Part shown: one piece after another, positions 1 through 64,000 of the stretch
Layout: each line of letters starts with the position of its first letter
How positions within the stretch are numbered: position 1 is the first letter of the stretch
Assembly: GCA_032358255.1 (NCBI GenBank)
Contig: JAULBX010004444.1
Location: 62,001-126,000 of the forward strand
Length of the DNA: 64,000 nt
Direction: 5' to 3'
DNA from: Heterotrichella gracilis
Taxonomy: Eukaryota > Sar > Xanthophyceae > Tribonematales > Xanthonemataceae
Notes under the pieces: generated by a model
The model's input: the letters and a program-made list of their open reading frames with translations, nothing else
Told to the model about the DNA's origin: nothing
Databases searched by the model: none
Program-made: the position numbers and the translations under genes

Positions 1-293
1 ACTACACATGGTAAACATGCGGCTTGAGGGACTGTAATGATATACTCAACAATCACGAGGAAAATAGTAGAATTTTGGTAAGTGTTTATTCTGTAAAATT
101 GCGTTGCGGCAGGTCACACCGCCATGACTCGTGCATAAAAAGTCATCCAATGCAAGACTGGAGCGCCAGCAGTCTGCAGGTGCGCATTAGGGTATGCTGC
201 AATTCACATAGGCCACCCAGTGGAGCATGTCTGCGCGCGTTGCTGTGCCCTTGGGGAACCCTATACCCTACACCCTCAACCCTAAGCACTCAC

Positions 294-777
294 TTGATGA
301 AGGTTGCGAACGAGTCGTTGAGCAGCAGTGAGGCAAACACCGACAGGGCCAGGGCAAGGAATGCCAGCGGTCTTCGGAAGAAAAAGAGCACAAAGCTTGC
401 CAGGACGATGAGCACGTAGTTGGTGCGGTAGTAGTAGATGTTGCACTTTAGCCTCGAGCTCCACTTCTTGTGGTCCTTGGGGATGGTGAACTTTTGGATG
501 AACTCAAAGACTGGGCGGGGGGCTTGCCTCCACTCAACCTGCGGGCCAAGCACTTCTTTTAGGTCGTGTCCTATACCTGGAGGGCTGCACCCCTTCCAAC
601 CACTGAGCTTGTGCCATACTATTGAGTAGAGCATAGTGTTAGCAACAATAAACTTGTTCATGAGAGTGATATTGCTAACGTGGGATTTTGGACCCTTCAG
701 TTCCAAGAGTCAACAAGTGGACCCACCTCTTGGAGGGCAGAGGCAAGCTCATCTGCTGTGACATGGGACCAGTCCAT
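294..777 (-). CDS. PRA1-family (prenylated Rab acceptor) protein, 5' part
   Basis: Membrane protein of the PRA1/ARL6IP5 family, which binds prenylated Rab GTPases and acts in ER-Golgi-endosome traffic. I see two exons on the minus strand: 777-727 (17 codons, starting MDWSHVTADELASALQE) and 538-294 (starting VEWRQAPRPVFEF, ending phase 2 at a GTGAGT donor). Junction phases agree. Hallmarks are the N-terminal MDW..VTA-EL motif, the RPVFEFIQKFTIPK segment, KW-SRLKCNIYYYRTNY, and two adjacent hydrophobic stretches around RRPLAFLALALSVFASLLLND. These match plant PRA1 proteins closely. The C-terminal exon after ..NDSFATFI is not secure; candidate acceptors near 170-195 give only a short tail, so the end may lie outside the window. 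Start chosen because the family begins with MDW at this point. Confidence 0.85.
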
Positions 778-1884
778 CACGCTCGCTTCACCAGAGGTCC
801 GTCACCTGCATTTTGATGACAGGAATAAACCTCCTCTCCAACCAAGTATTGTCGTGTGCTGGGTGACACGAGCAAACCCAGTGAATGGAGACACCCATGA
901 CAATGATGGGTTGCTTATGCATGCATTGTGCATTTGCAGTGTGCTGAACCGCTTACCTCCCAGATCGCCAAGGTCTGCTGTGCAACCCACGATATATAGA
1001 GGAGGAGCGTCAAAGAAACTCCTGCAGTGCTGGGGAAGATACGCCCCTCTCCAACTGCCACAGAGTTGCAACTCTACAACTGATCCCTTTTGCAAAGCTA
1101 CGGCTGTTCACGATCCAGTCAAGATATGCTCCTTAGCCTCCAAGAATGAACGTCGTGTCGTTGTGCACATAGGGCGACGGCCCAGTTGGGTCCGTTTTCA
1201 AGTCAACCAGTGGCTGATGTGCATCAGAACCGGTCTACAGGTTGTGCAGCAGCTGGGCCTAAAATGCAGATGCCAAGTGGGTCACGTTGTAAAGCAAACA
1301 ACAACAGTTTTTGCCAGAGATCCTGGTGCTTTGGTCAGGTTAATTCATCGCAAAGTCTGTGTGACTCTATAATATGTGCTACATCTCCCTTGGCAACTCT
1401 CTGACTCAGCGAGTGTGAGTTTGAGCCAGCATGCCGATACTGTGGCCACAACTATATTTCTATGTAAATCACCACATCGTTTTTAAGTGTATGTTAATTA
1501 AGCAGGATGCAACTCCCCAAAGTGCACCAGGATTTAATTCCCAAGGTGGGAAGTGGCTCCAAATGGCATGCGAGAGGTCAAGGCTGTCAATTGAAGTCAC
1601 GCCCACTGAACGCCTGTGGTGTATCAGCCTAGAAGTCAGGGTGCCGGCAGGCCTGCTGCTTGCCAATGGCTAGGCATCATATCAAATTGAGGTTACTGTC
1701 ACTGTCCCCACCCACTCGGAGGATGTTCCCACCGTTTGCCAAGCATGAGCATTGCCATAGACAAGCTCGAGGTGTGCCAACGGTAAGAATTACATATTAT
1801 TTGACAGTCATACTCAAGGTTCAAAATCACTGTCCCCCTTTGCCGTGAAGTTCTTTGTGCACTAACCCTGGCGAGGAACCAACC
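778..1884. other. Spacer upstream of the PRA1-like gene
   Basis: No exon pattern supported by phase-compatible splice sites. The open frames here, including a 230-codon plus-strand one beginning at 680, have no recognisable domain and no GC-biased codon use, so I treat them as chance. Confidence 0.5.
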
Positions 1885-1889
1885 TACAC

Positions 1890-2105
1890 TGTAACAGAAA
1901 TCCCTGTTCCAATACCCCTAAATAAGGGTTTATCAGAACCCTCGAGAGAGAGGCTGGTCTCTGGAAGCCCCTAGAACCCTGATACTGTAGCTGTATAGCA
2001 GCTACCGTATTAGGGGCAGGGGCTTCCAGAGACCAGCCTCTCTCTCGAGGGTTCTGATAAACCCTTATTTAAGGATTATTGGAATTCACAGGTATTTCTG
2101 TTACA
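1890..2105. mobile_element. Foldback (MITE-like) element with TACAC target duplication
   Basis: A 216-bp near-palindrome. The left end TGTAACAGAAAT and right end ATTTCTGTTACA are inverted repeats, and homology between the arms runs almost to the centre: the GGGTTTATCAGAACCCTCGA block and the adjoining GAGGCTGGTCTCTGGAAGCC block recur inverted. The element is flanked by the direct repeat TACAC at 1885-1889 and 2106-2110, which looks like a 5-bp target-site duplication. No coding capacity, so it would be non-autonomous. A one-arm relative lies at about 4757-4868. Confidence 0.8.
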
Positions 2106-2425
2106 TACACCAGCCTACACCATTGCACTACATCACACCATTGAACTAGCTTAACACTTATAATGTACTCACAGCTCGATAAATGAAACGATCTACAAGG
2201 CGCCTGATATGAATCCCTACAAGGCCATCAAATGGGCAGTTTGAGGTGTGGCCAATATTACAAACTACGTGCAAAATCTAGCATACTGCTCTTCAAATTG
2301 AGAAAATTCTGCATTCAGGGCAAGAAGGACCAACACCCCTTTCCACACAAAGTGTCAGTGAAAGCTGGTACCCAGGATCCTAAACCATGGTAGCGGAAAC
2401 CAAATTTAGAGAGGTTGCAGAGGGG

Positions 2426-3170
2426 TGATGAACTGCTCAATAAGGCTAGATCTATATGACAAGATGTACACCCGAGGCTTTTAAGACAAGCACGCACCAA
2501 ACGTGTGGACAAGCAAGCGCCTCATCCCCGGCGAGAAAGTGTCAAGCGGGAGGTCTGCCTCCGTGACAAGAGCCAGGAGGTCCCTGGTTGAAAGATGCTC
2601 GTCCAAGAGGAAGTCCATCATCTCGGGAGTTATCATGCAGAAGTGATCTGGTTCCAGCTCTTCCTGCAGGATCTGGGTCACCTCCTGTCGCTAGGTCTCA
2701 CGCACAGGTAACGGGGCTATCTGCAGAAGCCACATTATTTACTGTAAGGGGTCATTATCCACGGGAAACCTCGCACCAGTAACATGCATCATATGACAGT
2801 GCACCAAGGCCTTGGGACCCGTACACTTTCAAGCTTGGCACTGTGCAGGGCTACACATTCTTGCACCAGAAGGAGGTCACATGGCAACCTGATTACAAGC
2901 TGAAAGTTCAATTGGAAAGGCACTCAGATTGAGCTGTATCCTCTGTGACAACACATGTCTTGCTACAAACTCACCTGCTTCTGCTCCATGGGATGCCCCT
3001 CTGCAGGCACGCCCCTTGGCTGCAAGCATTGGTCTGCGGGTTTGCTGCGCAAGTGCTACTGCACATACCCCACGATAACACTGAGTGGCGGTTCACGCTG
3101 ACTTTGACTCAACCATTTCAGGGCACCCGTACTGTGGACAGTGGTCAAATAGAAGCGAACTTGCAGTGGG
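2426..3170 (-). pseudogene. Tandem unit 1 of a degenerate gene fragment
   Basis: First of two direct copies about 750-770 bp apart. On the minus strand it carries an exon-like block ending at a donor just below 2498 (ACGTTTG then GTGCGT). It reads VTQILQEELEPDH.. then ITPEMMDFLLDEH, STRDLLALVTEADLPLDTF. An in-frame TAG interrupts the upstream part (RET*RQEV), where unit 2 reads RREIRRQK. A second block at about 2960-3050 matches the second exon-like block of unit 2. The family is not recognised. The premature stop suggests a decayed copy. Confidence 0.55.
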
Positions 3171-3173
3171 TGA

Positions 3174-3930
3174 TGAACTAAGAAGGCTAAAAATATGTGA
3201 CAAGATGTGGATGCAACAGCTGAGGCAGTATACAAGTGATCACTCATGACCCCTTCAGAAAACCACTCACCAAACGTGCGGGCAATCCTGCGGCTCAACG
3301 CCAAAGGAAAAACTCCACGCGGGAGGTCTGTCTCCATGACAAGGGACAGGAGTTTCCTGTCTGACCAACCATCGTCGAGGAGGAAGTCTAGCATCTTGGG
3401 AGTTTACCTGGGGTAAATCTCTGGCACCTCTTCCTGCAGCAGCTGGATGAGCTTCTGTCGCCTGATCTCACGGCGATTGAGCTGGTCTACCTGCAGACGC
3501 CACACATTCCACTGTAAGTGGTTATCACCCGCGGGAAACCTCGCACCAGGAACATATCAGTGCACTGTGCACCAAGGCCTAGGGACCCGTACACTCCAAC
3601 TTGGACCCAAGCAAGGCACTCTGCAGGGCTACACAACTCCGCAAACACGCTGCAAGCCTTGCCCTGACAGACCGTCGAATGGCAACCTAATTTACGTGTT
3701 GAAGGTTCCAGTGAAGGGGCAGGTTTATTGAGCTGTGTCAAGCCCTCGAGGTCTGTTTCTGATGATGTCAACACATGACTTGCATCGCACTCACCTCTTT
3801 CCCCTCCATCGGAAGCCCCCTGGAGACACGCCTCTTGCCGGCAAGTCTTGGTCAGCAGGTTGCTGCGCCACTGCACAGACCCCACGAAAACTCGTTGGGT
3901 TGACTATTACACCGTACAGTGGACAATGCA
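3174..3930 (-). pseudogene. Tandem unit 2 of the same gene fragment
   Basis: Partner of the preceding unit, with shared flanking words such as the GGGACCCGTACACT block and GGGAAACCTCGCACCAG. Minus-strand exon-like blocks: about 3885-3805 (WRSNLLTKTCRQEACLQGAS, then a GTGAGT donor), about 3472-3408 (VDQLNRREIRRQKLIQLLQE, ending EVPEIYP at CAG/GTAAAC) and about 3394-3267 (MLDFLLDDGWSDRKLLSLVM.., ending ACGTTTG/GTGAGT). Reading through between the last two meets a TAA exactly where unit 1 has an uninterrupted join. Either an intron has arisen or the copy is broken. Function unknown; the leucine-rich helical text gives no safe family assignment. Confidence 0.5.
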
Positions 3931-4365
3931 CCTCTGGTCAAACAAGCGAAAGGGTGTTGCCTTGTGACCAACGGCGGCGGCCTCAGTCTGTTGTGCTTCA
4001 ATTCTCAGCCTGCGAGCCTATTGTAGGCGTCACGCTCCTCTGACGCTGTTCGGCTTCCTGGTGTCAAAACCTTGCTGGCAACCACCCATATGCATGCAAA
4101 ACAACCAGCCTCTGCCCTTTACTTATAGACTGGCTTGCAAATCCTCTTAACAGGATCTGGTGCATCATGATGGAGGATTTCCGTTTGGAAGTTGTGAGTT
4201 TCTCTCGTTCCTGACAACGTTGCCGCAGTTTTGGCACGAGGTCATGGACCGGTCAGCAGCGCTGCTGTAATAGGTCAACTTTGCTCTGGTTGGCGGGAGC
4301 TTGTCAACTTGGTTGGCGGAAGGTGTGGCGTGGACCCGCTCTGGAAGACGAGGTGGGTTGGTTGC

Positions 4366-4448
4366 ATGCATCGTGAATGCATGCATATTGTCAGTTATGC
4401 ATGCAAGTTATGGATGCATGCATGCAAGTTGTGGATGCATGCATGCTG
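4366..4448. repeat. TGCATGCA-rich minisatellite
   Basis: Blocks of TGCATGCATGC separated by 8-10 bp spacers (AAGTTATGGA, AAGTTGTGGA). The core is a perfect palindrome containing the RY-type word CATGCA. Similar cores recur at about 6541, 9957, 14653, 27754, 42141, 42556, 45170, 45645, 54168 and 59036. Confidence 0.7.
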
Positions 4449-4756
4449 GGTTCCGGATGGCGTCGGGCATGACGCAACCAAACACTTGTGACTGCTTCCT
4501 ACAAGTGCCGTTGCCATTTGGGTTTCCTCGCTCGCTGCTGCCAAACGACAGGGTTGGGGTTGGACGCAATAATGCCCAAGACAAGTACAGACTGGACCCA
4601 GAAAGGCTTGGGTTACCTTACAGTTCGCACAAATGCTGCAGCTATCAGGGACGGTAGTGTCGTATCATGTTTTATTTCTTTATTTATCCATCGGGTCTTC
4701 ATAATGAAAGCGTTTGGACATGTCTGCAGGTGCTCTCACCCATATTACAACACTTG

Positions 4757-4868
4757 AAATACCTGTTAATTCCAATAACCCTAAGTAAGGGTTTATCAGA
4801 ACCCTCGAGAGGGAGGCTGGTCTCTGGAAGCCCCCAGAAGCCTGACACGGTAGCTGTATAGCAGTGGA
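4757..4868. mobile_element. Half copy of the foldback element
   Basis: Starts near AAATACCTGTTAATTCC and follows one arm of the 1890-2105 element through GGGTTTATCAGAACCCTCGA and GGTAGCTGTATAGCAG, then stops at the element centre. No second arm and no obvious target duplication follow. Confidence 0.75.
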
Positions 4869-5230
4869 ACACACAAACGCTAGGTTAACCTAAATTCAAT
4901 TGGTGAAGTGGCAGTACAATGGGTGTACATCATGCCAAACAGGCATCATGTTGAGTACTTAATCAGGGCGCTGCATTGAAAAGCAAAACAAAGAAACAAA
5001 CAACCAAAACCAACAAACAAAAGGCATTCCCTGCCATGCATATGGGAGACTACACACAGGCAGTAACAGCATGTGCACACAATAGCTCAGCCCGTGGCAG
5101 CTGAAATCACACTACTTTGAAACAGACTTGCATCCCAGTGAAAAACCATCGCCCAGCAAAACCCTTGCAGGTCTAATCAGCTGTATTTCAATGACAAACG
5201 ACGGGTACCGCTTGAAACCTTGGCGGCGCA

Positions 5231-5531
5231 TCACTGCCGCTCGGACCGCAGTTGCACCACCCCACTCTTACCCCAAACCAGCACCTGATTGAGCAGCATA
5301 ATGGAGAATTGCAGGGGCGTGATGCGGGGCGTGCCACCGGTCAGCGCTTGGTGCGGTGGAGGCTGCGAAACCGTGAGCTCAAGGCCCCAATCTGGAAGGA
5401 TGCCCAAGTTTACCCCGAATCCATGCTGCACCGCGGCACTCACCATCAGCATCACAACTTCGTTAGTCACCCGACATGCATCTTGCGAATCAATATTTGT
5501 GAAGCGGACCCGGCGCTCTGTCGGGTCATCA
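5231..5531 (-). CDS. C-terminal exon of an unrecognised protein
   Basis: Minus-strand exon from a good acceptor (TATCTTATGCAG) at 5531 down to TGA at 5231, about 100 residues: DDPTERRVRFTNIDSQDACR.. to ..LLNQVLVWGKSGVVQLRSERQ. It has a balanced amphipathic composition and looks like a folded domain, unlike chance frames. Open reading also continues upstream into a proline/alanine-rich stretch (to about 5923), so the acceptor may not be used. Farther upstream, about 6509-6444, a basic exon-like piece (CRLQKRRKRVAMRYMCQPR, acceptor CGTGTCCAG, donor CGCAG/GTTTCG) could belong to the same gene. I do not recognise the family and could not complete the gene. Confidence 0.4.
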
Positions 5532-6584
5532 CTGCATAAGATAGTCATGCACAGGCCGACGGGGGTCGGCGGTGGCGGGGTGGGGCAAGGGGCTTCTCTG
5601 GCTGCTGTTGCTGGTGGCGAGCTGCCTTGTGCAGCGCCACCAGAAGCCAAGGGTGGCCCTGCCGGTGGAGCGCCCTTGGGAGGAACGTGTGGCTGAGCCG
5701 GTGCGTCGCTTGCAGGTGCTGGCACGAGGTGAGAAGGCAAGTTGGTGGCCTTCGAATGAGCTCCTGGTTGAAGGGTTGAGCCTGAGCCAGCACCTGGTTG
5801 CTTGGAGGAACCTGCACACACCATGCTGCTTGAGAGCTGCCTACAATACCATGCATGCAATAGTGGACCTTGTGAGGAGGTGGTGCGGAGGGCTGCGCCT
5901 GCGCCAATCGGGTGCACATGCACGAGTGGTTTGTGGCGGCAACTTGCGAGCGACCAGCAGCCTGCCCGGCGAGCTCACCCACCTGGCGTCATCCCACTTC
6001 CAACTCCTCCGCGCTTATGAGGCCCTGGTTGGCCTCCTACCTGCTGCCCATCTCCACCACCGCCATTGTCAATGCCCTCAGACGCGTCACCAACAAGTGG
6101 TTGCTGCTGCTTGCCCGCGGCTGTGTTTGGTGGTTCCAAAGTCAGGACAGGTGCAGAAGTGCTGGCCTTTGATGGAGAAGGAGGCTAGTGCTCATGGGGA
6201 GGCATGGGGAGGCAATGCCATCACGGAGCCTGGGGTCACGTGGAGAGGATGGAGGCGGTGCGTGTGTCGGGGGATGGTACATGATCTGCTGCTGCCGGCA
6301 CGCTGTCCACGAGAGTCTCCGCAAGTGGGGTGTCCCCTGCTGGCACAGCCAATACCCCCGAATTCGCAGGAATTCCCCGTTGCCCTCCCCAGCTAAGAGA
6401 CTGCCGTCCCCTTTTGCTGCTGTGGATGCTGGTTAAACTTCCGAAACCTGCGGGGCTGGCACATGTACCGCATGGCCACACGCTTGCGCCGTTTCTGTAG
6501 CCGGCACATAGACTGGACACGCAGAATGGTTGGGTTGATTATGCATGCATGCATCCAACTTCTATAATACACCTCCCTTGCCAA

Positions 6585-7201
6585 GTTTCTGAATAGTTAG
6601 CCAGCTGGAGGCATGCCGATGCCTTCCACTGTCCAGTTGCAAGCGTTGATAGACCGCCCTTTGCCTGCATAACGCACGCTTCTTGTCAAACGTTGCTGCC
6701 TTGCCTTGCACCATATTGGGCTCCACGCGTGCTACTGCTCGATTGGACAACGGTACCCAACACTGTGTCGACTTGAACAGTTATCTGTCTGGATCGCAAC
6801 TCTGTAGTGTCCTACCTTGACAGCAGCGGACACAACTCATCGCCGTGTTGGAGTGCACCGTCCTATGCAGTTAGTGGAGCCAGGCAATAGGGGGGTTGGG
6901 CGACGGCTGCAGCTAGGGAAACAGCCATGCCGCCACGTGTAGGTTGCTGCTCATCGTGGCAGTGGACTGAAGTGGCGGTCTAACAGACTCACTAAGTCTC
7001 GTGGAAAGTACTGGGCTTATAAGTCAGCTTTCTCCTCCGTCATCCTTCTCAGCCTCTTCCACGAGACGTTCTACTTGACCAAGGGGCACACCAACCCTGC
7101 TAGGGCTCCAGGTTCCAAGCAGGTCCAAAGCACCAGCCCCTCGCACCAAGGCACCTGCCAGCCCAGGTGTACCAGGCTTGTGGGATCACAGCTATGCTGC
7201 C
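6585..7201. other. Spacer upstream of the proline-rich glycoprotein gene
   Basis: No exon with supporting splice sites seen. Presumably contains the promoter and 5' leader of the downstream plus-strand gene. Confidence 0.4.
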
Positions 7202-9658
7202 ATGGCTCCAGACGCCACTCCCTCACCCTCCAGCACACAGCAACCTCCACACCAAAACCCACAAGCGCCTGTTTGCTCGGCTGGAGCTGGCAGCAACAAG
7301 GCTCCTCAGCTCTCCCGATACTCCTGGCTGTTGCTTACTACCGCCTACCTTCTGGCCATACTTCCAGGTGAGTGCTTGTCTCTGCACACGGTGCTTTTAC
7401 TCTAGCAGCCCCACTGGCACCTTGAGACCAGCAAGGGACTTGTATCATGCATATGCACTTACAGCACTATTAACATGTAGTATATCATACTGCTTTACAT
7501 CAGTACCTGACATCACAGTCCAACTTCACAAGCCACCAACCTATGCACCAGTGGAAACCCTTCTTGTCGTGTTTTCCACAGGTGCCAGGTGTCAAGCTGC
7601 TGCGTGCCAGCTGACGGTCTCAAACTCAGCAGGCCAGTCAGCCAGCCTGCACACCAGTGGGGATGTACAGGAGCAGCCTTGCGCCTTGTTGACAGGGCCA
7701 GATCTGGATGCACTGGTAGGTTTGAGCATTATATGTGACAGAAGTCTACCTTTTGGGACCTGGACCACCCCGAAAGTAATTGCGCCCTACCCTGAGCGGG
7801 ACTGGGACATATGGGAGCCGTGAATCTGCCCACTACCACCGCACCCAATCACCCAATTGGGGGTGCACTGGTGGTCCCCCACACAGCAACCACACTGCAA
7901 GGGCGCACTCGAAACCCAATGTAAAATGTTACTGCTTATTTCTCCTTTTGACGGACATAAAATGGCTTAGTTTCCTTTCCACTGTGAGGTGGTTGTATAC
8001 GTGCTTATATTCATCATCCAGCACGGTATTGGTACAAGTCTATGGCTTTGCTCCCATTACTTATTGATGTGGGTTTCCTCTCCAATACGATGACCTCCTT
8101 CTTGCACCCATGCGCAGATGTCGGGAGGAGGCCATTTAGAGCAGTGGCACCTCACCTGCGACTGCATACACACCGACACCAATTGCTGGGCAGCAGCAGG
8201 GAAACCAAGGGTTTTCATTGGCTACAGCACACACACACACCAGGAGGGCAGCGGTAGCGAGGGGGAGCGGTGGTGGCGGGTGGGGGAGGAGGGCTGCACT
8301 GCGGGTGCATGCGGCTGGCGGGAGGATGTGGGCGAGGATGCGCGGCGATGGGGGGCGTCGCGAGTGGGCGTGTGCTTCACGCATGGTGAGTGAGATGCAA
8401 GGGGGTAATGATGCGTGCTGGATGATGGATGTGTGCATGTGATGGTGTGCCTGTGGCCATGATGCAAGATAAGCTATAAATCTATTTGATTTTTATAAAT
8501 GGTATCTATTGTATCAATTTCTCTGATTTCTGTGATATCTGATTTTTTATTTCGTATGCCGGCAAGGGCCAAATTGATTTCAGCCAATCCCAGGCAAGGT
8601 CGCAGTGAGGGGCAATGCATGTGATGGTGGTCATGCTGCAGGCAAGGATGGTGGGGCTGGTAGAACGTGGTGGGGACTTGGTCAATGCATCACGTGATCA
8701 TGGCCGTACTGGTGGCACTTGGAGTTTGTTTTCTTTTTTTCCTTTCTACCAGCTACCTCCTCTTGCAGGCGACAATGCAAGGAGCCTTGCAGCCATTAGG
8801 GCTGGTGCACCCCCACACCCCGCACACACACCACCACCAGTAGCGAAGTCCACAATCGCCACCAACAAGGCCAAGCCACCCCCCAGGAAAGCAGCCAGGC
8901 CACCGCCCAAAATCAAGGGGAGGAAACCACCACCCGCGCGCAAGGGGAGGAAACCACCACCCGTGGTCAAGGGGAGGAAACCACCACCCGTGGTCAAGGG
9001 GAGGAAACCACCACCCGTGGTCAAGGGGAGGAAGCCGCCACCCGTGGCCAAGGGCAGGAACCCCCCCCCTGCTTTGCGTACCAGGCCACCTGCTCCGGAT
9101 GAGGTGAAGAGTATTTTCGTCCCCCCTTCCCCGCCGGAAGAGGACCTGCGGCACGCCCCTCCCTACCATCCACCGCCTCCCTCGAAGCCGCTGGACCACA
9201 ACTCGTGCACCATGAGAAATCCCTGCGCGTGAGTGTGACGCCTCTTTTGAGTAGTGCGGGTTTGTTGTGATGTGGGTTTGGTGTAATGTGGGTTGGATCA
9301 GGGGTGTTAATATATATACCAGAAGCAGGTGGCCTGCTACGCAAAGCAGGCGGGTTTATGATAATAACACTCCTGGTTGGATGCAATGCAGTGTGAGCTG
9401 GCTAAACCACTGTGTGTGTGAAATTGATGATGTGCTTATTAAAATGATAAAGTGAAACTACTCAGTGGTCATGCAGATTTGCCACCCTGGTGTGATGTGG
9501 TTTGACGCCCTGATGTGATTACACCCCCCCTGATGTCATGCCATTTCACCGCCTGCAGGTGTGGGCCCAACTTACCCATGTGCCGCAAGAAGCGCCCGCC
9601 GCCCAGACGCGCTCCCTGCAGGGGGCTTAGGAAGGTGATTTGCAACAGGGGACGGTAA
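7202..9658 (+). CDS. Proline-rich, cell-wall/extensin-type glycoprotein
   Basis: Four phase-consistent exons: 7202-7367, 7582-7715, 8753-9228, 9559-9658, giving 291 residues. A short proline/serine-rich N-terminus is followed by a hydrophobic segment (about residues 41-54, SWLLLTTAYLLAIL), which could be an internal signal or signal anchor. Residues about 100-250 are rich in PPP clusters and contain a nine-residue repeat, KGRKPPPVV, encoded by a 27-bp minisatellite. The C-terminus is Cys-, Arg- and Pro-rich (NPCACGPNLPMCRKKRPPPR). Repeated PPP with basic residues is typical of hydroxyproline-rich wall or matrix glycoproteins of green algae. Start: ATG in the context GCCATGGC. The large intron 7716-8752 could hide a further exon. 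Family assignment is by composition only. Confidence 0.65.
8915..9071 (+). repeat. 27-bp coding minisatellite (KGRKPPPVV)
   Basis: Five direct 27-bp units (AAGGGGAGGAAACCACCACC plus seven bases) and a partial sixth. Inner units are identical and the outer units diverge, as expected for slippage or unequal exchange. Unit length is a multiple of three, so the frame is kept. Confidence 0.9.
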
Positions 9659-10800
9659 ACCCTACCGTACAGTGCCGACATGCTCGGGTGTGAGCAGCTC
9701 CACAGGGGAGGAGCATTACAGCAAGGGGAGGGAGCAGCACCAGCTGGGGGAGCGCCAAGGGCTGAGATACTATACCCAGCCCGGGAGTGGAAAGCGCTTT
9801 GCCAGGGTTGCCCAGGGCCTATAGTTCCACCACAGCGCGGCAGGCTTGCCATCATTGTTGTCGGTTGGTTATGGGTGCTATGCTGCAAAAGATGGAGAGC
9901 TTTATACAAAGGGAAGGGGAGCAGCAATGGAGGCGGCACAGCTGCCGCACCCCTGCCATGCATGCATGCGGGGGCTGGTGAGGGTTTTTAAGGGTTGTAG
10001 GGTCTGGCATGCAGCAACAGTACTGGTTGGTTCTTTTCGCGGGCCGGTGCAAATTTGGAAGCTTTTGAATTTGTCCTCACGAGTGCGCAATTGAATCGCG
10101 CTGGTTGCCAAGTATTTAATTCTCAGTGACTGCATCACAACCTGGCCCCATTTTGCTTTGGGACCACCACGTTCGTTGGTTTCTGCTCTTGTTCTGGTTT
10201 CTTGACATTTGCTCTTAGTAAGCTATTAAATTTTCTTTGAGCGTCAGACTCTGAATCCCGTGCAGTTCAATGCAGTACACAGTTAGCATGCGCCATGCAG
10301 CAGCATTTCATCCGCAAAAGCTTTGGATGTATTGATGTGAAGTCGAGCAATGAGTGTGTAATCCAGCGCTATTTCTTAGTTGCCTGTCAAAAAATGAACA
10401 AACAGTTTGAAAAGACCCGCACTACCATATTCCCAGACAGGTCCCAGCATGGCCACATTGTGTCATGCACGTGGCATTACACCTTTCAAAGAGAGTTTCC
10501 ACTCAAGTAATATACAAACTCGTATACGCAGTACTACCCAGTTGCAAGCTTGCAGCATATACTATAGTTAATTGATCAATCAGTAAGGCATAAATATTTG
10601 ACGTCAATTTGAGTAAATGCCGTGTCTGGCAAAGGCCCAGGTCAAAACCTGCAGCCCGCATCAAATTTTGTGGTATATACCTGCAATATAATACAATTTC
10701 TGACTCAGGAGTCCCAGCACATCCAGCACCGCTTTCCTTGCCTTCAAAGTCGGCAGGAATGCAGCGCCAGCCTACAATGTCCAAAGCCCTCTAGCGTGCG
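9659..10800. other. Spacer between convergent genes
   Basis: No gene supported. The region lies between the 3' ends of the proline-rich glycoprotein gene and the sulfotransferase gene. Open frames here lack domains and splice support. Confidence 0.45.
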
Positions 10801-10809
10801 CGCATCGCG

Positions 10810-11126
10810 CTTCTGAAGAATCAGGCGCTTGGCAAGCCCCATGCGGCGCTGAAATGCGCAGCACCGACCCCAGATGTTGAACCCCGCCCTGGGCCATCTG
10901 CCACTGGCAGCAACACATCCACCTCCCACCCCACTCCCAGGGGCACCGACGTAGGTACCAATGAGCACGCTGCGCAGCGAGGCCTCCCAGTGATCAGGTG
11001 CGTGGTGGCGCTGAGGTAGGCGCGTGCGTGGGGGCGCCCGTCGGTGCACATCTGCCTTGTACACGCCTGCAAGCGCGCAGCGCCGCTCTGAGGCACACTT
11101 TGCACCGGCGACATCTTGCAGCGCAC
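10810..11126 (-). repeat. Ghost copy of sulfotransferase terminal exon
   Basis: Minus-strand text HARAYLSATTHL followed in another frame by EASLRSVLIGTYVG mirrors HYARAYLNATQGPREASLRN of the functional last exon (11160-11402). Frame breaks show it is not functional. It lies directly 3' of the real exon. Confidence 0.65.
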
Positions 11127-11159
11127 ATCCCCACTGAACCCATTGCCCTAGCTGTGCAG

Positions 11160-13471
11160 CTACGCGTCTGCGCCCAGCTGGTCCGCCGGGAAGCCCAGCA
11201 GGTCGAAGTCCTCCTTGTAGTAGGTGTGCACGTTGCGCAGCGAGGCCTCGCGCGGGCCCTGGGTGGCGTTGAGGTAGGCGCGCGCGTAGTGGGTGGAGCG
11301 CTCCGTGTGCGTGTGCGAGGAGGCGGCGTTGTCGTGCGGGACCTGCGCCACCACGATGGGCGGCAGCTCCGGCGGCTTGCGCGCGTTGATCAGCGACAGC
11401 ACCTGCGTGCACACAGCCACCAAGCAGATTCTTACACGACTTTAATTGGATTTGCATCCTCAAAATGAATCTGTCTCATGACCATGGCTGGCGGCTTGGG
11501 CGAGTTGATCAGCGACTGGACCTGCGCGCACACAGCCAACAGGCACATTCAAAACATGCCTTTTTAGGGTTTTAGGGTTTAGGGTTTAGGGTTTGTTGGT
11601 GGGCAATTTCAAATGGCCCTGCGCCACCATGCTGGGGGGCAGCTCTGGCGGTTTGTGCGTATTCATCAGCAACAGGGCGTGCCCACACGCACCCACCATG
11701 CAAGATGTGATGATTAGATCTTGATAGTTGAATGGTCTGTACAATTGCCACCCCTTATTAACCCACCTCCCGAAAATCCTCGTCCAGGTTCTCTGTGCGA
11801 CCTATGTAGTCCACGGCAGGCAGCGCAGCCCCGTCCGCAAACACACACATGGCTTGGGGCTCCAGGTGCTCCAGCACCCACCCAAAGGGCTTCTTGCAGC
11901 ACCGCCTGCAAAGGTGTAGTTGAAGGGTTTAGGGTTTATTTTAGGGTTTCTTGTGGCAAACATCCATATGGCCTGGGGCTCCAGGTGCTCCAGCACCCAC
12001 CCAAAGGGCTTCTTGCAGCACCGCCTGCAGGATTTTGCTTAGGGTACCGTATTTAGGGTATGTAGGGTTGAAAGCGTGTGAATGTAGGGACAACACATGG
12101 TTGCAGTGGCGGTGGGTATGCGCGCAATCCCCAAAGGCTAGGGTGGGCATGCTCAACCCTAGGCTAGGATGTCAACCATAGTGTGGCAAGTGCCTTGGCT
12201 TTTTTACAAGGTTGCCAAGGCTCTTGGGATCTGTTCATTGAAGGACTTCTCCCCATGGGAGCTGCCTATACAGATATCAAATCATGCAACTTTTCATCAT
12301 TACCCTGTTGTCCTGCTACCCCAAACCCTAGGCCAGGGTTCCCTCACCTTCTTGACAAGCACATGGTTGCAAAGGCGCTGGGGATGCGCGCAAACTCCGG
12401 GAAGGGCTTTGCGCAGCTGGGTGCGATTGCGTGCTTCATGATGTGCTTGTAGGAGGAAACCGCGCGCGTGAAGGGGTTGCGCACAAACGTGAACACAAAG
12501 TAGGAGGACCAGGACCGCTCTACCTGCAACATTTTGATTTAGGGTTCAAATCTGGACTTATAGATGGCACTGAAGATCAATGGCTCTAGGTCTAGGGTCA
12601 AAGCGCACACCGCAAGTGCTGCCTCCATTGTGTGTCTGGCTTGTGCTGCCTCGATGCACATGTGCAAACTACCTTGCCCTCGCACTGCAGCCCATTGCAG
12701 CAGGAAGGGTAGTGGTCAAATGTTTAATGTTTCCTCACCTGGCTCAAATGTTTGATGTTTGCTTACCTGGCTCAAGCTGGTCAAATACTCCATGCACATG
12801 GGCTTGTCCTCGCAATGCGCGTTGCACCAGGCAGGGTCGTGGCGGCACACGCTAGGGTTTTCTCGGAACCCTAGGGTGTTGGAGATGGTGGTCCCGCCGA
12901 TCTTGGAGATCCGCACAAAGATGACCTTGTACCTGTGGTAGATTGGGGTATTTATAAGCAACCTTTTGATGCAGGTGGATGAACAGCCTGCTTTGCACAG
13001 GCGGCGCCAAGCAGTGATAAACTTCAGCACTGGGTACACCAATAGATGAACGAACCAAGTCCTGCTAATATAGGGTTTAGGGCCAAGTCAGCTGTACCTG
13101 TGGTCGATGTAGAAGTGGCAGGATGGCACCGGGGACTGCAGCTTGATCAGCGGGGTTGGCTGCAGTCCCCGCCGCTTGCTGAATTTTGCATGGATGCGCA
13201 CGATCCACTTGAACACATCGGGCGAGGACACATACTTTGGTATGCCGTAGCGGTCCGCATCCAGGTTGGTCATGTACCGCAGCAGCCTCTCCACGTTTTG
13301 GGGTGGGCCGTGTTTTTTCTGTGGGCCATGGAGGCGGGATGGCTGGGTGATCATGTCCACCACCTGGGCCTCGGTGATGCAGGAGGAAGGGTGGGGCTGG
13401 GACAGCAGCATTGCAGCGACGAGGGTCACAGCAGCACATAGCAGACCATGTGGATGGCTGCTCCTGCCCAT
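11160..13471 (-). CDS. Golgi-type carbohydrate sulfotransferase (Sulfotransfer_2-like)
   Basis: Five exons: 13471-13098, 12932-12767, 12523-12348, 11905-11767, 11402-11160; all phases match and give 365 residues. A hydrophobic N-terminal segment (about residues 9-25) suggests a type II Golgi anchor. The PAPS 5'-phosphosulfate loop is FVRISKIGGTT (residues 130-140). The 3'-phosphate motif is TFVRNPFTRAVSSY (192-205), with Arg195 and Ser203 as expected. Downstream are VDYIGRTENLDEDF and a C-terminal YYKEDFDLLGF, both typical of HNK-1/chondroitin/heparan-type sulfotransferases. The enzyme should move sulfate from PAPS to a glycan hydroxyl in the Golgi lumen; the acceptor cannot be told. Exon 2 has two tandem donors 28 bp apart (see findings). 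Introns are crowded with partial copies of exons 3, 4 and 5. Confidence 0.88.
11460..11545 (-). repeat. Ghost of sulfotransferase exon 5 start (copy 1)
   Basis: Minus strand reads CAG/VQSLINSPKPPAMVMRQ after an acceptor-like GTGTGCGCGCAG. This mirrors the functional acceptor and VLSLINARKPPELPP at 11402. Lies in intron 4. Confidence 0.8.
11562..11595 (-). repeat. Interstitial TTTAGGG telomeric motif
   Basis: About four TTTAGGG units on the plus strand inside intron 4 of the sulfotransferase. On the coding strand this reads as CCCTAAA. Confidence 0.9.
11610..11700 (-). repeat. Ghost of sulfotransferase exon 5 start (copy 2)
   Basis: Minus strand reads LLLMNTHKPPELPPSMVAQG, matching LSLINARKPPELPPIVVAQ of the real exon 5. 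Confidence 0.75.
11958..12031 (-). repeat. Near-identical ghost of sulfotransferase exon 4 5' half
   Basis: About 55 bp identical to 11850-11905, including the acceptor TGCAG and CCKKPFGWVLEHLEPQA, then abrupt divergence. The intact acceptor makes it a potential cryptic exon. Confidence 0.92.
12085..12140 (-). repeat. Ghost of sulfotransferase exon 3 3' end
   Basis: CACATGGTTGCA followed by GGTATGCGCGCAA resembles 12359-12400 of exon 3 (CACATGGTTGCAAAGGCGCT, then GGGATGCGCGCAA). Confidence 0.65.
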
Positions 13472-14660
13472 GGCTGTGTGGTGGTGTTAGCTGGATGGTG
13501 GGCTGGGCATGTCTCCTGCCTGTGGCATGTGCATGGCTACGTCTTGGTGTCTCCTGTGTTGGTGGCTTGACTTGCTGAATTGGGCAGCCTTGCCGTTCAG
13601 CCTTTTGGCTGCACTCTGGCCTTGCTATTGCAGCTGGCTCACATTGGCCATCACCAGCCGGTGTGGTGGCAGGGGTGGTGGTGGGTGGTTCCAGGAGTTG
13701 AATTGACAGAAGTTTACCACTTGGAAGACGGCAGAGTGACTGCCGGTGTACGTCACAGGCTGTGCTTGCTGGCTGCAGGGCGCTGTTTGGTATGTGCGCC
13801 TCTGTTGGCCCAGGCTGCTGCAGCTTGCTGCCCTTGGTCCAACAAGACACCCTGTAATGCAGGACATGCAGCAAGTCAGCGGCAAAACGCAAAGCAATAC
13901 AACATAAGTAGAAGTTTAAAAGGTCGTAAGGGAGTTGTGTGTCGACAAGGTGTCCACTGCTGATCAGGTGGTCCCACCTAGGGTTCATTCATATTGTGAC
14001 AGCTGTGTAGGGACACAAGGACACCAGTGCTATACCAGGGCAAACGATTAGTACTGCTGGCTAAGGTAGTAGTGTACCAGCTTACATAGGTCACATGGGA
14101 AGACATACAGAGCAAAGGCCTGGTTGCATGCAACAGCTGCAGGTGTGACGATGCATGCTAGCCACGGAGCTCGGATAACAAGACGTTGGGCTACATGGAA
14201 GTATGAGAGCGTTACTAACCTTCAAACAATGACGTTGGCGAAGCGTTATTGCAACGAGTGCTCTCCTCAGGTATTGGTTCGACGTTTTCGAGTGGGGATG
14301 CGTGGTGAGAAAGACAGGGGCAATTACAAAGACGGCAATGTGCTAGTCCGAACGAACACACACTTCGTTTGTCCCTGGCTGCATCAAGAGTTGATGAAGG
14401 ACTCAGTAGAAATGGGACTGGAAGAGTTGATTAAGGAAAAAGAACAACCTTTCTGGCATCTACACATTTCCCGCCAAATTTTGACTGTTTTGTTCGGACC
14501 GACACAAAACGGTGGCCATCAAACATCATAGAATAGAAGGCAGAAACCGAATAACAACAACACTGCACTTTCTAGTTCTTTGTTGGGTACCGCAATCTGC
14601 TTTACGCAACGTGTGTGCTGCCCGCTTTGCTCCTCATTGGCCCACCCATCGGCACATGCA
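13472..14660. other. Divergent intergenic region, sulfotransferase / RPN1
   Basis: About 1.3 kb separates the two divergent start codons. A 303-codon minus frame starting at 13988 runs into the first sulfotransferase exon but in the wrong frame, so I do not call it. Nothing else supported. Confidence 0.5.
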
Positions 14661-14663
14661 TGC

Positions 14664-14670
14664 ATATAAA
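14664..14670 (+). promoter_or_regulatory. Putative TATA box of RPN1
   Basis: ATATAAA preceded by TGCATGC, about 110 bp upstream of the RPN1 ATG. Spacing fits a short 5' leader. Inferred from sequence only. Confidence 0.45.
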
Positions 14671-14777
14671 CCCCCAACAAAGCCCATCTTGATTTTGGCA
14701 GTTGGTTTTGACAGCCGCATGACGGACAACACGGCTTGGTAGAGTGTTTTGGTATTTGCGGTTGCACCGGTTGAGCC

Positions 14778-17700
14778 ATGGCGGGCGATCAGGACACCAG
14801 CAAGGCTGCAGAGCAAAAGGGTGACAAGGAGTTCGAGGCCATCATCGCCAAGAAAAACAAGAAGGATGACAAGAAGGAGACGGAGCTGTCCGATGAGGAC
14901 CTGGAGCTCAAAAACAACTTGGAGCTCATGGTGCAGCGGGTACAGGACAGCGACCCTGGCGTGCAGCTATTGGCCATCCAGTCCATCGGCAAGGAGATCA
15001 AGACTGCCACCACATCAATGACCTCCGTCCCCAAGCCCCTCAAGTTCCTGAGGGCCCACTACGCCACCCTCAAGTCTGCGTACGACACCGTGGCAGATGG
15101 GGCCAACAAGGCGGCCCTTGCAGAGGTGGTGTCAGTGATGGCCATGACCAATGCCAAGGAGGGGGAGCGAGACTGCCTGGGCTTCAGGCTCTTGGGGCCC
15201 AGGAACAACGTGGGCGACTGGGGCCACGAGTACGTGCGGCACCTGGCGGGGGAGATCGGCACGGAGTTCCAGGATCGCAGGTCAAAGGACGAGGATGTGG
15301 CTGAGCTTTTGGACCTGGTGGCCCAGATTGTGCCCTACCACATGTCACACAATGCCGAGCCAGAAGCTGTGGACTTGCTACTGGAGACCGAGCAGCTGGA
15401 GGTGCTGCCACAGCACGTGGATGAGAAGAACTACGCCAGGACCTGCCTCTACTTGCTAAGCTGCTGCAGCTACCTGGCTGAGCCCGATGACATGGCGGTC
15501 CTCCAGGCAGCCTACGTCATCTACATGAAGGTGGACAAGTACACCGATGCTCTCCGCGTGGCCCTGCACATGAACAACCGCGACCTGGTGGAGTCAACCT
15601 TTGTGGCCTGCTCCGACCCCCTGGAGAAACAGCAGCTGTGCTACCTCTTGGGGCGCCATGGCACCACCCTCAATTTGGAAGATGGCCCAGCTGCTGTAGA
15701 GGACGAGGAGCTCCGGGAGAAGCTGCGCCAGATCATCAGCAACAGCCACCTCAGCGCAAACTACCTCAGCTTGGCGCGCGATTTGGATGTGATGGAGGCC
15801 AAGATGCCGGAGGAGGTGTACAAGTCCCACCTGGTGGATGGCAGGGCGCCCACGGGTGCTGCGGTGGACTCGGCCCGGCAAAACCTTGCGGCCTCCTTCG
15901 TCAATGCGTTTGTCAACGCAGGTAGGGGAAGGCCTGGCTTGGTAGGGGAATAGTAGACAGCAGGGCAATGATGTCTTGCAGTTGTCAGCTCGTGAATTGA
16001 TGGCGAAAGGAATTGCATTGCCCTCCTGTCCATATGTATGTGGTATTTGGATCAGGGTGACATACTTGACCATTGCGCCATTCAATGATAGTTAGTATAG
16101 TTACAGAAGAAAATAAAACTGTTGACTCGTATGTGTGTCGTGCAGGGTTTGGGAACGACAAGATGGTGACCAGCAGCCCCGGGGACGAGTCCGAGGTGCA
16201 CTGGATTTTCAAAAACAAGGACCATGGCAAGCTCTCAGCCACCGCCAGCCTGGGCATGGTGCTCCTGTGGGACGTGGAGGGGGGTCTGCCCCAGATCGAC
16301 AAGTACCTGTACAGTACCGACAGCTTTGTGGTGGCGGGGGCGCTGCTGGCGGTGGGTCTGGTCAACTGCGGGGTGCAGGACGAGTGCGACCCCGCGTACG
16401 CGCTGCTGTACGACTCGGTCTCCAAGGAAGGTGGGTTTTTGGGTTTTTGGGGTTAGGGTTTTGGGGTTAAGGGTTAGGGTGCCTACGCGCTCTGTATGAC
16501 TTGGTCTCTAAGCAATTCCTTGTAGTGGAGCTGCTGTGTACCACCAGTGCGCACGCGAGGGTTGTCAGAAGCCACACATTCTCACCTTCCTTTCCCCTTG
16601 CTTCAGACATCAACGTGCGCACGGGGGCCATCCTGGGCCTGGGCCTCGCCTACGCGGGCACCCAGAAGGAGGAGGTGCAGGAGCTGCTGGTGCCCCTGGT
16701 GGTTGATGCAGACACCCCCATGGAGGTGCTGGGGGCGGCAGCGCTGGCGCTGGGCCTGGTGTTTGTGGGCTCCTGCCAAACGGACTGCGTGGAGGCGCTG
16801 CTGCAGGTAGGCTGACGATGAAAAACCCTAGAAAACCCTACATATAACCGAAATTATCAAACCTTAATATCTTAAATATGGAGGTGCTGGGATTGGTTGG
16901 CGCTTGCCTTTGAGCTTGTGTTTGCGAGTGCCTGACTGCGAGGAGACGCTGCTGAGGTAGGGTCTAAAACCCTCAAATAATGCAAAATCATCAAATGCTG
17001 CATAAGGACCATTTTGAATACGTTGTTGCTGGGTATGGCTTGAAGTGATGTTAGTGCAGTACTTTGGGTAATTGCCAGATCAAACACAACCCCCTCCCTC
17101 CCCTCCCCCCAGGCCCTGATGATGCGCTCCGACATTGAGCTGTCTGACTTCCATGCCAAGTTTGTGTGCCTGGGGCTGGCGCTGCTGTTCCTGGGCAAGC
17201 AGGACGCGGTGGAGGCAACCCTCGAGGTAAACCCTAAACCCTTAACCTTGTCCACAGCACGGTGCATTGCATGTCTGGGCCTGGCGCTGCTGTTCCTGGG
17301 CAAGCAGGGTTGGGGGAGGCAACCCTCGAGGTAAACCATAAACCCTAATTTGCAAAGGTTAAGCACCAAATCTGAAGCTGCAGCATAATGCATTCCATAA
17401 CCTTACCGTGCGTGGTGGTGCTACCCCTTTTCCATTCGCAGCCACCTACATGCAAGCTGCATACGGCCTGGTGAACATGCATGTGACAGTATGGTGAAAA
17501 GCCCACATCCACTCACACACCGCGTTCTGTCATCATCACCCCCTCGTTCAACCACCCACACCCACCCCATCCGCTCACCCACCTCCCACCCATTCCGCCA
17601 CCACCCTCAGGTGACCAAGACGCTGAGCGAGCTTACTATTAGCTTACAATTATAAAATGCTGAGCGAGTTTTATAATAAGATATTATATTAAAGTGACCC

Positions 17701-20553
17701 CACGTTCCACTTACAGGTGACCAAGACGCTGAGCGAGCGCATCAGCCTGTTTGCCCAGGCGCTGCTGGACGCGTGCGCATACGCAGGCACAGGGGATGTG
17801 CTCAAGGTGCAGGGCCTGCTGGCAATGTGTGGGGAGCATTTGGAAGCTGACGAGGGCAGCGCGTGGAAGGTGGGTGGGTGGGCAATTTGATGGGGTGGGG
17901 GGTGGAGTGGTGGGGTGGGTAATCGGGGATCTGGGATGCGGTCAAGGTGGGGGGGTTGTTGGCAATGTGCAGGGAGCATTAGAGGTGGATGGGGGCAGCG
18001 TGTGGAAGGTGGGTGGGTGGGTGTGGGGATGAAGCAGGGGGGGCTGTGGGTTGGGGCTTTAAAAGGCGAATGCAAAGTTTCGGTGGTCATTTGTGGGTAG
18101 GGCATTGAAGCAGGGGCGGCTACATGCATGCAAAGGGAGGCGCCTGGGATTGATCTGGTGGGGACCGGGGATGATCAGCAGGATCGAGATGAGGTTGAGG
18201 AACTCGTTGGGTGCGTAGGTGGTGGGGTGCTCGATCTTGCAGGTGCACAGCTGCAATGCAGATACTCACCTGCACCAGGGAACTGCATAACATGGAAAAT
18301 GATCACGTACTTACCGCCTTCCCCTCCCCCGCAGTCCTCCCACCAGAGCGCGGCAGTGCTTGGCCTGGCCCTGGTTGGCATGGCTGAGGACCTGGGGTCT
18401 GACATGGCGCAGCGCACGCTGGAGCACCTGCTGCAGTATGGGGACCCACCTGTCAGGTGGGTGCAGGGAATTTTAGGGTTTTGAGATGTCCCACGTTTGT
18501 TCCAGGAATTGTGGCATGGCAATACCTCCCCGCCACCATTTTCAAAAGAGGATTTGTCATACCACCATGACGTCCCCTTTCTTAACAGAACAGAATCATT
18601 GACTGGTGTCCGCTGCAGCAACTGCCTGCCATAGGCAACTCCAGGGATGGACAGATTCCCCTTTCACCGATTTGCTTCAACGAATCTCCTCTTGTTCACC
18701 CCTGCCCCCATCCCTATTCACAGGCGTGCCATCCCCCTTGCCATTGCCCTCCTTAACGCCAGCAACCCCAGCATCCAGCCCATGGATACCCTATCCAGGC
18801 TCAGCCACGACTCGGACCAGGATGTGGCGCAATCGGCTGTGCTGTCGCTGGGCATTCTGGGGGCAGGTGCGCAAAACTCTGAAACCCTCATTGCTTAGGC
18901 CAGGCCGGTGGGGTGCCCATGTATGGAGTGTGCCCAAAAGACGTTCCTGACAGCTGAAGCCCTAGATTAGTAAACACCATCAACGCTTGCCTCAAGCATG
19001 TATTAGCAGCAAATTGCATTATAAGCATTTAAGATCAAGGAATTTACGTGAATTGGATCATCCAGGTGGGTCATCCAGACACCAACAACACCCGTCTTGC
19101 TGTGTGGCGCCTTGCCTCCTACTACTACAAGGAACAGAAAGGTTATGAACACATTGATATTTTGAGTAATGAATAGAAGGAAACCGTGTTATTTAGGCAC
19201 CAACGACGCGCGCCTGGATGGCCTGCTGCGCGGCCTTGCCTCCTACTATAGTGAGGAGCAGAGAAGGTCATGATAACATTTCGGTTAGAATATAATGTAA
19301 TAAGTGAATGTGCTGTGTTTCCCAGGCACCAACAACGCGCGTCTGGCTGGCCTGCTGCGCGGCCTTGCCTCCTACTATTACAAGGAGCCCTCGCTGCTGT
19401 TCCTGGTGCGGGTGGCGCAGGGCCTGGGGCACGCCGGCAAGGGGCTGCTGGCCATCAACCCCTACCATACAGACAGGCAGCTGCTGTCAGGTGAGGAGGG
19501 TGTGGTTTGGTGGGTGGTGGAGTGGGGGTCAATGGTGTCTCGAGCCTTAACCAAAAGGTGTCTTTCTAAAAGAGGCGCCCTGTGCCTGCGCACTCTGTGC
19601 CTGCGAACATGATCTCCACACTGAGCATGCTCACTGCAGCGCTGGATGTGAAACCCTTACCAAAACTCTAATAAAACCTTATATACAACTGAATAAACCC
19701 TAATCAAACCCTAACCACCCGCAGGCGTGTCTTTGGCGGGCATCCTGTGCGTGCTCACCGCAGCGCTGGACATGAAATCCACCATTGCGGGCAAGTACCA
19801 CCACCTGCTGTTCCTGCTTGCACCCGCGATGCGCCCGCGCATGCTGATGACTGTGGGCGAGGATGGCAAGATGCTGCCGGTGCCTGTGCGCGTGGGGCAG
19901 GCGGTGGATGTGGTGGCGCAGGCCGGCAGGCCGAAGACGGTCACAGGTGGGTTAAGAGTTTACGGTTTTGGTTCAGGGTTGCACGTGGGTGTGGTGTGGG
20001 TAGATGGGGTCATTTAGGTTCAGGCGCGCAGGTCCAAGGCGTTGGCAGGTGGGTGGGTGGATGGACGGTGGGTTGTTTGGTATCAAGGGAGGACGGCAAG
20101 ATGTTGCTCGTGCATGTGCGGGTGGGGCAGGCGGTGGATGTGGTGGCGCAGGCGGGCAGGCCAAAGACAGTCACAGGTGGGTGGGCATGGGTGGGATGTT
20201 TGGGTTTGTGGGTGCTTATTGGCTTTGCAGGCATATTGCAACAGTGCATATTGGGTTTTCTGAGTGGTTGTTTCCTGAGCCATTGCCCCCCCTTCCACCC
20301 TCGAGTGCCGATTTCCTCCACCCCTCCCTTGCTCAAGGCTCTGAAATATTGCTCCCCCCTTCACCTGCACCAGCCAATTGACTTTCCCTCTCACTCTCGT
20401 GCTCCAGGCTTCCAGACGCACACCACGCCGGTCCTGCTGAGCTATGGAGAGCGCGCAGAGCTTGGCACAGAAAAGTACCTGCCACTCACTAACATACTGG
20501 AGGGGGTGGTCATTCTGAAGAAGAACCCCGCGTATGTGGACATTCCAGAGTGA
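14778..20553 (+). CDS. RPN1: 26S proteasome regulatory subunit RPN1 (PSMD2/S2)
   Basis: Largest scaffold of the 19S base; it binds ubiquitin receptors, shuttle factors and Ubp6/USP14. Ten exons with matching phases: 14778-15921, 16146-16430, 16607-16806, 17113-17226, 17717-17869, 18335-18456, 18724-18866, 19326-19490, 19725-19946, 20408-20553. The product is 897 residues, close to the family's usual ~890. The N-terminus has the Lys/Asp-rich [20 protein letters not shown] followed by [14 protein letters not shown]. Proteasome/cyclosome repeats include [10 protein letters not shown] (about 486-495), [10 protein letters not shown] and [13 protein letters not shown]. The end ([18 protein letters not shown]) matches plant RPN1. 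Start: GCCATGGCG. Nearly every internal exon has one or two ghost copies in the adjacent intron. Confidence 0.97.
16877..16965 (+). repeat. Ghost of RPN1 exon 3 3' end
   Basis: ATGGAGGTGCTGGGATTGG through GAGACGCTGCTGAGGTAGG parallels the last ~90 bp of exon 3 plus its donor (ATGGAGGTGCTGGGGGCGG to GAGGCGCTGCTGCAGGTAGG). Confidence 0.9.
17262..17334 (+). repeat. Ghost of RPN1 exon 4 3' end with donor
   Basis: CTGGCGCTGCTGTTCCTGGG then CAAGCAGG and GGCAACCCTCGAG/GTAAAC repeat the end of exon 4 (17176-17232), about 90 bp downstream, with only the middle degraded. Confidence 0.95.
17608..17668 (+). repeat. Ghost of RPN1 exon 5 5' end with acceptor
   Basis: CAG/GTGACCAAGACGCTGAGCGA at 17609-17629 is identical to the exon 5 acceptor and start (17714-17736). 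A smaller piece (TGCTGAGCGAG) follows. Confidence 0.93.
17935..18020 (+). repeat. Ghost of RPN1 exon 5 3' end with donor
   Basis: TTGGCAATGTGCAGGGAGCA through GGCAGCGTGTGGAAGGTGGG repeats the end of exon 5 (TGGCAATGTGTGGGGAGCAT to GGCAGCGCGTGGAAGGTGGG). Confidence 0.93.
19062..19140 (+). repeat. Ghost of RPN1 exon 8 5' half (copy 1)
   Basis: ACACCAACAACACCCGTCTT and CGCCTTGCCTCCTACTACTA mirror 19326-19385 ([20 protein letters not shown]). Confidence 0.92.
19195..19272 (+). repeat. Ghost of RPN1 exon 8 5' half (copy 2) with acceptor
   Basis: TTTAG/GCACCAACGACGCGCG through GGCCTTGCCTCCTACTATAG mirrors exon 8 again. Two copies plus the real exon are spaced about 130 bp apart. Confidence 0.93.
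19618..19658 (+). repeat. Ghost of RPN1 exon 9 5' part
   Basis: CTCACTGCAGCGCTGGATGT resembles CTCACCGCAGCGCTGGACAT of exon 9. Confidence 0.75.
20084..20182 (+). repeat. Ghost of RPN1 exon 9 3' end with donor
   Basis: Repeats the last ~90 bp of exon 9 plus GTGGGT (GACGGCAAGATGTTGCTCGT .. ACAGTCACAG/GTGGGT). Its translation, [20 protein letters not shown], stays open. Roughly nine bases in ten agree by eye. Confidence 0.95.
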
Positions 20554-21560
20554 AGGTGTTCAAATCCCAGTGGCTGATGATGGGGGGGAGGGGAGTATTT
20601 CCCGCGCACCTCGGGAAAGGAATGACGCCCATGTGGGTATCTTCAAGCATATATGGGGTTGGGAGCGTATCCTTTCTTGTTTGGAAGGATGTTGCAAACA
20701 TTGAGGCGGGGATGGCGCCGGGGTTGGCATAAGAGGAGATGGCAGCATCTGTCACGGGGGACAATGTGGCTTGATACAACCCGGATTAGGTTTTTTACCT
20801 GGCGTTTCTTGAGCCGAAATGCAGGATTTCATGTAGCAGTTGTCTTGGGACCACAGGGGTCGTGCTGGCCAGGCATGTTGGAAATTGCTGTGGGTTGGGA
20901 CACGGGGGCAGCATCAAACTTGGCATGGCATGCAAGGATGGGTGCATGGCGTTGTGTGGTGGAGATGCATGCACTCATGTGGCGCAGGCGCAGCTGGGTG
21001 TGGAAAATATGGCATTGGGGATGCTGTAGTGCATGGATTGGTTTGTTGGAGTCCTGGTCCCCTTTCTGACGAAGAATGCACTGCACTTTTCCTTTTTCGA
21101 CGCAGGATGCCCTGCCAGGGGCATGGCGTCACAACGCTGGGGGTTGGGCAGCTGCAACGCATGGCGAGGAAGCATGAGTAATTTGTACTTCCGTGCCGTG
21201 TAACAGCTTAGCCTACACTGTAGTTTGAAACTAAGCGCTATGGCATTGGTAACCGTTGTGACTCCATGGAGTGGCCAGATGTCCTATTGAAGAAAGATCG
21301 CAAAAAAGATCTGCAGAGCCCTGCTATTATCACCAAATTGGCTTCAAAGTGAAAAGAAAACAGATGTGAGTCACCATCGGGATCTGCACGTTCATAACAG
21401 TTGGTGAGCCTAAGAGTGCTCAAACTCAAAGAAGTAATCTCCAAATTGCAAATAAAATTGAACCTGTTGTACGAACTGCTGCCCATACAGACACGGTTGT
21501 TTTCTTCACACGCTGCCAGCTTGCCATCCCTTATAACTATAAGCTGAGCTCCTCACCAGA
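20554..21560 (+). other. RPN1 3' flank
   Basis: No gene supported. Contains a possible TGTAA poly(A) signal in CCGTGTAACAG near 21198, which would give a ~650-nt 3' UTR. The 138-codon frame beginning at 20653 has no domain. Confidence 0.4.
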
Positions 21561-21606
21561 ATTGTCTCATCAGCTGATTGAACCCGCAAACACTCCTCCG
21601 TGAGTG

Positions 21607-21649
21607 CGTATTACGTACAATATCCTGTAGGGGTATTGTACGTAATACG
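21607..21649. repeat. Perfect 16-bp-arm palindrome
   Basis: Arms CGTATTACGTACAATA and TATTGTACGTAATACG are exact inverted repeats separated by 11 bp. It lies between the RPN1 3' flank and the DUF3611 3' end. No T-run follows. It could be a cruciform site, a transposon footprint or a regulatory palindrome. Confidence 0.85.
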
Positions 21650-21975
21650 TATGACACAAAATCTCCTGCGACGTACGCCTTGCTGCCTAGGGCGCACCAC
21701 ATACACTGCACTTGCGGAACTTCACAAGCTCATCCCCGCACTGACCTACTTCTCGCTCCACTCCACCAGTTTGCAGGGAGCGCCTCTTGGCGCTGAGCCG
21801 AGCAGAGCTGCTTGAACCCACAACCAACTTTGAATGCCATCGAGGCTCGCAATCCAGCCTCATCAATGCAGCACAGTGCAGCAACAACCATCAATTGCTT
21901 TCCCCTGCTTCACCTTGGTAAACACCGCTAGAACCCCACCCTGGGACAGGGGGAATCTAGGATTCTCTAGGGTCT

Positions 21976-24900
21976 TCACAATCCCCCCGTGATCCCCGCC
22001 AGCTGCTTCTTCACCCCCTCGCTCCACTCCACCAGCTTCTCGTAGTTGTCGGTCACGCGGCGGATGGTGTAGACCAGGAACACGATGGACACCAGGTGGG
22101 CGGTCAGGATGTTGGCAGAGGCCTGCAATGAGGTAGGGTTGCAGGGTTAAGAGGCATAATGGTAATTCCGACAGCACGAGGAAGACAAGCAGGCAGCGGA
22201 ACAGGAGTTTGACGCCCAAACAGCACTGAAGTAGTATAAAATGGGCACTACTGCCAGAACCCTGAACCCTAAAGCAGCAAAAGTGGTCCCATGCTCGGTT
22301 CAAAGGGCTGAATGCTTGCAGCAGCTCCAATGAAGCCAGCAGTGTGGGTAGAATTTGATGAATTGGATTGTCAAGGTTGTCAGGCATACCATAATCCGTG
22401 GCGCAGGCTAATGCCCCATGGCGCTGCTTGTACACCGTACTAGGGTATATACATACACCCTAAACCCTTGCGTGTACACAAAATCGACGGGTGACATCAG
22501 CATACTCTCGCACCTGTCCCATGGCCGCGATGGAGCCCGCATTGGTGACCGCGGTTGCAGTAGCATTGGCTTTCCCCGAGCTCAAGGCAGCAGCGAAGAT
22601 GGTCCCGACCTCTGACTGGAGGGCCAGGATAGTTGCCGCGGCGCCCATGAAGTTAATGGTGAGGTGGTCAAAGAACGACTTGAGGAGCTTGAAGCCCGCC
22701 AGGGCATCCTGGCCCTCCCTTGACACCTGGGCGGCAGGGTTGTGGTCAGGGTTGTGAGTGTAAAGACTGCTCATTGTAAGGGCATCCTGGCGTGCCCTTA
22801 CAAGCCTGGCAACGAGCTTAGGATTGCAATAATTGGATTGCAGCAGCCCTCATGAAGTTGTTTGTGAGGTGGTCGAAGAATGACTTGAGCAGTTTGAAAC
22901 CTGCCAGGGCATCCTGGCCCTCCCTTGAAACCTGTCCGCATGCGTAGCAGGGTTGTGGTTAGGGGAATTTACTGTTCAGCTTGAAAAGGTGGTCATTGGT
23001 AGGGCATCCTGGCCCCTCCCTACCAACCCGCAAGCGGTCTGCAATGTTTTGGGACTTCATTCTTCATGTCAGTGCTCCAGCCCTAGGCTTTGCAATTGTA
23101 CGGTACGCGATTGTAGAGTTTGTGGTTCTAGGGTTTGTGCTTAGACCTACAAGGTTTCTGCTCCTCACCTTCTTGACGTATGTGTATGACATGAATGTGC
23201 TGAACCCGCTCATCAGCACTCCAACCAGCAGCATCACCGTGGCAAAGTTGATGTTGATGCCCTGCAAAGCAACGCATTGGCATTACATAATATATACAAA
23301 ACCATAAAAACAAGGACATATCCTTTCCGAAACATTACTCGTGAAATGCGGGCTGTTAATGCAGTAGCAAGCACGTGTTGAAATTTTCATTAACCCCCAA
23401 ATTGTGCAAGTGGGCACCTGCGCATAACCCTAGGCCAGGGTGGGCACAAACCCTCAACCTGGGTGAAGTTTCTCCTCACCTGGGTGTGGGTGGTTGTACA
23501 CACCACAAACCCTACCTTCAAGTTTTGCCATGGCCTGTGACAGGCCTTAAAACCCTACTGACCCTATGCTAGGGTTTCCCCTTACCTTTGCCAGGTCGGA
23601 GTGTGTGGTTGTGAACACCACGAACCAGGACACCGCAGTGAGCACCAGCTGGGCAGCAAAGTTCCAGCGTACCAGATTGCCGATGCCCAGGTCAAGGCGG
23701 GTGGCCTGCAAACAGGAAATTGATCAGTATGAACGGCAGGAGCGTTCACTGTATAGCATTTCATTTTTAGGGTCATGACAGGGTTAGCCCCACCTGCTGC
23801 GGATCTTGACTATTGCACAATCCACAACTTGCCAGGCCTGCTTAATGGCCTGGATTAATCCATCTCTGGCCTGGCCCTACTTTAGGTCATACACCCTGGC
23901 TTCACGAAGAGTGTACAAGGACTTTCCGGTGAGTTCACAGGGGTTTCATTAGGGTTTCATAGGGTTCAGTGAGCCCTACCTGCAGCTCCTTGATCTTGCC
24001 CACCGCACCATCCAGCATCTGCCTGGCCTGCTTGTCTGCCTGGTTCAACCCATCCCTGGCCTGGCCTTGACCCTCGTAAGGGTTGTAGCGCCCTGGCTGG
24101 CTCGATGACATCAGCGTGGGGACAGCCTGTGCACAGGGAAGCAGGGCAGGCTTAATTAGGCTTTAGGGTAGGGTTTATGGTAGGGTTTAGGGTTCAAAGT
24201 AAAGCGCCCTGGCTGGCGCGATGACATCAGCGTGGGGACAGCCTGTGCACAAAGGACAGGGCTGGTTAGGGTTGAGGGTAACAAGGCCTGGTTAGAGTTT
24301 AGGGTTTAAGGGTTTATTTTACGGTTTAGGGTAAAGTGACCTGGCTGTCTGACATCGTTGTGGGAGCAGCCTGTGTACAGGGAACAAGGGCAGGCCTAAT
24401 TAGGGTTCAGGGTAGGGTTTAGGGTTCAAAGTAAAGCGCCCTGGCTGGCCAATGACATCAGCGTGGGAGCAGCCTGTGTACATGGAAGAAGGCAGGCCTG
24501 GTTAGGGTTTAGGGTGAAAGGGCCTGGCTGGACAGGCTGGATGACATCACCATGAGGGACAGCCTGTGTGTGCGTGGTGGGTTCTCGGGAGGGTTTAGGG
24601 TTGATAATTTAAGATTAAGCGGCCGCATCGCATGGCAAACAAGTTAGGATCTTAATTTACGATGCGTTGTAAGTGGTACTTTTTGGCTTTGCCGTTCAAG
24701 TGAAACTGCTTTTTTCGTGTTTTCCTCACCTTGCCGGGCCGCGCCCACCGCCTGCGGGGAGCACATGACAGGGGAGCCAGCACCTGCGAGAAGGGGCAAA
24801 TGTGAAAAAAGTCTTTTAGTTAATTTTGTAGTACCCTCGTGGACACACAGGTTAAACCTAAACCTTACACCCTAAACACAGATGGCGCCCTTTGGGAATG

Positions 24901-25167
24901 TTGGCTTGGAACCCCTTTTCACTGTAGTGTAAATGCACTCCTTGCCTGCACAACAGAACCCACAGCCAAACACTAAACCATATTGCTAGTGACCCAACTG
25001 GCCATGGTTTAGGGTTTAGGGTTTAGGCCCTCACGTGGTCCAGTACTGCTGCGCTTGCGTACCTGGGCCTTCCCGAGTAGCGGCCTGGCGCCTGTCAAGG
25101 TGGACTGAAACGCGCCGATTCCTGGGACACACACAGTGGATGTTGGTGACGCCAGGGATGCGCATGA
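21976..25167 (-). CDS. DUF3611 family (TIC21/PIC1-like) plastid envelope protein
   Basis: Minus-strand exons, all phase 0: 25167-25063 (tentative), 24783-24730, 24126-23980, 23705-23586, 23261-23169, 22726-22514, 22122-21976 (TGA). The core reads RWNFAAQLVLTAVSWFVVF, MLLVGVLMSGFSTFMSYTYV, FFDHLTINFMGAAATILALQ and GQASANILTAHLVSIVFLVY: four membrane segments in the order and with the words (MGAAATILALQ, QASANILTAH) of plant TIC21/PIC1 and cyanobacterial DUF3611 proteins. TIC21/PIC1 sits in the inner chloroplast envelope and has been linked to protein import and iron uptake. The first exons (CASLASPTSTVCV.., APRRRWARPGK) look like a transit peptide. The Met exon is unresolved; one phase-compatible candidate ends at MRECCQ near 26208. 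The exon from 24126 is preceded by four ghosts and followed by one. Confidence 0.82.
22848..22935 (-). repeat. Ghost of DUF3611 exon 5 5' half with acceptor
   Basis: Minus strand repeats VSREGQDALAGFKLLKSFFD with few changes (compare 22726-22640). A shorter third trace (AGGGCATCCTGGCCCCTCCC) lies at about 23000-23020. Confidence 0.93.
23475..23518 (-). repeat. Ghost of DUF3611 exon 3 3' end
   Basis: GTGTGGGTGGTTGTACACAC followed by CACAAACC resembles GAGTGTGTGGTTGTGAACAC and CACGAACC at 23597-23626, next to a CTCACCTG donor-like word. Confidence 0.7.
23800..23918 (-). repeat. Ghost of DUF3611 exon 2
   Basis: GGATCTTGACTATTGCACAA through GGCCTGGATTAATCCATCTC follows the exon at 23985-24110 (GATCTTGCCCACCGCACCAT, GCCTGGTTCAACCCATCCCT). 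It is the most complete but most eroded copy. Confidence 0.8.
24195..24570 (-). repeat. Four tandem ghosts of DUF3611 exon 2 5' end
   Basis: Copies at about 24200-24252, 24333-24380, 24435-24490 and 24515-24570. Each carries the GCCCTGGCTGG-like word, ATGACATCA or a variant, and CAGCCTGTG, which is the acceptor end of the exon at 24126. Intervals of about 90-130 bp include TTTAGGG-rich intron text, so intron and exon were duplicated together. Confidence 0.9.
25006..25027 (-). repeat. Interstitial TTTAGGG motif
   Basis: Three TTTAGGG units on the plus strand (CCCTAAA on the coding strand) in a DUF3611 intron. Confidence 0.9.
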
Positions 25168-26661
25168 CTGTGTGTAATCTGCTTAACCTTCGGCACGAAA
25201 TATCCAGGCGTATTGCAGCTAGTAAAAAGGGACAGGTCTCATCTGGTGATGGGAGGAGATATGTGGGTGTAGACAATCTTCAGTACTGGAATACAGAGGG
25301 GACTGGCTCCAATGCAATTCACATGATTAACGCATTATTGATGGTGCAATGCCTTCTGTGATGCTTTGGTGTTGGTGCACATGCCGTCATGCCTTGTGCA
25401 ACTGGGCCTTGATTGAGCAGTGACACGTTCACGCAGTTTGCATGATAGGGGACAAAATACTGGTGCACGAGTTTTCTCCAGCCCTTTCGTACCTGCGAGC
25501 ACCATTGTAATCTTGGCACCTGCGTGGAAGGGGTGCATCCCGTGAGATATGCAAACCCATTGGCTAAAAAGCAGCCGAAGCAGGATAATCTGTCAACTGT
25601 TGTACAGACTAAACCAGGAACGATACAAAAATTCCGAGTGTGGTGTCGTTGGACGCAGTCTCGATGCAGCATACTTGGGCCATCACCGACATGCATGCTT
25701 ATGGGTGGGCAGCTAAATCGCCAAGTAGAGGCACAACCACGCTGTTCAACACGCTGGATCTAGCTTTGAATAACACGACGAACGCATATATAGGCGCACG
25801 GTGCAACTAGTAACAGACTATAGGGCAATGTCGCGACGTGCCAGTCCAAAGACGTTTGTACCCATGCCCAGCATAAAGCCCAGCCCAGTATCACAAGTGC
25901 TAACACCCTCCACGAAAACGGTCAATCAAGAACCTTATCAGCAAGATCTACACCATATATGTGCAACCCTGTCTTTGGGCAAGCAGTGTCAGCGAGTCCC
26001 GGAAGTGCAGTTACCTGACGCGCAATGTGTCGATGCTACGCGCGACGCGAGGATAGATGCCGGTGTGCAAATTGTACTCCTTGCGATGACAAAGCAGCAG
26101 TATCGCGTAGGCACCCTGTTTTGTGGATGTAACCCACACTGCAACATCCTATCGAGCGCTCCAGAAAGCTAGCTGCACGCGCGCCCCGGAACAAAGACCA
26201 GTCGACACCTGGCAGCACTCCCGCATAGCTTTAATGCGCACAGCTCCCGTGGAATTTTTGCCCAGTTTTCCACGGTTCCTATTGAGCGATTGAGTGAGGC
26301 GGGGAAGGAATGACGTAATTGTTACAGGCACGAGGCATCAGCCCAAATCCAGTCCACACCCATCTAGCCACCCGAGTAGTCACTACACGCCTCAAATGAG
26401 GCTGTGCTTGCAGAGGGCAAGCCCTCCCAACAAGCTGGTTGCACCCCTAGCTTGGAAACTCCTCCGGCGGTTTCCACAGCAACAGTCCAGCAACAGGTAC
26501 TACACAAGGGACTCAACCCACAACTCTGCACAGACGGTCATAATGGCTGCTCACACTCCCGGCTCATCAGCAAACTTGGGCCCAAGCTTGGCCCATGCCC
26601 TTGCCCACCAGCCAGCTGGTCTCACCCGCGCGAGCTCAACTATGGAGGACATGGAATGAGA
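25168..26661. other. Region holding the unresolved DUF3611 5' end
   Basis: Should contain the missing first exon and promoter of the DUF3611 gene and the 3' end of the next minus-strand gene. Minus text ending MRECCQ at a CAG/GTGTCG donor near 26208 is phase-compatible but unproven. Confidence 0.3.
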
Positions 26662-27595
26662 CTATTGACTGGGCCGGCTGGCTTTGAGAATGGCCCCGCG
26701 CACTCTCTCCAATGACACGATGACTGCAATGGTGAGCGCAACCTGCAGAACAGTTTTGGCACACAAACGTCAGGCCGGGCTGTTTTGCATATGTGGCGAG
26801 GATGAAGCACAGACAAGAGGTGGGCAGTTGGTGGTATCAGGTCAACAAGTTGCGTACAAGGTAATAGGTGACAGGGGTGCAGTGGAGTCTACATATAAGG
26901 GGGAGCCGCTCTTACCAGCAGGATGTGTGTGAGGTTGGGTGTCAGCTTCTGGGCAGGCCTGCAGTGCAAGGAAACTATGGTCACGACTTTTACACACCAG
27001 GTGTTGGAAAACACCATCCAAGGGTGGAGGAAGTATGGATCTCTCGCGACGCAAAAGCAACTGGTTGGGTGCCAACATGAAGGGAGTGTCAGGGTAGGTC
27101 ACAAGCAGGGGCCCTTTTCACTTACCCTACGCTTGCTTCAATGGTCTTCACCAGCCCTCGCAGCCCTGCAGTATGTAAACACGGATCAGGCACGGAGCAT
27201 CAATAACAACGCTGTGCAAGCTTTCTCCCTCCCTGTTCCAGCTTTGTCTGTGTGGCCAGGGAGTGACTCATCACAAAGCGCTTGCTTGCACTGAGTTCTT
27301 GAGATCCCAACATCACCAGTTGCCCATGCGTGATACCGGAACAATACCCTTACAACAACCGTCCTTCTGTGCACAGGCACTGTAAACTAGTTTTTGGGAC
27401 GTTAATTAGTGCTGTGTACATCTGCTAACCTGGGCGAACTGCCGTGTTCCAACCAGGGACGGCGATCTTCTGGAGCGACAGCTGTGTCAGCGCCTCGAAG
27501 AAGAACCTGAACTGGCCCAGCGCCAGGAATGCTCCGAACATGTACAGTGGCGGTGCCCACAGGAAGAAGAGGGGGTTCACTTGGTCACCTGCCAT
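26662..27595 (-). CDS. Small two-segment membrane protein, unknown family
   Basis: Four small exons with perfect phase agreement: 27595-27430, 27165-27126 (40 bp), 26958-26916 (43 bp), 26742-26662 (TAG). Total 109 residues. It starts MAGDQVNPLFFLWAPPLYMF. Membrane segments lie at about residues 9-28 and 78-97 (HILLVALTIAVIVSL), with a basic C-terminus (LERVRGAILKASRPSQ). Size and topology suggest a small ER or organelle membrane subunit. I do not recognise the family. That four exons including two microexons join into an open, two-helix protein is the main evidence that the gene is real. Divergent from the choline-monooxygenase-like gene. Confidence 0.7.
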
Positions 27596-27942
27596 TGCAA
27601 ACACTGCACAAAAACCAACGGATGCTGACAGTGGAACACGGTTGTGTCTCACTAGCGTGCCGAAAGAAGGTGAGAGGGACGAGCTGGGTTTGAGCAGGCG
27701 GTGTGAGTGCGGCTGTTGGGCTGGTTGCTTCACTGATGTATCTATCGGTTGAGCATGCATGCATGTTGTCAGGGGGGAATATCTGCGGGGAGGGTGAGGC
27801 GATCGCAATGTTGCGTAAACCTTCTAAAGCTTTCCGAGCTTCGAAAGCCAAGCCAAACCCACCTCGTACAAGTTTTCAAGAGTGAGACCGCGTCAGCTTG
27901 CAGGGATTGTCGCTAGGGCATGCGCCAAGAGCGTTTGCCACC
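27596..27942. promoter_or_regulatory. Bidirectional promoter region
   Basis: Only 347 bp separate the start codons of the small membrane protein (-) and the Rieske oxygenase (+), so both promoters and leaders must share this interval. It contains GCATGCATGCATG near 27754 and no clear TATA box. Confidence 0.5.
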
Positions 27943-30900
27943 ATGTTGACAGGAATCAGCCGTTGCTGCATATTGTCGACAGCCGCTCGGCGCAGCCCCG
28001 TGCGGCAATGGCAGGCCACCCAGCCCGCTCGGTACCTCCACCAGTCGTTGCCTACAGCTTCCGCACTAGCTGCTGAGGCGCCCGCTTTCAAGGTAGGAAG
28101 GCGTCGCATGCCACTGCATCGTGCATGCATTTCCACCTGTCACAGTTACTAGGTCGCCACACGTCGAAAGGTTGGCGACGGCGCAGACCCACCGAAGCGT
28201 TACTTTTTGCAAGGTGGCTTATCCATCTTGCACTATCGCTGCGCACAGGGTGTGGCGATGCCGGACCACGTGTAGGCACGTGCACATTGGCCCTCACCCC
28301 TCCACCCAAACAAGGCGCCCACGTCCCCTCCTGTTGTGAGAGGATATTGCGCTACTGTTTTATAACTTGCGTGTAACAGGCACCACCTGGAAGCCAGCCG
28401 CAAAACCAGCATGAATCCTATTGTGGTTGCTGGCACTGCAGTTCTGGCACCAGTGTCATGACAAGCACAACTAGCTGCCACACCACAAACCCTAACGTGA
28501 ATCTTTCAACACATATGTGCAGGCTGCCACACCAAGCTTGGAGCCCTGGCCTACCGCCCACCAGCCCATCGAGCGGGTAGGGTCTTGCCAGCTAGGGCTA
28601 GGGTTTAGGGTTAAGGGGAATGGAGGGTTTGCCTGGGCATCAAGTTTTGCAGTCGTGCAGCATACTCAGCAACATGGCAGAAGGGCATCACCCACCGTGT
28701 TGCAAATGGCGAACATTACACCTGACCCACTGCCGCGACCCCACGGGCAGTGGCTTGGCTAATCCCCTTCCTCATGATACTCTCATGACCACCTCTGACC
28801 ATCCTCAAGACTCCCCACCCCCTTGACCTCAAGATCACCCCCTCACCACCCACCCCCTTGACCTCACAAACACCCTCACCACCCAACCCCATGACCTCAA
28901 GATCACCCTCACCACCATACTCAAGACCCCATGTCCCCAATACCCACCCCATGCATGACCCCCCCTGTGCGCAGGCTGCCACCCCTCCTTCCTCCTGGTA
29001 CACCTCTCCCCAAGTGCTGCAGCTGGAGGAGGAGAAGGTGTTCAGGCAAAACTGGCAGGTGGGGAGCAGGGAAATGGGAATGGGAAAATGGAGAGTCAAT
29101 TAGAGAAAAGGGGTTGACTAGCGTCGAGGAATGTGCATGGGGATGTCAGTAGTAGTATATGCGTTTCACAGCCAACACTGCGTAGTGCACTGCAGCTCAT
29201 TTTCAGTTGGTCTTGATTTTTTAGTCTGATTGCGCCGTGGTAGGCTGCCCCCTGTGGCCAATGGACACTGGTCAGACTCATGTCCCCTGCGTGTTCAGGG
29301 TGGTAGGCCATGGCACATGGCCCATGTGTGCCAGAATAGGCCTGCGAACGACCGCAGTACATGTGTTCCACACATATCCCCCCCCTTCCCGTCGGACTGC
29401 GTTGCATGTCCTTTACTTCTCCAAAGCTTGCCTGTCCTTTGGTACCAATTGGCGTGTCCCGACAATGCCCGCTGCGCCTGGTCAGACCTCATAAGACCAT
29501 GCATGTCCCGCATGTGCAGGTGGCGGGGCACACGCGCCAGGTAGAAAATAATCGTTACTATTTACTGGTTAATATATCATGTTTCACAGCTTTAATTGCT
29601 CTGCAAACTGCATCGAAGTCGCTGTTGTTCTGCTCTTTGTCAAGTAGCGCCGCCAGGTAGCCCCAAGGCATGCACCTCCTGTGTGGAGATGCCCTCTGAT
29701 CAGCCTTTATGCCCCCTTGCGTGTGTAGGTGGTGGGGCACACGCGCCAGGTAGAAAACACCGGCCAGTTCTTCACCGGCGCCCTCATGGGGTCACGCTAC
29801 GTGGTGTGCAGGGGGGACGATGGGCAACTGCGCGCATTCTACAATGTGCGTGTGGGACCAATTGCACATGTACTCATCAATTCACGGGAATGCATTGCTC
29901 ATAGTTTAATGAGGGTAAATCAGCGCCATGCATATGCATTTTGTTGTCAGCGCATGCATGTGCAGTTTTGCCAGTGCCATAGACATCATGTAGGCCCTGC
30001 CCAAAGGTTCACCCGACCTGATATAGACCCTGCCCTAGGGTTTTGCCCACCCCCGTGGATACCCTGCAGGTGTGCCGCCACCACGCTGCAGCTGTTGCCA
30101 AGGGGAGTGGTACTACCGAGATGTTCAGCTGCCCATACCATGGCTGGACATATGGTGAGTTGGATGCTGTGTGTGCAACGGTGGTACTAATGGAGATAGG
30201 CTGCAACCACGGTGTCAGCCCTGTTATCAATCTGCCATGGGGTACCTGGGCCTAAACGCTAAACCGCAAACCTGGTGCTTAACAGTGACTATCCAGGTAC
30301 CAGTGGTAGTGGCTTGGTAGAGGGCGGGAATGCGTGTGTTGGTGGATGAATCCCTGCGGGCCATGCATGTCACAAGCAGGATTTCTGACTGACTGGCTCT
30401 TTCCTCTCCCTCCAATCTCAGACCTGCAAGGCCGGTTGCGCAAGGCCCTTAAGCTGAAGGGCATCCAGGACTTCAAGGCTGCTGACTTTGGGCTGGTGCC
30501 CATTCATGTGGACACATGGGGACCCCTCATTTTCTTGACTTTCAGGTGGGGTTTTGGGGGTGGAGCGGGAGGGGGGCCCTGGGTGCCGTTCCATGTAGAT
30601 ACCTGCAAGAGGATGCATGCTGGAATTTCTGGCAGCAGACTTGGGGCAGATGCAGGAGTGCACAACGACCCTAGGGTTTAGGGTATACTAAACAGACCAC
30701 GGGTGCTAATCATACCCTTCCGCTTACCTACCCCAATTTTCCCTTTTGCAGCAAGGAGCCACCTTTGCAAGGGGTGAAAGAGTGGCTGGGCCAGGGAGGG
30801 GAGGTGGTGGTGGAGGCAGGGGTGCACGACGACCTTGCGCATGTGGCCCGCAGGGAGTACACAGTGCCCTGCAACTGGAAGGTGTTCTGCGACAACTACC

Positions 30901-32395
30901 TGGTGCGCTGCCCCCAAAACCCTAAAACCCTACTTAGGTATGTTGCGAAAGTGCATGCGTGCTCGCCATGATCCACCATGATCAAAATTCACCCAAAAGC
31001 AGTGGGTGGTTTGCCGCCATGCACAGCCCAGAAAGTTGTTCCCCCTTCTCAAACCCTAAAACCCATGAACACCCTAAGACCCCCCATGATTCCCCTCCCC
31101 ACCCCCACTGCACAGGATGGCGGGTACCACGTGTCGGTGGCGCACCCCCGCCTGGCGTCAGCGCTTGACCTGTCATCCTACTCTAGTGCCTGCTACGAGG
31201 TGCTCAGTGTGCAGACATGCAAGCCTGCTGCGGTGGAGGAGGGCGCTGATGTGAGCACATCGCGAGTCACGGGTGCGATAAACCCTAAAAATGAATGAGA
31301 AAACCCTAGATTGTAAACCCTTACGTGGTGGCGCCAGCACTGGACCTGTATAATACACACTGTGCCTGCTGTGAGGTGCAGGGATGTACGCCAGCTGGAG
31401 GAGAACGCTGGCTCAAGCAGTGCAGTGAAGGATCTTTCAACTGGTTATTAAAACGTATAATTGTTTCGTGCTTCAAATAATTCTTAAAATTTCATCTATG
31501 TAGAGGGGAGGGACGCCGCATTTGTGTACCCCAACTTCATGATCAACCGCTACGGGCCATGGATGGATACCAACCTGGTGTTGCCGGAGGCACCAAAATC
31601 ATACCGCTCAACCTTCAAACACATTTATGTTCAATTCATTGGATATTGATTTCGTTTTTCTCCAATTGTGCAGAGGGGAGGGATGCCGCCTACGCCTTTG
31701 TCTACCCTAATTTCATGATCAACCGCTACGGGCCTTGGATGGATACAAACCTGGTGTTGCCTGAGGGACCAAACTCGTGCCGAGTGGTCTTCGAGTATTA
31801 TCTCGACAAGGCGCATGCTGCTGACTCAGCTTTTGTGGACGCCAGCCTGGCAGCCAGCGACGTGGTGCAAGGGGAGGATGTAGAGCTGTGCGAGGGGGTG
31901 CAGGCGGGGCTGACGTCACCGGCATACGATGTGGGCAGGTGAGGGTTTTGGGGGTTTGAGCCAATGAATGCCAGGGTTTTGGGGATGAATTGAAGGGTGT
32001 ATAGGGGTAGGTGGGCCAAGGGCCACATGGGCTGACTTGACCCAGCATGATCTCAAGTCAGGCAAAAACAAATGGTATAATTAGTGCCAGGACAGGACTG
32101 CTGGCGCCGCATGTGCAAGACTGACACCCTAAATCCATTCTGTATGAGTTGCTGGAATGCATGTAACTGACTGACTAATTAACTGGCTTTGGCTGCTGTT
32201 TGATGTTCATGCCATACATTGTGCTTTTGATGGAGTTTATCAATTGCAGGCCTAAAATGCACTGCATAAATCGGTCCTAAATGTTGGTCCAAATGTGTGT
32301 GTGACGCTGTGACCAACATGCGCAGGTATGCCCCCAGCGTTGAGGGGCCCATGTTCCATTTCCACCAGCAATTACATGCAGACCTCACCAGGTAG
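27943..32395 (+). CDS. Choline-monooxygenase-like Rieske oxygenase
   Basis: Ferredoxin-dependent Rieske mononuclear-iron oxygenase; plant choline monooxygenase makes betaine aldehyde on the way to glycine betaine. Ten exons, phases consistent: 27943-28092, 28523-28576, 28975-29058, 29729-29845, 30070-30154, 30422-30545, 30752-30902, 31116-31272, 31674-31938, 32326-32395; 418 residues. Residues 1-50 are Arg/Ser/Ala-rich, an organelle-targeting type. The Rieske cluster is C137-x-H139 and C156-x2-H159 (VCRHH .. CPYHGWTY). The iron site is FCDNYLDGGYHVSVAH with Asp252, His260 and His265. TPPSSWYTSP and GIQDFKAADFGLVP match plant CMO. The substrate is inferred from the family; other quaternary amines are possible. 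Exons 4, 6-7, 8 and 9 have ghosts. Confidence 0.9.
29510..29552 (+). repeat. Ghost of Rieske-oxygenase exon 4 start with acceptor
   Basis: GTGCAG/GTGGCGGGGCACACGC then GCCAGGTAGAAAA repeats the exon 4 acceptor and VVGHTRQVEN (29723-29760). Confidence 0.93.
30580..30672 (+). repeat. Mixed ghost of Rieske-oxygenase exons 6 and 7
   Basis: GGTGCCGTTCCATGTAGATA resembles the exon 6 text GGTGCCCATTCATGTGGACA, and GGAGTGCACAACGACC resembles the exon 7 text GGGGTGCACGACGACC. Weak but ordered. Confidence 0.6.
31322..31425 (+). repeat. Ghost of Rieske-oxygenase exon 8
   Basis: GTGGCGCCAGCACTGGACCT then GTGCCTGCTGTGAGGTGCA and GAGGAGAACGCTGG parallel 31138-31250, with a deletion and no maintained frame. 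Confidence 0.8.
31500..31602 (+). repeat. Ghost of Rieske-oxygenase exon 9 5' third with acceptor
   Basis: TAG/AGGGGAGGGACGCCGCAT through GACCAACCTGGTGTTGCCG-type text repeats 31671-31770 (GRDAAYAFVYPNFMINRYGP) with high identity, 172 bp upstream. It keeps an AG acceptor, so it could act as an alternative exon start. Confidence 0.95.
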
Positions 32396-33530
32396 CACAG
32401 CAATCATGTGTGATTGGCTGGGATCACACTCAAAACAACACGCTTAGATCGAAGCTCAAACTTTTGCATGCGCTCAGCCTGACGGCGTGTGTGGCTGCTC
32501 AATGACAGACTGATCAGCACATGTGGCAGCGGAAAGGCCATGTGATCGGCGCAATTGACAGGGTGGCCCAGTGATCGGCGCAGCAGGGTACTTGGACAAG
32601 CGATGTAGGGCAGGGACCCATATGTGCGCTACCAGCATGACAGCGCATGGGGGCATGCGGTTGTTGCATGCAGCAAAGGGGCCATCGATGGCCCAGGGCA
32701 CCACGGGAGCAAATGCAATTGATTATCGCTGCACGTGGTTGGGCAGCGGGTACGTGATAAGCAAGTGTAGTGTCCATTGATTGGTTGCTGGTTTGGCTTG
32801 TTGGTAGATCACCGCAACAACGAGATCCTTTTGCACTGTTTTTCTTCGCTTTGGTGTTGCAAGCGCAGTCAATATTGGCGGTGCAGACTTTGGCATTGAG
32901 CTCAATTTATTTATTATCTGCCTTCTCTCCGGAAGGGCCTATCACCAAAGTTATGTGTCTTCTAATATTCTTGTATGGTTTCCTGGCAACGTACTGGCCC
33001 TAAAACGCTGCATTAAAATTCTCGTTCTGCGCGAAGGTTTGTTTTACACTGTTTCTGTGGAAAACTCGCAAGCTTTCAGCAGTGAGTAACCCTTTGATGC
33101 CTATGGCTGGCCAGGAAGAGCCTGTGCACGGCGCATGGTCTAACTGTGTTGGGTATGATGTGCATCGGATTCCCCCGACTGGCACTGTCCTCTATAAAAT
33201 TAGCCTGTTGCCGCTGGCACTTTTATTATTGGATGCAATCGACATCCAGCACTAGATTTTAAATCCTTTCTCGGTGAACAATCAGGGGCTCTAGCTGGTC
33301 TCAGTCACATCGGATTATTGATATGGATTTTAACTTGGGCCACCTTTTCCTTGCAAACCCTTAGCTGGGGTTGCATGGTCACACAACTTGGTGGGATGCA
33401 TTGTTAGCACATAAACGCTCACAGAACATATACCCGAGCCTGCAATCAGGGTGGACAAGGTGGTGTTGCAAGCCCAGCCTGCAGACCACACTGCTATGGT
33501 CTCCAGCACACAGCAAGGAGAGCACGGTCC
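32396..33530. other. Spacer between the Rieske oxygenase and NFACT genes
   Basis: No gene supported. A 77-codon plus frame from 32770 is hydrophobic but AT-biased and has no homologue I recognise. Confidence 0.45.
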
Positions 33531-36500
33531 ATGCCTCGTCTCACCACCTCGCACCTGACCCACCTGGCGTCCCTAAACACCAACCTGCGCTGCCTAGTGG
33601 GTTTCGCGACCAGCCCACGTGCTGCTGCAATGCCGCTTCTTCGGGGCATGTCGTCACTGTGCGCTCCCTCCAGCAGGGCCCTGCCCCCTCCCACGGTACA
33701 CACCCAAGTACATGTGTGCCACTGGGCATCGAACCCACGACCGCCACGTGACTGCCGGACACCTACCGGAGGGTTCCGGCACACGCAGAGATGGATGGGC
33801 TCTCATTTACATGTATCAGCGTCAGCGTCAGCGTCGACCGCCGCCAGTGCGGTGGTGGCGGAGGGCGCGCCACCGCCCACAGCCATGCGCGAGCCACGGA
33901 AGGCTAGCGCTGGGGGCGTCAAGTCGTTCGACTACACCACGCTGGTGGCTTGCGCGCACGAGCTGAGCCAGAAGTTAATTCCCGCCAAGGTGGAGCAGGT
34001 ACGCCAAAGTCCCGGTGCATCCCGCAGGTGTTGAGTGCACTGTGCATATGCATGCATTGCAAATTAAATGCGCCGTATGTAGGCAAACACCGTTTACATA
34101 TACATGCAAAAACACACAACGTGCATATGCACATATGTGTTGTCACGTATGGGCAATCAAGCGCCATTGCACAGCGCCGTAGCCCGGCACCCACCATGCC
34201 TCCCATTCACCCTCCACCTCATGACCGCCTGAAGTCTACATGGCATTGCTTCTTCCTATCATCAGTTACAGCATCGTATTGCTACTTCCTATCACCCCGG
34301 CATGCACCCCGCCTTTGTCCATACACGGTATTGCGCCACTCTCACACCTGCTCAATTACCCTAAACCCTAAATTCACTGCACTAGCATTGCAGTACCGCA
34401 CCGGTGTCAACGCACTTATGTTATAGCAATAAATTCTTGAAAAAATTATGCTATTTGAGTAGACCTTGCATTTCCTTGGGTCCTGTCTGTTTCCAGAATT
34501 GATTGCATTCCGTTGCTGCAAATGTTGTAGTGCGCATGCGTCAATGCCGCTCACCACGCCGCAGGTGGTCCAAATCCAGCCAGAGACCATCGCCATCAAC
34601 CTGCGGACCCTTGAGGGTGGTGGGTGGCTGGTGATGAGCTGGCACCCGGTGGCCGCCAGGGTGGCGGTGGCGAATACTCTGACCAGGGGTTCAGCAGCAG
34701 AGGTGTATGGGCAAGGTATTTAAATTCCCAGCAATTGTTTCTTTTGGGCATAGCCTACTTTATGTTGGCGCACCCCGCCATAGTGTCTAGGGTTTGTGGT
34801 GTCGGCGCACCCCTCTTAAAGCATTACTGGCTCACACTCCCAGTGACCTTAGGGACTGGTCACGACCCTAAACCCTAAACCCTAAACCCTATCCTTTGCA
34901 GTGCCTAGCAGTATTGGTCGCCAGGCGTCATTTGTGATGAAGGGAATTAACGGAAAAAGGACAGAATTACTACTTATTACCTGCACATGGGCACTCACCC
35001 CTGAGATTTCGTATCTGCCAGAAGTTGACCCTCGACCCCGAAACATGCCTGGCAACCCAGTACCCCCACATCACCAGTGCAGCAATTTCAGCATGTTCCA
35101 CCTATCACTGCAGGGGAGCAATTACACTCCACGCTGCGAGGGCAGGTGCTGGTGGGGGTCCAAATACCGCAGCCATGGGAGCGGGTCATGGCACTCGACT
35201 TTGGGCCCCGCCCCGGCGAGGCCCCCACATTCCGGATGTATTTTGAGGTCCAGGGGCGCTACAGCAACCTCATCCTGGCGGATGGCGGGGGTTCAATCCT
35301 GCTGTGTGGGCGCCAGGTGAGCGTTGATTGGGACAGTGAGGAGGGGGTTTTTTCCCCTCCCCCTTTTCGTTTTTGCCAAATTGCCAGCTTGCAACGATTC
35401 GCCGCCTGACCTATTACCAGGTCAGATTCTTTGTAAGCATATGCCAACACCAGCAATTGCACCCCTCCCGTTGAACAGATTGATGGCAAGCAGTTTAGAT
35501 TGCGCCACGTTCATTTGGATATAGCCTACCGCATGCCCCAACCGGCCAATGGCATCGCACCAAGCGTCACATAGCCACTCTTTAAATGGCTCCCTTTCCC
35601 CACACGTTCCTTTGTCTTTTCTAAGTGGTATCTTTCTGCTGTTAGAAAGTCACCCGCGCATCCTCCCATTCCCGCAGATTGGCGGCAAGCAGTCTAGTCT
35701 GCGCCAGGTTCAGGTGGGTAGCACCTACCGCCTGCCACCACCGGCCAACGGCATCGCACCAAGTGGCGCCGAGACGCAGCAGGCATGGCGGGAGGTGATC
35801 ACTCGGATGTCTGACAAGGTACTGTCAAGGGTTTGGAATTAGGGTTCAGGATTGTATGCTCTAAAGTTTTGAGTGGTAGCAAGCGGGTAGTGATGACGCG
35901 GATGTCTGACAAGGGAAGGCACTGTCACAGCCCACCTGGGGTATTTGGGGTCATGTATACCATTGTCGACTGCATAGTCAGCCTTTCTAATTTGCTACAT
36001 ACTGATTAAATTTGTGGCTGGCGCCGACATTGATGCGGTCGACATCTTTACCAGATTATAAATCCTGTGTAATGTTAATATTCACCATGCGGGTCTCAAT
36101 ACCCTGAAATCACTTATTTGCCCTCTGTACCCTGTGGCACACTACATCTGCCTGCTGGGATTCTGGCTCCCAAAGCAACACTTTGCCCATACCCTCCAAG
36201 CCTGGCCAAACCTGCATCGCTCATGCAGATGCGTGAGAAAAGGGAACCTCAGCAAGGGTTTTGGATGCGGCAGTGCGCTGTTTACCAAGGAGTGAGCCTT
36301 ACCAAGACCCTAGCAATCCCCAGCAAAACCCGTATCCAATTCTTATACCACCCTATCCCATTTTTTGCAAAACCCTAGGTGTGCGTGTTGCAGATGGGTG
36401 AGGAGAAGGGGACCCCAGCTAGGGTTTTGGACGCGGCAGTACGCTGCTACCAGGGGGTGAGCCCCAGCTTGATGCGCGAGCTGATGACGTCATCGGAACT

Positions 36501-39333
36501 GGGTGATGATGTCATCAGCGCTGATTTGGCGGATGGGGATTGGGAGAAGTTGTGGGGGCAGTGGGTGCGGTGGCTGCAGGCGCTGGAGACAGGTGGGTGG
36601 TGGTGGGGGGGGGGTGAGTGTTTTGGAGGGAGTGGTGCAAATGTTGGAAATTTGGCATGTGGGGGAGGTGGGGTGGGGGTGCGGGGGGAGCGTTGGGGAT
36701 GATGTCTGTGGTTGCTGGGGGCAGGTGAAATGGGCATGTAGGCGATGAATTACTGGAGATAGGCGGTAAATTGCTCGAGACAAGCGGTGGTTGTACTCGA
36801 CATGAGCAGTACTTTACTCAAGATAGGCAAGCAACACAAGCTGCTAACAGTGCTTGTTTCTCACACAGGCCAATATCAGGCGTGTGTAAATGACACCACC
36901 TACTCCGTCCTGGGCTGTTATCCCACCCTGGTGGAAGGGGGGGTGCTGCAAATGCTGCATGAATACTATCAAAACACGCACGTGGGGGAGGAATTCGGCC
37001 AGCTGCATGCGCAGCTCTCCAGGGGGGTATCCCAGGTGGCGAAGAAGCTAGGAGGGAAGATAAAGAGCTTTGAAAAGCAGCTGAATGCGGCTGAGGACGC
37101 TGCGTGTGTGCGGAAAGAGGCGGACCTGCTTATGGCCAACCTGCACAGGTGGGGTGCTTTATGCTTCTGGGGTGGTGCATTAGGGTTTAGATTCCTGGCG
37201 GTCGCGGGTCTAGGGTTTAGGGTTTTTAAAGCTGGTATTCAGAGGTGAAGTGTGTGCAAACGTGCACGAGGATAGTGCATCACAGAGGTGCTTGCATGCG
37301 TTTGCATAACTCAAGCAGGCATCCTCCTCTCTCCAGTTCACACAGGTGCTGCCGTCTCCTTTATTTATTCCACGTGAAATATTTCATCATCTTGCCCATG
37401 TGTATCACCCGTTTCTTCTGTCTTGTTTCTGCCAGGTGCTCCCCTGGCATTTCATCCATCACTGTGGAAGACTGGGACACCGGTGGGGATGTGGAAATAA
37501 AGCTGGATCCCAGGAAGAGCGCCGTGGAGTGCGCTGAAAAGCTGTACAAGACAGCCGGTAGGGGCATTAAATAAATAAATAAAAACGGGCACACACCATG
37601 GATGATGCACTTGAGGGATGAGCAGCATCTCCAATGTATACCTTGCCATATGACATTTACCGGCATCTGGCTTTAGTAGCTATTAACTTCAACACTTTTT
37701 CCAGGTAAGCAGGACGGGAAAGATGCGCTTTGCACCCCCTCAATGCCGCGACCTTGGTGTATCTGCAAGGGGTTCAAGGGTTTAGAGTCAATTTTGGGGT
37801 CTCTCAGAAGATGAACAAGGCCCTTTTGTTCTCAACAGGCAAGCAGGACCGCAGCGGCACCCATCTGGAGCCCCTCATTGCCGCAGCCAATGAGCAGCTG
37901 GTGTACCTGCAAGGGGTGGAAGAGGCGCTGCGGCAGCTAGGGGAGGGGGACAAGGGGGCGGAGGACCTGGCGGCGCTCAAGGGGATCCAGGTGGGGGGTG
38001 GGGTAGACCATCGGTGAAAATATCCAGGGTATCCAACAAATTGGTGGAAGTATCCAGGCTGTTTACCATGTGGTAGATGTGCAGGAGGAGCTAGTTTACA
38101 TGCTTGACACACCTCCCCACCTTCTCCAAATGCAGGCCATGTGGCCAAGGCGGCAACCAAGGGGAAAAGGCTATAACAACCCTAATACTCAAACTCTTTT
38201 CCCCGACCCTGCGCATTTGACATCCCGTCACTATCAACACTCCCCTATTTAAATACTTTTCTTAGTGATGTTATGTGGTATGGTCCACAAAAGGAGCTTG
38301 ATTTCATGCACGTCATCCCCTTTCCACTCCCAATGCAGGCCATGTTGTTAAGACAGCGGGCAAAAGGAGGAGGCAATCTATATCTTAAACCCTGGAGCAT
38401 CAACCCCAATCTGCACAATGGGTGATCCGACGACATTGACAGCACCCAAAACCATTTTGCTGACCGATTTATGCACACCACATTCACAGGAGGAGCTCGT
38501 TTCCCAGCGTGTCATCCCCCCGCCCCCCAACGCAACCCATGTGGCCAAGGCCGCTGCCAAGGGGAGGAAGGCAATGAAGAAGAAGACAGGGGAGGGGAAG
38601 CCTGGGACTGGCGCCTCCACTTTCAGGGTGTTCATTACTCCTTCAGGATTCAAGGTCATGTTGGGCAGGAATAACAGGTGGGTACAGGCAACAAAGGGAA
38701 CGAATTATTGCATGGCAAATAGTTGAGCACATTTTTGAAGTAATCCTTTTGATTTTCTTCCAGGAAATGCTAGATCAGTGGCATCGTTGCACCCTCATGT
38801 GGTCTTCATTGTGCGTATGTTGGGACTATTGTGCCATAATATTGTGCACTGTCATTATTTGCATGTGATCATAATCCGCCACATGAGATTGCCTATCTGC
38901 TTTTGCCATGATGATTCCACAAACCATGCGTGCATGTAATCCTTCAAAATTGTAACCAGACACCATATAATGCCCCTCTGAAATAAATGAAAATTTTCCC
39001 TGCAGGCAAAACGATGAGCTGACCATGAAGGTGGCCAATAACACCGACATCTGGATGCACGCCAGGGGGGTACCAGGCTCCCACGTGGTACTGGTGGTTC
39101 CGCCTGGCCAGCAGGCAGCGGAGGACGACATCCAGTATGCCGCTGACCTGGCGGCGTACTACTCGAAATCGAAGAACGAGGGGAAGGCGCAGGTGACTTG
39201 TGCGCGGGTGGATAACATCAAGAAGCCCAGGGGGAGTCCTCCTGGGAGCGTACAGGTTGTGAAGGAGGATCGGGTGGTGGTGGGCAGGCCGTGGAAGAGC
39301 GCTGCGGCTGCGCTGGAGGAGAATGCGCGGTAG
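33531..39333 (+). CDS. Plastid-type NFACT protein (RqcH/Rqc2/FbpA homologue)
   Basis: Ribosome-quality-control family that binds obstructed 50S/60S subunits with peptidyl-tRNA. Ten exons, phases consistent: 33531-33998, 34565-34715, 35114-35316, 35678-35818, 36394-36592, 36869-37148, 37436-37557, 37839-37990, 38490-38677, 39006-39333; 743 residues. About 130 N-terminal residues look like a plastid transit peptide. NFACT-N begins at SFDYTTLVACAHELSQKL. LRGQVLVGVQIPQPWERV and EVQGRYSNLILAD follow the bacterial/cyanobacterial pattern. The middle (about 430-480) is helical. NFACT-R (about 616-735) has RVFITPSGFKVMLGRNNRQN, DIWMHARGVPGSHVVL. The usual D-R pair of the tRNA-binding motif appears as Glu229-Arg230. 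Exon 1 may hide a short intron within the targeting region. Exons 4, 5, 8 and 9 have ghosts. Confidence 0.88.
34865..34891 (+). repeat. Interstitial CCCTAAA motif beside a cryptic acceptor
   Basis: Nearly four CCCTAAA units immediately followed by ATCCTTTGCAG in intron 2 of the NFACT gene. A perfect-looking acceptor that my exon model does not use. Confidence 0.9.
35476..35578 (+). repeat. Ghost of NFACT exon 4 with acceptor
   Basis: AACAG/ATTGATGGCAAGCAGTT through CCGGCCAATGGCATCGCACC repeats exon 4 (35675-35765, IGGKQSSLRQVQVGSTYRLP). Confidence 0.93.
35878..35915 (+). repeat. Ghost of NFACT exon 4 3' end
   Basis: GTGATGACGCGGATGTCTGA followed by CAAGG repeats VITRMSDK at the end of exon 4. 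Confidence 0.85.
36222..36300 (+). repeat. Ghost of NFACT exon 5 5' part with acceptor
   Basis: CATGCAG/ATGCGTGAGAAAAGGGA through GGATGCGGCAGTGCGCTG parallels the exon 5 start (36391-36460). Its conserved TGCAG helped choose the exon 5 acceptor. Confidence 0.88.
37703..37785 (+). repeat. Ghost of NFACT exon 8
   Basis: CCAG/GTAAGCAGGACGGG, CCCCCTCAATGCCGCGAC and TGTATCTGCAAGGGGTTCAA parallel 37837-37920 with deletions. Confidence 0.85.
38078..38170 (+). repeat. Ghost of NFACT exon 9 5' part (copy 1)
   Basis: GCAG/GAGGAGCTAGTTTACATG and GCCATGTGGCCAAGGCGGCA parallel 38488-38560 (EELVSQRVIPPPPNATHVAK). Confidence 0.88.
38290..38375 (+). repeat. Ghost of NFACT exon 9 5' part (copy 2)
   Basis: GGAGCTTGATTTCATGCACG with GTCATCCCCTTTCCACTCCC and GCCATGTTGTTAAGACAGCG repeats the same exon region about 210 bp after copy 1. 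Confidence 0.82.
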
Positions 39334-39382
39334 TTTTGATTCCACCTATTTATCTCCTACCTTTTCGTTACTGGTAATTGTC

Positions 39383-39387
39383 TGTAA
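39383..39387 (+). terminator. Putative TGTAA poly(A) signal of the NFACT gene
   Basis: TGTAA 50 nt after the TAG stop, matching the signal used by many chlorophyte algae. Confidence 0.5.
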
Positions 39388-40316
39388 TGGGTACTCATTA
39401 GAACAAAAGGAAGCAAGGGGACACACAAAGGCGGATTGCTTACATCCGTTTTGTTGTTTTATCTCGAGTCAGCTTGCAAACTAGTGTCATGGTTATGAGA
39501 AAGTTGTCTTTTTATGAGAAGACTCTGACAGCGAGTCCAGGAACCCATGCTGCTAGGAAGACCCTTTTCAAATGCAGGACCCAGGACCTGGGATGCGGTA
39601 TCCATAGTCACTGAATATACTTGCATAAATTAGCGTATATAATGAGACAGGGCCTGGATTTCCTGCCGTTGTGCGTTCTTTTGTACATGTCATGCGCCAG
39701 TTGCCATTTGGTAACACACGAGGGGTACATTTTAGCATTCTATTCCTTCCCCACTATGAGGCACAGTCCCCTGCCGAGGGTTTTATATGTGATGCCAGGT
39801 GGCCCTCCTAGTAGGACGTCTTAATGTATACATGTATTTTTCCTCCCTGTCTTGAAAGCAGGGGGGTTGCTAGAAGGCTGGCTGCTGCCAGCAGGTCTTA
39901 TGCTACGCCATTGGCAATGCACAATGATTGCTTTAGTTCAGTATTGTTGTAATCATGATTTGTGCTTGAAGATGAACCGGGCCCATGCCTGATCATGATT
40001 TGCACGCTATCCCACTTGAAAAGATGTCTCAATTGGCTCGCTATAAAGTACAGTTGTAAATTACATATTGTCTGCAAAGCCGAGCAAACAGTCCTCATGG
40101 TCCTAGCGCGAGGCTAGAAACAAAACAGTCTTGCCTCCAAGCAGCATCTTCAAATTAAAATTTTCAATTTAATGATTTTAAAAAACTGGCCTGACTTGTT
40201 TTTAATTAATTAAAAAACAGAAATTCAAACGAGGCACACCAATACTGCGTAGATTTGCTGTTAGATCCTGCCTCAGCCAGCAACAAATGAACACCTGCAG
40301 TATACGCCCATCCCCG
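39388..40316. other. Spacer between convergent NFACT and F-box genes
   Basis: No gene supported. Contains an A+T-rich stretch at about 40150-40230. Confidence 0.5.
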
Positions 40317-41471
40317 TCAGTATTGCCGTGTCACTGCTGTCTCTATCACCCACTTAGTCAACTCCCTCCGCTCCTCCTTTGCTGCCTCCTCCCCCTCTCT
40401 AGAGGACAGCTCAGGGTCACGAAAGTGCGGGTTAAGGTGCTTCACATGTATGTCTGTATTCCCATCAGCATCCACAGCCAGACTGTACCTGCCGCACTGC
40501 CCGTTGATGCTGACCACCTTGTCACAATAACCTTCATCAACATCCCAATATGGCACCTTCAGTGCCGGGTTAATTGGCCCCTCCAACTGCACTGGCTTGC
40601 AAAACCTCAACCTGAGGTCCTTAAGGCTCGGCAGCACCGGCAACACTATAGGTTTCATTAAGCTTATGAGCTTGAGCCGCCAGAGGTTGGGTAGGGTATC
40701 CAGCTCCCTCACGGCATTGAGTGCCACAAGGTCCAGCTCCTCAAGCTTGGTGAGGCTGTTAAGCGCACCCGTCATACCAGTAATGTGGCTGGTGCACTCC
40801 AGGTTCAGCGATGTCAACTGCACCATGCTTGAAAGACAGGTGGCATCCAGGTCGTCATCCCACGCCAAGTCTGGCTTCTTCAAGCTGGTGAGGCTCCCCA
40901 GCACAACCAATGCCCTTGTGTCTTCAATTGACAGATTACATACATACAGCGTGAGCTCCTTCAGGCTGTTGAGAGTCCCCAGCGCAGCCTCTAAGTCGCG
41001 TGGGTCTACTGCACCATTGAAAGACAGCGCCAGACATTCCAAGCTGGCGAGGCTGCCCAGCACTGCCATGCTGTTTTTAGTGTCTCCTGTGTCCCCTTGA
41101 ACCTCCAAGGCTGTCAGCATCTGTAGGTGACTGGGGCTGACAGCTTGCAGAAGGGTGGCCATCTCAGTGGCGTTGCTCAGGTGCAGGTGTCTGGTGGTAA
41201 CCACCCTTGGCGGCAACACCGCCCCGCTGCTGCTGCTGCTGGCCTGATACAGGAACGCCACTAACTGGATGCCTCCTGCCTGAGAGATGCCGTATGGCCA
41301 TTGCACATGGCACCACGCCTCGCTAGGGCCCTGCAGGGCGTCCCGCCAGCGCTTGCACACCAACTGGGCGCGCACACGTTCCTTCGCATCACGCAACTTC
41401 CCAAACACCTCCTGAGCCAAGACGGGCTCTGGCAGGGAGTGGATGGTAGCTTGCGCTGGCTGAGCAGCCAT
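40317..41471 (-). CDS. F-box/leucine-rich-repeat protein (tandem copy 1)
   Basis: Intronless, 384 residues. It begins MAAQPAQATIHSLPEPVLAQ and carries an N-terminal F-box (HSLPEPVL..EVFGKL..RAQLVCKRWRDAL, about residues 10-50), then degenerate LRRs such as LGSLASLECLALSFN, LGTLNSLKELTLYVCNL and LVQLTSLNLEC-type units. F-box/LRR proteins are substrate receptors of SCF ubiquitin ligases. The frame is open for 67 more codons upstream, but this ATG starts the block shared with copy 2. It ends with a charged tail (SSREGEEAAKEERRELTKWV). Paralogue of the gene at 43351-44562; both share upstream repeats. Confidence 0.85.
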   Translation of the reverse strand: MAAQPAQATIHSLPEPVLAQEVFGKLRDAKERVRAQLVCKRWRDALQGPSEAWCHVQWPYGISQAGGIQLVAFLYQASSSSSGAVLPPRVVTTRHLHLSNATEMATLLQAVSPSHLQMLTALEVQGDTGDTKNSMAVLGSLASLECLALSFNGAVDPRDLEAALGTLNSLKELTLYVCNLSIEDTRALVVLGSLTSLKKPDLAWDDDLDATCLSSMVQLTSLNLECTSHITGMTGALNSLTKLEELDLVALNAVRELDTLPNLWRLKLISLMKPIVLPVLPSLKDLRLRFCKPVQLEGPINPALKVPYWDVDEGYCDKVVSINGQCGRYSLAVDADGNTDIHVKHLNPHFRDPELSSREGEEAAKEERRELTKWVIETAVTRQY

Positions 41472-41934
41472 ACTGGTGCAACCTGCGCACCAACAGGCAG
41501 GTGAGCAGACCGTGGGGCCTCTCAGGCAAACCATTAGGTAGGGTGCCAATTGGTCGTGCAAGCCTGTGCACCAGCAGACCCGCTGCAAGCCCATGCATAA
41601 GCAGGCCCAGTTGTGGCCATCGCCGCACCGGTAACATCGCCGCACCGGTAACATCCACGCAACTAAACGCAACCTAGCAAAGGGTTGGGGGCAGTTGTAA
41701 TCACAATAACAACGTGCAATAATCCATGCCGTTGTATGCTAGGCGGAAGCCTGATAACCCACCTTAGCCAACCCAGGGCAGACCTCGTGTGCCAAACTCT
41801 CTTCTTAGTAGTTGTTGCAGACCTGCATAAAGCGCGACACGCCCGTGCTTGAGTGGCAAGATTGCAGGAATGCAACTGAGGGTGCGTGTTGGTGTTAGCG
41901 GCTATCTAGCTTATGTGCAACCTATATGGTACGG

Positions 41935-42050
41935 AAAAGCAACACACTCCTACTCCTGCAAGCTCGAACCGGCTGGAAGTCTTCGTCGCTGTATGCATGC
42001 ATATATTGGCCGACCGTGCAGACACCAAGGTGCAACCTCTTGATTCATGA
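41935..42050. repeat. Upstream block shared by both F-box genes (copy 1)
   Basis: ACACTCCTACTCCTGCAAGC through CCGTGCAGACACCAAGGTGC closely matches 45090-45205, at similar distance upstream of each F-box start. Confidence 0.9.
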
Positions 42051-42343
42051 AGAATAAATTCATCTCACCTATATATTTTCAGGTGATGTGAGCCCATTCC
42101 CTGCCCTGGTCCTCACTAATTCAGGCGTGGTAAGTCCCACATGCATGCATGCAGCGCAAGCTCAGGCACGTTTTTGGTGCGCGGTGAAAGACAGCACCAA
42201 CCCTCTGCAGAAGTCCACTGGCGTAGTTTAAAGGGTAGCAGTGAACCATATGACAGTGAGTGGCCCCTCACGCCCAAGTAAAGGTGGTGATGGGGGGACT
42301 CTGGAAATGTCAACCCCGTGACACTGCCCAGGTTAAATTGCGT

Positions 42344-42406
42344 ACTAGTCCCTTGATGACACCAGTAATTTTTATCACGTTTTCCCTGGTGTCATCAAGG
42401 GCTAGT
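42344..42406. repeat. Hairpin element A upstream of F-box copy 1
   Basis: Left arm ACTAGTCCCTTGATGACACC(AG) and right arm (CT)GGTGTCATCAAGGGCTAGT are inverted repeats around a ~20-bp loop. First of three copies. Confidence 0.9.
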
Positions 42407-42759
42407 ATGAATCCGCCGCCTGTGATTAAGGTGCAACTTGTAGTGCATGGCACACTCCAACTCAGAGTTTCGCTTGTTCTCATCTAGATCCCTTCAGCTG
42501 AAGTAAGCCCAGTTCCCTGCCCTGGGTTTCAAAAGTTCAGGCATATAAAGTCCCACATGCATGCATGCGTTGCAGGCATGTTCTTGAGGCGCAGGTAAAT
42601 AGAGCACCAACCCTCTGCACACAACCAGTGAAGTAGTTCAAGGTAGCAGTGAATCACGAGACAGTGATTGGCACCTCACGCCTCAAGTTAAGGGGTGAAT
42701 CTTGGACCTATCCGGATGGCAATAGCCAGACTGTCACCCCCATGACACTGCACAGGCGT

Positions 42760-42840
42760 ACTAGCCCCCCTTGATGACACCAGCACCCCCGTTGGATGAC
42801 CAAGTGTGTCTAAATTTACTGGTGTCATCTAGGGGCGAGT
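42760..42840. repeat. Hairpin element B
   Basis: Same arms (ACTAGCCCCCCTTGATGACA.. / ..TGGTGTCATCTAGGGGCGAG) with a longer, different loop. It belongs to a ~415-bp tandem duplicate of the block at 42070-42420; flanking words such as GCACCAACCCTCTGCA and CCCACATGCATGCATGC recur. Confidence 0.88.
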
Positions 42841-43350
42841 TGAAAATTTACCTTAGACCTATAGGCAGGCTAGCCAAATAACTAGGTTGACAGGCACCAT
42901 CGACCTTTGGCTTGAAAGCTGTGCAAAGGTGAAACGGATTGCCAGGCATGGGATAAGTTACACTGCTGGCTGTGGTGTGCCGCCGTGCGGGGGCGGTTGA
43001 TTTGTTTCTGTCTTCTTTGTTGGTTACGTACAACCACAACCAGGAATGACAATATCTGGGTGACTTCAAAACACATGACGATTGCTCAACCCACATAGAA
43101 AGTTAGGTTTCCACAGAAAATCACCCAAGTTTCAATGCATGGAAACCCTAAATTGTCCATAAAGTTTGATAACAAGGCAACCTCAGAAGGAAGCGCATCA
43201 TCAACTTTGTCTGTTGCTCCAAAAATGGAACCAACTGGCAATTGGCGATAGAAAACATAACGAGAAACCGGTGGATCTGTAGTCAGAACCTGCCTCAACC
43301 AGCCTTGTGGAGGCACCTGCCAATTGAAGTGGCATGTTGAAATCTTCCTT

Positions 43351-44562
43351 TCAATCCCCGCCAGTCTTGTCGAGGTTCCGCAGCCGTTTCCACTGCGAAC
43401 TTTCCAACCACTCCGCCAACTGCCTCTGCTCCTCCCTTGCTGCCTCCTTCTCTTCCTCGTATTCCTCTACTTCATCCACTAGTATGTGTGTGTCGCCTTC
43501 AGGGTCCACGGCCAAAGTGTAACTCCCGTACTGCCCATTGATGATGAGCACCGCCTTAGGATTATCCGCATGAAATTCGTGAAGCATTTGATCCAAAGTT
43601 TTAGCATCAGAAAAGCCATTATCAAAGTCATGAAGCTCCCAACTCAACATGTCCAAATCTGGGTTGATCGGCGCCTCCAGCTGCACTGGCGCACAACAGT
43701 ACAAAGTGAGCTCCACGAGGCTTGGCAGCACCGGCAGCTTCAGAGAATTGCTCAAGTACGAGAGCTTGAGCCGCCGCAGGTCAGGGAGGGTAACCAGCTC
43801 CGGCACATCACGGAGACCCACCAGGGTCAGCTCCTCGAGCTTGATGAGGCTGTTCAGTGCACCAGCAATACCCGTGATATTCCCGTACACCCTGCACTTC
43901 AGGCTGAGCGATGTCAGCTGCACCAGGCTTGAAAGGCACGTGGCATCCAGGATGGCCCAACACGTCAGCTCTAGCCTCTTCAGGGGAGTGAGGCTCCCCA
44001 GCACAGCCTCCACGCCCCGCGCGTCTTTGTCAGACACATTCCCCAGGGACAGCTGCAGCTCCTCCAGCCTTGCAAGGTTCCCCAGCGCAACCTCCAAGCC
44101 GTGTGTGTCCACTGCACGTCCCAAGCCCAGCCCCAGGGACTCCAAGCCGGTGAGGCTGCCCAGCACAGCCAGGGCGCCTCCTGAATCCCCGTTGACTATC
44201 AAGCTCTCCAGCCTCTGTAGGTGGCTAGCGCTGACGGCTTGCAGAAGGCGGAGCGGCGCAGTGGTGTTGCCCAAATGCAGGGATCTGGTGGTAGCCAGCC
44301 TTGGCGGATGAACCGCCTCCCCGCTCCTGCTGGTGATGCTCTGGGCCAGGAACGCTGCAAACTGCCTGGTACCTGCCACTGGGAAGTTGTGTGGCCACTG
44401 CACCAACCGCCATGCCTCGCTGGGATCCTGCAGGGCGTCCCGCCAGCACTTGCACACCAACTGGGCGCGCCCACGTTCCTCCATACCCAACTTCCCAAGC
44501 ACCTCCTGCAGGACAGGCTCTGGCAGGGAGTGGATGGTGGCTTGCGCGTGCTGGGCAGCCAT
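43351..44562 (-). CDS. F-box/leucine-rich-repeat protein (tandem copy 2)
   Basis: Intronless, 403 residues. Begins MAAQHAQATIHSLPEPVLQE with an F-box (EVLGKLGMEERGRAQLVCKC, WRDAL) and LRRs (LGSLTGLESLGLGLGRAV, LGNLARLEELQLSLGNVS, LVQLTSLSLKC). Aligned throughout with copy 1 at 40317-41471 but diverged, so an old tandem duplication. The C-terminus has an acidic run (DEVEEYEEEKEAAREEQRQL) not present in copy 1. Probable SCF substrate adaptor; the target is unknown. Confidence 0.85.
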   Translation of the reverse strand: MAAQHAQATIHSLPEPVLQEVLGKLGMEERGRAQLVCKCWRDALQDPSEAWRLVQWPHNFPVAGTRQFAAFLAQSITSRSGEAVHPPRLATTRSLHLGNTTAPLRLLQAVSASHLQRLESLIVNGDSGGALAVLGSLTGLESLGLGLGRAVDTHGLEVALGNLARLEELQLSLGNVSDKDARGVEAVLGSLTPLKRLELTCWAILDATCLSSLVQLTSLSLKCRVYGNITGIAGALNSLIKLEELTLVGLRDVPELVTLPDLRRLKLSYLSNSLKLPVLPSLVELTLYCCAPVQLEAPINPDLDMLSWELHDFDNGFSDAKTLDQMLHEFHADNPKAVLIINGQYGSYTLAVDPEGDTHILVDEVEEYEEEKEAAREEQRQLAEWLESSQWKRLRNLDKTGGD

Positions 44563-45089
44563 ACTGGTGGAACCTCCAACCAATAGGTGAGTGAACGGAC
44601 TTGGTGTTACACTACAAACCCATGTAACCCATGCCCCAGCAAGCCCAACATTGATAACAGCAAGCCATGTACCGCAAGCCCAGTTATGACTCAACTCTCT
44701 GTACCAGTGGTGTCCACGCAACCCAGCAAAGGGTCGAGGACAGGGTTTTTACCCATGGGCAACGTGCAACCTGCAGTGTCTGCAACGGGGCCAACAGGTT
44801 CTGGGATTGGCCCTTCCTATAGGTGCTCCCTTTCCAGCAACCCATGTATGTCAGGGGATAGCCTGTGACCACCCACCTCAGGCACTCCAAGTCAACCTCG
44901 TGCCCACAGTCTTCTTCTAGCAGTTGTTGCAGACCTGTACACGGCACACACAGTGCCTGAGTGCCACCTTTCAGCCCAAGGTTCCAGAGATGCATGCAAA
45001 CCTTGTACGGTGTAACATTGGGGTTGGGGCATGTAATCCACAGTAGGTGTATGCGATTGTTGAGCTCACGGTAGCAACCTAATTGGCAC

Positions 45090-45205
45090 AGAGAAGCTCC
45101 ACACTCCTACTCCTGCAGTCTCGAACCGGCTTGAAAATACTCGACGCTGTATGCATGCATGTACTGGCCGACTGTGCAGACACCAAGGTGCAACTTTCAT
45201 GCTTC
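45090..45205. repeat. Upstream block shared by both F-box genes (copy 2)
   Basis: Partner of 41935-42050, including the GTATGCATGCATG core and CAGACACCAAGGTGCAAC. Confidence 0.9.
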
Positions 45206-45507
45206 CTACAGTACTATTTGACCTCACCTAGTTCCTTTCAGCTGAAGTGAGCCCAAAACCCTGTCCTGGTCCTCAGTATTTCAGGCAAACAGAGTTCCAC
45301 ACGCCGGCATGCAGCGCATGGGGTGGCATGCAGCGCATGGTGTGCTGATGCGCGGATAGAAACGGCACCAACCCTCTGCACACAACCAGTGACGTACGTC
45401 AAGGGTAGCAGTGAATTTTAAGACAGTGAATACCCCGTACGCTTTAAGCTAAGGGGTTGAGCAGGACCGGCCTTGGTATTGCCGGACACTGTCCAGGTAA
45501 ATTGTGT

Positions 45508-45577
45508 ACTAGCCCCTGATGACACCAGTAACGTTGCTCAAACTTGACCAACCTTAATGGTGTCATCAAGGGGCTTG
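45508..45577. repeat. Hairpin element C upstream of F-box copy 2
   Basis: Arms ACTAGCCCCTGATGACACCA and TGGTGTCATCAAGGGGCTTG around an unrelated loop. Sits about 950 bp upstream of the F-box start, as element A does for copy 1 (about 870 bp). Confidence 0.88.
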
Positions 45578-45883
45578 TACATTTTTAAAGCCTTTCATAC
45601 CTTGGTACCGCATATTGGTTCAGACTGGAACAGCATGTGCACATGCATGCATGAACAACATGTGCATATGCATGCATGCACACCAGTCACGAGGCTGAGC
45701 TCCTATCTTAGGGTACACCTCAGCAGGGCACGCCCGGGTTCAGCCCAGCAAATATTCCAGCAAGCAGCGCCTTTATCTCACTCAAAAGGGCTTCTGCAAC
45801 ACTGGTGGCGTTGGCTGCACTGGAGGGTTTGTGTATCACTGGAGGGTCAGTAGGCAACCCGCCAGGTAGCGCTGTAGGGGTTT

Positions 45884-45890
45884 TATAAAG
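45884..45890 (+). promoter_or_regulatory. Putative TATA box of the third F-box gene
   Basis: TATAAAG in GGGGTTTTATAAAGC, about 120 bp upstream of the ATG at 46008. Confidence 0.45.
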
Positions 45891-46007
45891 CAGCGCCAGA
45901 CCTCAAGAGGCGAAGATTCTTCTTCTTTCAACTGACCACCATACTACGCTGGCTGCTGCTTTCAGACCAACCCCGGAAACCCTTGGCTTGCACCAGCAGC
46001 CCATGCA

Positions 46008-49000
46008 ATGGCGCCTCCAAAAGGAGACACAGAGAGTACCAAGACTAGGGAGGAAATGGCACAAGTGGGAATAGACTCGTCTAGCGATCTCCCTACACAG
46101 CTGGCGGTGGGTGCCGCCCCACCCACCTGCCACATCCACAGCCTGCCGGATGGAGCCCTGGCACAGGTGAGGCGCCAAAATACCCTAAACCCTAATCCTA
46201 AAGCTGATACCCTGCTGGCACAGGTGAGGCGCCTGCTGCCGCCCCAAAAAATCCTAAACCCTGAAGCTGATAGCCTGCTGGCGCAGATGACGGACCTGCT
46301 ACTGCCAAAAGAACCTAAACCGATAAACCCTAAAGCTGGTAATCTGCGCTTGCCATCACCTTGCTGGGTGCTGCGCTTTTACATCAATGCGTTACAGCAG
46401 TACAGCCATGATAACAGTCAGTCCCAATGCCTAGTCACAGTCTAAGCCCTCAACTGTTTACCCTAGACAGTGATGTCGCTTGTCCACATCACCCTCGTGT
46501 ATTGCCGCTGCAGGTGCTGCTGTTGCTTCCCCTGACCCAGCGTGCCCGCACCACTGTCGTGTGCACCCGCTGGCACCACCTGCTCAACCGCCAGAGGGTG
46601 CTGTGGGAGCGGGTGGACGTGCTCAGCTGGAGAGGAAACCCACCTCTGCATTTGCTCACCACCCCCCTCCGCCTAGCCCACACTAAGGAGCTCCATTTGG
46701 GGAGGCATGTGACTTCAGGCACCTGCGCTGCACTTGTGGCGGCATTGGACCCCACACACGTGCGCTCCCTGCGCCTGGAGCTGGTGTGCGAGCAGGTAAG
46801 TAAGTATCTGTATTTCCAGCTTTGAGCCAGATGAGCATGTCTGGGTATGCCTCACCCCAGTGATGGAGCCAAGGCTTGTCTGGCCCCATTTCCAGTGTGG
46901 CAGATGGTGGCGAACTAGTCGTGCCGTTTAACGCACTTCCCTGTTGTACAGTTATTCCCGGCAAACGTCCACACAAAAAAAGCACAAGACGATGCCTCCA
47001 TTGTGGCGTGCGAGCAGGTTGAAATCCCTAATTCCGGGGACGCGCCTGTGCACAAGCCCCCGCTGGAGTATTTTGAGCGCGTGCTTGTCCCCATCTGCAT
47101 GGCTTGGAGGAGCTGGCGCTGGGTGTGCGAGCGGGGTTTGATGAGGAGTTTGATGATGCCATATCTGATCTGGAGGAGGCGCACGCAGGCATGGGTCGAC
47201 ATTGCACAATAATCCTAACTTTTCTGCTGAACTTGCCTATTTTCATTTGTAGTGGACTACACGAAAATTCTTTGCCTTGCCACAAACAGCTTTTATATTC
47301 TACTATGCATGCTTGATCGTATAATGCGCCACGCGCACGCCCAGTGCCTTCTCAAGCCAGCACGCGTGCATTCCAGCTCATTTTTGACACTGGGATTCCA
47401 TTGGTGGTAATGGGTTCTTACCACCCTGCTTATGGTTTAGGTTTAGAGTTTAAAGTGACATGGACCTGGCGAATGCAGGCATGGCACGCGTGACGCACCA
47501 CCTCTTCCGCCTCACCGCGCTCAGCTTCCTCTGTAGGGTTTAGGGTGTAGAGTGACATGGGCCTGGCGTATGCAGGCATGGCGCGCGTGACGGACCACTT
47601 CTCCCGCCTCACCGCGCTCACCAACCTGCGCCTGGACTTCACCCAGCAGCGCTCAGAGGAGGAAGCACGGGAGGCCTTCACCGTGCCCTTCCCCCTGCCC
47701 CCCATGGACTGCGCGCGCCAACTGGCGGTGCTTGTCCAAATGAAGGTCCGGCTCGATGTAATTCAATAAAGGACAAGTCAAAAGCAATACATGTGCAGGG
47801 GTAGTGTCCTCCAGTCCTCGCACACCACCCATGCGCTGGCCCATGTTGCATATTGGCATGTGAGACAGGGATGCCATCACCTGCCTAGCTGTACATACCC
47901 CTTCCTAACAACACAAACACGCTCTGCCCAAGGCAGCGCCCCCACCAAAAAGGCTGCTATCAGTTTGGCGACCCGGCTGCCTCAACTGGCTCACAACTAC
48001 GCTCTGTAAAATATTCTAGCTGGGCAGTTTTGCACAAACAGCTGCTCCCTCATGGGCAGCAGAATGGGGTAGCATGGGTGCCTACGGTGCTATGGTGCAT
48101 GGGCGCCTGTCACGCCCCGCTGATGTGGCTTCTTTGCTTGGCTGCAGTTCCCTCCTTGGCCCCGCCAGGACGCCCCGTTGCACCATCCCGCGCTGCCGCT
48201 CCAGATGCTTGCCAGCCTGGCACGGCTGCAGGCACTGGAGCTGACTGTGCACACGTCAGGCGTGGCGCTCGACCTGCGCTGCGCCACCGCGCTGTCCTCC
48301 CTGACCCTCATCCTGAACAGGGATTTTTTGTATGAATAACTCTTTATTTAATTTGGGCTGAAGCGGGACCCAACACCCTAGAGGTGGTCAGGGCAGGGCG
48401 CACCATGTTGCTGTGGCTGTTCAGGGCTGCCCTCGCCCTAGATCCTCAACACGATACCCTGGGGCTTTCCAGGCAAGTGCTCAACCTAGACCCTAAACCC
48501 TGGAGAAGGCCAGCGCAAAGCTCGCTCTGAACCCTAAGCTTTTAACCCTAAACCCTGTTGCTGTTGTTTTCCAGAGCAAACCTCGGCCGCAACCCCAAAC
48601 CCTATTGCAGTGCACGGCACGGCCCACCCTAGACCTCACCCCCTAAACCCTAAACCCTCACTAGGGTTCTTTGCTGTGCAGGGACGAGCTCACCCTCCCG
48701 CAGGGCGGCCAGCAGCCCTGGTGGCCTACTTCAAACTCCCTCCAGCACTTGACGCTGCAGGGTGATTTTCAGGGCATATGGTCGATCCAGCGTGGACCGC
48801 GCACGCACGACTGGGCGAGCTTCCTGCCGCCGGTGCGCAGCCTGCGCCTGAACGGGCGAGTGCACAGGGAGCTGCTGCAGAACCTGCCCTCCTGTGTGCA
48901 ACATTTGGACTTGAGCAACAGCGGGGTGCAGGAGGGCAACACCGAGCTGTGCGCGCTGCCCTGCCTCACCCGCCTGACGTGCTGCGACCGAATCCATGTA

Positions 49001-49859
49001 GGCGCAGGGTTCAGGGTTTTGGCCTTGGGGTATAGGGATATGGGCTCCTGTGTGTGCTTTGCGTCCTCGCCCGCCTGACGTACACTGACAGCAAGGAGGT
49101 CTAGGGTTTAGGGTTTAGGGTGCCAAGATGTGCAGCTCTGTGTGCTGCGCTGCCTCACCCGCCTGGCGTGCTCTGACCGAGTCTTGGGCATATGTAGCGC
49201 ATTGCCTACAAACTTGAACCCTGAGTTTAAGTATTTGGAGCGCATGTTTGTCCAGATAGGCGTTGTGGTGCACGGTACTGACCTTCCTTGCACATCGCTG
49301 CTTTAAGGGGCAAAAACACACCCATGGGTATTCAAAACCTGATGTCTAGAAAACTTTCCATCGTCCAGGTGTTGCATGGCAGGAATCGCAGGCGGTTTGT
49401 ACCTAAACCCTAGACCACAGCCCTCTCCGTTGCTCAGATGCCCTAATCCCTAAACCCTGAACCCTCTACCCCTAAACCCCCTCCTGTGCGCAGGTGTCCT
49501 ATGGGGGGGATTGCAGGGTGTGTCTCCTCTCCCTGTTGGCACCCATCAGCCCCAGCCTGCGCCTGGAGGGCTGGAGGGCTGGGAAGGTAGCCCTGCGGGT
49601 GAGCGGGCAGGGGTGGACGATATCGGCAGACGCGACGGGGGTGGAACAGGTGGTGACGCAGCTGTGGGGTCCTGAGGAGGCGCTGCGGCGGGGGGCGAGT
49701 GGGGGGGGCGGATTTGCCATGGGGGATGTTGAGGTTGGGGGTGATGCGGAGCAGCTGGCGGCGCTGCGGTGGGTGGCGGGGCACTACAGCCTGCCCGATC
49801 CTGGTGATCGGGGCTACCAAGTGCAGGAGTGGGTTTCAAAACTTGCCGGTAATGGCTAG
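46008..49859 (+). CDS. Intron-containing F-box/LRR protein
   Basis: Likely SCF substrate receptor. Secure exons: 46008-46166, 46514-46795, 47576-47745, 48148-48329, 48682-48997, 49494-49859 (TAG). The F-box spans exons 1-2: CHIHSLPDGALAQ joined to VLLLLPLTQRARTTVVCTRW. LRR-like text includes LTALTNLRLDFTQ, LASLARLQALELTV, VRSLRLNGRVHRELL and VQHLDLSNSGVQ. An extra exon must lie between 46795 (phase 0) and 47576 (phase 1). The best candidate is about 47110-47189 (ELALGVRAGFDEEFDDAISD, LEEAHA), but it would need a GC donor (CAG/GCATGG) and has a weak acceptor. Exon 4 (48148-48329) reads to a GTATGA donor that keeps the phase (LNRDF-LDELTLP). Ghost exons flank exons 1, 3 and 5. Confidence 0.72.
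46190..46292 (+). repeat. Two ghosts of F-box exon 1 3' end
   Basis: CCTGCTGGCACAG/GTGAGGCG and CCTGCTGGCGCAG mirror the exon end GCCCTGGCACAG/GTGAGGCG. The AACCCTAAAGCTGATA-like spacer is repeated with them at about 70 bp intervals. Confidence 0.88.
47436..47525 (+). repeat. Ghost of F-box exon 3 with its upstream intron
   Basis: TTAGAGTTTAAAGTGACATG, GCAG/GCATGGCACGCGTGACG and CGCCTCACCGCGCTCA repeat 47531-47620 at about 92 bp. Both acceptors are intact, giving two tandem candidate exon starts. Confidence 0.95.
49035..49192 (+). repeat. Two ghosts of F-box exon 5 3' end
   Basis: CCCGCCTGACGTACACTGAC (about 49070) and the copy at 49125-49185 (GCTGCGCTGCCTCACCCGCC, TGCTCTGACCGAGTC) mirror LCALPCLTRLTCCDRI. 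A CTAGGGTTTAGGGTTTAGGG run lies between them. Confidence 0.88.
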
Positions 49860-51054
49860 TATTGATCACTTGATTGTACCGGGTTCCCCTCTAAGGTGGA
49901 TCGGGAGACCTTTTTTCCTTTCCTGTGTAGGGCACTGTGGGTGGGGGGGTATCCAAAGCTGCTGGCGGCGCTTGGGTGGGTGTTTGGGCAGAACAGGCTG
50001 GGTAGTACTCTGTTGGTCAGCCATGTCCCTTTTCTGAACGGGTGGTACCATGACCACGGTGGTATCGCAGTGATCATCAGTGGTCTATTTCTATAGTAAC
50101 TTTACCAATTTCTGTTTACTTTCAACGTAACTATTTATTATATGGGATAACTGTTTGGTGTGCTCTTCCTCGTGACAAATGATTTGTCCCCATGCGTGCA
50201 CTCATGTGCCCTGCACGGCATGGCACGGCACTGCCACATAGACAGGCCACGTGCACACAAGCATTGAGGCCTTTTGCTCCTCAGCTGCAGGAGGAAAGGA
50301 TTTAGTTGGGATAAAATCGCACTTTGCGGTTTTCATCCGAGGGCAGCGGTACATAGCAAGCCATAACCCGGTGACATGAAACGTGTGGGCATTGTTTTCT
50401 CTTGTCTTTTATCACCATATGTTCTTGAACAAGATTTATTTGACAGTCAAATTCAGGGAGCCAACCCGGGCTCACAAGACAGTTGAGTCGCCATTTTTTG
50501 TGTGCCACACACGTTGAAACCTTTGATACGGTTTGCAATCATGTGTTAGTGACTTCGCCTCTATGCGCCCCCTTCTTTCTTCCTTCTTTCTTTCTTCCTT
50601 CTTTCTTTCTTTCTTCCTTCTTTCTTCTAGTTGCATATTGAACAATAACAAGTTTGAACAGGGTTGACATGTATTCGTGGATTAAATTAGTGCTATTATT
50701 GTTATTGGTTGACTTTAATGCTATATATACGCGAGCCTTCCTCGTCTTTGTAACTGTGTGACTCATCCCTCAGACCTGGCTCCGGAGTCCGATCCAGCTT
50801 GTGAAACTAGTCTCCACTCTGGGTTGGAAAGATATTAGTAGGTCGTCTCCAAGTCCTCTGCTATATGTTGCAGTGTCTGGAAGGCATAGCCGGATTGCGG
50901 CATGCCATTGAGTCAACTGCGGCATGCAAAGGACTCGGCACTGTACTGTGTACTACGCCTATCTTGATATCTTTGGACAAGGCCGCTATGCTAGTTAGAA
51001 AGCTTTGCCACGCATATGGTATGACTTGGTAGCCGATCAACTAGAAGCCACAAA
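49860..51054. other. Spacer with polypyrimidine microsatellite
   Basis: No gene supported. Contains the CTTTCTTCCTT tract listed next and CTATATATAC at 50721, about 330 bp before the next start codon, a possible distant TATA element. Confidence 0.45.
50571..50627. repeat. CTTTCTTCCTT polypyrimidine microsatellite
   Basis: Uninterrupted pyrimidine run of CTTT/CCTT units on the plus strand, capable of triplex formation. Confidence 0.95.
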
Positions 51055-54000
51055 ATGTCATCCCAGACCAGTGCTGACGGTGCTTTGAGTGCGTCAGGGC
51101 TAGTTTCCAGCAGACGATGTTCCCTGAAAGTGGGAAGCGGGCTCGTACAAGATGGTCCGTATTCTGACAGCCAATCTGGCAGCGAACAGCAGCTCAATGC
51201 GGATAGAACAGGCTCTGGGTCTCGAAGCAGGTGGCAACAGGACACCATGGATGTCCAGCTCAGCAAAAGCAAGGCACGGGACAGCGTCTCCAGAGACAGC
51301 AGAACCACTAATCAGGAAACCGAATCGGATTATGCTGCTGAGACCAGACAAAACCCTCCAGGCCCTGCCAATCAGGCAGTTAATGACGCTCCATCCCCTG
51401 CATCCACCCACCAACACAGCTCTCCCTACAGCTCCCATAGGCCCAGCCAGAGGCATACCCATTCTTCCAAGCAGCCACATTCACCTACAGGGAGCTCCTC
51501 CAGGTCAGATAGGTCACAATCCAGCAGCAGTGGCAGTGAGAGTATCTCAGAAGAGGAGCCTGCACGGCATCACCGCCACCATCGCCACACCAAGCCTTCC
51601 TCTCACAGGCCCAGGGGCCACAACCTGCCCACTCCACCCAAAGCCCACAGACCAAAGAAGACTCCCACCAGGCACAGGTCAGTTGGCATCTGCTCTGGTT
51701 TGACTATCTGCCCAGGGGTCTAAGTAATGCAAAACATGAGAGTTGCTTCACGTGCCTGCGTGGTTGTGTTGCCCTTCCCCCTGCAGGTACTGTACCCTTC
51801 TCTGCCCTCTTAGGGCATGCTAGTGTCAACCCTATTCCTTCACCTGCATTACATTTTGCGACACAGGTCATTGCAAGCAGAAGGAGCCCGGTACCTGGGA
51901 GACCTCAGCCAGTGGGGTCAAGAAACCCTAAACCCTAAACGCTAAATCACCCCCACACAGCATGCGCAGAGTGTTGTAGGTTGATTATAATTCCTTTCCT
52001 GTTCCTTCACCTGCACTGTGTTCCCAAGCACTTTTGGTGCAGGTCAGTGCAAGCAGAGGAAGTGCAGCATCCGCGAGACCTCAGCCAGTTTATTTACTAG
52101 ATTGTTTTATATATTAATTTATCTTTATATACACAGATCAGTGCAAGCAGAGGGAGCCCGGTATGTTGGAGACCTGAGCCAATGGGGCCAGGAACGGCAT
52201 CACAGCTCAGACACTGAAGCAGCGTCGTTGAGCAGCGGGCTCAGCCCAAGAGACAGCAAGCCTCCAGCCAGGTCATGGAACCATCAGGAGAGCATGACGG
52301 TATGTTTGTTTCTGCCATATTTGTACTTGCCAACCCTAAGGGCAAACCCTGGCACGTCACATCTGGGCAGCGCCGCACGTGCACTGAACTCAGGGGGTGT
52401 CCTCATGAGGCAAATTTGAACACTCAGGCAGCTCCCAGGAAGAAAGAAAGAAAGAAACAAAACGGCCCCACACACTGCAGCACACCACAACCAGCAATGT
52501 TGAAAAATACAGACAGGCCGGGCGGCAACCAGTGGAACATGGCGTGGGTAACAAGGGCATAGCACCTAAGCATAGCCCCGATTAATGTCTGCTGGGTGCT
52601 CGCCCAGGTACCTCCGGGAGCTCCCCCAGATGAGGTGGTTTGGGTGGAAGGCCACTTTTGAAGTTTTGTTGGTGACTCCATGTTGTACTATTTCTCCACT
52701 TTTCTGGCCATTTATACAGTCTTCTTGACAATGCTACCACTGGCCCTGCAGGAACTGGCGCAATCCGCCGCCATGTACGGGCGTGCAAAGTCAGCGCAGC
52801 GCAAAGGGCACGCCTTGGATACCCTCGGGGTTGTGGATGACCTGCCCTCACGCATCACCGCACAGCAGCTGCACGTGCTGGTGGGCATGAACAAAAAGGT
52901 AAACAAACTCCACGAAACAAGTAAATATGTATATTTTTGTTATTAGTCTCCTCATCTCAAGTATGAGGGCGTTGGGTAAAAATTCCGAGCTGTTTTGTGT
53001 TGTATTCAATCTTTAAAATAGAATGGATTTCACTAAAGAATGTGATTTGACCCTGCATCCTTGCCGCTGCAATATGTAGAGGACCGGCTGGCCCTAAACA
53101 AGTAGTGGACAATCGTTTTTTGCCTTCCATGCGCCTACTTATATCCCTCCTTGCAGGTGCAAGACGCCCTCATCCACAGCCAAAAGGTCTTTGAGCTGCA
53201 CTCCTTGACCGCCGATGCTGCACTGCTGAGCAAGGGGCTGGGGGCCTGGCGGGCAGCGGTGCGCCAGCGTCGCGACACCTGGCAGCGCCAAATGCACGCG
53301 CAGCGGTGCATGGGCAGGGGGTGCTTGGCACGGTGCATGGCCGCGTGGAGGGCGTGGGGGCAGGGCAGGCGCGATATGGCGGGCAGGGTTGCAAAGGTAC
53401 ATGGCGGGCAATGCAGGAAGTTGTTCAGTATGTTCAGTAGCAAAATTCATGTAAGGGTTTAATTTCTTACCAGATTACCCACGCCCGCAGATGCATGCTC
53501 TCCAGCAGGCGCGGGTGATGACCGGCCTGGTGCGGCAGTGGTGGGGGCTGTGTGGTGAGCGGCGGTGGAAGGACCAGGTGGCACTGCGGGACAGCGAGAT
53601 CAGAGCACTGGGGGGCAAGGTAGGCAAATTTCACTCATATGGAACTTGAAAGAACAGGACACTTGGAGGGAAAGTGGTTGGTGGGGGTTGTGTGGGGCGA
53701 CAGGGGAGGCAATGCATTGGGGGCCAGGTGGGAGCCAATGCCCTGTGGGTGAAAGATTATCAAGTCAACCCCACATAAACCAACCAGAATGGCCCTCGTA
53801 CTTGAGATGAGGTGCACAAATCAGGTTGTCGATGCAACTTTAATGATTTCCTTCCCTTTGCAGGTGCGCCAAATGGGGCTGCGTGTGGTGTGGGTTAAGC
53901 GGCAGGGATGGCTGCGCCGGGTGGTGTGCGGGTGGCGCCAGGCGTGTGAGTCGGCGGGTCGCAAACGCCTGGCAGTACAGCGCGCGCAGCAGCACTGGCA

Positions 54001-56910
54001 GTGGGGGGTGATGCATAACGCAGTGGAGGAATGGTGGGTGGCTGCACAGGAAATGTGAAAAATTACATGCACAAAATGCAATAACTGTGCATTAGGGGGC
54101 GGCGCACAGGTTGGTGAAGGGTTGGTGGGTGCCTGTGCAACAACAAAAAAAGATGATTTGAAATACGCATGCATGCATGAGAAGCATGTAGGACTAATTT
54201 TGGTGTTCTGCCAAAACGCACGTAAGAAAGTAAGAACAATGGGGCTGCGCGCAGGGCGGTGGAGGCATGGTGGGTGGCTGACAACACAACACAACTTGGA
54301 ATATACGCGCGCTGCCTGTAGGATAAACTTAACGACATTTTGAATTTTCCTGCCCCTGCAGGAGACACTGGATACACCAACAAAAGGACAAGCGGCGCAG
54401 GGCGGCAGCCGTGCAACGAGCCCTGTCCCGCACCCGTCTACACAGGGCTGTGCAGGCGTGGGCAGGGATGCGCGGGGCAGGGGCATCCAAGCAGGGTCGC
54501 TACCTCAAGATGCAACGGTAGGGAAATAGGCAATTGCAACTTAGAATACAACGGGGGATTATAAGTATCATTAATACCTTTACTATTAATCTTTTTCAAA
54601 CCATACCTTGAACCTGCCGCCAGCCTATGCACATTTATCCAGCCCCGACCTCCTTGCCTTTGCAGGTATCATCTGCAGGCAGCCATGCGCAGCAGCCTGC
54701 GCGCGTGGAGGGACCATGCGCACGCCAGGCGGCCCAGGCGGGAGGCTGCCAGGTGGCGCAAGCGCAGGCTGACAAGGGGTGCAATGGCGGCCTGGCGGGC
54801 GGCGATTGCGGGCAGGAAACGGCTGGAGGTTGCGCACAGCCGGTGCAGTCGGGCGCATGCATTCAGGTGGGAGTTGGATTTTCTTTTCACCTTTGGCACA
54901 TTTGGTAGATCTTGCGATTTGTTTTTTGGTAAAAGCTGGTGCAGTCGGGCGCATGCATTTACGTGGGGGGGGGGCATTATATTTCCTGTAGCAGCCCTCA
55001 CCTAAAAGTTATGTAAAGGTCATTCAATCGGGTGTTCCTTTATCAAGATTTTGTCTGATCATTGCAATTTCTTTTGCTGATGACATCCCCCCGCGCCTGT
55101 GCAGGGCTGGGGTAGAATGGATTAGTCAAAGGACAAAACCTAAATATTTATTAATGTTTTTATGTGCAGGACCACCCAGCGCACCTTCCGTGCCTGGCTG
55201 GAAGAGGTGCAGGGCAGTGCGCTGGCCAATTTGGAGGAGCACCACACATCAGCCACAGCTAGCATACAGGTATGGGGCATTAGACCCAGGGCATCGTGCA
55301 AGTTGGATTTAAATAGCTATCAAAAGTTGGGAGGGGAAATGTCCCATGCAAAGCTGCGCTATGAGAATAAGGGGAATTTTGCATGATTGCCATAATCATA
55401 CTCACCGGGGTCATGACCGCAAAATTCACATCATTTTAGAACCTGGTGTCATTTTCAAGACATTCATTTCTCATATTTCGACGTCAGGCCCTCCAAGCCA
55501 CCGCCGCCAAGCTGCGGCGCGACAACGAGCGCCTGGTGCGCATGGTAGATGCGCAGGCGGAGGGCGGGGAGGCCGCGGCGCACGCGCAGGCTGCTGCAGC
55601 AGCGTTGGCAGGTGAAAGGGATGCACTGGCTGGGCTGGTGGCTACTGTGCAGGCAGAGGCTGCAGCACTGCAGGTAAGGGATTTGTGTGAATTTGCATTC
55701 TTGCAACCCGGTCGCTACACGTTGAACCCTGCCCAGCGTCATAAACATCAAACCTTCCATCCCTAATCCTGCCACATGAACCTCGACATCATGCCTTAAC
55801 CCCTAACACTGCACCATGAAACCAGAAACTGCGCCTTGAACCCTATGTGCCACTGCACCTCCACCCGCTGACCTGCGCTGCACTCTAACCCTGACTCATA
55901 CTCACAGGCTGCCAAGGCGCAGCACGAGGCAGACTTGCAGCGGCTGCATGCATCACTGGCGGCGCAAGCGGAGGGTGCACACTCACCAGGTGGGGATCCC
56001 CACCATGGTTGTGGCCAGTCACTGCATTGCTGTAGCATGCCAATGCATTGTCACTGGCAATGCTGTCATGTGCCTCTTCCCATACTGTTGAGGGTTACGG
56101 ATTGATGGTTGAGGGTATATGATGTTGATCTCTTCCTCTTGCCCTCTCCCTCCCTCAATTAATGCATTGTACAATATGAGGCTCTGATTTTCTCCACCAC
56201 AATCCCCCATTCCTACTCACACCACCCACCCACCCGCACAGCCCGCGCCAGCCTGCGCAGCAGCCCGGCCCACCCCCGGCGCGCACCCCCCTCCCCCAAC
56301 CACTACACCGCCCCCCACCCGCTCTCCGAATACCGCGCAGCTGCCGATGCCTTCTCCCGCAACCACATGCTGGTGCGGGGGCCGTCCTCCTTCAACGCCC
56401 TTGTGCGCAGTTTGAAGCAGGAGGTGGCGGCTGCCAGGGCCAGCCCCCCGACAGGGGGGGCGCGGCACGCGGGAGGGGAAGGGGAGGGAGGAGGGGGCGT
56501 CCCCTGCCAGAGGAGCGGGTGGTGGAGTTAAGGTGGGTGGGGTTGGTGGGTGGGTGTATGTTCAATGTGCTGGTCTGCAGATTGAAATTGGATAGGAGGT
56601 GAAATGGAATTAAGGTAATATACATAAATAAATAAATAAACATTATTGCAACAATGTCTGACACGCAGCAGTTGCTTGGCAGATTATCCCTCCTTCCTCC
56701 CTGCCCCCAATTTTCATTTGGATCCATTTATAATCCATTCCAAATTGTTTACAGTCTATATTATTGTTATTTTTTGCCTTCGCGCAGGTGTGCGTGGACC
56801 GTGTGGAGGCGTTGGACAGTGGGGAGCTGCGGGTGCAGCCGCTGGGGTCACCTGCAAAGTTGGTGGCGTTTGGGGCAACGTTCGACGTGCAGCCATCCAG
56901 CACAGCATGA
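51055..56910 (+). CDS. SFI1-like W/R-repeat and coiled-coil protein
   Basis: Predicted exons: 51055-51677, 52137-52299, 52608-52634 (microexon, optional), 52752-52898, 53157-53396, 53491-53619, 53864-54033, 54362-54517, 54666-54866, 55170-55269, 55488-55673, 55908-55989, 56242-56423, 56788-56910; about 842 residues. The N-terminal 210 residues are Ser/His/Arg-rich and disordered. Residues about 345-640 hold roughly nine Trp-centred repeats such as LGAWRAAVRQRRDTW, CMAAWRAWGQGRRDM, SLRAWRDHAHARRPRRE and AMAAWRAAIAGRKRL. They resemble the centrin-binding repeats of Sfi1, so a basal-body/centrosome role is the best guess. A coiled coil follows (ATAAKLRRDNERLVRMVDAQ, then an Ala/Glu-rich helix). 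The donor of exon 13 is ambiguous: GAG/GTGGCG keeps the frame, whereas reading on enters poly-G and a stop. Exons 2, 7 and 9 have ghosts. Confidence 0.75.
51866..52095 (+). repeat. Two ghosts of SFI1-like exon 2 5' part
   Basis: CAG/GTCATTGCAAGCAGAAGG through GGAGACCTCAGCCAGTGGGG (51868-51928), and CAG/GTCAGTGCAAGCAGAGGA to GAGACCTCAGCCAGT (52041-52090), mirror exon 2 (52134-52190, SVQAEGARYVGDLSQWGQE). The CCTTTCCTGTTCCTTCACCTGCA-type intron text before them is also repeated. Confidence 0.94.
54236..54288 (+). repeat. Ghost of SFI1-like exon 7 3' end with donor
   Basis: CGCAGGGCGGTGGAGGCATG/GTGGGTGGCTG mirrors AACGCAGTGGAGGAATG/GTGGGTGGCTG. It supports the choice of the ATG/GTGGGT donor. 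Confidence 0.9.
54924..54972 (+). repeat. Ghost of SFI1-like exon 9 3' end
   Basis: GGTGCAGTCGGGCGCATGCA then TTTACGTGGG repeats GGTGCAGTCGGGCGCATGCA, TTCAG/GTGGG of exon 9, about 95 bp downstream. The AG of the donor has changed to AC. Confidence 0.94.
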
Positions 56911-57590
56911 CAATGGCAATTGGCATGCGCCCATGGCAGGCATTCTCAAAGGGGACCGATCCATGATGTCAGTTATGGATTTCATGTCTTTCAACATTGC
57001 AATGAATGTACTAAATCTGACTCAGGTGACCCAAAGCCAGGAGGCTTTCGCCATATGTCTATATGTACATAATATTACACTACAGTATTTTTGTGGTGTT
57101 GATCAACAATTGCTTGAGCGGACGGCATTTGCTTTTCAGCGGGCCTTGGCCCTAGTGCCCTTGCTCAAATCATTTGGCTTGCACTTGTGCCCCCTGGGTA
57201 ACCTGTTTAAAGGGTGAGCATGCGCAAGCTTGAGTGGGCCTAACCGCGCAAGCGCAAACCCAGGTGCCAGCCAATCTGGCCGTACGCATACGCTGTCAGC
57301 TGATTAGCATGTAACTACCTTTGCCATCCTGTCGAGTTGAACAGGGTCTAGAGAAACATGGGGAAGAAGGGAAAAGCGATGGGCTTGTAAATAAAAGGAA
57401 ATTTATTGCACAACCCAAGGGCACTGTGCCACAGTCGGGTCACCACAATGCATACAAAACGCATTGGCCAACACCCACAAGCAACACCATGTGCCCTTCT
57501 CATTCCCATTGTAATCTGAGCTCAACATGAATTTGCGAGGATCCCGATGCAATATGTCCTATAGGCTATAGCCTTGACTTACTCCGGTCA
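56911..57590. other. Spacer between convergent SFI1-like and Hikeshi genes
   Basis: 3' flanks only; a TGTAA word near 57309 could end the plus-strand transcript. No gene supported. Confidence 0.45.
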
Positions 57591-57700
57591 ATGCTGGTGC
57601 TGCGTGCGCGTGAGAAAATCCTGCCTGAATCCTGTTTGAAAATCCTGTTTGAAAACCACCTATCCAGGCGGTTGCCGCGGCGGGCACAGTGCGCTATGTG
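57591..57700 (-). repeat. Ghost of Hikeshi terminal exon, 3' of the gene
   Basis: Plus-strand GTGCTGCGTGCGCGTGAG.., TCCAGGCGGTTGCCGCGG.. and GGGCACA parallel 57855-57945 of the last exon. The copy lies outside the gene, showing that ghosts are not confined to introns. The word AATCCTGTTTGAA is itself doubled within it. Confidence 0.88.
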
Positions 57701-57846
57701 TTGGAAGGACACTGTGCATATGGCCTGCTGGCAAATGCTGCCACCACCAACAGCATGGTGGCAAACGGGTGGATATGATGTATCTGATGGAGCAGCACTA
57801 TACACAGTGCCTGCCAGATGCTGACCCCTATACACCGCTCTCAGTA

Positions 57847-59172
57847 TCAATCCTTGTGCTGCGCGCGCGTGAGGAAGTCCGGGTCCCGCCTGAACTTGTC
57901 TGAGAAGCGTGTAAACCATTTGTCCAGGCAGTTGGCGGGCACAATGAGCTGGTCCCCCGCCCCACCCACCCCAAATGACTGCATGTAGTTGAACAGGTCC
58001 AGCGCCACTCGCTTGGCAAAGTCCTCCTTGGCACCTAGCTTGCTACCCTCCTTCTGGACAACCTCGGCTGCACGTGGGGTGGGTGGGGAAGTACGTGAGA
58101 AGGCGCAGTTGTGGATGCGTGGGTGGGAAAATGGTGTGGTGGTCAGCAGGGTGGGGACTAGGCAATCATGTAACATAGAACACAGGTGGTGCTACTCTGG
58201 GGAGTGTTGGTAGCTTCAAAAAAGAAAGGTTTTTAGAAAAAAAACTGCTAGCATCACGGCTGTGCAAGGTCATAACACCAGGACCAGTGGTCCTGTGTCA
58301 TGTTCTGCTATTGGGCACCTAAAGGGTAGGGTTCGCAACTAGGGTTTTGGGGTGAGGGTACCCACCCAGTGGCTCCAGGCTGATCCCGATTTGTGCATAC
58401 CCCGGGCCAAAGGGCACATTATCGGTGGGGTCCGGCCACTGTATGGGCATTATCTCCGAGGGATGGGTGCTGGAGATGAATCCCCGGTAGTTCCACTCCC
58501 GGCCCCCAACGGACACGTACAGTCCCAGGGCCATGCTGGGGTCCAGGAGGTTGGGGCCAGCCAGGAAAAAACCTATCTCCTTGAGGACTGGGTAGTCGGG
58601 GGTGACCACGCTGACTACATCGAGAACCTACATAGGTGTGGGCGTTGCAACGTGTTGGTATGCGAGGGTGTAGAGGGCGGAGGTGGGTGGGGTTGTTCAG
58701 GCTACCAGGCAGGTAACTGGTGGTATGTTACTTGCTGGTAACCGCTGCGCACTGGCATTGCAAGTAACGAAATGTTGAATATGTTCAACCAGCGGCACGG
58801 CTTAAATGTGCCGCAGTCTGCGCTGCAGAGGGCGCTGGGCATGCTGGGCAGTGGCACCGGCACTGGTGGGAGGTGGGGTTTCTAGAGTTTTCCAGGTGTT
58901 CGTACATGTAACCCGTGTGCCGCATGAGCAAGATTATATACGTATATTCAAGTGAGGCAGGCAATATCAATGTCTTCAACTCAATACATAACAGCAGCAA
59001 AGCAATCGTCACATAGCTATTGAGTGATGGGATACATGCATGCATGCATACATACACGAGCACATGCACGGTCGAACAGGCTACTCACCCAGTGCGTTTC
59101 ATCCACGCGCACGAAGATACTGTCTTGTATGGGATAGGAGTTGCCCACAAAGAATGCGCCGAACAGGGACAT
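57847..59172 (-). CDS. Hikeshi (OPI10/DUF775) HSP70 nuclear-import carrier
   Basis: Hikeshi carries HSP70 into the nucleus during heat stress by binding FG-nucleoporins. Three exons: 59172-59089, 58627-58366, 58067-57847; phases match and give 188 residues, near the usual ~195. The N-terminus MSLFGAFFVGNSYPIQDSIF then VRVDETHW-VLDV is the Hikeshi start. The middle has GFFLAGPNLLDP, WNYRGFISSTHPSEI and YAQIGISLEPLG. The C-terminus has FAKRVALDLFNYMQSFG and IVPANCLDKWFTRFSDKFRR, DPDFL, as in other members. Start: the only upstream ATG that gives the conserved LFGAFF. Divergent from SMC6 across about 1.3 kb. Confidence 0.93.
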
Positions 59173-60509
59173 CTCTTCCCTTCTACAGACCTGCTTTCAA
59201 GGGTGTGCCATGACCACATGGCAGTGCCAACCCGTGGTTTCACCCACTTGACGCCTCAACAGCAAGCGCCATACACAATGCCTGCACACGGTTTGCTTGT
59301 TGCCTGTGTAGAAAGCCCATTTTGGCCAGTCATTGGGCCACCTCCCCTTCGCGACTTCTCACACAAATGGCCACCTAATTCCAAGGGGAGTGGTCGATCA
59401 ATGAAGAAGAAAAAGAACACAAAGCACTCCTCGTTTCGTCAACATTAATGTAATCCCCTGGACCCCTCTGTTTGAACAGCATCAGACAGATAGCTGTTTC
59501 TCCGCGTCCCAACACCCACACTTCACTCGATGCAGCGTCCAATGTAAGCTTCGTGGACTGCATAGGTCATTCCTACCCTCTTTGGCTCGTGGGAGTGGAG
59601 TGTTACGTGCAGCTTCTTCGACAACTGAGTGACACCGTCTGGAGGGGGTGTTGCAAATCAAGTACAACCTTTGGATGCACACAACCACTGCACAGGCAGC
59701 AGCTTGCGTGTTTCGCAAGTTATATTCCAGGTGAATACGGACGTCCTTTGGGCCCTGTGTGCGCGTTGGCTGTGCCTGCGGTTCCCTCAGGGCATGGGGG
59801 TGTTACCTCTTTTAAAACCTACTAGTCTACCGCATGTAAGCATCCCTGGCACTGTACTGCCACTGCTACATTGCGGAGGGTAAACGAGTTGCATACAACG
59901 GAGCTGACCGAATTGGTTCTTGTGTGGTGGCCCTCTTGCACCTGGATCTTCCATATTGGGCCTGTCCTAAGAACAGCTGCAGGAGTGGACGGTGGAGTGG
60001 GTGGCGCCAACCTTGTTCTCGATGTGTCGATGGCACAGAACCCACTTTTTAGTTCATGATTTCAACCAAATTGTTGCTGTAAAACTTCCGTTTTACCTAC
60101 ACTTCCGAAAGCGGGTTTTGGCAACGCTTCCGCTGGGTTGTTTCAACGTTTGCAAATACCTTCCGTTTGGCGGTGGCACTGGCACAGCATGCATAGCACT
60201 TCCAAACTTTGAGGCATCCCGAGTACAGCATGGCAGGCCCTTGAACAACAAACTGTGATGGCTGGTCCCCCAGGTGACCCAAGGAAACCTTTGACACGCC
60301 AGCGAAGGCTTTTTGGAGTACTTTTGCAAGATGCCTTTCTCCTCAGAACCAAGGTCACCGCTCAACCAAGAGCACAAGAGGGCGTCTGAGCAAGGTCTGC
60401 CACAATCCCAGGGGGTTCTGAAACCCCCTGCTTTATGATCTGTTGTGTTGACAAACCTTGTGGTACCAGTGTACCAACCAACTGGGTCCCTGTCCTCATG
60501 CATGTGCAG
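59173..60509. other. Divergent region Hikeshi / SMC6
   Basis: Must hold both promoters and probably the first coding exon of SMC6, which I could not locate. Open frames here show no domains. Confidence 0.4.
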
Positions 60510-63500
60510 TGTTGGAGATTCCCCCCAAACGGGCCAACCGGGGCTCCAAAACAGCTCTGCAACAGCTGGACGGCAACACTGTGAGGGCAAGGAAAGCAGC
60601 CCCTCAGAAGCAAGTGGAACAAGTGCCAAATTTCGTTCATCAGGTGAAAGCTTGTTGTTGTCTTGGTGACTTAGTGCACAGCCCAGATCTGTGCCACAAC
60701 CTTGCGAGCAGTGCACCAACACTTGTTTTACAACCAACCGATTTACTTGTTGTATTGCAGATGAATGTAGAGACAGACGAGCTGCAGTGGAGAACAGAAG
60801 GAGTGGCTGGACAGGTTATGCAGATGCACCTTGTGGACTTCATTTGTCACAAGAACCTCAAGATCGACTTCAAGTAAGTTGAGACCAGTACTGCAAATCC
60901 TGGGCTCTTGCACAATCCATTTATGTACCTGGGTAGGCATGCTGAGAGTGGACGTTGGTTTTATTACCATCAACTCAAGGTTTGAATCTTGCACACTGAC
61001 AAATTGCACAAGGACCCAACATTGCCACTTGTTTCCGCTCTTTCCAACCTGCAGACCGTGCCTGGGTATATCCCAGTATTCACTCTTGTTGGTTGTTCCC
61101 GTGCAGTCCACACGTGACTTTCATCGGGGGCAAAAACGGGTCCGGCAAAACTGCAATCCTGAACGGGCTCCAGGTATGCTTGGGAGCCAAGGCCCGCACC
61201 GCCAGGGGGTGCAAATCTGTGAAGGAGTACATCCAAACCGGATGCGAGGACGCCACTGCGGAGGTGACCATCTGGAACACTGGCCCGGGAGCCTACAAGC
61301 CAGCTGTGTTTGGCAGGAAGATCACCATTGAGCGCCGCATCAGCCACGTGCAGCACCGCAACGCCTACCTGCTCAAGAACTGCGAGGGCAGGGTGGTAGA
61401 GAAGGGCGCCAAGGCGCTGGAGGAGCTGCTGGACGCCATGCAGATCGACGCTGGCAACAAGATGGCCATCCTGACGCAGGAGGACACCAAGAAGTTCCTG
61501 TTAGCCAGCGGGGAGGCGTCTGCCAAGAGGATGTATGAGCTAGTGATGGAGTCAACGTGAGTGGATTCTTTTAGCTACTTGCATGCATTCCCGCAATACT
61601 GCCAGATTACCAGGCGGCGCCAAGTTTGGTCCCGGTACGTGAGTGGGAATGCTAGTTGCCTGTTGCATTTTCTGCACGGAAATGCTCCAACATTGCTGTT
61701 GCTTCCAAAACCACCTCCCATGGATGAGTGAATTGCTAAGTTGAAAGTGCATTTCGTGGAAATGGTGTGCTGCAACCCGCTGCGTGGGTGGATGCATGTA
61801 AGTAACGCAACGGCTGTGCTGCAGGGGCCTGGCTGATCTTACTGAAAAGCTGAACCAGATCGAAACCGGCTTGGTTGAGGTAAAGGAGATTCTGGTCTGC
61901 ATGCGGGAGGAGCACAAGGTAGGAGTACTTTTTAGGATAAAGGATTTATAGGTTAGGGATAAGAGCAGCATCAGCACCCTGCACCGCATGCGCGAGAAGC
62001 ACAAGGTATGAATACTTTTTAGGGTTCAGGGTTTTGGTATTAGAGCAGCATTAGCGCCTGCACCGCATGCGGTAGGAGCACAAGTTAGGAGTACGCGTAA
62101 TTGTGTTGTAATCCGTGAGCAGTCCTCGCGGTGCATGGAGAACACACCATTTGCTCACAATACAACCCTTTCGATACCCTTAACATGCCTGCATAACATG
62201 GATTTTGAGACTCCTGCTATAAACAGATTTATTGCCACCCTTGAAGCTCTCGCTCTGTCCCTCGTTAGGTGATCAAGCAGAAGCATGACGAGGTGCAGAA
62301 GAAGACGGATGACCTGGTGCAGCAGGAGCAGAAGGAGCGGGAGTGGGTCCTGCTGGAGAAGGCGGTGCTGTGGGCCCGCGTGGACGAGGACCGCCAGGGG
62401 GTGGCAGCAGCGGAGGCCAGCGTGGAGAAGTACAGCGGCCAGGTGGCGCAGGTGGAGCAGGCAATCGCAGAGCTGGCACCCGAGATTGAGGCGTCTGAGG
62501 AACAGCTGGGCCAGGAGGTGATGCGCTGTGCTGCTTTATGTATTTTGCCCCCCTGCTAGAGTGCCATGTGACAAAAATTGGGGTATGCATCTCTCCATGG
62601 CCTTAACCTCGGTGCAGTTGAAAAACAGGAAAGCTTAGGTCACAGCAATTCGGGGCAACGTTGCCGCGTTGTCCATGTGTGATGCGCCATGCTGTTCCTT
62701 TCGTGAAAATGGAATCATGTACCAGCCCATGTTGCATCGTTCTTGTTCGATGTCTTGAAGCAAGCAGTCTAACCGGTTTTTTTGTGATGTGCAGCGCGAT
62801 GTTGTGAAGAACTTTGCCACCCGCATCAAGCCGCTGCACACTAGGGTCGGTCAGACCCAGCACCGGCACAGGGCCCAAAAGAAGGAGCTGATGGAGCTGG
62901 CCAAGGATGAGGCCAGGACCAAGGCAGACCTGGACTATCAGGCCAAGCAGCGCCAGGTGCGTAAGCGTGTATTTAAGCCCTGATGCCTCGCAGCTGGAGC
63001 AGTTTGTCGGTGCCATGAAGCCTGTGTTGGTGTAGGAAGGGGCAAAGTGGATCATAGCAAATATTATAACATTATGCTATATGCTGGTGGTTTCAATTAC
63101 GATTGAAATGGAAGTATATGCCTATAATATTCAATGTCCAATGCAAATAAACGTAAAGAAAGTAATAAATTAATTTGGCGTCGATACATATGGTGTGCAG
63201 GAATTGATGGAAGCCGCCAGCGCAGCCAAGAACGACGTGGCGCTGCAGACACAGGCTGCATGGGATGAGCATTCTGTGAGGGTGCGGCAAGCGGAGGCCC
63301 AGCTCCAGGGCGCCCAAGATGAGCTGCTGCGTGCTGATCAGGATTTCAGGTGCGACACCCTTGCTGGGATCCTTCTGTGTCTGCATTTGGATTGGGTTGG
63401 TATGGTAGGGTAGGTTGCTGAGGGGTAAAGGCAATTCAAGGTTGCTGTTCTTGTCCTGCCCTGCCTGTGGAGAGAACGCACGAATACCCAGTGGTCCCGG

Positions 63501-64000
63501 CTGATTTGGTGTGATTTTGGTGTTCTCCGCCTCCAAATCATGTGTAACGGCATGCCACAGCATGCGACGGGCGGTGCACAGCAGGTGGCACAGCAGAGGT
63601 ATCCCCTGCATGGGGTGAACGTTAATCTGTCACACTGTCTTGCAGGGCATCGACAGAGAAACAGAGACATCATCGCGCGGCACACGATGATCTGAACCGC
63701 CAGGTGCAGCGCGCCCAGCATGAGGTACGGCTTGTGCACCTCCTCACGCTGCTTGGGAGTTGGCAAATGTGGCAACTTGCGGGGAAGTCATCAGAAGGCA
63801 CATTGTCCAGCGCTATCCTGTCTGCAAGTGCTGGCTCATATAGTTCTGGCTACAACGTCTCATTACCCCCCCCCAACTCACTCAAATCGCTTATAGTATA
63901 CACCGCTACCTTGCATAGCATTTACTGCTTGTGTGAGATGCGCCCGCTGGTGCTAGAGTGCGTCTGAGCTGTGCTGTTGTGTGGTACTGCAGGTCAGCAA
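60510..64000 (+). CDS. SMC6: SMC6, structural maintenance of chromosomes (partial)
   Basis: ATPase of the SMC5/6 complex in recombinational repair. Exons seen: 60510-60643, 60761-60873, 61107-61556, 61825-61918, 62269-62517, 62795-62956, 63201-63349, 63646-63724, 63993-64000 onward; phases agree. MHLVDFICHKNLKIDFNPHV leads into the Walker A site GGKNGSGKTAIL. ITIERRISHVQHRNAYLLKN and MAILTQEDTKKFLLASGEAS follow, with KRMYELVMEST closing the N-terminal ATPase half, and then the coiled coil begins (TEKLNQIETGLVEVKEILV, QKKTDDLVQQEQKERE..). FNPHVTFI and the ERRI motif point to SMC6 rather than SMC5. The exon at 60510 (VLEIPPKRANRGSK..) is basic like SMC6 N-termini. The first Met is unresolved; ATG 60761 is an alternative start. 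Continues past the window edge. Confidence 0.92.
61950..62095 (+). repeat. Two ghosts of SMC6 coiled-coil exon with donor and intron
   Basis: CTGCACCGCATGCGCGAGAA, GCACAAG/GTATGAATACTTT and GCATGCGGTAGGAGCACAAG mirror the exon end ATGCGGGAGGAGCACAAG/GTAGGAGTACTTT. The following intron text (TTTTTAGGxTTCAGG) is copied too, at about 85 bp intervals. Confidence 0.93.

Follow-up and report, generated by a model that had tools for sequence, protein, structure and literature searches.

The introns of the alga Heterotrichella gracilis harbour numerous 'ghost exons', i.e. nearby direct duplicates of exon border sequence that lie inside the adjoining intron. These copies appear to originate by recurrent repair-mediated local duplication inside intron-bearing genes, often with telomere-like filler, a reading to which a probability of about one half is assigned. 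Its ingredients are known and their combination is new; the mechanism is inferred. The first interpretation of this DNA is partly supported: local duplication and decay stand, whereas border targeting in the form proposed does not.

The window is a stretch of 64 kb, and it was compared with itself for local direct-repeat pairs at offsets of 30–700 bp. There are 52 such pairs. By an automatic criterion 31 of them join an exon to an intron, with 23 parent exons on both strands (Table 1); the original prediction had put these at more than 30 copies beside at least 25 exons. Identities run from 100% down to below 75%; the longest exact match, given beforehand as about 55 bp, is 56 bp (at 11855, offset 119 bp). 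Copies also occur in series as claimed, with three of one end of exon 23980–24126, and with copies of the head of exon 19326–19490 inside 19075–19249. Telomere-like tracts separate the copies of the 24203..24527 series, and the 45-bp spacer between the copy at 11956..12029 and the real acceptor is telomere-like as well, with six motif hits. The likeness of the copy at 31536..31606 extends upstream (31499–31606 versus 31669–31782).

Table 1. Exon-end copies and selected parent sequences in the window (offsets in bp)
Feature	Position	Strand	Identity (%)	Offset	Basis or remark
RPN1 gene (26S proteasome non-ATPase subunit), 10 exons	14778..20553	+			Gene finder; carries several exon-end copies
Tail and donor of parent exon 17113-17226	17167..17228	+			Gene finder, self-comparison
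Intron copy of exon 17113-17226 tail	17272..17332	+	89	105	Spacer starts AAACCCTAAACCC
Old copy of exon 16607-16806 tail	16878..16954	+	68	158	Self-comparison
25-bp copy, acceptor and head of exon 17717-17869	17608..17632	+	Exact	106	
Copy of exon 17717-17869 tail	17933..18021	+	81	140	Self-comparison
Copies of acceptor and head, exon 19326-19490	19075..19249	+			Self-comparison
Copy of exon 19725-19946 tail with GTGGGT donor	20089..20182	+	90	230	
Acceptor and head of parent exon 11767-11905 (sulfotransferase gene)	11837..11910	-			Gene finder, self-comparison
Copy of acceptor and head, sulfotransferase exon 11767-11905	11956..12029	-	95		56 bp exact
Copy of acceptor and head, exon 11164-11402	11490..11550	-	87	119	
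Second copy for exon 11164-11402	11615-11702	-	77		Self-comparison
Copy series, acceptor and head of exon 23980-24126	24203..24527	-			Copies at 24203, 24341, 24435
Copy of acceptor and head, exon 29729-29845 (Rieske oxygenase)	29510..29548	+	92	209	
Copy from exon 31674-31938 head	31536..31606	+	90	176	Self-comparison
Copy of acceptor and head, exon 35678-35818 (NFACT/RqcH gene)	35476..35564	+	82		
Tail copy of exon 35678-35818 (NFACT/RqcH gene)	35883-35914	+			Self-comparison
Copy of acceptor and head, exon 36394-36592	36224..36298	+	74	165	
Copy of acceptor and head, exon 47576-47745	47451..47523	+	90	97	Spacer with TAGGGTTTAGGG
Copy of exon 48682-48997 tail	49134..49183	+	84	189	Spacer telomere-like
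Copy of exon 54666-54866 tail	54934..54967	+	91	96	Spacer without telomere motif
Copy of exon 61825-61918 tail (SMC-like gene)	62065..62094	+	93	166	

The predicted genome-wide habit is seen outside the window also. In this analysis the organism came out as a trebouxiophyte-like green alga. From the same genome 28 ten-kilobase stretches were taken, of which three low-GC stretches and one all-N stretch were excluded from the counts; the window and the remaining 24 form a sample of 304 kb in 25 sequences. It has 167 local direct-repeat pairs, present in 19 of the 25 sequences, and these fall into 108 clusters, about one per 2.8 kb sampled. Density is uneven: 52 pairs fall in the 64-kb window and 115 in the remaining 240 kb, where six of the 24 stretches have no pair at all. 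An exon-derived copy is found in 71 of 408 introns, roughly one in six. Direct pairs outnumber inverted ones by 105 to 17 at a score of at least 45, and by 167 to 43 with no threshold. Two of the three low-GC control stretches have no local pairs and the third has seven, so that this control is not clean. The search without masking gives 166 pairs versus 167 masked. Masking of telomere tracts could make copies seem to stop at the tracts; the strict flank extension described below ran unmasked.

It is very unlikely that the copies are an artefact produced by misassembly or by gene prediction. Exon borders are predictions of a gene finder trained on this genome without RNA-seq, and 25 ghost copies were among the exons that it predicted, which speaks for such an artefact; these copies were relabelled by rule before counting. 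Against this, the divergence of the copies is continuous to below 75% identity, and unrelated tiles give two matches in 240 kb, compared with 115 real ones among neighbours. In addition, the RPN1 structure is verified by homology, residues 26–893 of the 10-exon model, which was built without the ghost exons, aligning to PDB 8amz_Z with E = 0.

The copies consist of exon ends. A splice border lies inside the copy or at most 8 bp away in 82 of 113 exon-linked pairs of the 304-kb sample, and these 82 copies include, at the median, 45 bp of exonic sequence (5–95%: 20–88) plus 8 bp of intronic sequence. (Exon-linked records with spacers below 20 bp were excluded from this count, from both spacer-flank tests, and from the junction-end and motif-position counts; families whose nearest copy is more than 320 bp away were excluded from the strict spacer-flank and motif-position tests.) Animals show tandem exon duplication, which gives mutually exclusive exons. 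The algal copies are similar in that exon sequence is repeated next to itself, and differ in that exon ends are copied and are free of coding constraint; only one of 471 exons is contained in full within a copy. The statements that whole exons are almost never copied, and that these are not alternative exons of the animal type, thus both hold. Intron gain by tandem duplication of sequence containing AGGT is another known process. It also involves local duplication adjoining splice-site sequence, whereas the copies described here lie inside existing introns, usually with a splice site of their own.

Duplicates under coding constraint, as for tandem or mutually exclusive exons, are not what is found. 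Mismatches in 100 pairs amount to 11%, 10% and 20% at codon positions 1, 2 and 3, the 2:1 ratio predicted for a constrained parent and a copy that is free to drift; the copies decay neutrally. Clear selection on ghost splice sites is not seen: the donor GT is kept at about the neutral rate, in 38 of 48 aligned cases (one unaligned; neutral expectation 37.2 ± 2.8), and the acceptor AG slightly above expectation, in 22 of 24 (two unaligned; expectation 18.8 ± 1.9). A reading-frame effect was also considered, and the exon–intron offsets modulo 3 (33, 36 and 28) show no bias. Introns with a copy have a median length of 401 bp versus 265 bp (introns split by ghost exons merged), in keeping with the suggested growth of introns, although longer introns also offer copies more room.

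The original prediction further suggested targeting of splice borders. Pairs touching an exon border number 101 of 167, compared with 62 ± 7 under rotated annotation, and strict spanning of a border is seen in 63 versus 40 ± 6. Given overlap with an exon, however, 48 of 114 pairs span a border and 43.5 ± 4.5 are expected. A uniform-duplication model was compared with 59 clusters of at least 85% identity, seven further clusters of other classes being set aside; exon–intron, intron–intron and intergenic clusters number 44, 12 and 3 versus 22.1, 18.7 and 18.3. The excess of exon–intron over intron–intron clusters has p = 1.4e-4 uncorrected at 85%. Exon-derived pairs decay more slowly, by an estimated factor of 1.5, and with this allowed for the border excess is marginal, the p values being 0.014 at 85% and 0.19 at 90%. 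In six homology-supported genes of the window, 15 of 70 borders are in or near a copy versus 11.7 ± 3.2 random points of the same genes, and therefore a border preference is not demonstrated in the window alone.

It is improbable, then, that exon borders themselves are targeted, e.g. by R-loops or transcription–replication conflict at GC-rich exon ends. Coverage by copies does rise on the donor side, to 12% in the last 20 bp of exons versus about 4% at −100; on the acceptor side it reaches only 8.5% versus about 5% at −80. Donors exceed acceptors by 51 to 26 (p = 0.006), a bias that could also reflect selection, since a copied acceptor sits upstream of the real acceptor. As a main cause, targeting was rejected on the basis of rotation, conditional placement, the uniform-duplication model and the random same-gene points. 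Junction spanning is mostly explained by dense borders, by purged within-exon copies and by the longer recognisability of exon-derived pairs.

The shortage of copies in intergenic DNA is firmer than the border excess, though weak against intron-only pairs alone. Equal frequency there, which would have spoken against the original prediction, is not seen: repeats cover 2.7% of intergenic DNA versus 6.0–6.7% of introns, and only three of the 59 clusters of at least 85% identity are intergenic where uniform duplication predicts 18. Intergenic and intron-only pairs stand at 3 to 12 (p = 0.019), and at 6 to 11 when all identities are taken (p = 0.18).

A point absent from the earlier interpretation is that the alga's telomere repeat, TTTAGGG, is enriched in the spacers. 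In 97 families with offsets up to 320 bp and spacers of at least 20 bp, the motif is found in the spacer only in 31 and in the flank only in 5 (p = 1.3e-5), and in both in 11, while 50 of the 97, with spacers without the motif, have it in neither. Where spacers are at least 60 bp long, the motif is at the junction end in 10 of 53, compared with 1 of 53 at the equivalent position on the far side of the ghost. Introner elements would recur almost unchanged in introns of many loci; each of two spacers searched against the genome, for these and for foreign filler, matches only its own place. That the repeat is telomeric is indicated by (AAACCCT)8 in 11 contigs, in orientations compatible with contig ends, and a telomerase RNA-binding domain is encoded in the genome. 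(AAACCCT)3 occurs at 901 places genome-wide and the reversed control at none. The seven phases of AAACCCT take the top seven ranks among intron 8-mers, and motif density is 3.85 per kb in introns, 0.60 in intergenic DNA and 0.25 in exons. The association of motif and copy is to a large extent one between contigs; in comparisons inside contigs and length classes it is weaker, at 63 versus 53.4 ± 3.7 (p = 0.007).

The motif might instead be a splicing signal, a branch point or enhancer selected near intron ends, its link with the copies being incidental. There is a motif peak within 40 bp of donors, and donor-then-motif matches exceed motif-then-donor matches by 536 to 171 (overlaps counted). 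The CCCTAAA orientation prevails in the 60 bp that precede acceptors, by 77 to 4 where the intron has a copy and by 46 to 11 where it has none, and before acceptors genome-wide by 215 to 112. Yet TTTAGGG would introduce an AG, and its scarcity near acceptors may need no positive function. Two-thirds of introns lack the motif altogether, and duplicated units contain it in 39 of 75 exon–intron clusters, compared with 16.4 ± 3.5 for matched units taken from the contig and class concerned. The splicing reading is thus unlikely. Among intron–intron clusters the motif is likewise in 7 of 14 units versus 2.1 ± 1.3 in matched ones.

A more serious rival is plain tandem duplication of a unit in which a telomere-like tract was present beforehand, the process being slippage, unequal exchange or the filling-in of staggered nicks; the tract would be a fragile site that mutates too fast for the duplicated intron part to be recognised. 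The excess of direct over inverted pairs is in its favour, as is the L031 array, where five extra exon tails recur with a period of about 153 bp and pairs are 83–93% identical over 220–690 bp; an array is also present in L034. (The four short stretches in the array inspection were chosen for a serial motif and are a biased sample.) By strict extension, no spacer matches the far flank over at least 80% of its length, either in the 97 families or in the 40 at 88% identity or higher. This test misses likeness that is visible by eye, e.g. in L017 at 3296 and L008 at 6511. Of 32 pairs with at least 90% identity, 62% show spacer–flank likeness beyond that of random flanks in a looser test (p < 0.05); of 33 pairs at 84–90%, 24% do. 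By the looser test, the two cases seen by eye and the L031 tandem stretches, some of the copies are plain tandem duplicates. Set against this as the general form are the strict extension, the asymmetry of 31 to 5 in the placement of the motif, and the absence of a tract after the last copy of L031 and of the second L033 series. Of the originally proposed recurrent local tandem duplication followed by decay, recurrence and decay stand and the plain tandem form is not clearly the general one; it is kept as the main rival, possible rather than probable.

Under repair-mediated duplication, a break within an intron or close to one would be repaired in such a way that about 20–150 bp of adjacent sequence is left twice in direct orientation. 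Telomere-like or other filler would often stay between the duplicates, giving copy–filler–copy, and may come from telomerase or captured telomeric DNA. Duplications within an exon or of a whole exon would be purged by selection, whereas events inside introns or across one splice border would persist, because the original splice site remains usable. The extra copy would then drift neutrally, and the intron would end up longer. Candidate pathways are synthesis-dependent strand annealing, or fill-in by CST and Pol alpha-primase. Addition of repeats by telomerase at the 3′ end of a break was also considered; the expected bias, with TTTAGGG beside the left copy and CCCTAAA beside the right one, is absent (15 and 32 spacers).

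Known systems share parts of this picture, as far as the parts of the papers drawn on here go. The human genome has 824 linked repair-mediated duplications, detected with a special pipeline, and vertebrate duplications of this type, with closely linked copies as long as 619 bp, are ascribed to synthesis-dependent strand annealing and include exons and splice sites (Pace et al., 2009; PMC2671141). The algal copies are alike in close linkage and in exon and splice-site content; many pairs have a copy of at least 50 bp near its source, at offsets of 80–400 bp, and many others are shorter. They differ in frequency, with the cluster density given above for the DNA sampled here, and in the telomeric filler, which the abstract of Pace et al. 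does not mention. Interstitial telomeric sequences of primates and rodents were inserted at double-strand breaks, with break-site duplication at 6 of 130 rodent and 4 of 25 primate loci (Nergadze et al., 2007; PMC2246262). The algal tracts similarly are short internal runs of the organism's own telomere repeat, and lie between the duplicated sequences as in the duplication class of those loci. Compared with the mammalian loci, the alga shows the motif together with a duplication more frequently, and its tracts are short, degenerate and mainly intronic. CST-guided Pol alpha-primase fill-in makes small tandem duplications in mouse and human cells, as shown at induced breaks, e.g. with 43-bp overhangs (Schimmel et al., 2021; PMC8355091). 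These too are short and direct, and since CST is the telomere fill-in machine, it may offer a link to the telomere-like tracts; in the alga, offsets are mostly 80–350 bp and a spacer is usual. No description of exon-end copies in introns was found in titles and abstract openings, a coverage with many subscription papers outside, and the part drawn on of the genome paper of Coccomyxa, a related alga (PMC3446292), does not mention exon copies in introns.

More speculatively, telomerase and/or CST–Pol alpha may act routinely on breaks in transcribed genes and leave copy–telomere–copy scars, which would make such telomere-coupled repair a major driver of intron growth and a major source of new decoy splice sites, the tracts seeding further rounds that lead to arrays. 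This is a tentative extension and rather doubtful at present.

Intron lengthening is often attributed to transposons. In this alga, the 71 of 408 introns record small duplications of neighbouring exons of graded age, with the selected parent as an internal clock, and the rate of intron growth, the unit size and the decay are therefore measurable in one genome. The many decoy splice sites of known age provide material for testing splicing tolerance, and the record offers a natural test of whether the telomere machinery joins break repair inside genes.

The sample consisted of the window, 64 kb of a 68.5-Mb assembly in 903 contigs, and 24 stretches of 10 kb taken mostly from other contigs, 304 kb in total. 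Exons and introns were predicted with a gene finder of the hidden Markov type; trained on the sampled sequences, it converged on 513 exons and 451 introns, and its splice signals are sharp (donor CAG/GTGNGT, acceptor TGCAG/G). Residues 26–893 of the RPN1 model align with a solved proteasome RPN1. The sulfotransferase, Rieske, NFACT and Hikeshi-like models each contain their own Pfam domain; in the SMC-like model AAA_23 is matched, whereas SMC_N scores under its cut-off. Among the best 120 of 271 matches, the protein encoded at window positions 33848–39333 is closest to that of Myrmecia bisecta (49% identity), followed by Trebouxia, Scenedesmus and other green algae, and because of these relatives the organism is taken as a trebouxiophyte-like green alga. 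The protein is of the NFACT/RqcH type; green algae aside, most of its named relatives among those 120 matches are cyanobacterial, which suggests a plastid-derived quality-control factor.

Tile-wise self-search of the 304 kb found 167 pairs of local direct repeats; the window accounts for 52 and the remaining 240 kb for 115, with none in six of the 24 added stretches; in a control, unrelated tiles gave 2 matches versus 115 between true neighbours. The direct orientation prevails, with 105 pairs versus 17 inverted at scores of at least 45 and 167 versus 43 without a threshold. Exon-to-intron pairs in the window number 31, from 23 parent exons, close to the more than 30 copies at 25 or more exons of the original prediction. 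After rejoining of introns that ghost exons had split, at least 20 bp of an exon-derived copy is present in 71 of 408 introns, and at least 20 bp of any local repeat in 84. The median intron is 401 bp with a copy versus 265 bp, a difference to be read with the fact that longer introns also offer more room. Both exon ends are copied, heads with the acceptor and tails with the donor; donor cases prevail (51 versus 26, thinned to one per 600 bp; p = 0.006). Whole exons are almost never copied, as had been claimed, and only 1 of 471 lies entirely within a copy.

Decay after duplication, also foreseen, is evident from 100 pairs, where copy and parent differ at 11%, 10% and 20% of codon positions 1, 2 and 3. 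The roughly twofold third-position difference matches a freely drifting copy and a parent changing only at synonymous sites. Splice dinucleotides of the copies are retained about as often as identity predicts. In their decay the copies resemble neutral debris; of each pair, it is the real exon that is conserved.

Repeat coverage on the donor side is 12% over the last 20 bp of the exon and about 4% 100 bases deeper; the fall at acceptors is gentler (from 8.5% to about 5%), and in long exons coverage rises again deep inside. A border is touched by 101 of the 167 pairs, versus 62 ± 7 with rotated annotation. Among copies that overlap an exon, 48 of 114 span its border, in agreement with random placement (43.5 ± 4.5). 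Under a null model of uniform duplication in units of the observed sizes, the expected shares are 29% across one border, 24.5% intronic, 24% intergenic and about 19% within exons or covering more than one border. Clusters with at least 85% identity number 66, among them 44 exon–intron, 12 intron–intron and 3 intergenic ones, and the exon–intron excess over intron–intron is significant when uncorrected (p = 1.4e-4). Exon-derived pairs are expected to stay above a given identity longer, because the exon parent changes slowly; a correction factor of about 1.5 for this persistence, our estimate from codon-position mismatches, leaves p = 0.014 at 85% and p = 0.19 at 90%. With the same factor the intergenic shortage in the whole set persists (p = 3e-5 at 85%, 0.002 at 90%), in line with the original prediction. 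It is weaker against intron-only pairs (3:12, p = 0.019; 2:9, p = 0.035; 6:11 at all identities, p = 0.18). In six homology-supported window genes, the number of borders close to a copy is 15 of 70, versus 11.7 ± 3.2 for random points. From the border placement, the clusters and these genes, therefore, the process seems to occur preferentially in genes rather than between them, and a special preference for exon borders seems weak or absent; the predicted targeting of splice borders is not borne out.

The introns are also rich in a telomere-like motif. In the 304-kb sample, ranks 1 to 7 among intron 8-mers all belong to AAACCCT, one for each of its seven phases; high in the same ranking stand the palindromic ATGCATGC (count 74) and its phases. 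Introns carry the motif at a density of 3.85 per kb, exons at 0.25 and intergenic DNA at 0.60, with a peak no more than 40 bp from donors. Exact matches to three units number 901 over the whole genome (reversed control, 0), and the order donor-then-motif occurs 536 times versus 171 for motif-then-donor, overlapping matches included. Eight-unit runs occur in 11 contigs: in six they start within the first 135 bases, and in each of the remaining five they lie at a single site of higher coordinate and are reversed in orientation, a pattern expected of telomeres. The genome encodes a telomerase domain.

Motif and copies occur together. The motif is present in 63 of 105 introns with copies versus 90 of 323 others (p = 5e-9), and permutation within contigs and length classes leaves a weaker link (63 versus 53.4 ± 3.7, p = 0.007). 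Motif and pair densities correlate over 25 sequences (Spearman 0.68), and the motif lies within the duplicated unit in 39 of 75 exon–intron clusters versus 16.4 ± 3.5 for matched same-contig units. Three stretches left out of the counts (L003, L019 and L021), with 33–39% GC versus 50–57% in those used, have no telomere motifs and are probably organelle or contaminant contigs; within L019, 7 pairs of local direct repeats were found.

In a strict extension test, the spacer was homologous to the DNA past the outer copy over 80% of its length in none of 97 families, nor in any of the 40 at 88% identity or more. The motif is confined to the non-homologous spacer in 31 of the 97 families and to the outer flank in 5 (p = 1.3e-5), with 11 having it in both and 50 in neither. 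The order is copy, telomere-like filler, copy, although the picture is not clean. Under a looser test, 62% of the 32 pairs with at least 90% identity have a spacer that resembles the flank to some degree, the strict test overlooked likeness visible by eye in two stretches (L017 and L008), and some series are tandem repeats across most of the unit. None of 47 motif-bearing spacers has both motif orientations. Extension of one break end by telomerase was rejected, as the motif placement that it predicts is absent from the spacers.

Four short stretches (L031–L034), picked for a recurring motif and so not an unbiased sample, all have exon-end copies. In L031 an exon is accompanied by two additional heads and five additional tails, with a telomere-like stretch behind every tail but the last. 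The L034 exon, ATPase-like by the look of its translation, has a repeated head (see table). Two other repeats stand apart in the window. An intergenic block recurs near two F-box/LRR-like genes (40317–41471 and 43351–44562) that look like tandem duplicates, and a short tandem repeat codes for a KGRKPPPVV-type repeat.

Repeated features located in the window and in L034
Feature	Sequence	Positions	Remarks
Repeated intergenic block	Window	42063–42365, 42478–42783, 45223–45457	Found by self-comparison
27-bp tandem repeat, 5.5 copies	Window	8913–9060	Mostly within a predicted exon
Exon head, three times, 80-bp period	L034	211–225, 291–305, 371–	Each preceded by an AAACCCT tract and acceptor

Repeated repair of breaks within genes would duplicate adjoining DNA, often leaving filler, partly telomere-like, between the copies, and selection would then eliminate events harmful to the message. 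Break repair, filler and selection together fit best, with a probability of about 0.5, and the repair step is inferred. Telomere-repeat insertion at breaks with duplication of the site, reported for 6 of 130 loci in rodents and 4 of 25 in primates (PMC2246262), is close to the exon-end copies seen here; another close process is repair-mediated duplication of proximal DNA, as outlined in one account (PMC2671141). Fill-in by CST and Pol alpha-primase, the telomere fill-in machine, is reported to produce small tandem duplications at staggered breaks (PMC8355091), and we propose that it would link duplication with telomere-like overhangs.

No account of exon-end copies or telomere-like intron filler at such density was found among the open-access papers listed by the searches, a scope outside which most subscription papers lie. 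What appears to be new is not the ingredients, which are known, but their combination, their density and their setting in introns. Annotation pipelines could mistake the L034 copies for micro-exons.
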